NCBI GenBank assembly: GCA_029891345.1
Contig: CM057009.1
Coordinates: 307,994,666-308,058,665, forward strand
DNA length: 64,000 nucleotides
Direction: 5' to 3'
From: Dryococelus australis
Lineage: Eukaryota > Arthropoda > Insecta > Phasmatodea > Phasmatidae
In this document: in pieces, positions 1 through 64,000 of the stretch
Layout: every line of letters starts with the position of its first letter
Position numbering within the stretch: the stretch's first letter is position 1
The notes under the pieces: generated by a model
What the model was told of the DNA's origin: nothing
The model's input: only the letters and a program-made list of their open reading frames with translations
Database searches by the model: none
Position numbers and translations under genes: made by a program

Positions 1-727
1 TGTGCTGGAGTTAGTGGTAGATCTTCAGTGAAGTCTCGTAGATCTTCACTTTCTCGCCGATCTCAACAGTTTTCTCAATAAAAATCTTTGGCACATACCT
101 GTGTAGAGGATAGGTTTTTGTGGTAGTTCCGACACCAGTGTTGCAAGAATGATGCTATTGTCTACATGTACGAAAATAAAGAATCTGTAAGCTTCGTGCT
201 TCTGGTATGCCATAGTGAAAGCCTTCTCAGGATCAGGTTGACAGGTCTGAATCGGTACCCTAATTGCTTCGAAATCTGAGTAAATAACAATCGGTAGTTT
301 GTACTGGTGCTGAATATTTCTGAAGCATATTACTGGAGACCTCTCATCCTTTTCAGGCTGTGGCATTTCAGCTCGAAGTGGTGCATTTCCAGAGCAAAAT
401 TTTTTTGTTCAGCCAGAACTGTTTACCGTTGAGACCAGACACTCGTGGCAAATCTATCCATGACGATGGTCTTAGAGGATCTAGTTTGTTGATCCGGAGA
501 TGGATCCGGTTGACAGAGATGAGTGTCCATCCAGATCCTTTCTCAGCATACACTGTTTCTTTAGTACAAGGCTTCTCAATACTTGTTGACATGGCATGTC
601 CTGTATCATCAGTGTTAGAGACTGTGCACATTTTTCGTTTGAAAAGCTCTTGCATCTGTCTAGTATTCATGTAGCTCAGGCCTCCCGTTAGTACACTCAA
701 GCAAGATGTTAAACTTAACTGCCTCAC
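1..727 (-). pseudogene. Polinton DNA polymerase B, N-terminal part, broken and cut by the window edge
   Basis: Two out-of-frame open segments make up this piece. The first (368-727) holds GSGWTLISVNRIHLRINKLD, a segment typical of the region before the polymerase in arthropod Polinton-like PolB genes. The second (46-366) holds LPIVIYSDFEAI, the Exo I motif (DxE) of the 3'-5' exonuclease domain of family B polymerases. The zinc-ribbon-like stretch expected between them is missing, so a deletion as well as frameshifts has occurred. The remaining exonuclease motifs and the polymerase domain would lie left of base 1. In the family this enzyme performs protein-primed replication of the linear element. 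This copy cannot encode an active enzyme. Confidence 0.75.
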
Positions 728-740
728 GGTTTCCTACATC

Positions 741-1373
741 TTATGTTAACTGACCAACACTGTTCTCGTGAATGCCTACCAAGTAGTCACATACATCTCT
801 GGTATCACCATCATTCTCTTCTACATATGTTTTTAAATTTCCATGGAATAAAGTCTCTGATTCGATGAAACCATGGCTACTTACTGTGCCAGCTCCAGTG
901 ACGATTTTTGGTCGGGCTGATGTTCTCGAGCAGGATGGTAAAGCACTATATATTGGATGCACACATCTCTTCTTCCGGGCTGGCTGTGCTGATTTCCCCT
1001 TGCAGACCTTCAGATGCATTGCAATGCTGTCACGGTGGGCAAACTGGGTATGGCAATTGTTGCACTTCAATAGGCCGCATTCAGTATTGAACTCACATCC
1101 TGCTTCATAACGCCTCGCATTGCACTGTTTAGAAAATTGCCTGTTGCAAAACTTGCAGCTGGTGGTCGCCGCTTTCCTGATGGCACCATTGCAGTTATGA
1201 AGATGCCTTTGCAGTTCATCTCTACAAGCAATCGTTTTGCTGCACTGTTCACACATTAGCTGCACTACCTGATGTGGATTTACGCTGTAGCTCCTCTCAT
1301 GCCATAGCAAGCTATTTTGAAATGCAAAAGCCTTACTGTAAAACTTGCACTGGCATTCTTCCATAGCTAACAA
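741..1373 (-). pseudogene. C2HC zinc-finger N-terminal module of a Polinton PolB gene
   Basis: An open frame of 210 codons starts at 1,373. It holds at least three fingers of the form C-x2-C ... H-x3-5-C: CEQCSKTIACRDELQRHLHNC-like at about residues 41-61, then CKFCNRQFSKQC with a decayed His (RRYEAGC), then CNNCHTQFAHRDSIAMHLKV with its final Cys. A basic tail follows (ARKKRC). Its position directly upstream of the PolB N-terminal region on the same strand, in a different frame, suggests it was the amino-terminal part of the polymerase protein, or a separate small DNA- or RNA-binding gene. The same finger type recurs in every other element of this window. The finger assignment is seen directly; the fusion to PolB is inferred. 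Confidence 0.65.
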
Positions 1374-1439
1374 AAATCCTAACTAACATTTGATGTACTA
1401 AAAACCTAAAATCTAGATGTACAAACTAGCCTAGAATTC

Positions 1440-1735
1440 TTGATGCACTAAATGAAAACCTAAAACTCTTGAAGTAATAACTAGCATATAAATATTGATG
1501 TGCTAACCAAAAAAACCTAATACTCTTGATGTACTGACGGAAAGCCTAAAAATCTTGATGTACTAAAAACCTCATCTAAAACTTTTGAAGTACTAACAAA
1601 AAACCTAAAACTATTGAAATACTAACTAAAAACCTAAAACTCTTGAAGTACTAACTAAATAACCTAAAAAAAACTCTTGAAGTACAAACTAAAACATAAA
1701 ACTCTTAAAGTACTAAAAAAAATTCGTCACTCCAA
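1440..1735. repeat. Degenerate tandem repeat, about 28-38 bp unit
   Basis: Eight to nine imperfect units share the cores AACCTAAAACTCTTGAAGTA and TACTAACTAAA. Unit length drifts because of A-run slippage. The array lies just upstream of the PolB zinc-finger module and has no coding content. Confidence 0.7.
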
Positions 1736-2330
1736 CTATAACTCACTAGATGCAAAATGGTGCCTAACCAGATGGTTACTTGGATATGTAGATGGGAAGC
1801 ACAGATATCATAGTGAGAGATTTGACGATGTATCTGCCTTTATATATCCTAGCCGAGTGGTGGGGAAGTGACGAAATATACAAGGGGAATGATACCTGAG
1901 GAGTAGGGCCACCATGGGGGACTTTCCCATATTCCTGCATGGGCAGTGTGAAATTTCGTGCATTGTCGGCTGTCGCCAAGACTTAGCATCGCTGTGAGAA
2001 CCCAGGCATGCTTCAGCAGTTAAGTCACTGCCGAGGAAAGGCTATGTGCTTATCGTGTGTGGAGCCCGATGTGAAGGCAGGTGCTGTGGCATGCTTCAGC
2101 AGTTATAGCACTGTGGAGGAAAGGTGATGTGCTGAATGTGCGTGGCATAGAGGCATAGCATACGTGCTTAGATAACGTCAAGGCGACATACCATCGCACT
2201 GATGCAACACGAGCATTACAGCAGGGAGGTGACATCATTTCTATATCTAGCAATTAAGTCTGGAGCTGTTCTGAGCTAGCATGAAATACATTCTTCATGT
2301 AATTTTCCTAATCTTTGTTTTTACTAGGCA
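1736..2330. other. Non-coding stretch with a 47-bp direct duplication
   Basis: No gene is recognised. A segment beginning GGCATGCTTCAGCAGTTA occurs at 2,003-2,050 and again, diverged, at 2,088-2,133, both ending in ATGTGCT. This is probably part of an unrecognised insertion between the PolB and capsid genes. Confidence 0.5.
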
Positions 2331-2406
2331 GTGATCCTACCGGGAATCGAAACTGGTTTGCCTAGATGGAAGGCAAGTAGTTTGACCACTGTATTACCAT
2401 GGCTCC
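2331..2406 (-). repeat. tRNA-like sequence (SINE head or tRNA pseudogene)
   Basis: Reading the minus strand, an A-box-like TGGTAATACAGTGGTC is followed by TTGCC/GGCAA, which could pair as an anticodon stem, and by TTTCGATTCCCGG, close to the B-box consensus GTTCRANNC. The acceptor ends do not pair, so this is not a working tRNA gene. It looks like a tRNA-derived repeat. Confidence 0.4.
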
Positions 2407-4938
2407 ATTTTATGCAGACAGGCTGATCGAGATACCATCAAGGTACGTATCGGTACATTGCTATATGTATATTTACAAACATTCATGAAAATCTATAACA
2501 TGACCTTTTGCAGTGATTACTACTGAACCTCCAATGCTGTTCGTCCACACCAAACATTACACAAACTGTTCTATTTGACGTTTGTTATTAGTTGGATGTA
2601 AATAGCGGAATAATGAATAAAAAATTAAGTATCCTTTTATGCGAAACGTGATATACAGTATGCTGTGGTGTTCGATTAATTAATTTTACAATGGTATTGG
2701 TAATGATGGAAATCAATCTTGTTATAAGTATCCTATTAACATGGGAATAAGCCTAGCGAAAAAAGTGTGTCATTATTTCGAGAAAAATAATTGTTCATGT
2801 CAGCTTTGTTCAAGCCACATTCGAGCAGAGATCTGCTGAGCATGCAGAAGTGGAATTACATGATGTGAATTGGCATCGACAGGATGGAGACCAAGCTCAT
2901 TTTTTGCAGAAGGTACAAAGAATAACTAACACATTCTTGTATTGGTAGATATTCGTTGAATTTATTATTCTCGGAGTAGTAATGGAAGATAACTGTAAGT
3001 GGAAATATAAGAATGCCAGAAAAATATTGGTTTGTGGTCGTCATATTATCTTGCGTAAAAATCAAAGCTGATCATATTAATTCTGAAAGAAAGTCCTCAC
3101 ATCAATATGAAGCTAGGTCCTTGTACAACGCACTTTACTTCTAAATTTTTATTTCGACAGAAATGTGCGGGACACCTGGACATCACACGTCCACATCCAT
3201 GGACTGGCAGATGTGAGCATGTTCCGTGGCGGCCACCCTCACTAGATCTTATGCTCCTCAACTATTTTATTTGTATTGCTAGAAAGAAAAACGTTGTGAG
3301 GGACTTTAGTAAAATCACAGAGATATCTTACTGCACAAGTAAATGCTGCGACTGAAATATACAGCTGTGCTGAGCATACAACTGTAACCTGTTCATGGTA
3401 AAATGAGCACTTTATAAATCTGTCTGATTTAGAATAATAACTTTACAATAATGGAAAAAAACTGGACAAGTGTAAGGTAATATTCGAAAACTTGTGAGTG
3501 GGGCTATTGTTTTCCTTGCAGGTAAGGTAAAATTACCGCACACCAGAACAAAATTCATATACATGTTAGTGGAAAATCCCACATATGGATGCAAAAATTA
3601 CCCTATGGCATATGCATCTCTTCAGCATTCTGAAAAGCTAAGTGGGGTGACGCCCCTCAAATAATTGGCATGTACTCCACCCCTGTGCTGTTCTCTTGGA
3701 ATAAGATCATGTTGGAGATTGGGGATCAAATATTGTTATATCGGAAGTTGGTCGGTACTACTGGAAATAATATGCATGTATTGGCCCATACCAAAATAAT
3801 GTTTTAATTCATAAGTAATAACTCTATAGTGATCGAAATATTTAAATATATATATAATATTAAAATTTAAAATAATTATATAGAAATGATGATTATTAGA
3901 TTATTAACATTATATATTATTCCACATATAGACAAACATACATCCCCCACTGATAAACCCACACTGCTGTGACAATCGACATTGATACAAGTTCCCGCAG
4001 GGGACTCCCTAATAGCATGTCACCCTTGTGGTGATATGCAGGTGTGATTGAAAAATTTATTTTAGATCCAACATGCATGCAAAATGCCTGTATTTGGCCG
4101 TAAATACTTCAACAAGACAGATGAAATTATTTCAAATTGAGTAATATTTTCTTCTACACCAACCATCATCAGCTGACACAGTACTTTGCAAATCATGGTG
4201 GAGGTGTTAGTTCACAAGTTCTCCTTGAGTCATTGAGTAATAAGTGCCTTTTCTGAAAACAAATAATTAAATTACAACTACAACACACATGTTGTGTCCC
4301 TGCGATTTGCCTTACAGGCAAATAAATTCTGCTGTCAGTGGTCACAGTGTGTAAGTGAATAAGTATTTTTACATGTGTATAACTATATCTTGATAGGGTA
4401 ATGTGTGTGTAGTAGTAATCCTCAGAACGTAAATAATTAATTCCAGAAAAAGATCATACTTGGATAATAATTGTAAAATAAACATTTTTCAAAAGCTAGG
4501 ACATCACCAAGAAAACCTGCTGCTTCTTCCTGCTCGAAAAACATGGGGAAGTAATCCTATAACACATGATTGATTAATTATTCACTTAGATAAAAAATTT
4601 AAGTTATTAAAATAAAAGTATTAAAATTACCTATTTTTTATCATAATGAAATCATGTACAAGAAAATAAAATTAATTACATTGCAAGGAAATTATACATG
4701 GAAGAAATATATAAAACACTCAAATGTAGTTTTCACACACTATTTATTTAGTACACAGTCAATACAAAGCACATCTATATTTTTAAAAAGATGTATATTT
4801 CTTGTAGTTTTATAGTCAGGCTTGGCATTTGTATAACTGTTCGTAGTACAGAATGGAGTAGATGATACATGGAAGAAATAAATAAAACACCCAAATACAT
4901 TTACATACACTATTATATATACTAATGGCTATGAGCAG
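2407..4938. other. AT-rich non-coding DNA with one diverged direct repeat
   Basis: No reading frame here resembles a protein family. AT runs dominate around 3,840-3,900 and 4,560-4,700. A segment of about 60 bp around TACATGGAAGAAATA with AAAACAC occurs near 4,695 and again near 4,867. I see nothing else to annotate. Confidence 0.5.
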
Positions 4939-5011
4939 GTGTGCCACCACACCAAAAACTATAATTCTAGTACATTTAGGGTGACATCGTGTCTAGTTGT
5001 AACTTGTCGAT

Positions 5012-5480
5012 TCACGGTCCAAGGACAAAGCACACCATTTGTGCAGGAGCTGTTAGTTTCTCCATGCCGTAGACATGTCGTTGCTGGTCGTCGTAAAGTT
5101 TTGCCAACTTGTGCAGGGAAGGACAGCCATACTCGAACTGTACATAGATGTTTTCAACTTTGTTTTTGCACAAGTCACTCAGCCATTTCTTCTGGTCGGG
5201 CCCTGCCACGTAAACCATGTCCTTGTGGATACTGCATCATCAAGTCATGCAGCACATTTCCCACCTGATGTAAAGGAATCTTGCCTTTGTCCCACTCCAG
5301 TCCATGTTGGTACTTGGTCAGCCAGTCGTTTGTCTTCTTGCTTTTCTCGTCCAAAGGTTTCCACAAATAAGGGGGGCCGAAGGAGCACGTGTATGTTTTG
5401 CATCGTCGTCGTAGTTCATTGCCATCTGCTTGAGCACATAGTCGCTCTGGCTCTAGAAGCCTTGAGGTTTACAGTACATC
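5012..5480 (-). pseudogene. Conserved Polinton-associated protein of unknown function, broken
   Basis: Pieces in three frames together resemble a widespread invertebrate protein family with no known function. Reading leftward, an acidic start region (near 5,400-5,450) is followed by WKPLDEKSKKTNDWLTKYQH and GLEWDKGKIP in the frame ending at 5,175. A second frame (5,012-5,218) gives VYVAGPDQKKWLSDLCKNKV and YGCPSLHKLAKL. The order 'pre-WLT..HGLxW, then an (A/K)GxxKxxWL motif, then GCPSLxKL' is the family signature as I know it. It sits just downstream of the capsid gene, with two frameshifts. No catalytic function should be assigned. Confidence 0.5.
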
Positions 5481-5528
5481 CTGATACACACTGAAGTGAG
5501 AAGCAGTGAACATCCTGTTTAAATGTGC

Positions 5529-6417
5529 TTAGCTTAACATGTTCACTAGTCCTGAAAAGCAGTCGTAGCTCACTATTCTGTGTGTAAAATCAATTAGTAG
5601 ACGACTGTGTTCGGAGGCACATATTCCTTGGAAATAATTTCAATACAACAATCCATCACACCGTTTTTAACTTGCTCGTTTAGTTTGGACGTGTCGAAGA
5701 CCATGGAATCTTTCTAGGCTCAGGACAGGGTAGGACTCGCATTCATAGTAACAGGCTTGAAATTGAGTATACAGATAATATGCCATTGTAAATTCTTCTT
5801 GATCGAAGGAGTTATTCAAATCCACATATGGATAGCTTCCACTATTCAAAAATATCATTACGTTCTGGACTTTACAGTGGTCGAAGGTCCATTTGTCTGC
5901 AGAGATGTATTGCTTGCTCATTTGAAATGGTAGTACAACATAACATGGTTTTGCCATGGTTGAAGAAGACTTCACAACTCAGTTGTACCTTGTGACAGAT
6001 GACAGGAATGGAAATGTAACCAAACTCCAAATCCTGAAGGTTATGTCGATACACCAGCCTGCCATTTTTATCATGTCGAGATAGGTAGGCATGAGTGAGA
6101 GGAAGTTTTTTATGGTGGTGATTATGCCCACATCATGAATTTCGTCAATATTAACACCTTTCATTTCATACATTACTCGCTCTACAAGGAGAAGTATACC
6201 GTTGCTAACATATCTGTCAAGGTGGGTTGGGCCCCATCCTCTTTTGTGAGTGTACCTCGGATGTGCAAGAATGTCTGTGAAGGCAGGGTGTAAATATCTT
6301 GATGCTGTATCGGGATTCGGACCTCCACCCAGGTGCACAGGGACCAGTTAGATATGGCTGGTAGCAATGCAGCTCATACTTGTCGATACTGCTGTCGAAT
6401 TCTGCCCGCTGGGTCAC
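5529..6417 (-). pseudogene. Polinton major capsid protein (double jelly-roll, hexon-like), broken
   Basis: The gene reads leftward through at least four frame changes. The first segment starts at a GTG near 6,417. The next (6,182-6,367) holds VRIPIQHQDIYTLPSQTFLH; then 5,979-6,338 holds VMYEMKGVNIDEIHDVGIIT with TTIKNFLSLMP; then 5,667-5,975 holds FDHCKVQNVMIFLNSGSYPY followed by an LYTQFQACYY block. The last recognisable part reads RIVSYDCFSGLVNML just before a TAA at 5,529-5,531. These blocks, in this order, are those of the Polinton capsid protein that forms the pseudo-hexameric shell. Its neighbours are the penton-like protein upstream and the unknown gene downstream. It is non-functional. 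Confidence 0.8.
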
Positions 6418-6582
6418 GTTCAGTACATTGTCGTCTTCCTTGTTTGTTCACTTTCAACCCTAGGCTTCATAGAAACTGTTCGTTGACATGTGTTAGCACG
6501 CCGGTGTCTCGAGCGCTACTGGCATCTGGTTTGGCGCTGTGCTCGACTTTATGCACGGTACACCTAGCAAAACTCAATCACA

Positions 6583-7250
6583 TCATTTCAGGTGCAAACA
6601 TAAAGTGATTTCTTCTTCCTGATTGACGATTGATACTACTACTCCATGTGCGCTCTTCGCGATCACTGGAACATAAATTATTTTCGGAACTTCGACAAGT
6701 TCATAACCTGATGGGGCCATCGGCACTAGTGTATTTCTGGTTTTAGAATTGATGTAGCAGCCACTCGCCAAATTACAGTTTATGCATACCATGTTCATTG
6801 TAAACATGTTCACCGGCTGCGATGATTCATGCATTTTACCAGCTTTGTAGATTCGCAACTCAACCCCAGCATTGGTCCATTGGTATCTGGTTTGCTGAAA
6901 TCGATATATGCATTGCAGAATATTTCTGCCTTCAGTGTATTTGGGTTACCGCGTAGTTCGAAAGTCACAATCGATAGCATGGATTTCATGATCGAATTGG
7001 CGATGTCCTTCAGTTTGTATGCACAGGTGGGAATGCTTATTTCCTTCACATCAGCTGCCGCTACATACTGGAATGCAGAATTGACATTTACTTCTATGTT
7101 GGATATGGAGTTGTAAGTCTGAAAATCCAGAAGTCCGACGACCCACTCACTTTCGAACTCCAAGGGCGGATAAAATGTCGCCCTCAGCTCGGATGTCTTG
7201 CCACTTAGATTCATGGACACCGAAATACTGACTGGTGAATAAAGGTGCAA
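6583..7250 (-). pseudogene. Polinton minor capsid (penton-like, single jelly-roll) protein, one frameshift
   Basis: The first segment starts at a TTG at 7,250, with the first ATG at 7,214 (MNLSGKTSE). It covers the N-terminal half: FYPPLEFESEWVVGLLDFQT, then a short motif ISIPTCAYKLKDI. A single frame change near 6,830 leads to the C-terminal half, with MNMVCINCNLASGCYINSK, APSGYELVEVPKIIYVPV and a terminal ITLCLHLK. Total length is about 220 residues, usual for the family. The protein forms capsid vertices in Polinton-type particles. It lies 72 bases downstream of the protease gene on the same strand, as expected for a late-gene block. Only one lesion is visible, so this is among the better preserved genes here. 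Confidence 0.78.
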
Positions 7251-7288
7251 ACACCTTTTATGTAAATGATTAACGAATAATTATTAGC

Positions 7289-7747
7289 CTACGGTTTCAT
7301 TTTATTCCACTGTGCTAGAAAGCGAAGACACAAATGTCCACAGTTCCATGTGTTAGGCAGCTCCTCCATTTCGTAATTGTATGTTAATTTGCAATTTTTC
7401 AGGTACAGTCGCAGTTCGGGTGGAGGATGAAAATTCCTGAAACTGTCATAATAGTTTGCATGTTTACCCTTTTTTACATATGCTACCCAGTGCATACCAG
7501 GCCCAGCTGCCATATTCAGATTAATTATGGCACACTCGTTACATTTTGGTTTAGCAGGCAAAGCATGTCGCGAGAACACTCCTCTAAAATTACTATCTTC
7601 ATTTTTCGTGCAAACAGTTCTAAATCCATGTTTGTGAGTGGCCGTTTCGGTAGAGATTTCATTAGCACCTATTCCTGCTGCGACCATTTTTCTTTCTCGC
7701 ACCTCCTCTTTCTCGGAAGGACCGTCGTATGTAATGTACTTGACCAT
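7289..7747 (-). CDS. Adenain-like cysteine protease of Polinton
   Basis: An uninterrupted frame of 152 codons starts with ATG at 7,747. The adenovirus-type (C5-like) protease core is clear: GPGMHWVAYVKK supplies the catalytic His, NYYDSFRNF the acidic residue, and TWNCGHLCLRFLAQW the nucleophilic Cys (first Cys of NCGHLC). The N-terminal 55 residues are charged and not conserved in my view. FRGVFSRHALP precedes the core, as in other members. In Polintons the enzyme cleaves capsid and pVI-like precursors during particle maturation. It overlaps the end of the upstream pVI-like frame and is followed after 38 bases by the penton gene. All three catalytic residues remain although neighbouring genes are broken. 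I cannot tell whether it is expressed. Confidence 0.85.
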   Translation of the reverse strand: MVKYITYDGPSEKEEVRERKMVAAGIGANEISTETATHKHGFRTVCTKNEDSNFRGVFSRHALPAKPKCNECAIINLNMAAGPGMHWVAYVKKGKHANYYDSFRNFHPPPELRLYLKNCKLTYNYEMEELPNTWNCGHLCLRFLAQWNKMKP

Positions 7748-8286
7748 TTTTTTTTACCTATGGAGATATATTCCAGTTTACAGTTGTGGCGGCAGTTTTC
7801 TTCCAATTGTTTACATTTGTTGGAGGCTTGTTTCACCACACTAACTTTATTCGTTACAGCCCCGACAATACCACCTAGAGTGCCGATTGCAGGTTTCAAG
7901 GCAGGAAGGAAACCTCCTTTCTTTTTCATCCCTCTCCTCTTGGAACTTCATCTTGCTTTCTTCGTTCCCATGCCCATCTTCACCTTGGCTTTCATCGAGT
8001 TAGAAACACCCCGCGCAGCTATTTTTCACTGAGTCCAGTATCTGGCGATTTATCTTATCTCGTCGACCTTCTGTGCAAGTATGTTGTCTGCCTGGTGCCT
8101 GAATTTGAGATCCTTGTGCTGGGAATAAGCGATATTGTGCCAATTGCATGCGTCGTCCAGTGCGTTGATGTCCACATTGCTGCATGCAAACCTTTGGCTA
8201 GCTTGGATCCTGGCACACATAACCTGTATCCAGGAATGTGTAGCTCGAACAGTAGACTGTTGATCAGTGTATCGATGATACAACAC
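7669..8286 (-). pseudogene. Phospholipase A2-like / pVI-like capsid-associated protein, broken
   Basis: Two modules are visible. The upstream one is a parvovirus-type PLA2 domain split by a frame change: one frame (near 8,245-8,180) gives LHIPGYRLCVPGSKLAKGL, matching the calcium-binding loop, and another gives NALDDACNWHNIAYSQHKDL, matching the active-site helix. In this family the active-site His is followed by Asp; here it is Asn. The downstream module (7,669-7,929) reads MKKKGGFLPALKPAIGTLGG followed by a hydrophobic Gly/Val stretch and a basic, helical KQLEENCRHN segment, as in adenovirus pVI/pX-like membrane-active peptides. Two stops and a frameshift separate the modules. Such proteins help particles cross membranes; this copy is inactive. 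The module end is uncertain because it overlaps the protease start. Confidence 0.65.
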
Positions 8287-8338
8287 CAGATTTCGACTTC
8301 TTTACCGTGCGACGCATTGAATAAGACTGACCTGAAAC

Positions 8339-8376
8339 TAATAAATATGAGCCTTTTATACTTTTTTTGTTTCAGT
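8339..8376 (+). promoter_or_regulatory. Core promoter of the rightward (ATPase) gene: TATA-like box plus TCAGT initiator
   Basis: TAATAAATA at 8,339-8,347 is followed about 31 bases later by TTTCAGTATCATT, with the initiator A at 8,374. The arrangement matches arthropod TATA plus Inr promoters and is conserved in the second ATPase copy (18,015-18,049), where the TATA box is perfect. It lies in the short gap between the divergent PLA2/pVI and ATPase genes. TTTCAG could also be read as a splice acceptor. Confidence 0.5.
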
Positions 8377-8418
8377 ATCATTCTAGACTTGTAACAGTAC
8401 GGACATAAATAGCTAATA

Positions 8419-9459
8419 ATGTATTTGCTTTGTGGCTTCTGTAGTAAAGCTTTCACAGCTCTGTGCAGTGTTCATCGACATGAAATAACGACCTGCAGAA
8501 TGAATGGGCCAAGAATGCCATTTAGGTGTGGTTTCTGAAAGAGACAATTTTCTCGGAGTGATATTTTGAAGAGACATTCCTAAACTTGTAGCACTGGTTC
8601 TTTGCAAACTGCAATCATCACCAAATGCACAGCATTTTGTACTGAAGGCACTGTAATTAGTAACGAAAGACTGCAATTAGCACCAAAAACACCACAGTCA
8701 TCACCAAAGGCACCACAGCCATCACCAAAGGCACTGCAGTCATCACCACCTATACACGATTGTAGTGGTAACATACAAATCGACAAGCAGGATGTTACTC
8801 TACCCATACGCATTCGTGCTTATGATGAAGCTAGCTCCCACGAATCACGACATGGAAGCCTATTTCCGAATACTGTGTGCTGCATCATCGCAGGACCATC
8901 GGGTTGCAGCAAGACATGTGTCCCACTGAACCTGCTAGAAGAACCGAATTGTCTCTGGTTTGAGAATGCGTACCTGTAATCCAAATCACTCCGGCAACCA
9001 AAATATCAATGATTGATACTAATACTGTAGGCCTTGAAAGGCTTAGGTTATTTCCCATACAACGATAACGAAGCCGTTGTGTTGCCGAGCGAAGCACTAA
9101 CAAACTCGATATTTGTCTTTGATAACATTGCCTGCAAGAAACAGACTTGTATTCAAGAGTACTTTAGCATAGGAAGACATGAATATGTTGACTGTGTGTA
9201 CCTCAGACAGACTTATTCGCGCATACCCAGACAACTGCTTCGTGATAATGCTAATATGTTGTTACTATTTCGCATGGATGATATGAACTTGTAGCATGCA
9301 TACGACGACCACGTATATACGAACACAACGTTTCAAGAGTTTATATATATGTGTGCCTTGTGCTAGAAAGAGAAATATGGACTTTTAGTGATCATAAAAG
9401 ACTGGCTTCTATATAATGGTAGGTGCAGGTGTGGCTTCGATCAGTTTATCAGACACTGA
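8419..9459 (+). pseudogene. C2HC zinc-finger / FtsK-HerA-type packaging ATPase fusion, seven stop codons
   Basis: One reading frame runs from ATG 8,419 to TGA 9,457 with no frameshift, but with stops at 8,536, 8,581, 8,977, 9,010, 9,028, 9,292 and 9,364. The N-terminus has a C2HC finger (CGFCSKAF ... HRHEITTC) and a second whose second Cys codon is now TGA. A Pro/Ser-rich linker of repeated SPKA(P/L)Q units follows. The ATPase domain shows Walker A GPSGCSKT near 8,900 and a Walker B-like IFVFDNIA near 9,115, then GRHEYVDCVYLRQTYSRIP and a LLLFRMDDMN block. In Polintons this ATPase pumps DNA into the capsid. An N-terminal zinc finger is not something I know for the family. The copy is dead. 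Confidence 0.75.
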
Positions 9460-9611
9460 CCATGAGTCACAATACAATATACAAGTTTGGACATTGTCTG
9501 ATCTCCGATGATGATGATGATGGAAATGTGCTACTGGAAGCTCACCTCACCGATGTTCATATGGGCCAGTCGCTTCGTAGACAAAAGATCGAGAGCTTGA
9601 AAAATTAAGTC

Positions 9612-9839
9612 GTGGAATATTTGGTGGCTATCGACCGTCACATAGGGTGTGCAGAAGCATGGATAATAGACCTGATCAATGTGTCGAATGCGCAGATACA
9701 GGAAGAATTGGAGACTCTTCAAAATATGTTAATGTCCAAACTGGCCGCCAAAACCAATGTTGCGGGGTATAGCAAGATAGTTCTGAATGCATGTATCGAC
9801 CTACTGGAAAGGATCAAGAATTTTCTTTCCTCAACTTGA
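9612..9839 (+). CDS. Small unknown Polinton ORF
   Basis: A short frame of about 75 codons lies between the ATPase and the next conserved gene. The protein is acidic and helical (NAQIQEELETLQNMLMSKLA) with a coiled-coil look and an N-terminal Cys/Ala stretch. I do not recognise it. Its first in-frame codon is not preceded by a clear start and the region upstream (9,460-9,610) is open in another frame, so it may be the tail of a frameshifted longer gene. The location suggests a structural or assembly protein, but this is only positional. Confidence 0.35.
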   Translation: MEYLVAIDRHIGCAEAWIIDLINVSNAQIQEELETLQNMLMSKLAAKTNVAGYSKIVLNACIDLLERIKNFLSST

Positions 9840-9872
9840 GAGTGATTATGTATATATAAACCGAACTGGCGA

Positions 9873-10551
9873 CGGATCTGCAGCGAGCCATCGAAGCTGT
9901 TCGCGCGAAATATCTACTCGCGAAAAGTTACAAACTGGCCCTAGAGAATCGAAGGGATGAGGCTTACAAGCTGATAACCAGCCATCTCGACGAACTTGGT
10001 CGACAATGCCAGGAGGAATATTTGCCTTGGCCGGATATCAAACATGAATTCAAAGTGGAAGGATCATACCCGACACATAAATGGAAAAGAAGCCCGAAAT
10101 TGTCATAATCGGAAAGTTGCATCACTGGCGACGAATATGATTTGCCACTGATCAATTTGCCGCATGTACGGGAACGGAAACGAGCACGAGAGTGCGGACC
10201 CGAGGTGGGAATGCTGGTCGGGCACTTCATCGCTTCCTACTTCAATCAGAACAGCAACAAGACGTACAACTTGCGACAACACGGCGAAAAATGGTTACTC
10301 GGACACAAGGAAGTGAGGTTTTTCCAGGAGATGTGATGCAGATCGGCAAGAGCAAGGTGAGAATGACCCATTGTCTGTGCGAACTTTTGTTTCGTAGGAA
10401 TCCTGGACATTACACCGAATCGGATTTGCAGAAGTACTGTCACCTGCTACAGTCCCTTCGTGCTCATTATGCGAACGATAATGCCTCAACACGACGATTT
10501 AAGATCAGAAGCCATGTAAATTTCAGCATTATCGCAGGACTGATTCCATGA
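9873..10551 (+). pseudogene. Conserved Polinton protein of unknown function between ATPase and integrase, broken
   Basis: The first segment (to about 10,107) is charged and helical, with DLQRAIEAVRAKYLLAKSYK. A second frame gives INLPHVRERKRARECGPEVG and, across 10,230-10,330, YNLRQHGEKWLLGHKEVRFF. A third frame (10,192-10,551) continues with GDVMQIGKSKVRMTHCLCEL and LFRRNPGHYTESDLQKY, ending IIAGLIP before a stop at 10,549. The helical N-terminus, then a small domain with the pattern IGxxxV...GDxxxIG...TxxLxELLF, matches a protein commonly found next to the integrase of arthropod Polintons. Its function is unknown to me. At least one stop and two frame changes are present. Confidence 0.55.
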
Positions 10552-10680
10552 TTGGCTGAAGCTACTGAATGGGGTCTGCTGCTGCAGAAGATCGAAGCCA
10601 AATGCAAGATAGACCACTTGTAATAGGATGATCGGAACGAACTTGTCTATAGTCTATGGCTGGCAAACAGTCGCACACCA

Positions 10681-11593
10681 ATGACATTATCATCAAAGAA
10701 CTCGTCGAAGCTTGCCATGTCGTTTGATGACGAAATATGCAGTTTCTGGCGAGGTGCACAGGTCGGCTCGAAGGAATTACCCTCGGAGAAAGTATGTCAT
10801 GAAAGGGCTGGACGATACTTTCCAAACCGATCTGGTCGAAATGGAATACTTTGCTCGTGCGAATAAGGGCCACTGCTATATTTTGACCATATAATAGACA
10901 TGTTTTCGAAGTATGTCTGGGCCAGGCAACTGAAGTCGAAGAATGTATGTGATGTCACTGAGGCCATGGCGGATATGTTGAGCAAAGGACGCATCCGAAA
11001 AATCTCCACACCAACTACAGCAAAGAATACTTTAAAACTACTTTCCGTGCACTGATAAAAAGTACTGCATAAATCACTATTCCACATACTCTGAACTTAA
11101 GGCTATCATCGTCGAGCGTTTTCACCAGACTCTAAAAGCCAAACTCTGGAGACATTTCACTGCTAATAGAAACTACAAGTGGTTTGAGCTACTGCAGAAA
11201 CTCGTTCGCGAGTATAATTCTAATGTTCATTCTACCCCTCACATGAAGCCTGAAGATGTCGAGGATGACTACCTGCTTTAGTCCATTTATGGTATTCTGA
11301 CGAGGAGAGACACGTGCCAGCCTAAAGCCCAGATCGGTGACCTGGTGAGCATCTCCAAACAGTGTGTCCTTTTCCACAAAGGCTTCCATCAAAACTTGTC
11401 GGCAGATTTGTACAAGGTAGTTCGCATACGACTTTGGTATCTGCGCATATATTACCTGGAGGACATACGAAGCGAACCCATCGTAGGAGGCTTTTACACA
11501 GAGGAGATCCAGCCTACGAAGTTTCCAGGTGTGTATTTGGTGGAAAAGGGGCTGAAACGGCGCAATGGACATGTGTACGTGAGGTGGCTCTGA
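10681..11593 (+). pseudogene. Retrovirus-like (DDE) integrase of Polinton, broken
   Basis: Segments in several frames cover the integrase. Near 10,780-10,870 is FQTDLVEMEYFARANKGHC, with the first catalytic Asp. After a stop comes DMFSKYVWARQLKSKNVCDV. The second catalytic site reads HTNYSKEYF, so the expected Asp is Asn. Near 11,095-11,220 is ELKAIIVERFHQTLKAKLWR, with the catalytic Glu in VERF, then YKWFELLQKLVREYNSN. The C-terminus (11,345-11,593) holds FHKGFHQNLSADLYKVVRI and a chromo-like end GHVYVRWL. The gene is the last on the rightward strand, near the element terminus as usual. Integrase inserts the element and makes a 6-bp target duplication. Stops, frameshifts and the Asn make it inactive. 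Confidence 0.8.
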
Positions 11594-11699
11594 CACTCGA
11601 AGCGTTAAGACTCCTTGGTCGATTAGAAAGACATTCTGAAGTAGGAATTAGCAATGTTTTTTTTTTAAGCGGTGATATGAACATGGATTTTTAAAAATA

Positions 11700-13023
11700 A
11701 AAGTGTGTTTTTTTTGTACTTTGCAATCAATTTATTCTTCACTGTCCTTATATGCCATATTGGGTTGGAGATAGCTAGATCTGTGCCATTGCAGGCTTGT
11801 ACTTCGTCGTAAAGCCTGCTGACTCATTTCTCTTTATTTACCAGAAGCCGAGCAGATGCAGACCTGTTATCACAGCTAATTCCCCGCACATGGACATCCG
11901 ACACCATCCAAGTGTGAAAACTACTTGTAAGCACATACAGTCTCCAATTACCAGACACCAAGGTGGAGTAGAAACGCTAAGTGCTGACTAAGGCCATCTG
12001 ACGCCGCCCAGGTGCGAAAACGGCCAGGAAGCACGTACAGATTCCATTGCAGGTACAGACTTGCTCTTAACATGTAGTAGAAGGTCAGCTGCCTCTCGGT
12101 TAAAGTGAACGGCAGGGGGAGGGGGGCAATGGCGTGGTGAGTTAAATCATTACCATTCGATATGGTTGTTAAGTAAGACTTGAACGAAGGGTGATGACGA
12201 GGGGTATGGAGATGACTAGAGTGTGGTGGTTAGTTTAATTGATTGTCGAGAGAAATAAAAATAAATATTCAGAGTTCTTATAAGATGATAGGGTTAGGTT
12301 ATCTTAGGTTAGGCGAAGTTATGTTATTCGAAGTTAGGATAGGTCGAGTGGATACTGAACAGTTTCTCAAGAATGGTGAGTTGGAAAGAAATTATTATTT
12401 GTAAATAAAAATCGAAAAAGTGCGAATAATGAACTTTCATAATATAAAATACTTGGCATATATTCAATAAAGCTGTTTTTTATACTTGCTTATAAAAAAT
12501 CTAATATGATACTTGTCGTAGACATGTAATCATATATTCCGATGACATATTCTTATCTACCTGAAAAATACGCATCTGTAGACACATCACTCAATACACT
12601 TTAAAGTTTAATAAAAATATTATATATATATAGTAATTAAAATAAAAAACATAATTCTTAAAATAAAATAAGTTTAACCTTAAATACCATATGTGTAAGA
12701 TGAATCAAAAATTAACATATTTTAAAATAAGGTACTTAAAAGATTATATAATAAATAAAAATTAAATAATAAAATGTATAAAATTAAATCTTAAATATTA
12801 TATATGTAATTTAAACCAAAATAATGACAAATATAATTAGAAATTATATAGTAAACAATAAATACTTTTAAAATACTAAAAAAATTATTGATTTGTATAT
12901 AAACTTAAAAAATTATTGATATGTAGGTAAAAATAACATTCAAAATTACAAAAGAAATAAAAACTGTAATATATTTAATGCGAGGCAAAATATTATTTAT
13001 TCGTCTCCAAGCTGTATACTACT
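11700..13023. other. Non-coding right flank of the Polinton with a direct duplication and AT-rich tract
   Basis: No gene is seen. Segments around CATCCGACACCATCCAAGTG (11,895-11,950) and CATCTGACGCCGCCCAGGTG (11,995-12,050) form a diverged direct repeat about 105 bp apart. A short degenerate TTAGG-like run lies at 12,291-12,345. From about 12,400 to 12,990 the DNA is extremely AT-rich. It ends at TATACTACT (13,015-13,023), the candidate element terminus. Confidence 0.45.
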
Positions 13024-13043
13024 TATAAACTCTTTCCCAGCAC

Positions 13044-13118
13044 ATGTCGCTATAGCCAAATGGTCTAAGCCGTAAGTCTGGCGACTCAAGGCCGGGCAGT
13101 TCGAACCTGCACTATCCT
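13044..13118 (+). repeat. tRNA-like sequence, probably a SINE head
   Basis: TAGCCAAATGGTCTAAG fits a pol III A box and GGCAGTTCGAACCTGC contains a canonical B box (GTTCGAACC) flanked by pairing bases. Spacing of about 45 bases is tRNA-like, but the acceptor stem does not pair. It sits just outside the candidate Polinton terminus. Confidence 0.5.
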
Positions 13119-13375
13119 AGAGGATATTTTGAGCTCTAAAAAACAGCACACTAGTGGCCAATTTCAGAACCAATATGGTGGCCGATCGACTAATCGAACG
13201 AGAGCGACACCAGCGTTCTTAGTGGCTAAAGCAATATGGCGGCACTCCTAGTGACCAATGTCAGAAGTAATTTGGGAAACAAACTACAAACGAAAACCAA
13301 GATGGCGGCTTCCATGTAAATGGAAAACGACGATGGCGGCATCCTGTAACAGCCGAGGCAAACAAATTATGAACG

Positions 13376-13600
13376 AATGGGAGAGAAAGGAAATAAGAAG
13401 AGAGAAAGTGGGAGACAGGAGAAGGAAAGGAAGAGAAGAAAGAAAAATAAAGAAATAATGTAAAAGGGGAAAGAAGGGGAGCCCTCGGAGAGGAAGAGAG
13501 AAGGAAGATAAAGAAAACAAGAAGAGAGAAGGAAGAGAAAATATAAAGCAGAAAGAAAGAATGCAAAAGATAAAAAGTGGAAGCACTCAGAGAAAACCCC
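13376..13600 (+). repeat. Purine-rich low-complexity tract
   Basis: About 220 bases consist almost wholly of A and G (GAGAGAAAGGAAATAAGAAG and variants). The long open frames on either strand here come from this composition and should not be read as genes. Confidence 0.8.
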
Positions 13601-14252
13601 TAGAATACAAGAACATGAGAAACTGACAAACTGGTTACCAATATGGCAAGCAAACGAACGTGAGTAACAAGATGGTGGCGCACTGGCTAGTAAAATGGCG
13701 GAATACAATATGGCTGTCGCATGACCAGAATGACAGAGCAGGAAGTCTGGAATCCTACATGGCGGACAGAGCCACGAGCTGAATCATGAATCCTGACCCA
13801 GCTCTCTCTTATGCCCTACCACTTGCCCTACCAAATGTTGCCAAAGACTTTTAAAAGTAGGTTTGAATTCAAATATGATTTGTGGTGCCATCTTTGTTTT
13901 ATGCGCATAGCCAACTTATATTAATCCAGGTTTTAATATATTATTATCTTTGGCTTTATTTTGGCAAAAGAATAAACAGAGTCTTTAAGTTGTTTTAGCC
14001 AATATATTTTCTATAAATGTATTTTATAACATTTTGTGTTGGTTTTGGACCATGGAAACGATATATTACAATATGTGAATAAATTAAATGAAATCGTGGA
14101 GAATAATTCATGTGTTCTTTGTTAATTGCCAGATAAACTGAAGGTTTCGGCTCTGTTATAGTCTCCTGTTGTTTATTGTTTTTTTTTAAAGTGAATATCA
14201 GGCTAGTATCGAGCCCCTCTGCCACGTCCTTGGATAAGGCCGTAGCAATATC

Positions 14253-14771
14253 ATGCTGACGAAGATTGCGGGTACAGTAACAAAACCTACAGCAGTAATG
14301 CCATCGACTTCTTCGAGCATGGCACTGACAGTACCCGTGGTTTCTTCGTATGGGTCACTCGCAGCAGTGTCTCCATCGACTTCTTCGGATGGGTCACCTA
14401 CAGCAGTGTCGCCATCGTCTTCTTCAGGCATGGCGTCGTCGGCACCTTCGACTTCCTCATGCATGGCGTCGACAGCAGCATCGACTCCTTCGGATGGATC
14501 ACCTACTGCGTTATGATCCCTAACTTCGTCAAGGCTTCTTTGCTGTTTCTGTGTCAAGATATTTTTCTATAGCCGAAGTGGAAGGAAGCATGAAAAAACT
14601 ACTTGTGTAAACGGACATTCCTGTGCTATTAAACTATGTGACAAGTGCAAAAATGTCTTTAGATGCGGTGATAGCCTAAAGAGACATAAGAAGAACTGTA
14701 AAGTTATAGTTTCTTCATCTAAGAAACAATCTGTTCTAGCTGCTCGAAATACCACATCGAATGGTTTCTAA
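14253..14771 (+). pseudogene. Ser/Pro/Thr-rich C2HC zinc-finger protein, one in-frame stop
   Basis: A single frame runs from ATG 14,253 to TAA 14,769 with one TGA at 14,514-14,516. The first 87 codons encode a low-complexity region of repeated SSDGSPTAVSPSSSSGMAS-type units. After the stop come two C2HC fingers: CCFCVKIFFYSRSGRKHEKT with a final TC, then CDKCKNVFRCGDSLKRHKKN with its final Cys. The finger style (FxxxxxLKRHxxxC) matches the fingers upstream of PolB and those in the other elements. The opposite strand is also open across the low-complexity part, giving an acidic repeat, but the fingers in frame favour the plus strand. The function is unknown; nucleic-acid binding is likely. I judge it cargo of the surrounding element. 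Confidence 0.55.
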
Positions 14772-14779
14772 CTTAAACA

Positions 14780-16739
14780 ATCTCTATTGCAGGGAACTTA
14801 AAGAGATTATGTGATTGGGAATAACTTTGTTGGTACAAAAACATATTTAAAATCCTTGACCACATTAAGCAAAGGGTAATCTGTCAATTAACAGCATAAA
14901 TTGAAGAAGGTCCCAAAAAGTGTAATTTTAGCTGGAGTGTACCTACAAAAATCCAAAATTTTACTTGAAGCCATTAGTCCACGGACATTAAAGACTGCGA
15001 ACGTAGCATTGTACAATGATAATGACATGTAAAGAGGAAGAATATATGGCTAAGGGTTCAGTTTGGATGCTTGCCAGCATAAACAGTCTTAAGCTGCATA
15101 TAAGCAGATTACATTCACTATGTAAAAAGTAAGCATTCTGTTAAAACACTGTGTGAATAGAATGCAGAATATAAGCATTCTGCTTTTTATAATTGTAGTC
15201 TGAAGTATGTGTAAATATATATAATTTCAATGAGATTTTTTCTTTTCTCAATGATTATGTTGTGCATAGCCCTAGCATACCTCTTTCCCTGACATAGAGA
15301 ATATGTTAGACTTGGTTTTCACAAGATCTGTCACTACATATTGTTTCTGTAAGTGGTCATGATAAAAATTAAAATTATGTGTCAAGTTATAATGATTTGA
15401 AAGTTAGTACTTCAACATTTGCTGTATAGGCACATAAGTGGATGTGTTCAATCAATGATATGGTAATAAATGTGTAATTTTGAAGTTACCTATACAGAAT
15501 TTAAGAATGAATTGCCATTATAAATGCATTCTAAGCAGGTTGGATGATCCTGTTGAAGTGGTAGAAATTTGTCCATAATGTTTGGAGGGGAGGGCGAAGG
15601 CTTAAGTTGGGCCTGACGAGCCCTGCTTCAATGCGGTATATGGTGGAGAGTGGTCCTATATAAATATCTGCATGACTGCTGTTGGTCTAATACACCACAG
15701 TTATTTTCCTAGCAAATGTAAAACTAAATGAATGATTTCAAAGTTTAAAGGCCGAGGCCATATTGCATAATCAAAGATTGCAGAAGTGATGTAACCCAAG
15801 ATAGTGGCTTGAGGGGTAATCAGCAGCCTACTAAATCGATTTGGAATAGCAGAACATGAATACAATGTAAGACGGTGGGTAGTGCACAGGTGACTAATAG
15901 TGGTGACAAAATTAAGAATGAATTACAGATAGTGAAAGGAATGTTACTAAGAAAAAACGAAATAAAAATGGAGAACATGGATTGACAGAGAAAGAGAATA
16001 TTTGTTTTGTCAGCTCGCCTGGTGGCTAAATCGATAAACCATCACCACTTAGGCAATGGAAAGAGAATTCAATATGTCAGGCGCAGACAGCACCTCATAT
16101 ATCTTGAATAAATGTACACAAATATGGCTGCCACGTGATGGCTAATCGATAGCTTTCCTGCTGATGAAATCGAAAATTAATACATCAGTGCTACTCAGGT
16201 GATAAAAACGTAAACAAATGTTAAAATAATAAAACATTATGGCTGGTAAAATGTATTCGACAGAATGAGTACGTTCGAGGGGGGTGGAGACCAGCCGACT
16301 AATTAATCAATGAGAAGCATTGGTAGCGGAGGGAAATGTTATGTCATTGTGATCGATTTTAGGAGGGTCAGTCGTCTGCTGGACATGGTGCTGGGGAACC
16401 TCGGGAAATGTAAGTTCTTAATATATAATATTTTTTAATAAATCTTTATTAATTTTTAAATAAATTCTTAGAAATTTTTCGGAATTTTTTGGCGACTATT
16501 TGTTTTCGAGGTCAAAGATCACTAGGTTAAGACCAAAGGTCAACGTCACCTGGATCCAAGATTGCTGGAGTAGTCAGAAAGATAATATGCTTTCTGACTT
16601 TTATATATTTAATGAAATTTTACCATTTTACTCGGGTTTCAGTTTTAATGGTCATCGAAGGTAATTGTTATAAGGTATATATCATGGGTGAAGGCCAAGG
16701 TCACCTGGGTTCAACATGGCGGTTGGCTGACGTCAAAAC
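14780..16739. other. Non-coding interior and right arm of the 13-17 kb element
   Basis: No gene is recognised. The first kilobase is unique AT-rich DNA. From about 16,240 the sequence matches the right arms of the sibling elements (GGAAATGTAAGTTCTTAA near 16,400, and long A/T runs). A possible pol III A-box-like segment (GCCTGGTGGCTAAATCGA near 16,018) lacks a B box. Confidence 0.4.
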
Positions 16740-17397
16740 ATGGTGGCTGGTCGATTCCAGTCCCTCGTCACTCTAAGCCCAAACATTAAACATTTAAATT
16801 TTAAATTTTTTTTAAATATATTCTTTAATAATTGTTATAAATATTTGGGGATTTCTAGAACGTTTAATAATATTATAAGGTTTTTAAATTTTTTTATATT
16901 TTTTGGGATTTTTCATAATTTTTTTGTTTTTGTTATCATTCAGATCACGTGGTCAGAGTCAAGGTCACGTGCATCCAATATGATGACTAATATGGCTGAC
17001 AGAACCAGTATGACAGATGGATAGTTCTGACTGTAAACCCTGGACCCTTTGTATCGATTTGGCATACTCTGCGCCTGTAAAACCAATATGTTCGCCCCTG
17101 CTCTGCCGTTGAGAAGCGAGCCTTCCAAAATCACCTGAATTTGCTGAAAATAGCCTTTCTGCACCTCGTTTTTGCAACTGAGATGTAAGCTTTTTTGAGG
17201 GAAAAACGGGTTGGCTATTTATTAGGGAAGGAAAGGAAATTTTGAGGGAAAAAGGGAAGTTATGAGGTAAATTTGGTTGATTTTAAGGGGAAATGTAAAT
17301 TTGTAAGGAAAAATAGACTCCTGACGACCGGAATAACAGAGCAGGAACTGCTCGGAACTCCGACGCCAGAAGGCAAAGCCTTAAAGTTATCCAAATC

Positions 17398-17522
<125 letters not shown>

Positions 17523-17855
17523 TGTAGTATGAAATAGTACGTTCAAGCAAAAGACGAGCGGAGATATGAGTGCAGAAACTGGCCGCCGCCATCTTGTTAT
17601 ACATATATTCTTGTACATAACTATGTACAAAGTAATTTGAAGTAAATATACATTTCCATACTTATATGTAGTACATGACTATGTATAAATTAAATTGAAA
17701 ATAATTATATATGTACATGACTCTATATTAAATTAAAAAGAAAATAATTTTACATTTACATATTTATATACCTATACTTATTTATAGAACTATACGTCAT
17801 TATGTATAGTCCTATCACATATATAGTAGGACTTGCACGTTTCCTTCCGGGGCGA

Positions 17856-19400
17856 ATGAGTACTTGGGTTTTCTCGGAGTGCTCCCACACAGCGAAGCTA
17901 AATTGCAAATATGAAGGTCTGTCTTTTGACTTCAATGATCATGGAGCCATGAACCTGCATCATCACTAACTAGTTGCTGCCAGTGCAGAGTCTGCAATCG
18001 AGTTTTCACCAAAGTATAAATAAGTGCCTTAATGCATTTTCATTTCAGTATCATTCTGGACTTGGAATAGTACAGACATAAAATGTCAATGATGCATCTG
18101 CTATGCCGCTTCTGCGGTAAAGTATTTACTGCTTTACGGAATTTACGACAACACGAAATAACAACCTGCAAAATGGAAACTTCGCATGTGACATTTGAAT
18201 GAATGTGACACTTGTAGCATTGGTTGTCTGCAACTACAGTCGGCTCCACCTCCGCCTCCGCAATCAACTCCGCCTCCGCAATCAGCTCCGCCTCGGCAAT
18301 CAGCTCCACAGTTAACACCGCATGCTCCGCCTTCGCCTCCACATGCCCCAGAAGATTGCAGGGGTAACATACAGATCGCCAAGCAAGATGTTACTCTACC
18401 CATACACATTCATGCTGAAGATGAAGCTATCTCCCACGAATCGCGACATGGAAGCCTATTTCCGAATAGTGTGCGCTGCATCATCGCGGGACCATCGGGT
18501 TGTGGCAAGAAATGCGTCCTACTGAACCTGCTGGAAAAATAGAACGGCCTTTGTTTCGAGAATATGTACATATACTCCAAATTACTTCAGCAACCGAAAT
18601 ATCAGCGACTGGCACGATTACTGCAAGCTGTGGATGGCGTGGGTTATTTCCCATGCAGCTATAACGAAGCCGTCGTATCTTTTGCAAACATATTCGTGCT
18701 ATTTCGCATGGACGATATGAATTTACGTCACGTTTACGATAATCATGTTAATACGGACATGCCTCTATCAGATTTTAAAGATACGTGTACCTTGTGCTGG
18801 AAAGATAAATATGGATTTTTGACTATTGTTAAGGACTGTCTGCTACATAGGGGAAGGTACAGGCGTGGGTTCGATCAGTTCATCGCTGTCTGTAGAGAGG
18901 GTTCGTCTTCTGGGAACCAGCAGGTGATGCCATCAATACCTTCTGCTACATCTATGGGTACCGTTTCCGCAGACGATAATGACGCCACAGTTATTGCTGA
19001 AGTCGGAATGAGTGCAGTGCAGTCAGTTTGTGCTGAAGGTACACTTGCAAGATGTTCGTTTGAAGTCTAAAAACTTCAAAATAAATGGCCATCAGCTCTA
19101 AATACTGATGAACATACAACTCCTGCTACACAGAAAAGTAAACTTGATATTCGGGATGCAGCAGGAAGTGAAGAAGATCATAAAGACAGCATTAATGATG
19201 ACTATGACGATAATAATAGTGTTGAAGACGATGATTATTCCCTCGATGCTCCCACACATTTCCTCAACGAGTTTTCTTCGACAAGTGATGTGAAGATGGT
19301 AGAAGACATCGAGTATACTGGCGATATGTTTACCGAAGATCCCAAAAAGCGTGTAAAAAGACTTAAATATTTGCTTGATAGGCAACAACGTGGGGATTAA
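17856..19400 (+). pseudogene. Chimeric gene: zinc-finger leader, captured packaging ATPase, acidic tail
   Basis: A leader frame starts at ATG 17,856 (STWVFSECSHTAKLNCKYE) and, in a shifted frame, ends with the first half of a finger (CRVCNRVFTKV) at about 18,015. Then comes a Polinton ATPase gene with its own TATA/Inr and finger (ATG 18,083; CRFCGKVFTALRNLRQHEIT and TC). From 18,195 one frame runs to TAA 19,398 with only two stops (TAG 18,540, TAA 19,068): a Pro-rich linker, Walker A-like GPSGCGKK (Thr replaced by Lys), YSKLLQQPKYQ, LFRMDDMNLRHVYDNHVNTD, WKDKYGF and GRYRRGFDQF. An in-frame loss of about 55 codons removes Walker B. After about 18,885 the frame continues with GNQQVMPSIPSATSMGT and an acidic tail shared with the gene at 48.2-48.9 kb. 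Not functional as an ATPase. Confidence 0.7.
18015..18049 (+). promoter_or_regulatory. TATA box and TCAGT initiator of the captured ATPase gene
   Basis: A perfect TATAAATA at 18,015-18,022 is followed by TTTCAGTATCATT with the initiator A at 18,047, 32 bases from the TATA start. The same pair occurs before the other ATPase gene (8,339-8,376). This conserved spacing argues for a promoter rather than a splice site. It marks the upstream junction of the captured segment. Confidence 0.55.
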
Positions 19401-19734
19401 TCGACCATGAAAGAGGTGGTTTCGATAATAAGAGCACTTAAATTAGGGTTATATCAGATAATACGATAAAGTGCTTTCTTCTGAAAATGTAGGAGTATTT
19501 ACAAAATAATAATAAATTATTATTATTATAAAATTTTTTCGTTTTCTTTAATTGTTGTGTGTTGTATTCTCCTTTTGGCATTTAAGTTTTTAATTACAAC
19601 AATATGTATTTAAATTATTTAATAAATTAGGCGTGTAGTCAAAGTCATGCATCATGCACGTTGCTATATTAGTAATAGGAAGAAAAAATTATTTTTTTAA
19701 TAGGGTGGAAAATTGCAATATTCGTCCCCTACTA

Positions 19735-20130
19735 AGATAGTGGTCGCCTATCAGGATGACAGCCTCCAGTAATGTATAAACAAATGACAAACGAAAAAAC
19801 CAATATGGCAGTCCCCAGTAATATATAAACAAAAATGGGTGCTTCCAGTAATGTATAAACAAATGATGAACGAAAATACCAATATGGCCGCCTCCAGTAC
19901 CATATACACAAAGACGGTGGCCTGCAGTAACATATAAACAAATATGGCTGCCCTAGTAGCATGTAAACATAGATGGTAGTCGAGCGAATGCGAGAATCAA
20001 TCTGCAGTAACATGAAAACAAATTAATTAAAAAATTAAGATGGTGGAATGAGTATATGTGAGAGGAGTGGATGTGAGACAGTCAGTCGTCTGCTGGATTA
20101 GAACAGAAGTGAGTAATTTTTGGTGCGGGG
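19735..20130 (+). repeat. Degenerate tandem units in the right arm (TGTATAAACAAATGACAAACG type)
   Basis: Six to eight units of roughly 45-60 bases combine CCAGTAATGTATAAACAAA with CAATATGGCNGCC. The same units occur in inverted orientation near 55,310-55,440 and singly near 59,235. They contain repeated AxxATGGCxGC motifs. Confidence 0.65.
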
Positions 20131-20655
20131 GGGGGGGGACAACTCCGGAAATGTAAATTTTTTAATTAAAATTTTTTAAAGCAATTTTTAATAAACTTTT
20201 TGAAAGGAAATTGTTAGGGTAAAAGGGAAATATTTAGGGCGAAAAGGGAAAAATAACCGCAGGGATTAAAGAATTTTAAAATTTTTTTTAAAAATGTTTA
20301 TTGAATAAAATGTTTTAAGGGAAATTTTGAGGGGAAAAAAGGAAAATTTCGAGGGAAAAAAGTGAAAAAAGTGATACTGGGGTTAAAAAAGTTTTAATTT
20401 AGAAATGTTTTAAGTAAAATTGTATATAAATAAAATAAATTAAATTTTTTACTAATAGAATTTTTATTAGGTTTTAAAACGATTTTTAAATTTTTTAAAC
20501 TATTTGATATTAAGTTCTTCATAATAATTTTTTTTTAGAATTTTTTCGAATATTTTTTTTTTAATGTTTTGATTTTTGGGTCAAAGGTCAAATATCATAG
20601 GTCCTGCTCTCCTGACACCTGGGTCACTGATCCGGTCTCCTGTCTGGCTCGGAGA

Positions 20656-20853
20656 CGCTGATCCCCCTCGCCGTAGTCACTGATCCCCCTCGCTGTAGTC
20701 ACTGACCCCCCTCGCCGTAGTCACTGATCCCCCTCGCCATAGTCACTGATGCACCTCGCCGTAGTCACTGATCTCCCTCGCCATAGTCACTGATCCCCCT
20801 CACCGTAGTCACTGATCGCCCTCGCCGTAGTCACTGATCCCTCTCCCCTCATC
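20656..20853 (+). repeat. 22-bp minisatellite, about nine units
   Basis: Units built on CACTGATCCCCCTCGCCG followed by TAGT repeat nine times with single-base variants. The array lies inside the right arm of the 17.5-kb element. Related sentences (ACTGATCCC, GACCCAGG) occur once or twice in the arms of the 54.5-kb element, so the array expanded locally. Confidence 0.85.
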
Positions 20854-21069
20854 TAGGAAAAATGGAAATTTTTGAGGGAAACACGGGAAATTTTGAGGAG
20901 AAAAGGTAATTTTAAATGTATTTTGATCAATTTTGAGGGAGAAAGTATAATTTTAAAGGAAAAAAGGAAAAAAAAAATGGCGGACGGTGACGTAACATGA
21001 TGGCAGTGGCTAGCTCCTGCGCTGATATCCCCCTTCCCCTTGTGCTTGAACATACTATTTCCTACTACT

Positions 21070-21110
21070 TATATGTGTGTGTGTGTGTGTGTGTATATAT
21101 ATACACACAC
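21070..21110. repeat. (TG)n/(TA)n/(AC)n microsatellite at an element boundary
   Basis: A TATATG(TG)n run followed by TATATATA and ACACACA begins exactly at the right end of the 17.5-kb element, mirroring the microsatellite at its left end. Confidence 0.85.
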
Positions 21111-23399
21111 ATACGTATTCAAATCTTAGGGCAAAAATACATTAGGAAGCGTGCCATCCGTTTTGATCAGGAAATATGCGAATTTTCATTTATCGTAACA
21201 GATTTTGAGTTTAATGATTTTAATGCAATCATGACGGTGAGCATGGTTCGTTCAGAATATAGTGTGAAATTTACTTAAGGCTACATGCGATCGTTGTTGA
21301 TCATGTAAAAATTTTATTTTACCGAATGATGATCAAACTTAAGCAGCATAATCGTTTAGGCAAAGAAAATATCTGAGAGGAAACGAGGCAACTCTCACAC
21401 ACATTTTTTTTATTAATGTACTAAGTTTAATTGCAATTGAATGTATTATTAAAAGGTAATTAGCGTGCACAGTCAACATCGCGATGCTTTCTCGCAATAA
21501 TGCTCAAGATGTCGGTTGTTTGTCTATTGCGCATCAAATTATTGTAACACAACAATGATGGAAAAAACTGATATATTTTAAACGTAGCGTGATCTGAAAG
21601 GATATTAAAAATATGTTGTTCTATATTTGAAACATTGCTACTGACAGATGCGTCGTAACCATAAAGTGAGACTCGGGGTGACTATAATGACATGTCGACA
21701 TTATAGTCACCCCGAGTCTCACTTTATGGTATTTACCGCAATATATGTGGATACATACACTACGGATTAATATTTCTACACACGTGCACTGAGAAGTTTG
21801 CACTTTCCATAGTTTATATAAATACAGATGACCGGCTTTTATAAAATGTTGCTTCGTGATCGTTGATGGTGGCGTCATAATCGTAGGAAATGTTATTACA
21901 ATCTGTTCGGAGATTTAAAAGCTACAGTGCGGGACATATACAGATAGGCATTCACACGATTTCATACACCTGTCTTTCCCAGAAAAGTAGGCTGAAAATA
22001 AACCAGCTTTCCTGAAGCGTACAGACAGCGGTTTCTGAGAACTGGAATCCAATACGGTTGCTCTATTGAACGGCCAAGTTCTACGAAACTTTTAAAAAGG
22101 AAAAAAAAAATCGGCCTGTCGTTGTCATGGACAAGGCCATGAGTTCTACGTGAACATGTTGACGTTAGCTGGCAATATTGTCTCGACGAAACGGGAATGA
22201 AAAGACTGTAATAAAATGGATATTTGACTTTCGAGGCTTATATCGTCAAACGTAGACTAGATAGTTTGTTAAGCACCAGAATCAGCCCGCTGGCACATCG
22301 GGGTAGTGAATACACGGCCAGGAATTTTGACCTCACAACCGAAATCGTTCCCAAGTCGCTGCGCACTCCCACTTGCGCCTCGCATTGTAAAGTCGTACGC
22401 CCGATCGAACGGGACCGCATCTATTTCAATTGTGTTGCGAGTCAATAAAGTTGTTGTGTCGGGATCGATTACCCGGCGAACGGTACGTCGCCATTCCCGC
22501 CCGGGCACCACGTGCGTCGGTCCGACCGTTACGACGTATTCACGTCAAAACTTGAGCATCCGTGCGTCATTACAGTTGTTCGTCACGATTGTAAACATTA
22601 TTAACATGTTGCTCGTCTTGACTATAAACATTAATGCATTTCGAAAAAGCTCATTCACACCGCATTTTGATGTTAATGCATTCATTTTAATTCCTTATCA
22701 ATTATGTACATCATTGGTTAAGGTTCCATCTTAGATTAGGTTTATTTTTGAAAACTTATTTAGTATTTTTAAGTTTATAAAAGCTGATCTTAATACTGAA
22801 GATTTCTTCTCGCGTAACAGTTACTGATGACTATAATAATGCCTTTATATGCAGACTTGGTTTATATTATTGTAGTTTCCGACATATTATGAAGTAATTG
22901 AGATTTATTTTATGTGGTTTGTAAGGACACTTGTGAAATGTCATAATTACACAAATATATATTGAAAGAATGAAATATTACTGCACAACAACCGGATCTG
23001 TTCTTATTAATTCTAAATTGATATTCTCCTTGGGTTCCACTGTTTGCCAATTAATTTTCATTTTCTTTGTGTATATGTACAACAGCCCACTGTTTCCAAT
23101 TCCATAGTTCTTATAGTCTTCTTACGGTCTAAATTCTTAAGTCGCATATAGTTACAATGTGTAATGAACTGTATGTTTAAATTACAAAAGGTTTTGTTTG
23201 TTGACTGTAGCCAATGTGTGTAAAAAATTTGTCTTCGCAAAGCCAGTTAACACGAATTACACAGTTGACAGTGCAGAGGGATGGAAGTCATTTTGTGTGA
23301 AGGTCGTGTAGTGAACAATTTACAAGCTGTTGCAGGCAGATAATGGTTCCATACGTGATGGAACAATATAACATCAATTATTATTCCACGTAAAGCAAT
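21111..23399. other. Spacer between elements, with a CpG-rich islet at about 22,270-22,570
   Basis: Apart from the hairpin at 21.7 kb this is mostly AT-rich single-copy-looking DNA. Bases 22,270-22,570 stand out for many CpG dinucleotides (for example CGGCGAACGGTACGTCGCC) against a CpG-poor surround. Frames on both strands stay open across it (plus 22,306-22,734, minus 22,269-22,511), but I recognise neither protein. It could be an old exon, a promoter, or a fragment of a young insertion. Confidence 0.4.
21658..21730. repeat. Perfect inverted repeat: 32-bp arms, 9-base spacer
   Basis: Bases 21,658-21,689 (starting ACCATAAAGTGAGACTCGGG) are the exact reverse complement of 21,699-21,730. The spacer is ACATGTCGA. 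No poly-T, target duplication or flanking symmetry is seen. Transcribed, it would fold into a perfect 32-bp hairpin with a 9-base loop. Confidence 0.95.
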
Positions 23400-23405
23400 C
23401 TCAAG
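23400..23405. repeat. 6-bp target site duplication (left), ctcaag
   Basis: The identical hexamer occurs at 45,060-45,065, immediately after the other end of the palindromic element. Six bases is the duplication length known for Polintons. Confidence 0.75.
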
Positions 23406-23864
23406 TGTAGTATAAAATTATACGTTCTATGCCAGTGGCTGGGGGATTGGGTTGCCGGGACACCGCGCCCGCCATTTTTCCTGACGCCACAGGGCTGCTT
23501 TCGCACAGAAATACTGTTTTCTCACAGAAAACGGCCTTAATCGCCAGAAATGTCCGCAAATAAGCACACATTTCACGCAAGAAACATGTTTTTGCATCAT
23601 TTCGCACACAGAAAGTGCGCACTCGCTCAATCAGCCGGAAATTGTTCAATCTGGCTAGATGACTCCTCAATGTGGCGTTGACTCCTTGTGTCTGGAGTCA
23701 GGGGTGTGCAGTCACCCTGACAGCATTTCATGCTCTGGCATCCCAGTCGGTGTTCTCTGGGTGCTCCCAACCAATGTTTATTTGCTACCGAATGTGCACA
23801 CTTCCAGCTCACGCATTCCACGTGGAGATGGAGATACCTCCGAGACTCCCTGCCAGCCTCAGGT

Positions 23865-25745
23865 CAAGTATGACCTATGTACACATATAAGCATAGTTGG
23901 CTGTAATTTATGAACTGCATGAGAAACAACTACAAGAATCATTACATAGGCATCGCCCCCGACAACGAAAAGGAGCGAGTGGTCAAGATCGACCTAAGCC
24001 TACTTATAACCATAGTTGGCGGTATATTCCGAACTGTTTAAGGTACAATTAGCAAATTAATAAAATAGACATTACCGCCGACAACTAAAAGGTTCGAGGG
24101 GTCAAGTATGTCCTAAGCGCACTGTCTCTGGCCAAGCATAATCCCAGAGTACATATAAGCATAGTTGGATGTAGTTTCCGAACCACTAAGATATAGTTGT
24201 CAAATTCATAACACAGGCATCACCCCCGACGATGAGAAGGGTAGCAAAGTCAAGTATAATCTATTTATACTTATAAGCATAGTTGGCCGTAATTTCCGAA
24301 CTGCTTACAGTAAGTTATAGTTGTCAAATTTATAACACACACATGAACCCCAATGACAAAAAGGGTCGAAAAGTCAAGTATACCCTATGTCTACTTATAA
24401 ACATAGTTGCCTGTAATTTCCGAACCATTTGAGATATAGTTGCTGAAGTCATAACATAGGCATCAGCAGCGACAAAGAGAATGGTTGCAGGGCCAAGTAT
24501 TAACTATGTCTACTTATAAGCATAGTTTTTTGTAATTTCCTAACCGTTTGAGAAACAACCACCAAAATCATAACATAGACAACATCCCAGACAACAAAAG
24601 CGAGTAAGGGGTTAAGTATGACATATGTATGCTTATAAGCATAGTTTGCTGTAAGTTCTGAACCATCTGATATACAACTACCAAATTTGTAACACAGGCA
24701 TCACCCTAGGCAATGTTAAGGAGCCAGGGGTCAAGTATTACTAATGCCTACTTATAAGCATAGTTGGCAGTAATATCCGAACCAGTTATGATATAGTGCA
24801 CAAAATCACAAGATAGGAAACACCCCAAACAACAAAAAGGAGTGAGGGGTCACATATGACCTATGTCTACTTATGAGCATAGTTGTCGATTATTGATAAA
24901 CCATTTGAGATATAGTTGCCAAAGGCATAATATTGGCATCTTCCACGACAAAGAGAAGGGTCACAGGGACAAGTATAACATATGTCTACTTATAAGAATA
25001 GTTGGCTGAAAGTTCCGAACCATTTAAGATCTCAGTGGCCAAAATCACAACATAGACATCACCCAGACAAGGAAAATAATCTAGGAGTCAAGTATGATAT
25101 ATGACTACTTATAAGCATAGATGTCTGTAGTTTACCAACTGTTATGCAACTACCAAAAATTTGTATGATAGACATCACCCCAGACAACAAAAAGGAGAGA
25201 GGGGTCAGTATGTTGTAAGTGCGCTGCCTCTGACCAAACATGACCCAAGAGTACATATAAGCATAGTTGAATATTAACTTCCCGAACTCTATAAGATACA
25301 ACTACCATAATTATAACTAGCGAAAGGCAAACATCATGCTCTGTCATTCTGATGGCAAGGATTTCCCCCGAGTGCTCCCACCTACAATTTGTTCCCAGCA
25401 AAAAGTACACCCTGTCAATCCTATTGTCCAAATCCCCACGACGAAGCCCTAGCCCTAAATCCCTGCTATAAAGCCCTAACATAGACATCGCCCGTGACAG
25501 TAAAAAAGACCAAAGTGTCAAGTATTGCCTAAGTACAATCATAAGCATAGTTGATTGTAAGTTTCTAACCATTTGAGATACCACTACCAAAATCATAAGA
25601 TAGGCATCACCCCAAAACAAAAAGGATCAAGGGGTCAAGTATGTCCTAAGTGCACTTATAAGCATAGTTGGTTTTAATTTCTGAATAGTTTGAGATACAA
25701 CTACCAAAGTCATAACATAGGCATCCTCCCAGACAGTGAAAAGAG
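23865..25745 (+). repeat. About fourteen tandem ~120-bp units in the left arm
   Basis: Each unit contains CTTATAAGCATAGTTGGCTG, a TTTCCGAACC phrase, GAGATATAGTTGCCAAA, CATAACATAGGCATCACCCC and GGGGTCAAGTATGACCTA. Unit starts are spaced about 115-145 bp apart (near 23,890, 24,008, 24,147, 24,270 and so on). A non-repeat island interrupts at 25,330-25,480. The mirror array is at 42,800-44,640. Confidence 0.85.
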
Positions 25746-27611
25746 ACTACCTTGGTACTCGCCTAAACCAATGATGTTCTCAACAGACAATGTGCAGATA
25801 GAAGAAGAAAAATACCTGCATTGGCCTATGCACTCACCAGTCTTGTCTCCACAAGCTCGCGAGGTTTTCTCCTTCTATACTTACCTAAGCTAATGACGTA
25901 CTCGGCAGATATTGCATGGGTAGAAGAAATACTAGCATGTTCATATGCAGTCACAAGTCAATACACTCGCCATCGCCGAAGCCAATAATGTCCTGAACAA
26001 ACATTGTGTGCCAGGAGAATAAATACTCTCATGGGCCACACAATTACCAAAAAGATGCAGGAGGAGTGCATGATCGTTTAGGCTTCCCTTGGGTTACCAG
26101 TCCAATGCTTTAACCACACGACAACCATTGCATGATAAGTGTGAGGATATGAAATAACAAACATATGTATATCGGGAATGCACCTGACAGACATTCTACG
26201 ATTAGAGGGAGTAAATACGTGCATTGACCCACAATCTCGCCAGACTTGTTATCGCAAGCTGGTGAGGTGTTTGCAAATGAAATATTCACATTCAGAGTGA
26301 ATCCTTCACTTACAACACTAGCAGTGTGGGGCCCAACCCATGTTGCGCGATCTGTGAGAATCTGTAAGGCAGCCCAAGCAGTCGACTGACAGTGAAGAAA
26401 AGTCGAAGGGATGGCACAGAACACAAGCCAAGAAAAAGAGATAGAGAGATGTGTCAGGGTTCCAGACTATTCGAGTCACAAACTTTCCATTACGAGAGGA
26501 ATTCAAGTATGTGTCAACCATTGCAAACATCGGGAGCTGTACGTTGCAACGATGCTAGACATGAACAGGCTGTCCAGGTCATAACACCTTCCCAGAGAAC
26601 TGACTGAAACCAAACCATCACCAAGAGAGACGACACTGCTACACACCAAGGGAAACAGCAAAAGCATTTATGAACCAATGCATAATGTGCGAGTGCAGAG
26701 CATTATGTTAGGCGAAAAAAGTACAATTTCTGAAGTGTGGGAATGATGAGGTTAACACTCCTACACACCGATGCAAACAATTATAACTATGTACTTACAA
26801 ACCAGCACAATCAAACAAGCACAAGGTGTGTGGTTAACAATGCTAGACAAGATCGACCTGCTCAGTACACCAGAACGAAATCATCACATGCAGAGTAGTG
26901 CAGTTATCACTAATAGTGGACGACCCGACGTCGTTGTGCGGCAGGCAGTCATACTCTGTCTCCGACCTACACTTGTGTACTGAGCCTTGAATGCTCCAGG
27001 TAGTCATGCCCTCTCTCTAGCCTGTGCTAAGTGTGTTTACTCACAGGCAGTCTTTTGCCCTGTCTCCAACCTGCACTCGAACCTTCAATACTCTTAATTA
27101 CAGCAAGTTTGTACATCGTGCCCCCCCGCCCTCCAACACTGGGCTCCAGGGGACTCCAGGGACCAAGACTGTAGTAGCAGTACATTTATGACCAGCTTAG
27201 CCTGCACTTGTCACACTCGTGTACGGAGCCTTCAGTTCGAAGGACAGTCATACTCTATCGTTCGCACTACTGCAATGAATACTCAGCCATACATGGTGCT
27301 AGCCAAGATCAGACCGTCCTGGGCAGAACACTTGCCTTCCACACAAACCAAGTGAAACGAAACTGGCAAACACTGGCTGCAGAATGCATCCGACACCGCC
27401 GTATGAGCAACGTGAGAATCTATAAGGATGCGGTCGACCGTCAGTGTGAGTGTGGTGCAGGCAAGTGGAAGGTTAGTACATAACACTTGCTGAGAGAAAG
27501 AGATGTGCTAGGGTAGCAGGTCAGACAAGTGCATGTCCCATTACAAGAGGAATTCAGTACCTAGTGCCCGAACCACAACCACATACGAAACAACATACAC
27601 TATTAGTCGAG

Positions 27612-27612
<1 letters not shown>

Positions 27613-27659
<47 letters not shown>
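27613..27659 (+). repeat. (GA)n microsatellite
   Basis: About 23 GA units. The matching (CT)n tract in the right arm is at 41,213-41,282, so the repeat predates or was copied with the palindrome. Confidence 0.95.
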
Positions 27660-27663
<4 letters not shown>

Positions 27664-27823
27664 ACACAAATATTAAATGTACTTATTTCAAGTACTAAAA
27701 TCTATAATGATGGAACTGCAAGCTCATTACCCATGACAAATAAGGATGCATGGCAACACACATGCATTTCAACTATGTATGTACTCTGCTTATGCAGAGC
27801 AGATGTTTACCTTAACTGGTGTA

Positions 27824-30800
27824 GGGTAATGGTGAATTAGAGTACTTGGGCGGCTAAGAGTACCCAGAGTAATTACATGGAGTTAGCAGCACTGTAAGAG
27901 TTTGATGTTGTGACTTTAAGCGTTTCTACAACTGCAGAAGACGACACCATACTGCCATCGACATGCTTGTCTTATTCCTCAAACTACAAGGTAAAACACA
28001 CTTTTCATGCTTTTCTATATAATTTTTGTAATATATAACATAAGGTTTTTTTGAGTACATAATATGTACAATATTGGTTAAACATAAATCACAGCAAAGA
28101 ATATTTAATTTACAAAAACATTGCATGGCTAGCACTTCACTGATTATAACATGCTGGCATCTACCTATGGTTCTGTGAAACAATACGCGGGAGGCCAAGA
28201 GTATGCAAACATCTGTTCACTGCGTACTCTTAGCCTCCTATGTGTACTATTAGCCACACAACTTTTGGATTTTCTTTAAAAACCACAAAAACCTTATTGA
28301 ATATGTTTATTACATTTTCACGTATATTGTGAATTCTTTGGTTTGCCGCAAAATGATAGTAGCTTGTGGATATTTATGTTTTTATCGTAAATTAATATAA
28401 ATAACATAGGCCTAAACATATCCTATTCTAATTTTATAGCCTACTTTTGAACTCCAATGTTTTCTTCTTTGTTTCCAGTAACTAATTCCTGCAGAATGTC
28501 GCCGTATAAAGGGAAAACTTATCGAGCACTAGTCACTACAGCAACAATTGAAGATGCTAAATGGAAATTAGAGGCTGGGAAGAGTAAAAGAGAGGTGGCT
28601 AGAGAGTTGCGGATCAACGAGTGCACCTGGAGAAAAAGATTGAAAGCAGTAAGTTGACAATACGTTCAACTATTTAGTTGTACATCCCCCCCCCCCCCCG
28701 CACTTCATGAAAGACCGTATCCAAAATGTTATAATTGATCTGTGTGTGGAACTATATTGCAATAAGAGATTATATGAAATATTCCTACATCAACTAAAAA
28801 TTCCGACCAAGTGTTAATTTAGGTAACTGAAAAAATATTAATTATGGGATATTACTGCATTTTATTTTAAGAATACAGTTTAAAAAGGAAGACATAAATT
28901 TGTATAATGTATTTCATTAAAAGCCTGTGTAATATAAGTGAATATCAAATAATTTTTTTGTGCTACATAAATATACACAGCAAAACATTCCATCTGTAAG
29001 GGATTTAAAACATCTACACTGATATAGAGACATGATTTTCAGTCCTCCACTTAGGTAATTCGTACTTTATTATTTCATAAACAACATGGCGAGGAAATAT
29101 TTAAACAAACCATTTGTGTCCCTAAATCGATAATGTATTTGAGAAACTATACTTTTGCCATGTTTCCCTGTTAGGCCTACCAATAGTAAGCCTACATTTT
29201 TGATTTGATTGTTGCAGGGAACCATCCCAGTATCGCTAGGACATTTCAAATGGGCTCTGTTTGATGACATGAAACAAGAGTTGGCTCAACATTGCAGAAA
29301 CTTGGATTCCAGATTTTATGGTTTAACAAGAAAACACGTCATGAAAATCGCATTTGATTTTGCTGAAATAAATGGAGTATGGAACCGATTCAACAAAGAG
29401 AAACAAATGGCTGGCAAGAACTGGTTGAAAGTATTTTGCAAACGAACTAAATTGTTTGTTCGAACCTCAGAGCAGTGTAGCATGGTGAAAGCAATTGGAT
29501 TTAATAAGGTGCAAGTGTCAAGGTTTTATGACAAATAAAAAAATTGCTGCCTTGACAAAAAATTTCCAGCTCATACGAAATTTAATGTGGATGAGCCAGG
29601 CTTGTTAACAGTACCGAACAGAACGCCGAAGGTATTGACCTCCACTGGTAATAAAACTGCTTGTATAATTTCTAGTACAGAATGTGGGGAAACCATCACT
29701 GCAGTATGCTGCATGGATACAGTGCGAATTATTGTCCCACCAGCTTTGATTATTCCAAAAAAAAAAACGGATGAATCAACTGTTGTTCAAATACCTCTCC
29801 TAGTGGAACTTTGTGACTTGTGACTGAGACAGGTTACATGATCTCAGACCTATATCTCGATTGGTTGAAACATTTTGTGCATCATGTAAAGCCATCAGCC
29901 GTAGACCTGATCTTGTTCGTGGCAGACAATGACTCAACACATTGTTCACTTCCTACAATTTTGTTCTGCCGAAATAATCATATCACATTTTTGACTCTAC
30001 CGCCCCACGAGTCATGTCATCCAGCCTTTAGATAAAGTATTATTTGCACCACTGAAAGATGTGCATGCTTCTGAAGATGAGAAATGGCTCGTTCAACACC
30101 CAGGAGAGGTAATAAAGTTTACCGAAGTAACCGGAATTTTCAAAGAAGCCTACACTGCTACTGCATGAGTTAATCTTGCAGAAAAATCTTTCTATTTTAC
30201 AGGAATCGAACCATTTAATCCTGATGTAATAAATGATGATTGCCCCTTCATTAGTGACGATTCAACCACTTAATGAAGTTCCAGCTGAATCTGCTAATCC
30301 CAGTAATGAGCAACTCCTACATGAAGTTTGGGCGGAATCTGTTAATCCGACCATTGAGCAACCACTAAATAAAGTTCCAGCCGAATATTTTCATCCAAGT
30401 GCTGAAATGACAACTCATCAGGCCCACCAGAGGAAGAACAAATACCTTCACAAAAGTACGCTTCGAATTAAATTATTGTTAGTGTTCATTGAATTTTGCT
30501 GCTACCACAAAAAAAAGGAAAGAAACTGCAAATCAAAAAAGGAGACCTTCGCAGAAGTCAGAAATAATAACAGCTTCGCCTTTATAAAACATTTCGGAAG
30601 AAAAAGAACGAGGCGAAAAGGAATTAGAGAAAGCAAAAGCAAAAAAAAGCCCTTCAGGGTGCAGAAAACGCAAGTGCAGAAAATACGATTCGTACAAAAA
30701 AGGCATCGAATGCATGTAAAGAACTGCAATTCGGAAATGATTGCCCAAGAGCATCTTCAAGTTCGGCCCAAACAATCCTTACCGAAGAAGATGATGATTC

Positions 30801-31174
30801 GTTTATTTGCCCAGGATGTGGAACTTCGTATTCGGAGAACTGTGTCCAGTGTGGTATCTGCAAGGAGTGGTGGCACAAGGACTTCTCCGCTTATGATGTT
30901 AGCAGGCAATTTGGTTTGTGATTACTGCTGGTGTGTACTGTTAACCACGCTACTTGCTACTCTTACCCTCCTGGTAGGCCAATAGTACACAATTGCACTG
31001 TTTTTAAATTCATTTTTTAATTCTTATGTATCTATTTTTTCACTATTGAACCTTAGGCTAACTTTTCATACATCAATGTAGAATACTGTATAAAATTTGG
31101 AAGTCTGTTTCTTTTCTATTTTTGCAGATACAACCAAAAATCTACTAGGTGCATACTGGTACCCACCGTCCCCC
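27824..31174 (+). mobile_element. pogo/Tigger-type DNA transposon inserted in the left arm
   Basis: The ends are GGGTAATGG (left) and, on the reverse strand, GGGGGACGGTGG (right), each next to TA (27,822-27,823 and 31,175-31,176). The right arm of the palindrome has the empty site: CTGGTGTA runs directly into CAGTTT near 41,080, whereas in the left arm the two halves are 3,351 bp apart. TA duplication, size and transposase type agree with a pogo-like Tc1/mariner-superfamily element. Subterminal GTACTATTAGCC-type motifs (near 28,240 and, inverted, near 30,975) recur. Confidence 0.8.
28496..30930 (+). pseudogene. pogo-type DDE transposase, broken
   Basis: The first exon (ATG 28,496 to 28,648) encodes a helix-turn-helix with GKSKREVARELRINECTWRK. 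A probable intron (GTAAGT at 28,649, TTGTTGCAG ending 29,217) precedes the rest: a CENP-B-type DNA-binding segment (HFKWALFDDMKQELAQHC, then MAGKNWLKVFCKR) and the DDE domain with NVDEPGLLTV, LFVADNDSTHCSL and VIQPLDKVLFAPL supplying the three acidic positions. Disabling changes include a TAA at 29,536, a TGA at 29,821, a gap before the second Asp, and frame changes at about 30,030 and 30,165. The C-terminus keeps a PHD-like cluster (CPGCGTSYSENCVQCGICKE then WWHKD). The family cuts and pastes at TA; this copy is dead. Confidence 0.8.
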
Positions 31175-32689
31175 TACCAGTTTTAGAATACCTGTAGGTC
31201 GCAAGCGCATCTCGTCGTGAACTCACTGGAAGCACAGACCAGAATGACCATCCTGCATTTCCATGCACAGTATATATATTACTGAACAAGAATACAACTC
31301 GACACCTGCAAGTACTATAAGTACATCACCACCCCTTGACAAAACGCATCTACTTGTCACATATGCTATCGAAAGGAACAAATGCATGTACCCTGATGGT
31401 GGTGGAGACAGCGCACCATACTTTACAATAAGGTATTGCAGATTCAATTCCTGGAGTGAGTACAATATTGTCAGAGGTAAAAATTCAGTGTATTGCACAC
31501 CAACATGAAAGTAGTCCTTACATGTTCGCCTGCATTGAATAGACAATCGTTCGTCAGGAAGAGAGTGGAAGCAAGACATTCGCCCCAATGTCAAACGTCA
31601 CGAAGATGGTAAATGCCATCGGCTACAAGACCTACCCATACAGTGCGGTGCGAAATAAGTGTGTGCTTTGCATGCACAGAACAGGAATTGTTCGAATGAA
31701 GACTAAGTGAAGAACGTATGTAAAAATTTTGAGAGGCCAAATTTTAAAGCCAGTAGTCTAGGCAACCCGAGACAACGAACACAAAATATCACACAGCATC
31801 CATAATTACAGACAGTCGTACGCTGTCTCCGAACTGCACTTACATAACGAGCTTTTGCAGTTACAGGCAGTCATACTCCGTCACCGACATGAGCTTGAGC
31901 CTTCAATGCATGTACTCACAGGCAGTTTCCATCCAGCAGTCGAGGGAGCTGGAAACAAGCACCTAAAACTAGCATGCAGGGTGAACAACCAGCATCGTGT
32001 AATTTCGCCTGCGAGCGTGGCAGATAGCAGACTATTTCGACCATTTACTCTGCTACAATATGGTCATGGAAACAATAGTTGAAGACTTGACATTAGTAAC
32101 ACCATCGACATCATCAACACCAGGGGGTCCTGAATAGTCGCGGCATGCATTAATGTATCAATGCCACTAATGTGGAAATATTCAGGGGTAACGCATGCCG
32201 ACATGAAAGTTCCCATTGCATTTTCAGCCCAAACATACAAGGTGTTCCACTGCGATGTGGTTTATACCAACAGTGATAAGCTGTATAACAATACGTGGAA
32301 AGAAAATGTTTGTCGTTCATTGGGAAGGGAGAACAGCAAAACATACGATAACTGCACTAGTGCCAACCATCATAAATATTGTAACTGCAATAGTCTACAA
32401 GACCTACACGCCGAAGCGGTGCAGTGAATAAACATTCCTCGCGTGCTCACAGTTTGAATGAAGACTAAGTTGAGCATGTAAAAAAAATGTGTAAAAAGAT
32501 ACCAACTTAGCAGGTTAGACAACAATCGACATGATACGGTAACCAACCATGCTGATGTCGGCAACCAAACAACCAACCCGAGACAGGCAACACAGAAAAA
32601 CTTGCAGGGTGAAAAAGCGAGCATCAACGTATGTCATTTTGTCGGCGAGCGAGGTGGTATAAGCAGACTGTTACCTCTATTATGCCCAT

Positions 32690-33085
32690 GTACACCACTA
32701 CAGATGCAATTAATGGTCGAAGACTTACTACCTGTAATACCGGCAGCATTGGCAAGACCTCCGAAAAGTCGCTACAAGCATTACAGTATAAATTTTACCA
32801 CTGCGATCACGTACTTCGCTACAATACGAAGATGACCGAAGTCTTTGGATCTGTAACATCCACAGCATCGGCAAGGGCCTCCGAAGTGTCGCTACAAGCA
32901 TTACGGTATCGATGTTACCACTGTGATTGTGTACTCCTCTACAATATGAATATGACTGAATACTTAACACCTGTAACACCGCCAGCATCGGCAAGAGTCT
33001 CTGAAGAGTCGCTACAGGCAATACATAATCAATATCAATACTGTGGAACTACTTTCAATAATGCACACCGACATGAGAAGTAGTC
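32690..33085 (+). repeat. Zinc-finger-like repeats of about 110 bp in the left arm
   Basis: Three to four units encode variants of LQALRYRCYHCDCVLLYNMN followed by a TPVTPPASARVSEES linker; the last ends YQYCGTTFNNAHRHEK. Each looks like a decayed C2H2/C2HC finger plus linker. The mirrored units on the minus strand of the right arm lie at about 39,000-39,400 (LLQALKYKCYHFHRVLCYNM). A further finger-like unit (YQCYYCGKYT) lies near 33,590 with its mirror near 38,490. The arrays suggest that the arm itself once carried a multi-finger gene. Confidence 0.55.
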
Positions 33086-33838
33086 ATTGCATGTTCTGCC
33101 AACAGCGTACATAATGTCCCACTGCGATTCTTTGTTTACCTGTACCTGTATAAACATAGCAAGAAGTGCAATGTCGGTAGTTCGTCGCGAAGTGAGTGCA
33201 GCAAGAAATTCGTTAACAGCACCAGTGTCATGAAGATAGTAACTACTACTCATGTGATAACTACTGTGCGAATAAATATGTCTTGAATTATTACAGCAGG
33301 AATAAAATTACCAGATTTTGGCAAGTCTCAAACTCAGGTCCGTACCAGCTATTCCTTGCTCCTAACATCGTAGTTTCTCCAGTCGACTGCTAGAGTGCAC
33401 GAAAGGAAAACACGTACCAACCATCGCATATCGCACTGTCATCAGTGGTCGCTAGACAAGACCATTCATCTTATGTGGGGGAGCAGTCGAAAAGTAAAAG
33501 ATTTTTCCCCACTACACCCTCCGACCGAGCTACGCTACAGGCACACAAATACCACTACCAACCAATGCACGAGCTTCGACATGCAGTACAGTATCAATGT
33601 TACTATTGTGGAAAGTACACGGTGTAATGCATTATGTCGTGTTTTCCCTACAAAGATAGTCTAAATAGACGTATCAAGAAGCACAAATGTAATGTATGTT
33701 GTTCACTGGGAAGCGAGTGGGAGCAAGACATTTTACTTGCAGCTTACAATCACAAAGCACTAGCTACATTTTTTAGATAATAAGAAGAATAAAAACCAAT
33801 TATTTTTCATTTTTGTATTTATTTTTGTTACCGTATTA

Positions 33839-33862
33839 CACACACACACACACACACACACA
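33839..33862. repeat. (CA)n microsatellite
   Basis: Twelve CA units just inside the unique core of the palindromic element. Confidence 0.95.
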
Positions 33863-34029
33863 TAGTATGTAATTCAATAGAGACTCTATCTCGGAGTTCA
33901 TCAATGATCGAATTTATTTCTTCGCTGACAGAAAGACATCCAGGTCTCTGTAATGGAACCAGCACATGTAGTCTATCAACCAGTTCATTTGGGGTCTTCA
34001 GAAAAAAAGTAGCTAGATTTTATGACACT

Positions 34030-34742
34030 CTACTGCGACGAGTAGGTTGCTAGGTATCTCTGTCCCATATTACTAGGTTCGAATCCATGTTTCTTCTTTC
34101 CCAACTTCAAGTAGGCCTTATCTTCAGTTACACATTTCCACTTTGTACTTGACGACATTTCATTATCAGAAGAATAATATTCATAATGCACATCATCGCC
34201 AGTACACTTGGAGTTTCCTTTTCCGTTCTCGATTTCCTGGATAGTTTTATCATCTTCAATTTTCACTTTACATGTTAGTGGTGTGCGGTTCGCACTCGCT
34301 GACGATATGTATGGCTCGCACTCTTCACTGTCTGTAACACTCGTATTTCCTTCTTCACACACTGTTGTGGCACACGATGCAGTTCCGGCTAATGATGTGG
34401 GAATTCGAACTATCGTAAGTTGACATTTTGAATCAGCAGGAAGGCTTGTCTTGTCTTGCGACAATGCATGCTGTCTCGTGCCAGGAAAAGGAGTGTATCC
34501 TTTACATGTACCAGTGCATCTCTTTAGATTATCTCTTCTGCAAATGCCGCACCACACATATCACATGTTAGTATTCTGGAGGTCGAGCCTTTTGAACGTT
34601 TACTTATCTCATCTCGACGAGCATGGAAGCTTCCGCTGAAAATCTTTCCACAGGAGCAACAGTGTTTTCCAGCCGTGAAGGAAGGTACGTCCATAGAGGC
34701 ATGCTTTACAGTAGGCTTCGTATCAGCTTGTGCCATCTTCAT
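34030..34742 (-). pseudogene. C2HC zinc-finger protein in the core of the palindrome, one frameshift
   Basis: The first segment (from 34,742) has CCSCGKIFSGSFHARRDEIS, then LTCDMCGAAFAEE. A frame change near 34,540 continues the second finger (DNLKRCTGTCKGYTPFPGTR) and a long acidic, Ser/Thr-rich tail of about 150 residues (SVTDSEECEPYISSASANRT) with a Lys-rich end. The overall plan, two or more fingers then an acidic tail, resembles the gene at 48.2-48.9 kb. Finger residues are partly lost (the second finger-ligand His and the Cys of the first are changed). It is read leftward, in line with the PolB remnant upstream. The function is unknown. Confidence 0.5.
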
Positions 34743-35297
34743 GGAAAATCAAACTGAAGTTCTTCCCATAGTAGCAGCATGGGTATATACTAGATCTCGC
34801 CTTTGTTCTCTATATGTAAATAGCTACTGATACATTTCATCAGTGAGACTTGAGCAATGGTTTCCTCTACTAGTCAATATAACTAGTCCTTCATCCAGCG
34901 GGTCCACACTTCACACAGACAAACCACCCCTGTGCTCATACTGCCAATTTTCGAGTCTCAGTCCGACACTTTATTCCGTCTCGAGTCAAGCGAAGGGTGC
35001 CTTTACATTATCGCTTCTACCAAATTGTGGCACTGCATGTGCTAGTATTCTGGAGGTCGGTTTCTTCATGCACAGTGCTGATCCCTCACTGCTGACCCCT
35101 TACTGCTGACTCCTCACTGTTAACATCCCAGTGCTACCGTCACATAGTAACGATGCCACACTATGTGTGACGTTCTGCTGTTGTAGTAATTTATACCTTC
35201 ATTCTGCTGGTCGAAGATGACGCTATGTTGTAATTCTCTCTGCAGTGGGGTAAATCTGTATGTGCCTAACTACAAAGTGGCCTATGTGAATTCATTT
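34743..35297. other. Non-coding gap in the core
   Basis: No gene is recognised. A short imperfect repeat of CACTGCTGACCCCTTA-type phrases lies at 35,080-35,125. Confidence 0.4.
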
Positions 35298-37285
35298 TCA
35301 ACCCTTTCCAATGCATTCTTCTTCCTCGCAGTAAATCTTCTGTATACTAACTTCGACACTGTCTTCTATGTCGTGTGTGTTATATAGAGGCACATTCGAG
35401 GTCTTGAAGTATCTCGAACTAAATTCATCGTCATGTGGTTCCGCTTTGGTATATTTACATTCCAACCACATATGATATTTAAATGCACCTTCTTTTTCCA
35501 TCTCATCTGTAAGTTGATCTATCATATTCTGCTTCATATGCTTAAGATATGTAGAAATATCTTTCAACATGCGTGATGCAACATATGTCTTCACAAGACC
35601 ACGGAACGCAGTTTGTTTCACAATGAATCTATTTTCATTTGGTACACTTGTAGCACATACAGGTGCAAGATGTTTTTCATATGTACACGTTTTTACATGG
35701 TTGTCACTTGCCTCAAATAATAGTTTTTCCTGCTAGTTATGTATTTTGCAACGTAATTCGACTGGAATGCTTGATAACATGTGAACTTACGCCCACACTT
35801 ATAACAGCTACAAGTTGAAAGGCCCCAGCTCGGCTTCTTAAAATATTCTACAGGTTTTTCATGTTGACAGGCAGTGGAACTTGTACTAAAGGTCTTGTCA
35901 CAGTGGCAACATAAATATCGCGATTCCTGTGGGAAATTCTACAAGCCCAGTATCGATGTTGCCGCTGGTGACAGTGCACTAGTATCCAATACAGCAGGCA
36001 AAGTCCATACTCTTGATGCTTGTGGATAATAGTCAGCAATGTTTATATCTGATAGTGAGAGTGCCCCAGTATCCACTGTGGATGTACATTTCTTAGCTGA
36101 CACGAAAGATAGACCATCACACAATACAAGATGTAGTTTTAAGCTATCACATCATCCAAATTGAGACTTTACTGTTCACATGTTAAGGTAGACTGTATTG
36201 TGTTCATAGAACAGCCAGACTCATGTCGACAGGCAATGCAACTTTTAGAGAATATTGTCTTGCAGAACGTGCACAAATATATTTCCGGAGTATTTTTCAA
36301 CTTTGCTCTAGTCAATGTTCTCTCTTCACCTAACAGCAAAGTAAATTCCGACAATTTCACATACTGTATATATGTACATACTTTCATATTTCGTTAGTGG
36401 GATTTAAGCTTTATGTAAATGTAAATTCAGCTAGGCATTGTATCTAGTTAACACTTTCCTGCATTTGTCCCTTGCAAAGTTTATTTACATAGGGCTTTCA
36501 CTATAGCTTCAAATCATGCCAAACACATTAACCTGGCCTCTCTCTGCCATACAGTTAAATCTCTCATGTGGTCGCATGTTGCTAATTTTCCAACAGATCT
36601 TGCCACAGTAGCGACATTGTTTCCTCCCCGAAGGATTGATCACATGAAGGTCGAACATTGGTGTACCAATACTCGATACAACATCCATATGTTCGCCACA
36701 AATTTGTGTCCATGTCGCTATTTTATTTAGCAGGTACAAGGGCTTTGCACTTTTTCATATGTATGTTAAAACTTTATGTATCATTGAAAAAACCTTGACA
36801 GTTATCACATCGATTACCTGTGCAATATGGATTCAACTTGCATTTATGCTTCATACGTCTCTTCGCAATGTAGGCATGTGCATATGTCCTGTTAGAGTAG
36901 TTGCATTGATGTCTAGGAGCTAATCCAGCCATTGTTTTCATGGTTGGGTACAATGCATTTTTGTCGATTCTATCGCAGGTATCTTCCAATCCTTAAATTT
37001 CAGTAAATACCACTAGACATGTGTAGGAAGGAGTTCCTTGCATGTTGCCATATGTCACTTGAAATCATCACACCATCGAAAATGTGTTTGACACTCTTTA
37101 CAATATATGGTAGCATGCTTCATGTTATGCGGACAACTAGTCTCATGTCGACGATCATTGCAGCTTTTAGAAAAGAGCTTCTTGCAGTAGCGACACAAAC
37201 AACTGTCCATTATCGTCGAATAAGAGTACATTTTCCATAGCCACTGTTCACTCTTAGAAGTCTGCATGGCAACTGAATCGGTCAA
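35298..37285 (-). pseudogene. Zinc-finger array plus N-terminal region of a PolB gene, truncated
   Basis: Reading leftward from 37,285 at least six C2HC fingers appear in different frames: CRYCKKLFSKSCNDRRHETS with its Cys, CKECQTHFRWCDDFK, CDNCQGFFNDT, CRYCGKICWKISNMRPHERF, CTFCKTIFSKSCIACRHESG and CHCDKTFSTSSTACQHE. Then 35,298-35,621 is one open segment, AFRGLVKTYVASRMLKDIST through KYHMWLECKYTKAEP to CEEEECIGKG, which matches the region that precedes the exonuclease in Polinton-like PolB genes. The next landmark, seen in the left-hand Polinton as EKGSGW, should follow but the gene stops here; exonuclease and polymerase domains are absent. Inference: this is a PolB gene that kept only its finger-rich front. 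Confidence 0.6.
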
Positions 37286-38214
37286 CCTATACTATACCCA
37301 TCATACTGCTAGTTTAACTACTACTTTGACATTCATATCTACCGACCTCGAAACTCCACACATCGAACTGAAGACTCTTGGACATCGGCAACAGCCAATG
37401 CTGCCAGGAATGCTCCTACAACCAGGAGGAGTGAGAGAACACACCCTTCCAGAATGAGGCCACCGGCAAAGACCTCATTGGATCCTGCCTCTAACAAGAG
37501 CTCCCAGAAACAGAACTGCGAGATTAACAATGATGATGACTCTCAGCCGAACCAGTGTCAGAATGACGATCTCATCAACAACTTCAGCTGCTCAACGTAC
37601 ACATCTGTCTCTGTCCTTTGTGAGTTCCTAAGGCTGTGAATAATATAGGTATTGAATGCTCCTTTTTGCTTGTGCATCTCCAGCACTCTTCCAGCGTGAT
37701 TTACACCAGCTCCTTGAATGTTGTTTGTCTGTTAGAGTATCACGTCCTTTTAAAACACTCTATACATGGTAGACAGCCGAGGATCTATTTGTTCTGTTGC
37801 AGATATGCAGGTAGAGGTTTGTATACATATTGTATTTCATGTCGTACATACATTAGAAGGAATTCTTTAGGTAGGTATGCGAGCTCAGTTTCATTGTCGA
37901 ATAAAGCAAGTGAGATTTAAGCATTCCATATTCCACAATACCTTATTAAATATTCTGCCCTCTACAATGACACACCAGCATTTTCACTGTGCCCGCGTGA
38001 TAAGTTTTGGATGATGTTTAGGTATGGTACAAGCTGCTAACCTAACTCTCAAGTCACACGAAATCAGTCAGAGCTCGAAGGACAGACTAACAGTGAATGA
38101 GCCACAGAGCTCGTGTATATGAATATAAAACCTCTATTTATATACACTCCAAATCCTTATCTAACATGGGAACTCTCAGAGAAATGATAAAACCCACAGT
38201 TACAGTTTGAAAAT
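37286..38214. other. Non-coding remainder of the core
   Basis: Short frames occur (for example plus 37,454-37,639, rich in Asn, Asp and Gln), but none is recognised. I see no repeat or structured element here. Confidence 0.4.
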
Positions 38215-38300
38215 TATATGTCAGGTGTGGGATTCAAAACTATGCTCCCTTTACAGGGAACCAGAGCTTAAATCCAACACTGCTCGGCCAGCCTGACAAT
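38215..38300 (-). repeat. tRNA-Leu-like sequence (pseudogene or SINE head)
   Basis: On the minus strand TGTCAGG...CCTGACA can form an acceptor stem, TGGCCGAGCAGTG is a good A box, GGGAGC resembles the long variable arm, and TTTTGAATCCCACAC contains a B box. About eight bases of the D/anticodon region are missing compared with a tRNA-Leu, so it is not functional. Confidence 0.55.
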
Positions 38301-41210
38301 TTGTATCAGTAAGGAAATTTCATGGTACCTAATGCTATGTGGTTGAAGGCTGCAAGTAAATGTCTTGCTTCCACTCACTTTCCAATGAACAACATATATT
38401 ACCTTTGTGCTTCTCTCTATGTCTATTCAGACTTTCACTGTGGGGAGAATATTGCCTCGTGAATTACATCTTGTACTTTCCATGGTAACATTGATATCAT
38501 ACTGCATGTCGAAGCTCGTGTGTTGGTTCATAGTGGTATTTGTGTGCCTGTAGCATAGCTATTAGAATAAACTAACCGTTTGCTATTCGAATGTACTAAC
38601 CAAAGTCCCCCCACATAAGATTCATGGTCTTTTCTAGCAACCACTGATGAGAGTGCAATATGCGATGGTTAGTAGGTTTTTCCTTTTGTGCACTCTAGTG
38701 GTCAACTGGAGAAATTACGATGGTGAGAGCAAGAAACTGTTGGCAGGGACCTTAGTTCGAGATTTCTTCCTGTGATAGTTCAAGACATATTTATTCGCAC
38801 AGCAGTTATCACATTAGTAAAAGTTACTATCTCCATGACACTGAAGCTGTTGACGAATGTCTTGCTACACTCGCTTCCCAATGAACGACAGACATTGCAC
38901 TTCTTGTTATGTCTTTACAGGTACGGGTAAACAAAGCATCACAGTGGAACGTTATTTATGCTGTTGGCAGAACATGCAATAACTACTTCTCATGTCGGTG
39001 TGCATTACTGAAAGTTGTTTCACAGTAGTAATAATGATACGGTAATGCTTGTAGCGACTATTCAGAGACCCATGGCGATGCTGACGGTGTTATAGATGGT
39101 AAGTATTTGGCCATTGTAGCATAGTATGCGATCGCAGTACTAATTTTGATACCATTATGCTTGTAGCATCTCTTCAGGGACTCTTGACGATGCTGGCGCT
39201 GTTACAGGTGTTAAGTCTTCAGCCATTTTCATATTGTAGCAGAGTACACGATGGAAGTGGTAACATTTATACTTCAATGCTTGTAGCAGCTCGCCGGAGG
39301 CCGTACTGATGCTCCTGGTATTACAGAAATTAAGTCTTCGACCATTGAATCCACCTGTAGTGGTGTACATGGTCGTAGTAGTCGTAATGGTCTACGTTCC
39401 TAAACCATGCTCGTCAACAAAATGACATCCATTGATGCTCAATTGTCAACACTGCATGTTCTTCTGCATTGCCTGTCTCAGGTTGGCTGTGTGATGCAAA
39501 ACATCAGCATGGTTGGTTACCTTATCAGGTCGATTGTTGTCTAGCCTGGTAAGTTGGTCTCTTTACACTCATTCTTCTTACACGCTCAACTAAGTCTTCA
39601 TTCGAACAGTGAGCATGCGAGGTAGGCTAATTCGTCGCACCGCATGGGTGGGTAGGTCTTGCAGACAATTACAGTTACTATCTTCATGACGTTTGAAACT
39701 GGTATGGTAAGCAGATGCCTTGCTTTGCTTAGTTACCAATGAATGACAAACATTTCCTTTGCACCTTTTCATATACAGCTTATACTTGTGTGTACATACA
39801 ACATCCCTATTGATTACCTTGTATGCTGAGCTGAACAACTTTCATGTGGTCGTACATTACCAAAAGTATTTCCACAATAGTAAAATTGATACCATTATAA
39901 TTGCAGCATTTCTTCAGCTTCATGAAGTTTGAAATTGGCTCTGTCAACTAAAGTACTGAAGCACTTGCTTCCCGATGAATGACAAACATTTCCATTCACT
40001 TTTGACATATAGCTTATCACTGCTGGTATACACCACATCGCAGTGGAATGCCTTGTATGTTGGGTTGAACATGCAATGGCAACTTTCATGTCGGTGTGCA
40101 TTACCCCTTAATTATTTCCACAATAGTAGCAGTGACATCTTAATGCCTGCAGCGACTATTCAGGACCCCTTGCTGTTGACGATGTCGCTGGTATTACAAA
40201 TGTTAAAATTCAATCATTGTTTCCATCTTCATATTGTAGCAGAATAAACGAGTAGTGGTCGTAAAGATCTGCTTTCCACCATGCTTTCAGGTGAAATGAC
40301 ATGATACTCGTTTGTTCACACTGCATGCGAATTTGTGGTGCCTGTCTCGGACTGTCTCGACTGTTGTACGGAAACTACCTGAAGGTACACGCATTGAATT
40401 TTCGGGCACAGATTGGAGATGGTGTATAACTGCCTGTAATGTCAAAGGCCCGGTATACAAGTACAGGTCGGCGACAGAGTATGCATGTCTGTAATTATAA
40501 ACACAGTATAATATTTTGTTTTCGTCGTCTCAGGCTGCCTCGACTGTTGGCTGTGAAGTTGGCTTCTCAACTTCTTTATACTTGTTTATCACTTAGTCTT
40601 CATTCAAAAACTCCCTGTTATGTGCATAGTAAATCACCACGTGTGTAGTTCTTGTACTTACTATTGTTGTTATATTTGGCAGTGGTGCGAATGTTTTCCT
40701 TCCACTTGCTTCCCTGCGAATGATTTTATATCCACTGCAGGCGAACATGCAATGACCATTTTCATGTTGGCATGCATTACCACTTATTTTACCTGTGTCA
40801 TGATTGGGCTCTCTATAGGAATTGAACCTGCAATACTTTATTTTCAAAGATGGTGCACAGTCTCCAACACCTACAGGTTATGCGCATTAGATCCTTTCAA
40901 TAGCATATGTAACAAGTAGCTATGTTTTGTCAAGGAGTGGTGATGTACTTACAGTACTTTCAGGTGTCAAGTTGTTTTTTGGTTGGTAATATATACAATG
41001 CACAGAAAAGTAGAACAGTCATTCTTGTCTGTGCTTCCAATGAGTTCAAGACGAAATACGCTCGATTACAGGTCTTTTGAAACTGCTACACCAGTAAACG
41101 TAACATCTGCTCTGAATAAGCAGAGTACATACATATTGTGGTTCTAGCATTATAGATTGTATGTACTTGAAATAAGTACATGTACTATTTGCCCCAGCAT
41201 GAAGCGGTGT

Positions 41211-41212
<2 letters not shown>

Positions 41213-41281
<69 letters not shown>

Positions 41282-41282
41282 G
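41213..41282 (-). repeat. (CT)n microsatellite
   Basis: About 34 CT units with one interruption; the inverted partner of the (GA)n tract at 27,613. Confidence 0.95.
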
Positions 41283-42799
41283 CACGACAAATAGTGTATT
41301 TTCTTTCGTAATTGTTTGACATTCTGTCACTAGGTACTGAATTACTCTCATAATGGGACATGCATGCGAATGGTCTGCCACCCTGGCATGTCTCTTTCTC
41401 TCAGCTAGTGGTATGTACCATCCATCGACATGCCTACACGATGTTCGAACAGACGGTTGACCGCAGCCTTATAGATTCTCACGATGCTCGTGCGGCAGGT
41501 CAAATGCTTTCTGCTGCTAGTGTTTGCCAGTTTCGTTTCACTCAGTTTGTACGGAAGCCGCGCATTCTGCCCATAAGGGATCTGGTTGTGTCTAGCATCA
41601 TCGATCATTGAGTATTCATTGCAGTAATGCGAACGACAAAGTATGACTGTCTTTTGCACTGAAGGCTCGGTACACGAGTGCGACGAGTGCAGGCTAGGCC
41701 AGTCATGAGCTTACTACTACTACAGTCATGGGCCCTTGAGCCCAGTGGTGGTGAGGACATGATATACAGACTGGCTGTAATTACGAACGTTGAAGTTTTG
41801 AGTGCAGGTTGGAGACAAAGTATGACTGCCTGTAAGTACACGCGCAGAGCACATGCCAGAGACATGGTATGACTGCCTGGAGCTATGTAGGCTCGATACA
41901 CAAATGTAGGTCAAATACAGAGTATGACAGCTTGTCGCACAACGATGTCGGGTCGGCTGCTGCTATTGTTGTAAGTGATGGCTGCACTACTCTGCATGTG
42001 ATGTTTTCATTTTGGCATACTGAGCCGGGCTGTATGCTCTAGCATCGTTGAACACACATACTATGCTTGTTTGACTGTGCTGGTTGGTAAATAGTTATAA
42101 CTGTTTGCATCGGTGTGTAGCAGTATTGACCTTATCGTTCCCGCACTTCACAAGTGGTACTTTTTTCGCCTAACATAATGTACATAACTACCTCAAACCA
42201 TAGAATGTCTGTTGTATGTGTATGTCATTATGCATATGTATGTTACTTCATCTCCTCGCACTTATCATGGAATGGTGGTCAACTGGTCAAGCCGTTGGAC
42301 AGGAAACCCAATGGAAGTCAGAATGATCCCACAATATTCCTGCATTTTTTCGCGAGTATGTAGGCACATGTGTGTATTTCTTCTCCTGGCAAGCAATATC
42401 TGTCGAGGACATCATTGGCTTTGGCGATGACAAGAATATTATCTGGTGAATGCGTACACCCTTGCTTATATTAACTTTAATTATTCTTCTCTTACCCATG
42501 CAATGTTTTTCGAGGACATCATTGGCTTAGGCTAGTTTAGAAGGAGAAAAATCTCCTACTCTCGGAGACAAGTCCAGTGAGTGCATAGGCCCAATATAGT
42601 GTATATTTTCCTACCCACACAATGTCTGTCCAGGGCATCATTAGCTTAGGCAAGTCCAGAATAGAAAAACCTCACTGGTTCGCAGAGGCAATTATGGTTA
42701 GAGCATACACCAAAGCAGGAATTTTTGTTCTCCTTACCACACAATATTTGTCGAGGATATCATTAGCTTAGGCGAGTCCAGAGAATGTATTTTTTGTTG

Positions 42800-44640
42800 G
42801 CTGGGGTGATACTTATGATATGAATTTTAGCTGTATCTCAGATGGTTCGGAAATTACAACCAACTATGCTTATATGTGTGGATGGGACATACTTAACCCT
42901 TCGATCATTTTTGTTCTTGGGGGTGATGCATATGATATGATTTTGATAGTCATATCGAAAATGGATTTGAATTTACAACCAAATATTCTTATAAGTGTGC
43001 TTAGGCTGTACTTGACACTTCAGTTCTTTCATTGTTGGGAGTGACATCTATATTGGGGCTTTATTACAGGGATTTCAGGATGGGGTTTCGTCACTGGGAT
43101 TCGGACGATAGGATTGGCAGGTCGCACTTTTCACTGGTAATGAATTGTGCATGGGAGCACTCAGGGAATTCCTTGGTGGGGTTTCATCGCAGGGATTTGG
43201 GCTGGGGCTTCGTCACAGGTACTCGGATAATAAAGTAGAAACTGCGCACTTTCGCTAGGGACTAATTGTGGGTGGGATCACCCAGGGGGAAACCTCACAA
43301 TCGGTATTACAGAACATGATGGTCGCACTTTCGCTAGTTATGATTTTGGTAGTTGTGTCTTACATAGTTTGGAAATTATAGCCAACTATGCTTATGCGTG
43401 CTCTTGGGTCATGTTTGACATGAGGCAGTACACTTAGGACATACTTAACAACTCGCTCCTTTTCGTTGTCTTTGGTGGTGCCTATGTTATGATTTTGGTC
43501 ACTATATCTTAAATTGTTTGGAACATACAGCCAACTAGGCTCATAGTAAACATAGGTCATACAAGACCTCTCGCTCCTTTTCATTGTCTGTTGTGATGCC
43601 TATGTTATGATTTCAGTAGGTATATTTGGAAACTATATCTTAAATGGTTCGGAAATTACAGCCACCTATTGTTATAAGTGTGCATAGGTCTTCCTAACCC
43701 CTGGAACCATCTCATTGTCTGAGGCGATGTCAATGTTATGAATTTGCTAGCGGAATCTTAAACAGTATGGAAATTACAGCCAAATATGATCATCTTTCCT
43801 TTTCTTATTCTGGGCGACACCTAAGTTATTATTTTGGTAGTAGTATCTCAAGTTATTCGGAGATTCCAGCCCTCTATGCTTATATGTATGCTAACATAAT
43901 ATTTAAACCTGCGTTCCTTTTCATTGTCTGTTGTGATGTCTATGTTACAATTTTTGATAGTTTTATCTCAAATGTTTCGGAAACTACAGCCAACTATTAT
44001 TATAAGTAGACATAGGTCATACTTTCCCCTTGCTACTTTTCGTTGTCTGGGGTGAAGCCTAGGTTACGATTTTGATAGTTATATTTCAAATTGTTCGTCA
44101 ATAATAGACAATTATGTTTATAAATAGAAACAGGTCATACTCGACCTATTATTCCTTTTCATTTTCTGGGGTGTTGACTATGTTATAATTTTGGCCACTT
44201 TATCTTAAAGGGTTGGAACCAACTATGCTTATAAGTAGACATAGGGTATACAAGACCTTGCAACACTTCTAGTCATCGGGGTGATACCTGTGTTATGCAT
44301 TTAACAATCTTTTCTTAAGTGGTTCGGAAATTAGACCAACTATGCTTATATGTACTTTTGGGTCAGGCTTGACTCGAGGCAGTGAGCTTATTACATACTT
44401 GACCCTCGATCCTTATAGTGGACGGGGGCGATGTCAGTTTTATGAATTTGCTAGTTTTATCTTAAATGGTTCGGAACTTACAGCCAACTATTCTTAAACG
44501 TAGGCTTAGGTCAAACTTTACCCCTCGCTCCTTTTATTTGTTAAGGCAATGCCTAGGTTATGATTATGTTAGTGGTATCTCACACAGTTCAGAAAATACA
44601 GTCAACTATGCTTATATGTGTGCATAGGTCACACTAAACT
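42800..44640 (-). repeat. Mirrored ~120-bp tandem array in the right arm
   Basis: Units contain CAACTATGCTTATAAGTAGA, CATAGGTCATACTTGACC, GTCTGGGGTGATGCC and TATGTTATGATTTTGGTAG, the reverse complements of the left-arm phrases. About fourteen units are visible. Confidence 0.8.
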
Positions 44641-45059
44641 GAGGCTGGCAGGAATTCCTGTAGGGGTCTCCACCCCCACGTGGAATTCGTGAGCAAGAAG
44701 TGATCACTTTTGGTAGGAAGGAAAGCTTGGTTGGGAGCACCCAGGGAACACCGACTGGAATACAAGAGCATGAAGTGCTGTCAGGTCGACTCCACACACA
44801 AGGAGTCAACACCACATTGAGGAGAAATCTAGCCGGATAGAGCAAATTCCGGTTGATTGAGCAAGTGCGCTCTTTCGGTGTGCGAAATGGTACAGAAAAT
44901 GCATTTCTAGCGTGAAATTTGAGCATGTGGACATTTCTAACAAGTTTGGCCTTTTTATTTGCGAAAAACAGTGTTTTCTGTGCGATAAATAGCCATGTGA
45001 CGTCAGCAAAGATGGTAGGCCTGGCACCCCTGGGTTAGAACGAATAATTTTATACTACT

Positions 45060-45065
45060 CTCAAG
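45060..45065. repeat. 6-bp target site duplication (right), ctcaag
   Basis: Identical to 23,400-23,405 and directly adjacent to the end of the palindromic element. Confidence 0.75.
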
Positions 45066-45539
45066 GCATGTACCATCAAGATGTTTAATAAGGCCCTAAA
45101 AGTTAATATGTGTTGATAATAAATGGTGAATTGGAACTAAAATTTAATAAATGTGTTGCTCAAAATATATGTTTATTTGGTCGAGAATATTTGGCGATGA
45201 AGGAATGGCAGCGTTTCTTGGGCTCACTACAATTCCTGGTTTGCCGATGAGGATATCAAATGTGATACTGTAAATGGTTTCCCAAATTGTTATTAAGACT
45301 GCATTATATAATGGTTATTTTTCTATGTACACATAAATCTCATTTCTATCAAACGAATGATTGGAATATTTTTCATTATTGTGTCTGAATTTATGTGCTA
45401 TCACGAAAAACCTTATATAATCATTTCTGTTATTATATAGGCGGAGTATTGTAAGGATGACTCCTGCATTATTAACAGGTGATGACAAATCCTGTCCTAT
45501 GTCTGGCACATGGGTACAAAAAAGTTAAATCGTCGCCGG

Positions 45540-45690
45540 CCATATTATTTGCCGTGGGATCCGAGACACTTTCATGCCGGCTCTATGCTCAAATAATGTA
45601 CCATGTCGTGTGTGGGATTAGAACCATCGCTAGTTGGCTCTCCTAAGCCCAGATGAGCGAGACGTCTCAGCGACTACTGTCCACATATTT
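45540..45690 (-). repeat. tRNA-like repeat (probable SINE)
   Basis: On the minus strand TAGTCGCTGAGACGTCTCGC is A-box-like and GGTTCTAATCCCACAC is a good B box, with GGGCTTAGGAGAGCC between them. No recognisable tail follows. The rest of 45,066-46,330 is unremarkable AT-rich spacer. Confidence 0.45.
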
Positions 45691-47399
45691 CGTAATATTC
45701 CCTCATGAAACTGGCTGACGAGTATTTCGTCCAATGTTTCATAAAAATACATGCTAAGAGAGAAAAAATTAATACGCTGTAATAAATGCAATTTTATGTT
45801 CACATATCCATTCCCTCTGAATAAGAAGAATCTTTTATTTATAGGATAGCTCTCATGAACTTCACGTGAGTATATAATTATACCGGAAATGTGATTTCAT
45901 AAAGTTGTTGGTAAATAATAAAAAAGGTAAATTATTTAAATGGTACCTCAAACTACAGTTTGTTTTGGAAAGCAAATAAACTCTTAAATGTAGAAATGTT
46001 CTACAGAAATAAATATTTCATTTTAACCTAATTTGCACTCAACAAAACAGCCATACTTGCTCTATTTGACTTTACATTTGCGTTGCCTTGATGAATCCGT
46101 TTATTTAAAAGAGTCAGTAGTATAAGATCGAATGAGAGTATTGTTAAGGTGTAAACTTATCCTGGTACAACTAAAAACAATATTTTTTGTAAATTATTTG
46201 GACATTTATATTGTAAATATTTGTGAAATTACGACCAATATACACGTTATCTGATACTGCACAAGTCTGTCGAAGGGCTACTTTAACACGTATTAAGTCA
46301 GCTACTAATGTAGCTATCATGACATTTGTGAGTAAGAGGAAATAGAGAAGCATGGGACAATCTATTCCGGAGTAGGAGCCAGGCGCCAGCTGGCCACCAT
46401 ATTATGACATCACCCAGCCACCATCTTGGATCTATGTGACCTTGACCTTTGACCTTTTATCCCAAAAATCAAAACATTAAAAAATCTAAAAAATCCAAAA
46501 AATTACAAAATTACAAATTATTAAAAATCCCAAACATTCCAAAAATTTAAAAATTTAAAAATCGTTAAAAATTATTGTAAAATGCCAGTCCCACTGGGGG
46601 TTTTTTCTCCTAAAAATGTCCATTTTTCCATCTAAAATTCCCATTTTCCCTTCTCAAAAAGCACTAAGCCCTTTTTTTTCTTTACAAAATTTATCAATCG
46701 GGAGCTTTGGAGGTACTTACCAGGAGTCAGGACTTGGGACTCAGACATAATATCCCTAATATACATGACCTTATATGACCTTGAAAAATACACAAGAGAA
46801 TTTTTAAAAATGTAATAAATTCAAAACAGTGAGCGAGTATAATACATTATGGACTACTATAGCCATTTTGAATTCAAGTGACCTTGACTACCACCCCAAG
46901 ATCTTAAATGTCCTAGAACACAAGAAAATCTTTAAAAAATCCCAAAAAATTCAAGAAAATCTAAAAATAATATATAGCAACATTAAACAATTATAACAAA
47001 CTATTAAAATTCTATAAATAAAAAAATAATATTTGAAAATGTATTTTAAAACTTATAAAATTAAACTTTTGTAATCTTTGGACTTAGAGGTGACAAGGAC
47101 CGGTTCCAGTAACCGACCAGGTGCCATGTTATGACGTCACCCAACCATCATGTTGAACCCAGGTGACCTTGATCTTGACCCACGACTTTGACCCTATAAC
47201 TGTTACCTTTATGACCTTGAAATAAAAACCTTGAGAAAAACTTTTACAAGTTTAATAAATTCATAAAGGTCAAAGAGTATATTATATTACTGACTACTAC
47301 CGCTATTTTGTATCCATGTGACATTGACCTTTGCCCTTTGACTCCTTACCTTTGACCCCAAATATTACAAAAAATCCAAAATATAATAATAAAAAGAAT

Positions 47400-47640
47400 A
47401 ATGAAAGACTTGTTTTTTCACCAATCTTTCCATCAATATTTCGCAATCAGTTCCACAATATTTCAATATTTCCATCAACCTTTCAATTTTTTCATCAACC
47501 TTTTAATATTTACATCAATCTAACGCAATCAGCACCGCAATAGTAAAATTTCCATAAATCTTTCGCAATCAGCTCCACAATAATCTCCACAATCTTTCAA
47601 TATTTCCATCAATCTTTCGCAATCAGCCCTGCAATCATCG
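47400..47640 (-). repeat. Left copy of a CAATCTTTCCATCAA minisatellite
   Basis: Degenerate units of TTTCCATCAATCTTTCGCAA with CAGCTCCACAAT occupy about 240 bp. The inverted and much larger partner is at 49,270-50,065. Confidence 0.75.
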
Positions 47641-48152
47641 ATCTGTATTCAATCCATTCCTTTGTCGTCTGTCTTTATCCATGCATATTAAAAGAAACAT
47701 TTACCAACTGTCTCCTAAATTTGTACATGTCGACAGCAATAATGTTTAGTATACAGTCAACTATTCGTGCATTTTTATATTAAAGTGTTTATTAACATTC
47801 TATATGCAGATATTTCCGTTAATAGTTGAGAGCGCATAGCCACAATTTAAAGTTGTGAGGGATAAAAGACATGGCTCACAAAAATAAAGAAAAAATGATA
47901 ATAATTTATTATTATTTTGTAATTACAATTTCAGAAGAAGTAGTTCATTACATCAACGATATATCTCCTTTCCTTCAGTTGACAGTTTACAGTATTCTCA
48001 GAGTGTTCTCATATTTTTTAAATATAAATTTTATAGTGGAAGGCCTTTTTTGGGCATAAGCTGGGTACTTTATTGTGAATAATATATCTGAATTTATATA
48101 GAATATTGACATTTTATGTTCTGACACCGTGAGGTGATCATCGATTAGGGAA

Positions 48153-48947
48153 GTGCTCTTTTGTCATACCACGAAGTTGAATTGCGAATACGATGGCCTG
48201 CCTTTGATCTCATCTATCGTGGAGCTGCGACCTGCATCATCGCTAACTGGTTGTCGCCAGTGTCGATCGCAGTTTACAACTATGGAAAAAATGTTTGTCG
48301 GCATGAGAGAATGGCCTGTAAGAAGAGCCCTTTTCGTGCGATGAAGTACTACGGCATTGGCCCCATGCAGTCTGTGCAAGGCAATACATTAAAAGAACAT
48401 ACTGAGATCTGCAAGTGTTGGTCTACTGGGAGTCAGCAAGTGTTGCTGGCAATGCCTCTTGCTGCATCGATGGGTACCGATTCTACAGCTGATTATGATG
48501 AGACAGTTAATGCTAAAGACGGAATGAGTGCAGTAAAGTCAGTATGTGAGAAATATACACTTGCAAGACTTCCGTGTGAAGTCGATAAACTTAAATATAT
48601 ACGACTATCAGCTCGAAATACTGATGCACATTCTACTCTTACTACAAAGAAAAATAAAATTTAAAATTGGGAATGAAACAGGCAATGAAGACGATTATTA
48701 AGATGGCATAGGTTAAAATGAACACGAAGACAGTGATAATGTTGTAGAGGATGATGGCAATTTTCTCGATGCACTGTCACTCCCCTCTGACACATTTGCT
48801 TCAATGTGTGACATGGAGAATGTAGAAGACGTCGAGAATACTGACTATCTATTTCCCGAAGACCTGAAGGAACTTCTTGATAGAATCATATATTTGATTG
48901 ACCTTCCAAAATGCGGGGATTTACCACATTTTATTGAGATACCTTAA
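48153..48947 (+). pseudogene. C2HC zinc-finger protein with acidic tail, cargo of the 46.3-kb element
   Basis: The start is eroded, but CHTTKLNCEYDGLP aligns with the leader of the gene at 17,856. Fingers follow in two frames: CRQCRSQFTT, then CRHERMAC with the basic KKSPFRA, then LKEHTEICK. The main frame 48,161-48,664 continues with GSQQVLLAMPLAASMGTDST, GMSAVKSVCEKYTLARLPCE and a Lys-rich end, then a TAA at 48,662. Beyond it a second frame gives an acidic tail (NVVEDDGNFLDALSLPSD) ending at a stop at 48,945. This is the best model for the uninterrupted cargo gene into which the ATPase was inserted in the 17.5-kb element. Function unknown; DNA binding is likely from the fingers. Confidence 0.6.
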
Positions 48948-49269
48948 ATCACTAGTTAACTAAAGGAACAAGGATATGTCGCATAGTGTAATTAACTGCT
49001 TTCTTCTGAAATTGTATATACGAAATTATAATAAATAATTATAAAACAATTGTTCTTCTTAATTCTTGTGTGTCGTATCCTTTTTATACCTCACAACTTT
49101 AAAGTGGTTCTATGAGTACTCGACTATTAATGGAAATATCTTCATGTAGAATGATAGTAAAGACTTTAGTATAAAAATGCATGATTTGTTGATTGTATAC
49201 TAAGCATTGATTCTGTTGACATGTACAAATTTTGAAAACAATTTGGTGAATATTTTTTGTAATATGTAT

Positions 49270-50065
49270 GGATAAGGACAGGCGATAAACCCATGGATTG
49301 AATATGGATCGATGATTGTGGCGCTGATTGCAAAAGATTGATGAAGAGATTGCGATTGTGGATGTGATTGTAGTGCTGATTGCGATAGATCGATGGAAAT
49401 ATTGAAAGATTGATGGGAGATTGAAAGATTATGGATGTTATTGTGGAGCTGAATGCGAAAGATTGATGGAAATATTGAAAGATTGTGGAGCTGATTGCAG
49501 GAAATATTGATGGAATGATTACGATTGTGGAGCTGTTTGTGAAGATGACTGCGATTTATTGATGGAAAGATTGCAATTTTGGAGTTGACTGCGTTGTTGA
49601 TTGCAAAAGGTCGAAAGATTCATGGAAATATTGAAATATTGTGATGCGGACTACGAAATATTGATGGAAGGGTTGCGATTATGGAGCTCATTGAAAAGGT
49701 TTGATGGAAATATTGCTATTATGGAACTGATTGGGGAGATTATTGCGAATGAATTATGAGAATATTGTGATTGTGGAGCTGCTTGTGGTGCTGAATGCGA
49801 AAGATTGAAAGATTGATTGAAACATTGTGGAGCTGATTGCGAAAGATTTATAGAAAGTTTGCTACTGTAGAGCTGATTGCGAAAGATTGATGGAACGATT
49901 GTGATTGTAGAGCTGATTGCATAAGATTAATGGAAACATTGAGATTGTGGAGTAGATTGCAGTGCTGATTTGCGAAAGACTGATGAAAATATTGCGAAGG
50001 ATTGATGGTGAGAGCGAAAGATTGATGGGGAAATTGAAAAATTGATGGGGAAATTGAAAGATTGA
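49270..50065 (+). repeat. Right copy of the GATTGATGGAAATATTGAAAG minisatellite
   Basis: Roughly twenty-five degenerate units combine GATTGCGAAAGATTGATGGA with ATTGTGGAGCTG. The array is mirrored, shorter, at 47,400-47,640. The same motif occurs once in each arm of the 54.5-kb element (near 56,770 and 57,965). Confidence 0.8.
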
Positions 50066-51634
50066 TAAAAAAACAAGTCTGTCATTTTGATTTTTGATTT
50101 TTTTAATTTATTCGAATTGTTTAGGTTTTTTAATTTATGGGGTCAGAGTTAGAAGGTCACAGGTCTATGGTCACGGTCACATGGACCCAAGATGGTGGTA
50201 GTAGTCAGTAATCTAATATGCTCAGTAATCTAATATGCTCGCTGGCTTTTCATGAATTTATTCAAATTGTAAAATTTTTTCTCAAGTTTTTAATTTCAAG
50301 GACATCCAAGCTCATGGTTATAGGGTCACAATCTGGGGTCAAGTTCAAGCCTGGGTCCAACATACTTATTGGGTGACATAATAGCATGGCGGCTGGTCGG
50401 TTCCAGACCATCGTCATATCTATGCCCAAACATTTAAAATTTAAATTTTGTAATTTTTAAAATAATTTTTTAGTAATTTTTGGATTTTTTTTAGAATTCA
50501 TAATAATTTTTTATCAGTTTTTTCAGTTTTATAATTTTTTAAAGTTTTTGAGATTTTTAAAATTATTTTGTGTTCTAGGCCATTTGAGCTCATGGGGTCA
50601 TGGTCAAGGTCACCTGAATCCAATATGGCTTAAGTAGTGTGTAAATGTAATATGCTTGCTGACTTTAATGAATTTATTCAATATTTACCATTTTTCTAGA
50701 GTTTTTCTTTTCAAGGTCATCTTAGGTCACGAATAATGGGTCTGAGTTCCCAGTGCTGAGTTCTGAGTCCCGAGTCCTAAGTCCTCACAAGCCCTCAAAA
50801 GTTCCCAATAGACTGTTTTTTGCAAAAAAGAAACTTGATTCTTCTTGAAGGAAAGAAAAAAATTGTTGAGGGAAAAACTGGAAATTTTTAGGGAAAAAGG
50901 AAATTGCGAGGGGACTAAGGGAAATTTTTAGGGGAAAATGGCCACGGGAATGGAATTCTTAAATAATATATTTATAAATTTTAATAATTTTAAAATAAAT
51001 TTTAAGGTTTTTTTTTTAATTTTTGGGTTTTTAATTTTTTAAAAATATTATTGGGAATAATATCACATGGATCCAAGATGGTGGCCGGGTGATGTTACAA
51101 CATGGAGGCCGGTCGGCACCTGGCTCTTACTCCCGGAATCCATTGTCCGAGTCTTCTCAATTTCCTACTACTTATATCACCTTTTACGGCTGTATTTCAT
51201 GTCTGTTACAGGTTGTATACCAGCGTCCCTACTTGGCAATTCATAATTCGGTTTCGGATCATTGGGCGCACCATGAGGCCGTTATTGGCATAGAATTTCC
51301 ATGAAGCCAGAAACGATATCACAATTTGTATTACATTTCACTGAGTTTGAAATTCATTCAAATGGCTCTAAGGAAAAGCAATCTCAAAAAATATTTATAT
51401 ATCTATCTTTTAAATTCTGCTTGATAATGTTCTCCCTCTTTATGAAGAAATAAATACGAGCAATTTATAATATGTTTCTACAATCAACATATTTTAGTTT
51501 ACATGCATTTTGTTATAAAGGGAAATGTTAATGATTTAACCTATTCAACGAGAGTTAACACTGGTGCTTGAGATTTTTTATTTTGTACGTGGGACATGAC
51601 TTTGTAAGTTAACAAATAATTACATGTTGCAATT

Positions 51635-53511
51635 TGTTACATATTCGACATATCAAGCGAGGCCAGGCATGGTTGTAATGCGGCCAACGATTGCTTTATA
51701 AACTATAATCGCAGGCAACGGGAACAGTGTTAGAACTGTGAAAAATAGAGCAATCTACAGAAGCGAGCAGAAAATTTGGGTCAGTCTGAAACAGTAGGGT
51801 TGCTGCAATTCCATCAGCAATCACGTCAGTAAATCAGCCCAGGCTACTAGGTAAAGCCAATGGGAGTTGAGGATTTCGGTGAAGGTGGGCATAAACAAGA
51901 AGTGGTTGGTCCTGACAGCTGTGGGCTGGAGAGTCAGTCGACGGTGGTCCACTGACGTCAGCTGTCACCAAGTGGGGATTGGGGGTGAGTTCCGTCCCGC
52001 TAGGGTGAGAGAGCTAGTCCTTACCCTTTAACCTCATAAATGTGACTGATATCCATTCCCTTCATAAACCAAACCTCTTCTAATAACATCACTTCTGCGA
52101 GTACTGTTGTATTAGAGTCAGTAAAGATAACCTGTATTTATTAATTGGTTACATTTAATCGATCTATGATTTCTAATTCATGATAAACTGTAATTGTGCT
52201 CAAGTGTTTATGTACCACATAGGGGGTATATAACAGTGGCGGCGGCTTGTTTCCACCCTGCCCTCTTGCCGCATAGTAGTAGCTACTCTTCCATTCAACT
52301 CTCCCCCCTTATAATGCAATTACAATAAAATCCCCTCCCACCTCTACCATATACCAAAGCGGGTAAAATCACCTTACCTAATGCCTTGCTCTCAAACCCC
52401 ATTTTATTGAGGCTTTATTATTAAAATAGTTGTTTAAAGGGAATAACTGCTTTTGTATTATAATTCTGTATGCAGACACTATCCCAATGATCACTTATAC
52501 ATGCAGTATAAATACACAGAATTGTTTCAAAACATATTAAATAATTGAATAAATTAATAAGCATGTATCAGTTTAATGGAGGGAGTGACAACACATTAAA
52601 ACAGTAAAATTTAAAAAAATTGATTGGCCTTTTAACAGCTAGTTCGATAAAAACCCAACAAAAGCAGAACACAGAACACGTCAAATGCAACTAGGATACA
52701 GTACAAAAATAACAGCACTATTCAAAAAGTAATGTTATGTTTGCGACATATAAAGCGAGGCCAGGCAAGGCTGTAATGCGGCCAACCTTTTTTTTTTAAA
52801 ACAATTATTGCAGACAATGGGGACAGTGTAGCAATGGCAGAAAGTACAGCGATCCACAGAAGCTAGCAGAAAATTTTGATCTGGCTGACACAGTAGTGTT
52901 GCGGCAACTCCATCAGCAAGCATGTCAGAAACTCCGCCCAGGCTATTAGGGAGAGCCAATGGGAGTTGAGGATTTCTGTGAAGGTGGGCGTGAATGATAA
53001 GTGAGGTGGTCATGACAGCTGTGGTCCGGAGAATCAGTAGGCGGCGGTCCACCGAGGTCAGCGGTCACCGAGTGGGGATTGAGGGTGAGTTCCATCCTGA
53101 TAAGGGGAGAGTTCCATCCTGATAAGGGGAGAGTTCCATCCTGATAAGGGGAGAGTTCCGTCCTGATAAGGGGAGAGTTCCATCCTGATAAGGGGAGAGT
53201 TCCGTCCTGATAAGGGGAGAGTTCCATCCTGATAAGGGGAGAGTTCCATCCTGATAAGGGGAGAGTTCCATCCTGATAAGGGGAGAGAGCTGTTCCGTAA
53301 CCCTTAACCTTATCCATCATACTGATAGCAATTCCCTTCATAAACGAAACCTCTTCTAATCACATCACATTTGCTTGTACTGTTGTATTAGAGTCAGTAA
53401 AGACCACCTATATTTGCTAATTGGAGATATTTCATTGATCTGTTATTTCTACATCCTGATCAACCTTAATTGTGCCCAAGTGTTTATGTAACACATAGGT
53501 TGTATATAACA
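51635..53511. mobile_element. TRIM-like unit: two direct terminal repeats around 0.5 kb
   Basis: Two direct copies (51,635-52,235 and 52,733-53,511) both begin TGTTA, end TAACA and share GCGAGGCCAGGC, AATGCGGCCAAC, AGCCAATGGGAGTTGAGGAT and GTATTAGAGTCAGTAAAGA. Starting TG and ending CA with short inverted ends is LTR-like, and the 497-bp interior is too short for genes, as in TRIMs. The interior starts G-TGGCGGCGGC, a possible primer site. Against this, I see no clear polypurine tract and no matching 5-bp flanks (CAATT and AAACA), so a simple tandem duplication remains possible. Confidence 0.45.
53087..53284 (+). repeat. 22-bp minisatellite, nine units, inside the second terminal repeat
   Basis: Nine nearly identical units contain GTTCCATCCTGATAAGGGG with single CAT/CGT variants. 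The first terminal repeat has only one related unit (near 51,990), so expansion happened after the two copies separated. Confidence 0.95.
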
Positions 53512-53939
53512 AAACATTTGAAAATAAAACAAATACTTGAAGAAAGTCATTTAGTGGTGCCAATGTATTATTTTCATAGCTTGAAAAGACACCAGATCAC
53601 AGTGGACAGTTTTTTCAAAAGTAGAAATAAAATGTGCTGGTTTTCTATTTAACATTTTACTAGCTGCCACTTCATGTGTGGGGTTAACATATACTACGAT
53701 CCATATTCTTATCTTCGGACACACCGTGCCTCCTGATTGCTAGTACATTAGGCACTAGCATGTAAATGTAATATTTCATGTCATATCTCATAGCGGTTGG
53801 CACACCGGCTCGTTCACCAATCCTTTCAGAAGCTAATATATTAAAAATTATGGCATCAAGTCTGGTGTAATATCCACTTTAGTGAATTTCGTACCACAGC
53901 TTATTATTTCTGCAAATATGATAATTTTTATCTAAGTTT

Positions 53940-54290
53940 GTAAGGAGTCATCAGACGCTGAGATTATATGTCACTGGATGGTGCGCAGGTACGCCCGTGT
54001 AGTGCTTACAGCCAGTCAAACAATGACAGGATTCTCCCTGCCGGTGGTCCGTCGGGGTCGACTAGAGCTGTCTCGATCGTAGTGTGTACCCTCCGATTCC
54101 CACTGTGTCCAACACCAGCTTACAGTGTAGGCAGAACAGTTCAAGTGACGAACAAAGCGCTCAAAGTCTAACCTGCCTCTCAGAAGACGACGATGTGGCC
54201 TCACTTAAACTCATCCAGCTGGGCAAGGCTGCTCGAATATGCTGTCGAGGCTTGCTGCTTGTTAACTATACTTGGTTCTGTGTCTCACAC
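53940..54290 (-). pseudogene. Tc1/mariner-like transposase N-terminal relic
   Basis: On the minus strand a helix-turn-helix region is readable through several stops: GHIVVF and EAG near 54,200, then FVRHLNCSAYTVSWCWTQWE and SSSRPRRTTGRENPVIV (54,016-54,204). The order 'paired-like helices, aromatic W, GRPR-like hook, TTxRE' is that of the DNA-binding part of Tc1-like transposases. No DDE domain follows, and no inverted ends were found. It is an old fragment. Confidence 0.5.
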
Positions 54291-55439
54291 TTACTCTAAT
54301 TCTCTAATTGGTGTCTTGAAACTATGATGATACAGTGACATGTATGGCCCTTAGTGGCACATCCACGCAATCAAACTACATTAAACGCAAATGGGACACA
54401 TGTCAGGCCATGATGACACTATGTGTCAAACCTCGTTTAGTTCATTGTGATCAATTTTTTTTTCAAATTAGTGAATACTATTTTTTTCATTTGACACAGC
54501 TTTCTAGTAGTAGGAAAATGGGCAGTTGGGAACAAGGGGATCGGGTATAGGATTAGGTTTCAGGGGAGCCGCCCTCTTGTTATATTACCCGACCGCCATC
54601 TTGGATGTCATTGACATTTTATCCCTGACCCATGTAACCTTTTACATTGACCTAAACCTTCACCCCGAGGATTTTTGACATAAAAAAACACTAGACAAAA
54701 CCTTTAAAAATTTAAAAAAAAATCCTCTCAAATTAAAAAAAAAATACTATTAAAATAATTAGAAAATTGTAAAAAAATTAATTAAAAAATTATTTAAAAG
54801 ATCCTTGGAAATGACCCATTCTTTCAGAAATACTGACTAGGATCAGCGACCCAGGGTCAGACCCAGGTGACCAGGAGACAGGAAATAGTACATATGACCT
54901 TTGACCTTTGACCTTTAAAATGCAAAAATCAATAACATAAAAAATCCCAAAAAATTAAAAAATCTATTTAAATCTGTATAAAAAAAATTTGTTATTAAAG
55001 TTTTAATGTGAATCGTTTTAAATATATAAAAATCAATTTTAAAAATTAAAACATAGTTTAAAAATTTATTTTTATAATATTTTATTTGTTAAATTTGTTT
55101 ATTAAAAAGTCTATAACCCCGGCGGCCATTTTTCCCTTTTTCACCTCAAAATTTTGCTTTTTTCCTAAAAAAAATTTCCCTTAAAAAATTTAATTAAAAA
55201 CTTACATTTCCCAGCGCCGCCATTAGTCACATTCATTCCATCCCCAGCAGACGACTGACTCCCTCGCACCTACGCCCTCACCTATACTCATTCCGCTATC
55301 TTAATTTTTTTCATTTGTCATTTGTTTATACATTACTTGAGACCACCATCTTTGTTTATATGTTACAGGAGGCTGCATTTTTTGTTCGTATTAGTTCGTC
55401 ATTTTTAATACATTATTGGAGGCCACCATATTGGTAGGC

Positions 55440-56250
55440 AAACACCATCTTGGAGGCATCACCCACCCACCATATTGGAAACCAATGACTTTGACCTTGA
55501 CCCCATGACCTAGGAAACAAAAACTATTGAAAAATGCATATATTTCAACAAGCATAATACCTTAAAGACTACCACTGCCATATTAGATGAATAATAACTC
55601 GATCTTGACCCCGTGATCTTGAATAAACTTGAAAACAAAAACTCGATAAAATACATTTAAAAGTCAGCAGTCATAATACATTAAGAACTATCACCACCAT
55701 ATTAAATGCAGACTACCTCGACCCCACAACCTTGGATGACCTTGAAAACAAAAACTTGAGAAAAATTCACAAAAAATCAGCAAGCATAATACATTAAAGA
55801 ATAACACCGCCATATTATATGCAGATTACCTTTCGACCTTGACCACATGACCTTGAATGACCTTTAAAATCAAAACTCTTTAAAAAAACATAAAAGTCAG
55901 CAAGCATAATACATTACACACTACGAGCGCCATATTAAATGCAGACTACGATGACCTTTACACCATAACCTTGAACGACCTGGAAAACCATAATTCAAGA
56001 AAATATACATAAAAATCAATAAGCATAATACATAAAAGACTGCCACCGCCATATTAGATGGAGACTACCTCGATCTTGACCGCATGACTTTGAATTACCT
56101 TGAAAATAAAAAATATAAAAATGCATATACATCAAAAAGCATAATACATTACAGACACCCACCACATTATTAGATACAGACTACCTTAGCCTTAACCCCG
56201 TAACCTTGAATGACCTATAAAACAAAAAACTCGAGAAAAATCTATGTAAA
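55440..56250 (-). repeat. Tandem ~110-120-bp units in the left arm
   Basis: About seven units contain ACCGCCATATTAGATGCAGA, CTACCTCGACCTTGACC, CATGACCTTGAATGACCTTG and AGCATAATACATTA. The inverted partner in the right arm (58,800-59,200) has only about four units. Confidence 0.8.
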
Positions 56251-56636
56251 GAGGCAGGAGATAGTCGAGACGATCCACCTTCGGCGTAGCTGCTGTCACA
56301 CTAAACCTCTCCGCTTACCTCCCTACTGCTAACAATATACAAGTGTGAAAGCCCTATGGCAGCATATTGACTTTGAACCAATTTTACTGCACCATTTATA
56401 CATTGTACAGACACCATCCAGCCAATCACCAAGTTACATCATGGTTGCAGCTGACCAATCACATGCAGGCATTGAGACATCACACACACACGCATGCAGG
56501 TAGGCAGGCATAAGATGCTAGTTTCTTGATCACGTTACCATCCAGTTATATCTTAAACAGTTTCATCCAGGCGAGTTTTACTCTCTCGCCTATAAATCAT
56601 TGTTACACTTAAAGTAGACAACTTACCACATCGACC

Positions 56637-57049
56637 TCATTTGCCCATTGACCCCATATTGTCCCATGCCCCATTAACCCATGATAACACCTGATTGCGG
56701 TGGCCGCGGCAGTGGTGATGATTGCTAAAGATTGAGATTAGGATTGGGATGTGTTGCATCTGTGTGGGTTGTGAGGTTGATGGAAAGATTGCGGTTGCGA
56801 CTGATGGAAAGACTGACTCCAGCAAAACTAAACCCACGAAAAGGGTTCTTTTGTACAAACCATTCTCTCATGCCAGCATGCATTTCTTGAACGTAAGTGA
56901 AAACTCGATTGCAGAATACCAACTAGCAACAACCAGTTAGCGGTGATGCAGGTCGAGGCTCCGTGATCGTCGAAGTCAAAAGACAACACTCCATATTCGC
57001 AATTCATCTTCGTGATATTGGAGCACTCTGAGAAAAACCAAATACTCAT
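56637..57049 (-). pseudogene. Zinc-finger leader ORF, left-arm copy
   Basis: From ATG 57,049 the frame reads SIWFFSECSNITKMNCEYGV and SFDFDDHGASTCITANWLL, homologous to the leader at 17,856. It then shows one finger spread over two frames (FCNRVFTYVQEMHA and CWHERMVCTKEPF). Downstream the frame runs into Asn/Pro-rich sequence from the CAATCTTTCCATCAA repeat, so the acidic tail seen in sibling genes is missing. It points away from the centre of the palindrome and mirrors the copy at 57,713. Confidence 0.5.
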
Positions 57050-57059
57050 TCGCCCTTGA

Positions 57060-57700
57060 AGAAAACATGCAGGTACTATTATTTATAATTATATATATAC
57101 GATAGGAATATAACACATTTATAATTATATCAATATGTAAATATACAATAACTTTCAATTAATTTTATACATAATTATGTATTGGCATATGTAAATAACT
57201 ATGTATTTGTATAGGCATATAAGTATGTAAATAAAAAAATTATTTTCAATTTAATTTATATAAATAGTTATGAAGCTATAACTAAGTAAATATAAAATTA
57301 ATTTCAATTTACTTTATATCTGTAGTTATACGTATACAAGTATGAATATATAAAGTTATTTTCTATTTATTTTATACAAAAGTATGTACATATAAATAAA
57401 TTTATTAAAATGTCTGTATATAGGTATTATACATATAAATATGGATATATAAAATTGATTTAAATGTATGTATATGTATGTACATATAAATATGGAAATA
57501 TAAAATTTATTTTAATACCTATATAAAAGTGTACATATAAATATGGAAATATAAAATTTAATTGTAAATCTACATATAAGTATGTACATAAAATATGGGT
57601 ATATAAAATAAATTTAAATATCTATACTTAAATATGTACATATAAATACGAAATTATAGAAATAATTAAACTGTCCGGTGTTATAGTTCCTGCATGTTTT
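57060..57700. repeat. AT-rich centre of the palindrome with ~53-bp tandem units
   Basis: Units of TGTACATATAAATATGGAAA with TATAAAATTTATTTTAA repeat about eight times. Similar sequence lies just inside the left arm of the 17.5-kb element (17,620-17,830). It separates two outward-facing leader ORFs, so any promoter for them would lie here. Confidence 0.7.
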
Positions 57701-57712
57701 CTTTTGGAGCGA

Positions 57713-57960
57713 ATGTGTATTTGGGTTTTCTCAGAGTGCTCCAATACCATGAAGATGAATTGCAAATATAAACTGCCATCTTTTGACCTCGACGATCATA
57801 GAGCTTCTACCTGCATCACAGCTAACTGGTTGCTGTTAGTTAATATTCTGCGATAGATTTTTTACTTATGTTCAAGAAATGTATGCTTGCACGAGAAAAC
57901 AGTTAGTACAAAAGAGCCCTTTTTGTGTGTTAAGTCTGCTGGAGTCAGTCTTTCCATCAG
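57713..57960 (+). pseudogene. Zinc-finger leader ORF, right-arm copy
   Basis: From ATG 57,713 the frame reads CIWVFSECSNTMKMNCKYKL and FDLDDHRASTCITANWLL before a TAG near 57,853. The finger remains only in pieces (MLARENS in another frame). It is the diverged mirror of 56,637-57,049. Confidence 0.45.
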
Positions 57961-58022
57961 TCGCAATTGCAATCTTTCCATCAACCTCACAACCCACACA
58001 GATGCAACACATCCCAATCCTA

Positions 58023-58112
58023 ATCTCAATCTTTAGCAATCACCACCACTGCCGCCTCCACCGCCGTCGCCACCATCATATCCGCCACCGACGCCGACGC
58101 CGCTACCGCCAC
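58023..58112 (+). repeat. CCN/CCG trinucleotide-rich tract
   Basis: Runs such as CCGCCTCCACCGCCGTCGCC occupy about 90 bases. The left-arm partner (near 56,695) has only a short version, so this expanded in one arm. Confidence 0.7.
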
Positions 58113-58139
58113 CGTAATCAGGTGTTATTATGGGTTAAT

Positions 58140-58400
58140 TGGTCATGGGACAATATGTGGTCGATGGGGTCAATGAGTCAATGGGGTCGATGTGGTCAAT
58201 GGGGTCGATGGGGTCAATATCTTCGATGGGGCTAATAGGGTCGACAGGGTCAATGGAGCCGATGAGGTCAATCGGGTCGATGGAGTAGATGTGGTCAATA
58301 TGGTCAATGGGGTCAATTAGTAATGGGGTCAATGGGTCATGGGGTCGGTGGTGTCGATGGGTAAATAGGTCAATGGGTCATTTTGTGAAGGGGTCAGTCC
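58140..58400 (+). repeat. GGGGTCAAT / GGGGTCGAT minisatellite, right arm only
   Basis: About 25 units of a 9-base phrase alternate GGTCAATGG and GGTCGATGG. The left arm has only three to four related phrases (near 56,645-56,690). The open frame here that reads as Ile-Asp-Pro repeats is a by-product. Confidence 0.8.
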
Positions 58401-58799
58401 GACAATTGGAGTCAGTTGTCTACTTTAAGTGTAACCATGATTTATGGGTGAGAGAAGAAAACGCGTCTGGAGGAAACTGTTTAAGATATATCTGCATGGC
58501 AATGAGATAAAGGAACTAGCATCTAAAGCCTGCCTGCCTGCCTGTGTGTGTGGGATGTCTCAATGCCTGCATGTGATTGGTCAGCTGCAATCATAAGGTA
58601 ACTTGGTGATTGGCTGGTCGGTGTCTGTACAATGTATAAATGGTGCAGTAAAATTGGTTCAAAGTCAATATGATGCCATAGGGATTGTACACTTGTACAT
58701 TGTAAGCAGTAGGGAGGTACGCAGAGATGTTTCGTGTGACAGCAGCTCTGCCGAAGTTGGATCGTCTCGACTAGCTTCTACCTTTTCACATAGATTTTT

Positions 58800-59200
58800 C
58801 TCGAGATTTTTGTTTTTATGTCATTCAAGGTCACGAGGTTAAAGCCAAGGTACTTTGTATCATATAAGGTGGTTATAGTCTGTAATGTACTATGGTTGTT
58901 CACTTTTATGTATTTTTCTAAGTTTTTATTTTCAAGGTAATTCAAGGTCATGGGGTCAATGTCGAGGTAGTCTGCGTTTAATATGGCAGTGGTAGTCTTT
59001 AATGTATTATGCTTGCTGACTTTTATGTATTTTTCTCAAGTTTTGATTTTAAAGGTCATTCGTGGTCACGGTGACAAGGTCGTGGTTCTCTGCATCTAAT
59101 ATGGCGGTGGTTATCTGTAATGTATTATGGTTGCTGACTTTTATGTATTTTTCTAGATTTTTTGTTTTCAAGGTAATGGGTTCAAGGTCATTGGTTTCCA
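58800..59200 (+). repeat. Tandem ~110-120-bp units in the right arm
   Basis: About four units contain TTTCAAGGTCATTCAAGGTC-like phrases, TCTGCATCTAATATGGCGGT and AATGTATTATGCTTGCTGAC. Each unit carries an AAGGTCA half-site and an AATATGGCGG motif. Confidence 0.8.
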
Positions 59201-60028
59201 ATATGGCGGATGGGTGATGCCTACCACGATGGTGGCCTCCAATAACGTATAAACAAATGACAAAGGAAAAAATCCAGAGAGCGTAATGCGTATAGGTGAG
59301 GGGAGTGGACGCGAGGGAGTCAGTCGCCTGCTGGGGATGGAATGAATGTGGCTTATTGCGGTACTCGGAAATGTAAGTTTTTAATTGAATTTTAAAAGGG
59401 AAAATATTTCGGGAAAAGGAGAAAATGGCCGCCGGGGTTAAAGTCTTATTAATTAAGTAGTTTTTAAATTTAAATAAAACAATAATTTTTAACGGTTATT
59501 TAAAATGATCTTTAAATTAAATTCTTTAATAACAATTTTTTATAAATTTTTTCATTGATTTTTAATTTGTTTTATTATTTTTTTATTTTTCGGGTTTTTG
59601 GGTTTTCAAGGTCAGAGGTCAAATTTCACGGTCAAATGTCATAGATACTGATCCCTGTCTCCTGATCACATGGGTCTGACCCTGGATCGCTGATCCCTGT
59701 CAGTATTTCTGGAATAATGGGTAATTTCTGAGGAATTATTTGAAATATTTTTTAATTAATTTTTTTATAATTTTAACAATGCATTTTTTGGAATTTTTTT
59801 AGAATATTTTAGAATATTTTGGAATTTTTTTAAAGATTTCTTAGTGTTTTTGACGTCCAAATTCCTCGGGGTCAAGGTTAAGTTTAAGGTCAATGGCCCA
59901 CACGCGTCAGGGGTAAAAGTTCAATGACATCCAAAATGGCGGTCGGGTGTCGTAACATAATGGAGGCTCCCCCGAAACCTAATCCTATCCCTATTTCCTT
60001 GTGACCAATTGCCCATTTTCCTACTACT

Positions 60029-63000
60029 CTTTATATTAATTTTGTGAGTTCTTTTGATTTTTTTCTTAGAATTAGACATGTTTTACGTTCGACAAGTAGT
60101 GAGATAAAAGTATTTCCAGTATTACCATCGCCTAACAAAAATTGAAGTAAATGTACAACTGCCCCAGCGTTAGTCTTCAGTTCTAAGTGAGAAATCTCTG
60201 ATGCTACAGGACTAGTTTGGACTAATTTACAGCAGAATTGACATGCGTGTTTCGCTTAGAGCTGTTTAGAACATTCACAACGAGAACATTTCATAACCGA
60301 TTTTGAAGTTTAATATTATATAAATTCTTTCAAATCTGACTTAACGAGATGGATATGATGACCCTGAAATAAAATAATTGCCTTTCTAACTCAATTATTT
60401 GAATTTTCAAGAAAATTTTACCTAGCGACAATTATTCTTATAATACTTCGAAAACAAACTGGTTTAATACTACTATCTTACTTAAGGTATTATGTATTGT
60501 TTGCTTTCAACTGGATCTTATTTAGGGAAGTTATGGCAGGAAATATTTGAGTAAATTTTCTAAGTTGAAGTGTGGAGTCAAATATTTATTGCACGTGCAT
60601 ACGTATTAAGAGAAAAGAGGCGTATTCAAATACGTCACTGTGACCAAGTCAGCGAATACCTGCTAGTACTCGTAATGAGTCACCGAACGATAGTGACTTC
60701 GTGTTCATATGTCACCAGACCAAGCGTGTATGGGAAGTCACGGGTTCATAGATGACCATCAACATTATTAGTAGTTATTACCGAACGTTCCTTTATCCCT
60801 ACCCCCCCCCCCCCCTTTTTCCCAAAGAAATATGCCAGTGGCAAAGAAATTTCATGTATCAGGAGAAAAGTTGATTAAAACACTGTACATAAGTGTGTCC
60901 ATTTATCAAAAAAAATTTTGCTTGCAGGCAGATTTTGTTGACCGAACGTAGAATGTTTATGATCACAAGTGTTTACTTTTCATCAACAAGCTCAGTTCTC
61001 TTTTAACCATAATTTAGTTTGTCTACGTAATTTCCTAGCATATCTTTCTCGCAGTGTGCAAATATTCTTAAAATTTATTTGCACAAAGTTTTTTTACACC
61101 AAGAGAAGTAACATTACTGGAAACTATAGACTGAATAGAGAAACAAAAAAACATCACTGTGAAAACACACGAGTCCCGAGCAGTTCCCACTGGACTCACT
61201 AGAACACTGGTCCACTGCGGTATTACTCGCTAAAGACTGTTCGCGATAAAATGAGCACTTTGAAATTAACCTTAGAAAACCTCACTGCCCCTGCCTGCAT
61301 ATATTTTAACGGGCGCACTGAGTGACATGTGCCCAGCAAAGTTGGTGACGATGGCTGGAAAGTAGTTCCAAACCTTAACGTCGAATAAAAAGTGATAGGT
61401 AACCATTTATAATGATTCAATATATATTTATTTCGTTTTCTGATGTTTATAATGCATCGAAGTGTAAATATGAGCATATTTGTGAAATTTTCATTTTCTA
61501 ATAATTTTACAGTTTCACTTGACCAACGCATGAATAAAGTTATGAGGCCCATGGCAACGTTAGTTTTAGATAAGGCGGGAGAATACACAGCGTGGAAAGA
61601 AAAAGATCTTAAGCAGGGCTTTCAAAAAAGCTCATTTTACCGTGAACAGCCTATAAGAGAAATCTTACGCTTCGCCAGCCTTTGCTGTAAACTTCAGTCT
61701 CCTTGGACGATCTCGCTCCTCTCTTTTCCCCGACCCTGCCACGTATTTCCACTGTGGAGCTAATTACCGGCTTTAATTACTTACACGGCTGCAAATAGTC
61801 GCAGTGAAGAAGCGGTGCTGTGATTCAAGTTGCGTAAAGAACGAAATTGACTTCAGACATCCTTGAGTTTAAGCGGAGTCAAGGTTGCGATAAAATAAAC
61901 TGAAAAAGAATTTGCCATTGACCATCCACCGCACATCGCTGGAGAGTTTGCTCGACTATACACTTTCATACCACTCATAAAGTTATACAATTTCACAGGT
62001 AGGCACTCAATGGAATTAGGGTGGTTTCATATTCATACATTTTCTTGGCAAATAAAATGATTTTGAGTAGAACTGTGAGCACCGTTAAATTTTATACGTA
62101 TTTTTCTCTTGAAAATTTAAACTACCGTGATCCTTGCAGGTTTGCCTAAGTGTAGCAGATCTAGTTTTATTTTACTCTATGTTTGTTCGCGATTATGAAC
62201 AATAACATACATGCCTATAAAGGTGTACTGGGCCCGAACGCATGCATGCACACATGGAAATATACAGTTCTACATATATATGTATAGGTACATACGCGGT
62301 TATAAATATTAATGTATATCTACATGTACAGGTGCGACCTTTCCTTGGTGAAATCGAAGAGTTTCAACTAATTAAGCGTAATAAATGAAATACACTAGTA
62401 ATGTTTGATGAGGAGATCCAACTTTCGTAATGTAAAAATATATCTAGAAAAAATTACAAAATGACCTTAAAAAATGTGATGACGGCATCTCACATCTCAG
62501 GAACCAAAGAGCCCAACTTAAGCCAATCAATGTTCATAAGCATTACATTATTCGATAATTTATTATAATCGATCAGCTCTCTCTTTCCGTTTCGTAATTT
62601 TGTGAGATATTGCCACCCGAAAAATTGATTGTCATGTATTTTATTTCAAGGGTCTTTAGACTGACTCGCTCTAAACATGGGTTATAATTACAACTTGTAA
62701 AAAATTATTTATATGGAATTTAATTTTGTTGCGCAGATGTCCAAAATAAAAAAAAAATCGTGGTTTTCACTATTTTAAGTTGACTTCCATGTGTCTGAAA
62801 TAACTGAAGAGCTATTAAAAAAAATTTTAAGGTGGGTAATAATTGCCGTGAGCAGTATTTTCGAGCTTTGCTCCATAATTTTAGGATATGGTACGAAAAA
62901 AAAAAAAAAGATTTTACGCAGCATCTCAGAAACTATTAGACTGTTTTTTTTAATGTGATTACAATAAGTCAATGGATAAAAAATGGCAATACTTGCTTTT

Positions 63001-64000
63001 TAAATAACAAAATAGTTTTAACTTTCAAAATAATAGCCATTTATAGATTTTGGGTTAGTTTAACATATGTATGGGAGAGCAGGGTGAATTAGCCACTCTA
63101 AGTTAAAACTATATTTCAATCGTAGACTGTAAGTAAAACATGAATAGAAAATCACCCTCCATACAAAATGGTAATCGTTAAAACAATTAAAAGTGTTATT
63201 TTATAAGATATCGATAACTAATATATTTTGAAATTTTTTTTTTAAATTTCTTTACCAAATGGCTGCTTTTCCCTGCTAGGTCGGGTAAATTGGCCACTGA
63301 CTAGCCACTTACGTTCTTGGCATTGACGAGTTTCTCTTTTTGATACGTGATCTACAGCAATCAGCTAGGGACGGAATTAAATGCTAGCAAGTCACGAAAA
63401 TCGATACAAACACGCTTCTACAATTGGCGAGCGTTAAAAAAATACAGAGTATTTTGTTACTGCTGTCTGTTAGAAGCGACATTGCTGTTCCTAGCAATAA
63501 TTTTCATATGGAACATTATTACTTCTCTTTTTTGCTAACTGCTATCATTGCACACTCAAGTAGCGAATATTTCAACCCGTTAGTTCAATGGCAACTTTGA
63601 CCTCCTGGACGCCACTAAACAAAATCTAGTCTAGAGTAAAAACTAAGTAATCTACACAAATTTATGACGTATTATTTCAGAGCATAATCCATAATTTTGT
63701 ATTGAGATTCTAATATATAAATTATAAACCTAATGTTTACTGAGATATACTTAATAGTTTCCCTAACTTACCTTACATCAGGCATGAAAAAACCCACAAA
63801 ATCTTTAATGTAACCAATAACTTGTAAGTTTACCAGCTCATCTGCTCTCAGAACACTAGTATCTTCCCTCTTAACTATTTCAAATACTCACCACCAGACT
63901 GCAGCACACTCCAGCAGAGTAACAGTTGATAGTCACTTTACTCGCCCTGGCCACATTACCCTGCTCTTTCCTATACGTAGAGTGTGTTTTTCACTGCCAA
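60029..64000. other. Featureless spacer DNA
   Basis: Four kilobases without a recognisable gene, element end or tandem array. Short homopolymers occur (poly-C near 60,806, poly-A near 62,748 and 62,898). Open frames such as 61,443-61,763 (plus) and 61,223-61,588 (minus) overlap each other and resemble nothing I know. Confidence 0.5.

Follow-up and report, generated by a model that had tools for sequence, protein, structure and literature searches.

The window analysed here is a stretch of 64,000 nucleotides (C17:307,994,666-308,058,665) from a genome of 3,415,067,245 bases in 646 contigs. Its left side is occupied by the right part of a Polinton, P (positions 1-13,823), followed by four further elements, namely, A (17,523-21,069; 3,547 bp), B (23,406-45,059; 21,654 bp), C (46,331-51,172; 4,842 bp) and D (54,506-60,028; 5,523 bp), all given on the forward strand. 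The genes in the window are broken into short ORFs, and the named proteins closest to theirs are insect ones, from a psyllid (protease) and a beetle (ATPase), which makes the host an animal and probably an arthropod. No match was obtained with Rfam, and none with ARAGORN. No intact autonomous element was found among the elements examined.

Polinton P and its right flank

P as a whole extends over C17:307,979,374-308,008,488, approximately 29.1 kb with the second Polinton nested inside it, and its left part precedes the window. The terminal inverted repeats (TIRs) of P were located by the inverted similarity, approximately 75%, between upstream sequence (L031:4708-6960) and window positions 13,823-11,789. 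The right TIR, of approximately 2 kb, is thus at 11,789-13,823 on the reverse strand; the termini of P are AGTAGTAGGGCAT and AGTGGTAGGGCAT, the latter closing the right TIR at 13,823. The first-pass annotation had noted a terminus of P, TATACTACT, at 13,023. Because the inverted similarity of the two sides runs on to 13,823, P does not end there, and that sequence lies within its TIR. An unoccupied paralogous site was also identified (L031:1-621), in which the two flanks of P stand side by side without P, at 87% and 83% identity; the repeat on the right flank (13,833-14,248, forward strand) has its upstream copy in this site (L031:239-621).

Several Polinton-type genes were recognized in P. 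A PolB-like gene with N-terminal C2HC-type fingers lies in pieces on the reverse strand at 49-1,382 (ORFs 49-408, 371-733 and 744-1,382); we take these pieces to be PolB on the basis of sequence motifs, and for PolB no match was found in the domain libraries Pfam, PHROGs and NCBIfam, nor did solved structures yield a polymerase. An adenain-like protease (PRO; 7,292-7,753, reverse strand), found in P only among the elements, has 11 homologues with E <= 0.001 (best, 6.8e-27), conserved H, D and C columns, a marginal match to Peptidase_C5 (E 0.043) and a predicted structure with a pLDDT of 81.9. Also present are a broken gene consisting of a finger and a packaging ATPase of the Pox_A32 type (8,413-9,450, forward strand) and integrase pieces (10,867-11,590, forward strand), which match rve (E 0.042) and IS481 transposase (E 0.03), both marginally; no rve-type integrase was seen in A, C or D. 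Scans of IMG/VR with the protease of P and with an ATPase alignment gave no relatives. The second Polinton-like gene set lies inside P, in L030, and shows approximately 30% protein identity.

On the right of P, a fifth element had been claimed at 13-17 kb. A finger ORF (14,517-14,768, forward strand; 36% over 53 aa to the PolB-finger ORF of P, E 6e-7) and an arm fragment related to C (16,464-16,982, forward strand) were confirmed in this region. Since P ends at 13,823, the start of the claimed element is the TIR of P itself; the region is a mixture of this TIR, the repeated flank and a remnant, and no ends of a putative fifth element were found at 13-17 kb.

Ends, arms and gene relics of elements A to D

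Each of A, B, C and D carries inverted AGTAGTA-like ends at both sides. When the ten termini of A-D and P are compared, there is no variation at positions 2, 3, 7 and 12, and at every position from 1 to 7 the AGTAGTA base is present in 8-10 of the termini. This comparison, together with that of genomic termini against shuffles (below), established that the related inverted ends noted at 17.5, 23.4, 46.3 and 54.5 kb are real. The Polinton/Maverick end motif, (AGT)2//(ACT)2, was present at the ends of A-D and P and at genomic termini. TIRs were likewise present, measuring 76 bp in A and approximately 2 kb in P, and forming long arms in B, C and D.

Target duplications were read on the forward strand. 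B lies between two copies of CTCAAG (23,400-23,405 and 45,060-45,065; 6/6 match), and D between CTTTCT (54,500-54,505) and CTTTAT (60,029-60,034), a 5/6 duplication. The flanks of A, TGTGTG and TATATG, agree at 4/6 inside a TG/TA microsatellite; those of C (TTTGTG and TATATC, 3/6) form no matching duplication, and those of P (TGCAGC and TGCCCT, 3/6) no clean one. Both ends were located in eight elements (A, B, C, D, P and the genomic elements C3, C11 and C1:278), and perfect 6-bp duplications were found in four of these (B, C3, C11 and C1:278); by chance, a flank pair would match at 6/6 with a probability of 0.0003 and at 5/6 or better with one of 0.006. Of the 6-bp duplications named for checking in the first-pass annotation, perfect ones were thus seen in B and the three genomic elements and a 5/6 one in D, with none in A or C. 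In duplication length, the elements depart from Galileo and Foldback (6 bp here, against 7 bp in Galileo and 9 bp in Foldback). MITEs are shorter than approximately 600 bp, and A-D, at 3.5-21.7 kb, are too long to be counted among them. Helitrons do not fit either, as these have neither TIRs nor target duplications, both of which are present here.

The share of each element that falls in the symmetric inverted band rises from 4% in A through 38% in B and 81% in C to 96% in D. Long inverted arms, earlier attributed to all four elements, were observed in B, C and D; A is ruled out as a palindrome by its 76-bp TIRs and its 4% share of the band. In B, a centre of finger and PolB-like sequence stands between long diverged outer arms (approximately 23.5-33.8 and 38.3-45.0 kb). 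These are mostly about 65-83% identical inside a perfect target duplication, and are therefore probably older than the insertion. The arms of C are palindromic, and D is an almost full palindrome, both halves of which match the stretch upstream of the finger of A and the right arm of A. A has this right arm as in D, and a left repeat of just 76 bp. From these sequence matches, D resembles a pair of inverted copies, each comprising the upstream region and arm of A.

The gene of A is laid out as finger, ATPase and tail. Its C2HC-type finger (18,071-18,199, forward strand) matches the ATPase-linked finger of P at 51% over 37 aa. The ATPase relic that follows (18,354-18,884, forward strand) retains Walker A, has lost the Walker B stretch and contains an in-frame stop before 18,543. 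As DNA, the ATPase region matches P at 68% over 741 bp and at 72% over 202 bp; it has 14 homologues with E <= 0.001, ten of which carry PF04665 (precomputed). Compared with 12 intact homologues, the stretch containing the FVFDD motif (Walker B) is missing. The tail (18,898-19,570, forward strand) is common to A and C (69.5% over 683 bp to 48,414-49,081), and the arm of A matches the TIR of P at 77% over 84 bp (E 3e-9). Broken packaging ATPase genes were detected in P, in A and near the terminus of a genomic copy, C1:68, and are absent from C and D.

B contains, on the reverse strand at 34,527-37,291, a finger array and a PolB-like N-terminal relic (35,301-35,732). The relic matches the PolB region of P at 34.6% over 81 aa (E 3.8e-9) and is 61-67% identical in amino acids to two other genomic copies; its search against a protein database gave two candidates, none with E <= 0.001. 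C contains a finger-gene remnant and the tail of the gene of A, without the ATPase part (48,149-48,944, forward strand). Readable C2HC-type fingers were found in A and in B (approximately 34.5-37.3 kb). Pfam matches to fingers stayed below the cut-offs, with E 0.017 for zf-C2HC_2 in P and E 0.009 for zf-C2H2_4 in B. Of the C2HC finger genes described earlier in A-D, those of A and B therefore stand; the finger of C is degenerate, and in D nothing was seen beyond a counterpart of the region that precedes the finger of A, with no finger that can be read.

The dN/dS ratios for 12 meaningful pairs of gene pieces were 0.16-1.08, a range that leaves out the L048a/L048b pair, in which different gene parts were compared. 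By part, the ratios were 0.16-0.52 for the ATPase, 0.29-0.64 for the fingers, 0.51-0.77 for the PolB-like N-terminus, about 0.5-1.1 (0.52-1.08) for the acidic part of B and 0.83 for the tail shared by A and C. Stops were present in the compared pieces of P, L041, L045, L048 and L049; the pieces of A, B and C were open by choice, being stop-to-stop ORFs, with the remaining gene parts in other frames or missing. At the level of sequence, these ratios show no strong constraint on the finger cargo, and they would fit genes that were once constrained in parent elements and are now decaying, and that may have had a function in the past. The zinc fingers look like the decaying N-terminal portions of ATPase and PolB-like genes inherited from the parent elements.

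Copies elsewhere in the genome

The genome was queried with 601 bases of the left arm of B. The query gave 2,396 candidate sites loosely, the best 40 of which were scored, and 32 predicted termini of B-like copies were fetched and searched for the motif at up to 45 bp from the predicted place. AGTAGTA was found exactly at 11 of the 32 termini and with at most one mismatch at 23, compared with means of 0.15 (maximum 2) and 2.8 (maximum 7), respectively, in 200 shuffles; one copy (L012), with the motif 73 bp off the predicted place, was scored as a miss. AGTAGTA-like ends mark genuine element boundaries at other genomic sites as well, and the shuffle comparison rules out chance as the source of the shared ends. 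A match to the end pattern in IMG/VR (L001) was attributed to chance, the surrounding sequence being unrelated.

Three genomic elements with perfect duplications were delimited: C11 (approximately 11.9 kb; GATATT, 6/6), C3 (approximately 13.2 kb; GTTATG, 6/6) and C1:278 (5,301 bp, with inverted arms; GACAGG, 6/6). The arms of C3 are B-like, yet its first 19 bases are those of the end of D, indicating that both end types belong to one system.

Nine AGT-ended copies were examined 20 kb inward. Polinton-type gene pieces were detected in four, namely, PolB-like pieces in C13:46 and C17:249, ATPase in C1:68 and integrase in C4:228 (one match of 61 aa), and were absent from the other five over this distance. 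In eight of the nine copies (C1:278 being the exception), a search over 20 kb, or over 23 kb in four of them, gave no partner end that could be called with confidence, so the gene pieces may sit in longer elements with these ends or in nested or neighbouring ones. C13:46 has a single weak candidate for a partner end at 22.3 kb. Two one-mismatch candidates in C1:103 (at 7.5 and 15.4 kb) were rejected as chance, as the inner sequence matches at only 6/20.

Origin of the elements and comparison with known systems

Most likely, A, B, C and D and the further copies are non-autonomous, internally deleted derivatives of Polintons (Mavericks). Non-autonomous relatives of Polintons had been suggested in the first-pass annotation, and this suggestion is borne out by ends that match both P and the published motif, with 6-bp duplications, and by the ATPase relic in A. 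Unrelated Polinton termini had been named there as evidence that would count against it; P, on which alone this was checked, has the same ends, and no refutation followed.

Such derivatives have kept the terminal (AGT)2 sequence and would probably owe their insertion, with its 6-bp duplications, to an integrase supplied in trans by a Polinton. Homology shows their bodies to descend from Polintons stripped of most genes, with the retained remains being the broken finger-ATPase gene in A, the finger remnant and tail in C, the upstream region in D and the PolB-like N-terminal relic in B. The palindromic arms would be terminal and subterminal repeats that have expanded in the manner of Foldback and Galileo. 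The anatomy of the elements suggests that the arms probably arose by copying of one end onto the other, either by gene conversion or by template switching in protein-primed replication; copying of this kind would turn an A-like element into D. It is less plausible, and on the whole unlikely, that the palindromes are defective-interfering genomes of an endogenous virus-like element, produced as minigenomes that keep only the ends when a protein-primed polymerase copies from end to end, and that a truncated PolB-N finger protein carried by B-like copies acted on the ends against a helper Polinton.

An origin as Foldback/Galileo- or Mutator-type elements, which were moved by another transposase and captured Polinton gene fragments by chance, would account for the anatomy, as long repetitive inverted arms, tandem repeats in the arms and unmatched duplications are all described for Galileo (PMC3573991). 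We consider this improbable, since the duplications are 6 bp and not the 7 bp of Galileo, the ends are the Polinton motif and those of P, and a Pfam scan of part of the ORFs turned up no other transposase. Even less probable is that ordinary Polinton insertions became palindromic afterwards, by local inverted duplication or ectopic chromosomal exchange. The unmatched duplications of A, C and P are what such chimeric copies would have, but B and C1:278 are palindromic within perfect duplications, with diverged arms (66-83% identical).

Similarly, we regard as very unlikely the satellite-virus-like system proposed in the first-pass annotation, in which a functional C2HC finger protein would be the defining cargo. 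Finger-type sequences are indeed shared by A, B, P and the 14.5-kb remnant, and by C in degenerate form, and PolB-N/finger genes like that of B are found in the two further genomic copies at 61-67% amino acid identity, with dN/dS of 0.51-0.77. Against this, the genes are broken, the fingers belong to ATPase and PolB-like genes of the parent elements, no finger can be read in D, C lacks the ATPase, and dN/dS reaches 0.83 in the tail and about 0.5-1.1 in the acidic part of B within the overall range of 0.16-1.08. A finger protein as the defining feature of such a system is not supported.

Polintons have mostly been studied as large, gene-bearing elements. One animal genome seems to contain many short, gene-poor derivatives with (AGT)2 ends and Foldback-like arms. 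If counted genome-wide, these would reveal the minimal needs of a Polinton for movement, and would provide a testing ground for the growth of inverted repeats.

The closest known system is described in PMC8097293 by Maverick end motifs of (AGT)2//(ACT)2 or (AG)3//(CT)3, the former being the commonest in vertebrates and accompanied by perfect 6-bp duplications; Kapitonov and Jurka (2006) is cited there for Maverick ends. The first-pass annotation knew of no family with this combination; as far as the ends are concerned, this publication does not bear that out. The present elements share with Polintons/Mavericks the (AGT)2//(ACT)2 ends, the 6-bp duplications and the TIRs, with ATPase, protease and integrase pieces in P. 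They differ in that most genes are deleted, C2HC fingers precede the ATPase and PolB-like genes, and the arms reach approximately 10 kb, compared with TIRs of 46-1,447 bp in intact vertebrate Mavericks (PMC8097293). With Galileo/Foldback they have in common long repetitive TIRs, deletion derivatives and copies without matching duplications, whereas their ends differ from those of Galileo, the duplications are 6 and not 7 bp, and no P-type transposase was seen in the ORFs scanned; the Galileo source mentions inverted-repeat expansion for Polintons as well (PMC3573991). Ginger elements are relatives with the same type of integrase, and both A and B begin with TGT on the left, but TGTNR ends and 4-bp duplications are given for Ginger (PMC2836005), in contrast to AGTAGTA and 6 bp here. 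Polinton-like viruses of cryptophytes likewise combine TIRs, 6-bp duplications with an rve integrase and large expansions; unlike the present elements, they are described as gene-bearing genomes, and the term non-autonomous does not occur in that source (PMC12220804). In the open-access literature, no description of gene-poor palindromic Polinton derivatives was found, and unnamed entries in repeat libraries may exist. The ends themselves were already known.

Insertion site and terminal repeats of the Polinton

For the insertion site of the Polinton, a paralogous copy without the insertion is located 4 kb upstream of the element, at L031:1–621 (L031 and L030 being stretches of sequence upstream of the window). 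This copy was compared with L031:4483–4706 together with window positions 13,833–14,248.

The right terminal repeat of the Polinton contains a tRNA-like stretch at 13,048–13,125, with A- and B-box-like motifs; no tRNA was detected by ARAGORN. A related stretch was identified in the left terminal repeat, at about 5600–5700 of L031.

A second gene set within the Polinton

Inside the Polinton, upstream of the window, a second and more distant Polinton-like gene set was observed at L030:253–6269 (C17:307,984,918–307,990,934), including PolB-like ORFs, an ATPase and a protease. This gene set is apparently a nested insertion into the PolB-like gene of the Polinton.

Repeats in and between the AGTAGTA-ended elements

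The interval between elements A and B carries a short, near-perfect palindrome with arms of approximately 30 bp (about 21,659–21,731). Between elements C and D, an unrelated sequence is present twice as a direct repeat (51,699–52,308 and 52,738–53,596), the second copy of which includes a 22-bp tandem array at 53,083–53,287. Within the elements, both arms of B carry tandem repeats of approximately 119 bp (24,150–25,133 and 43,917–44,192), and tandem units of 118–119 bp were likewise found in the arms of D, at 55,505–56,241 and 58,823–59,177.
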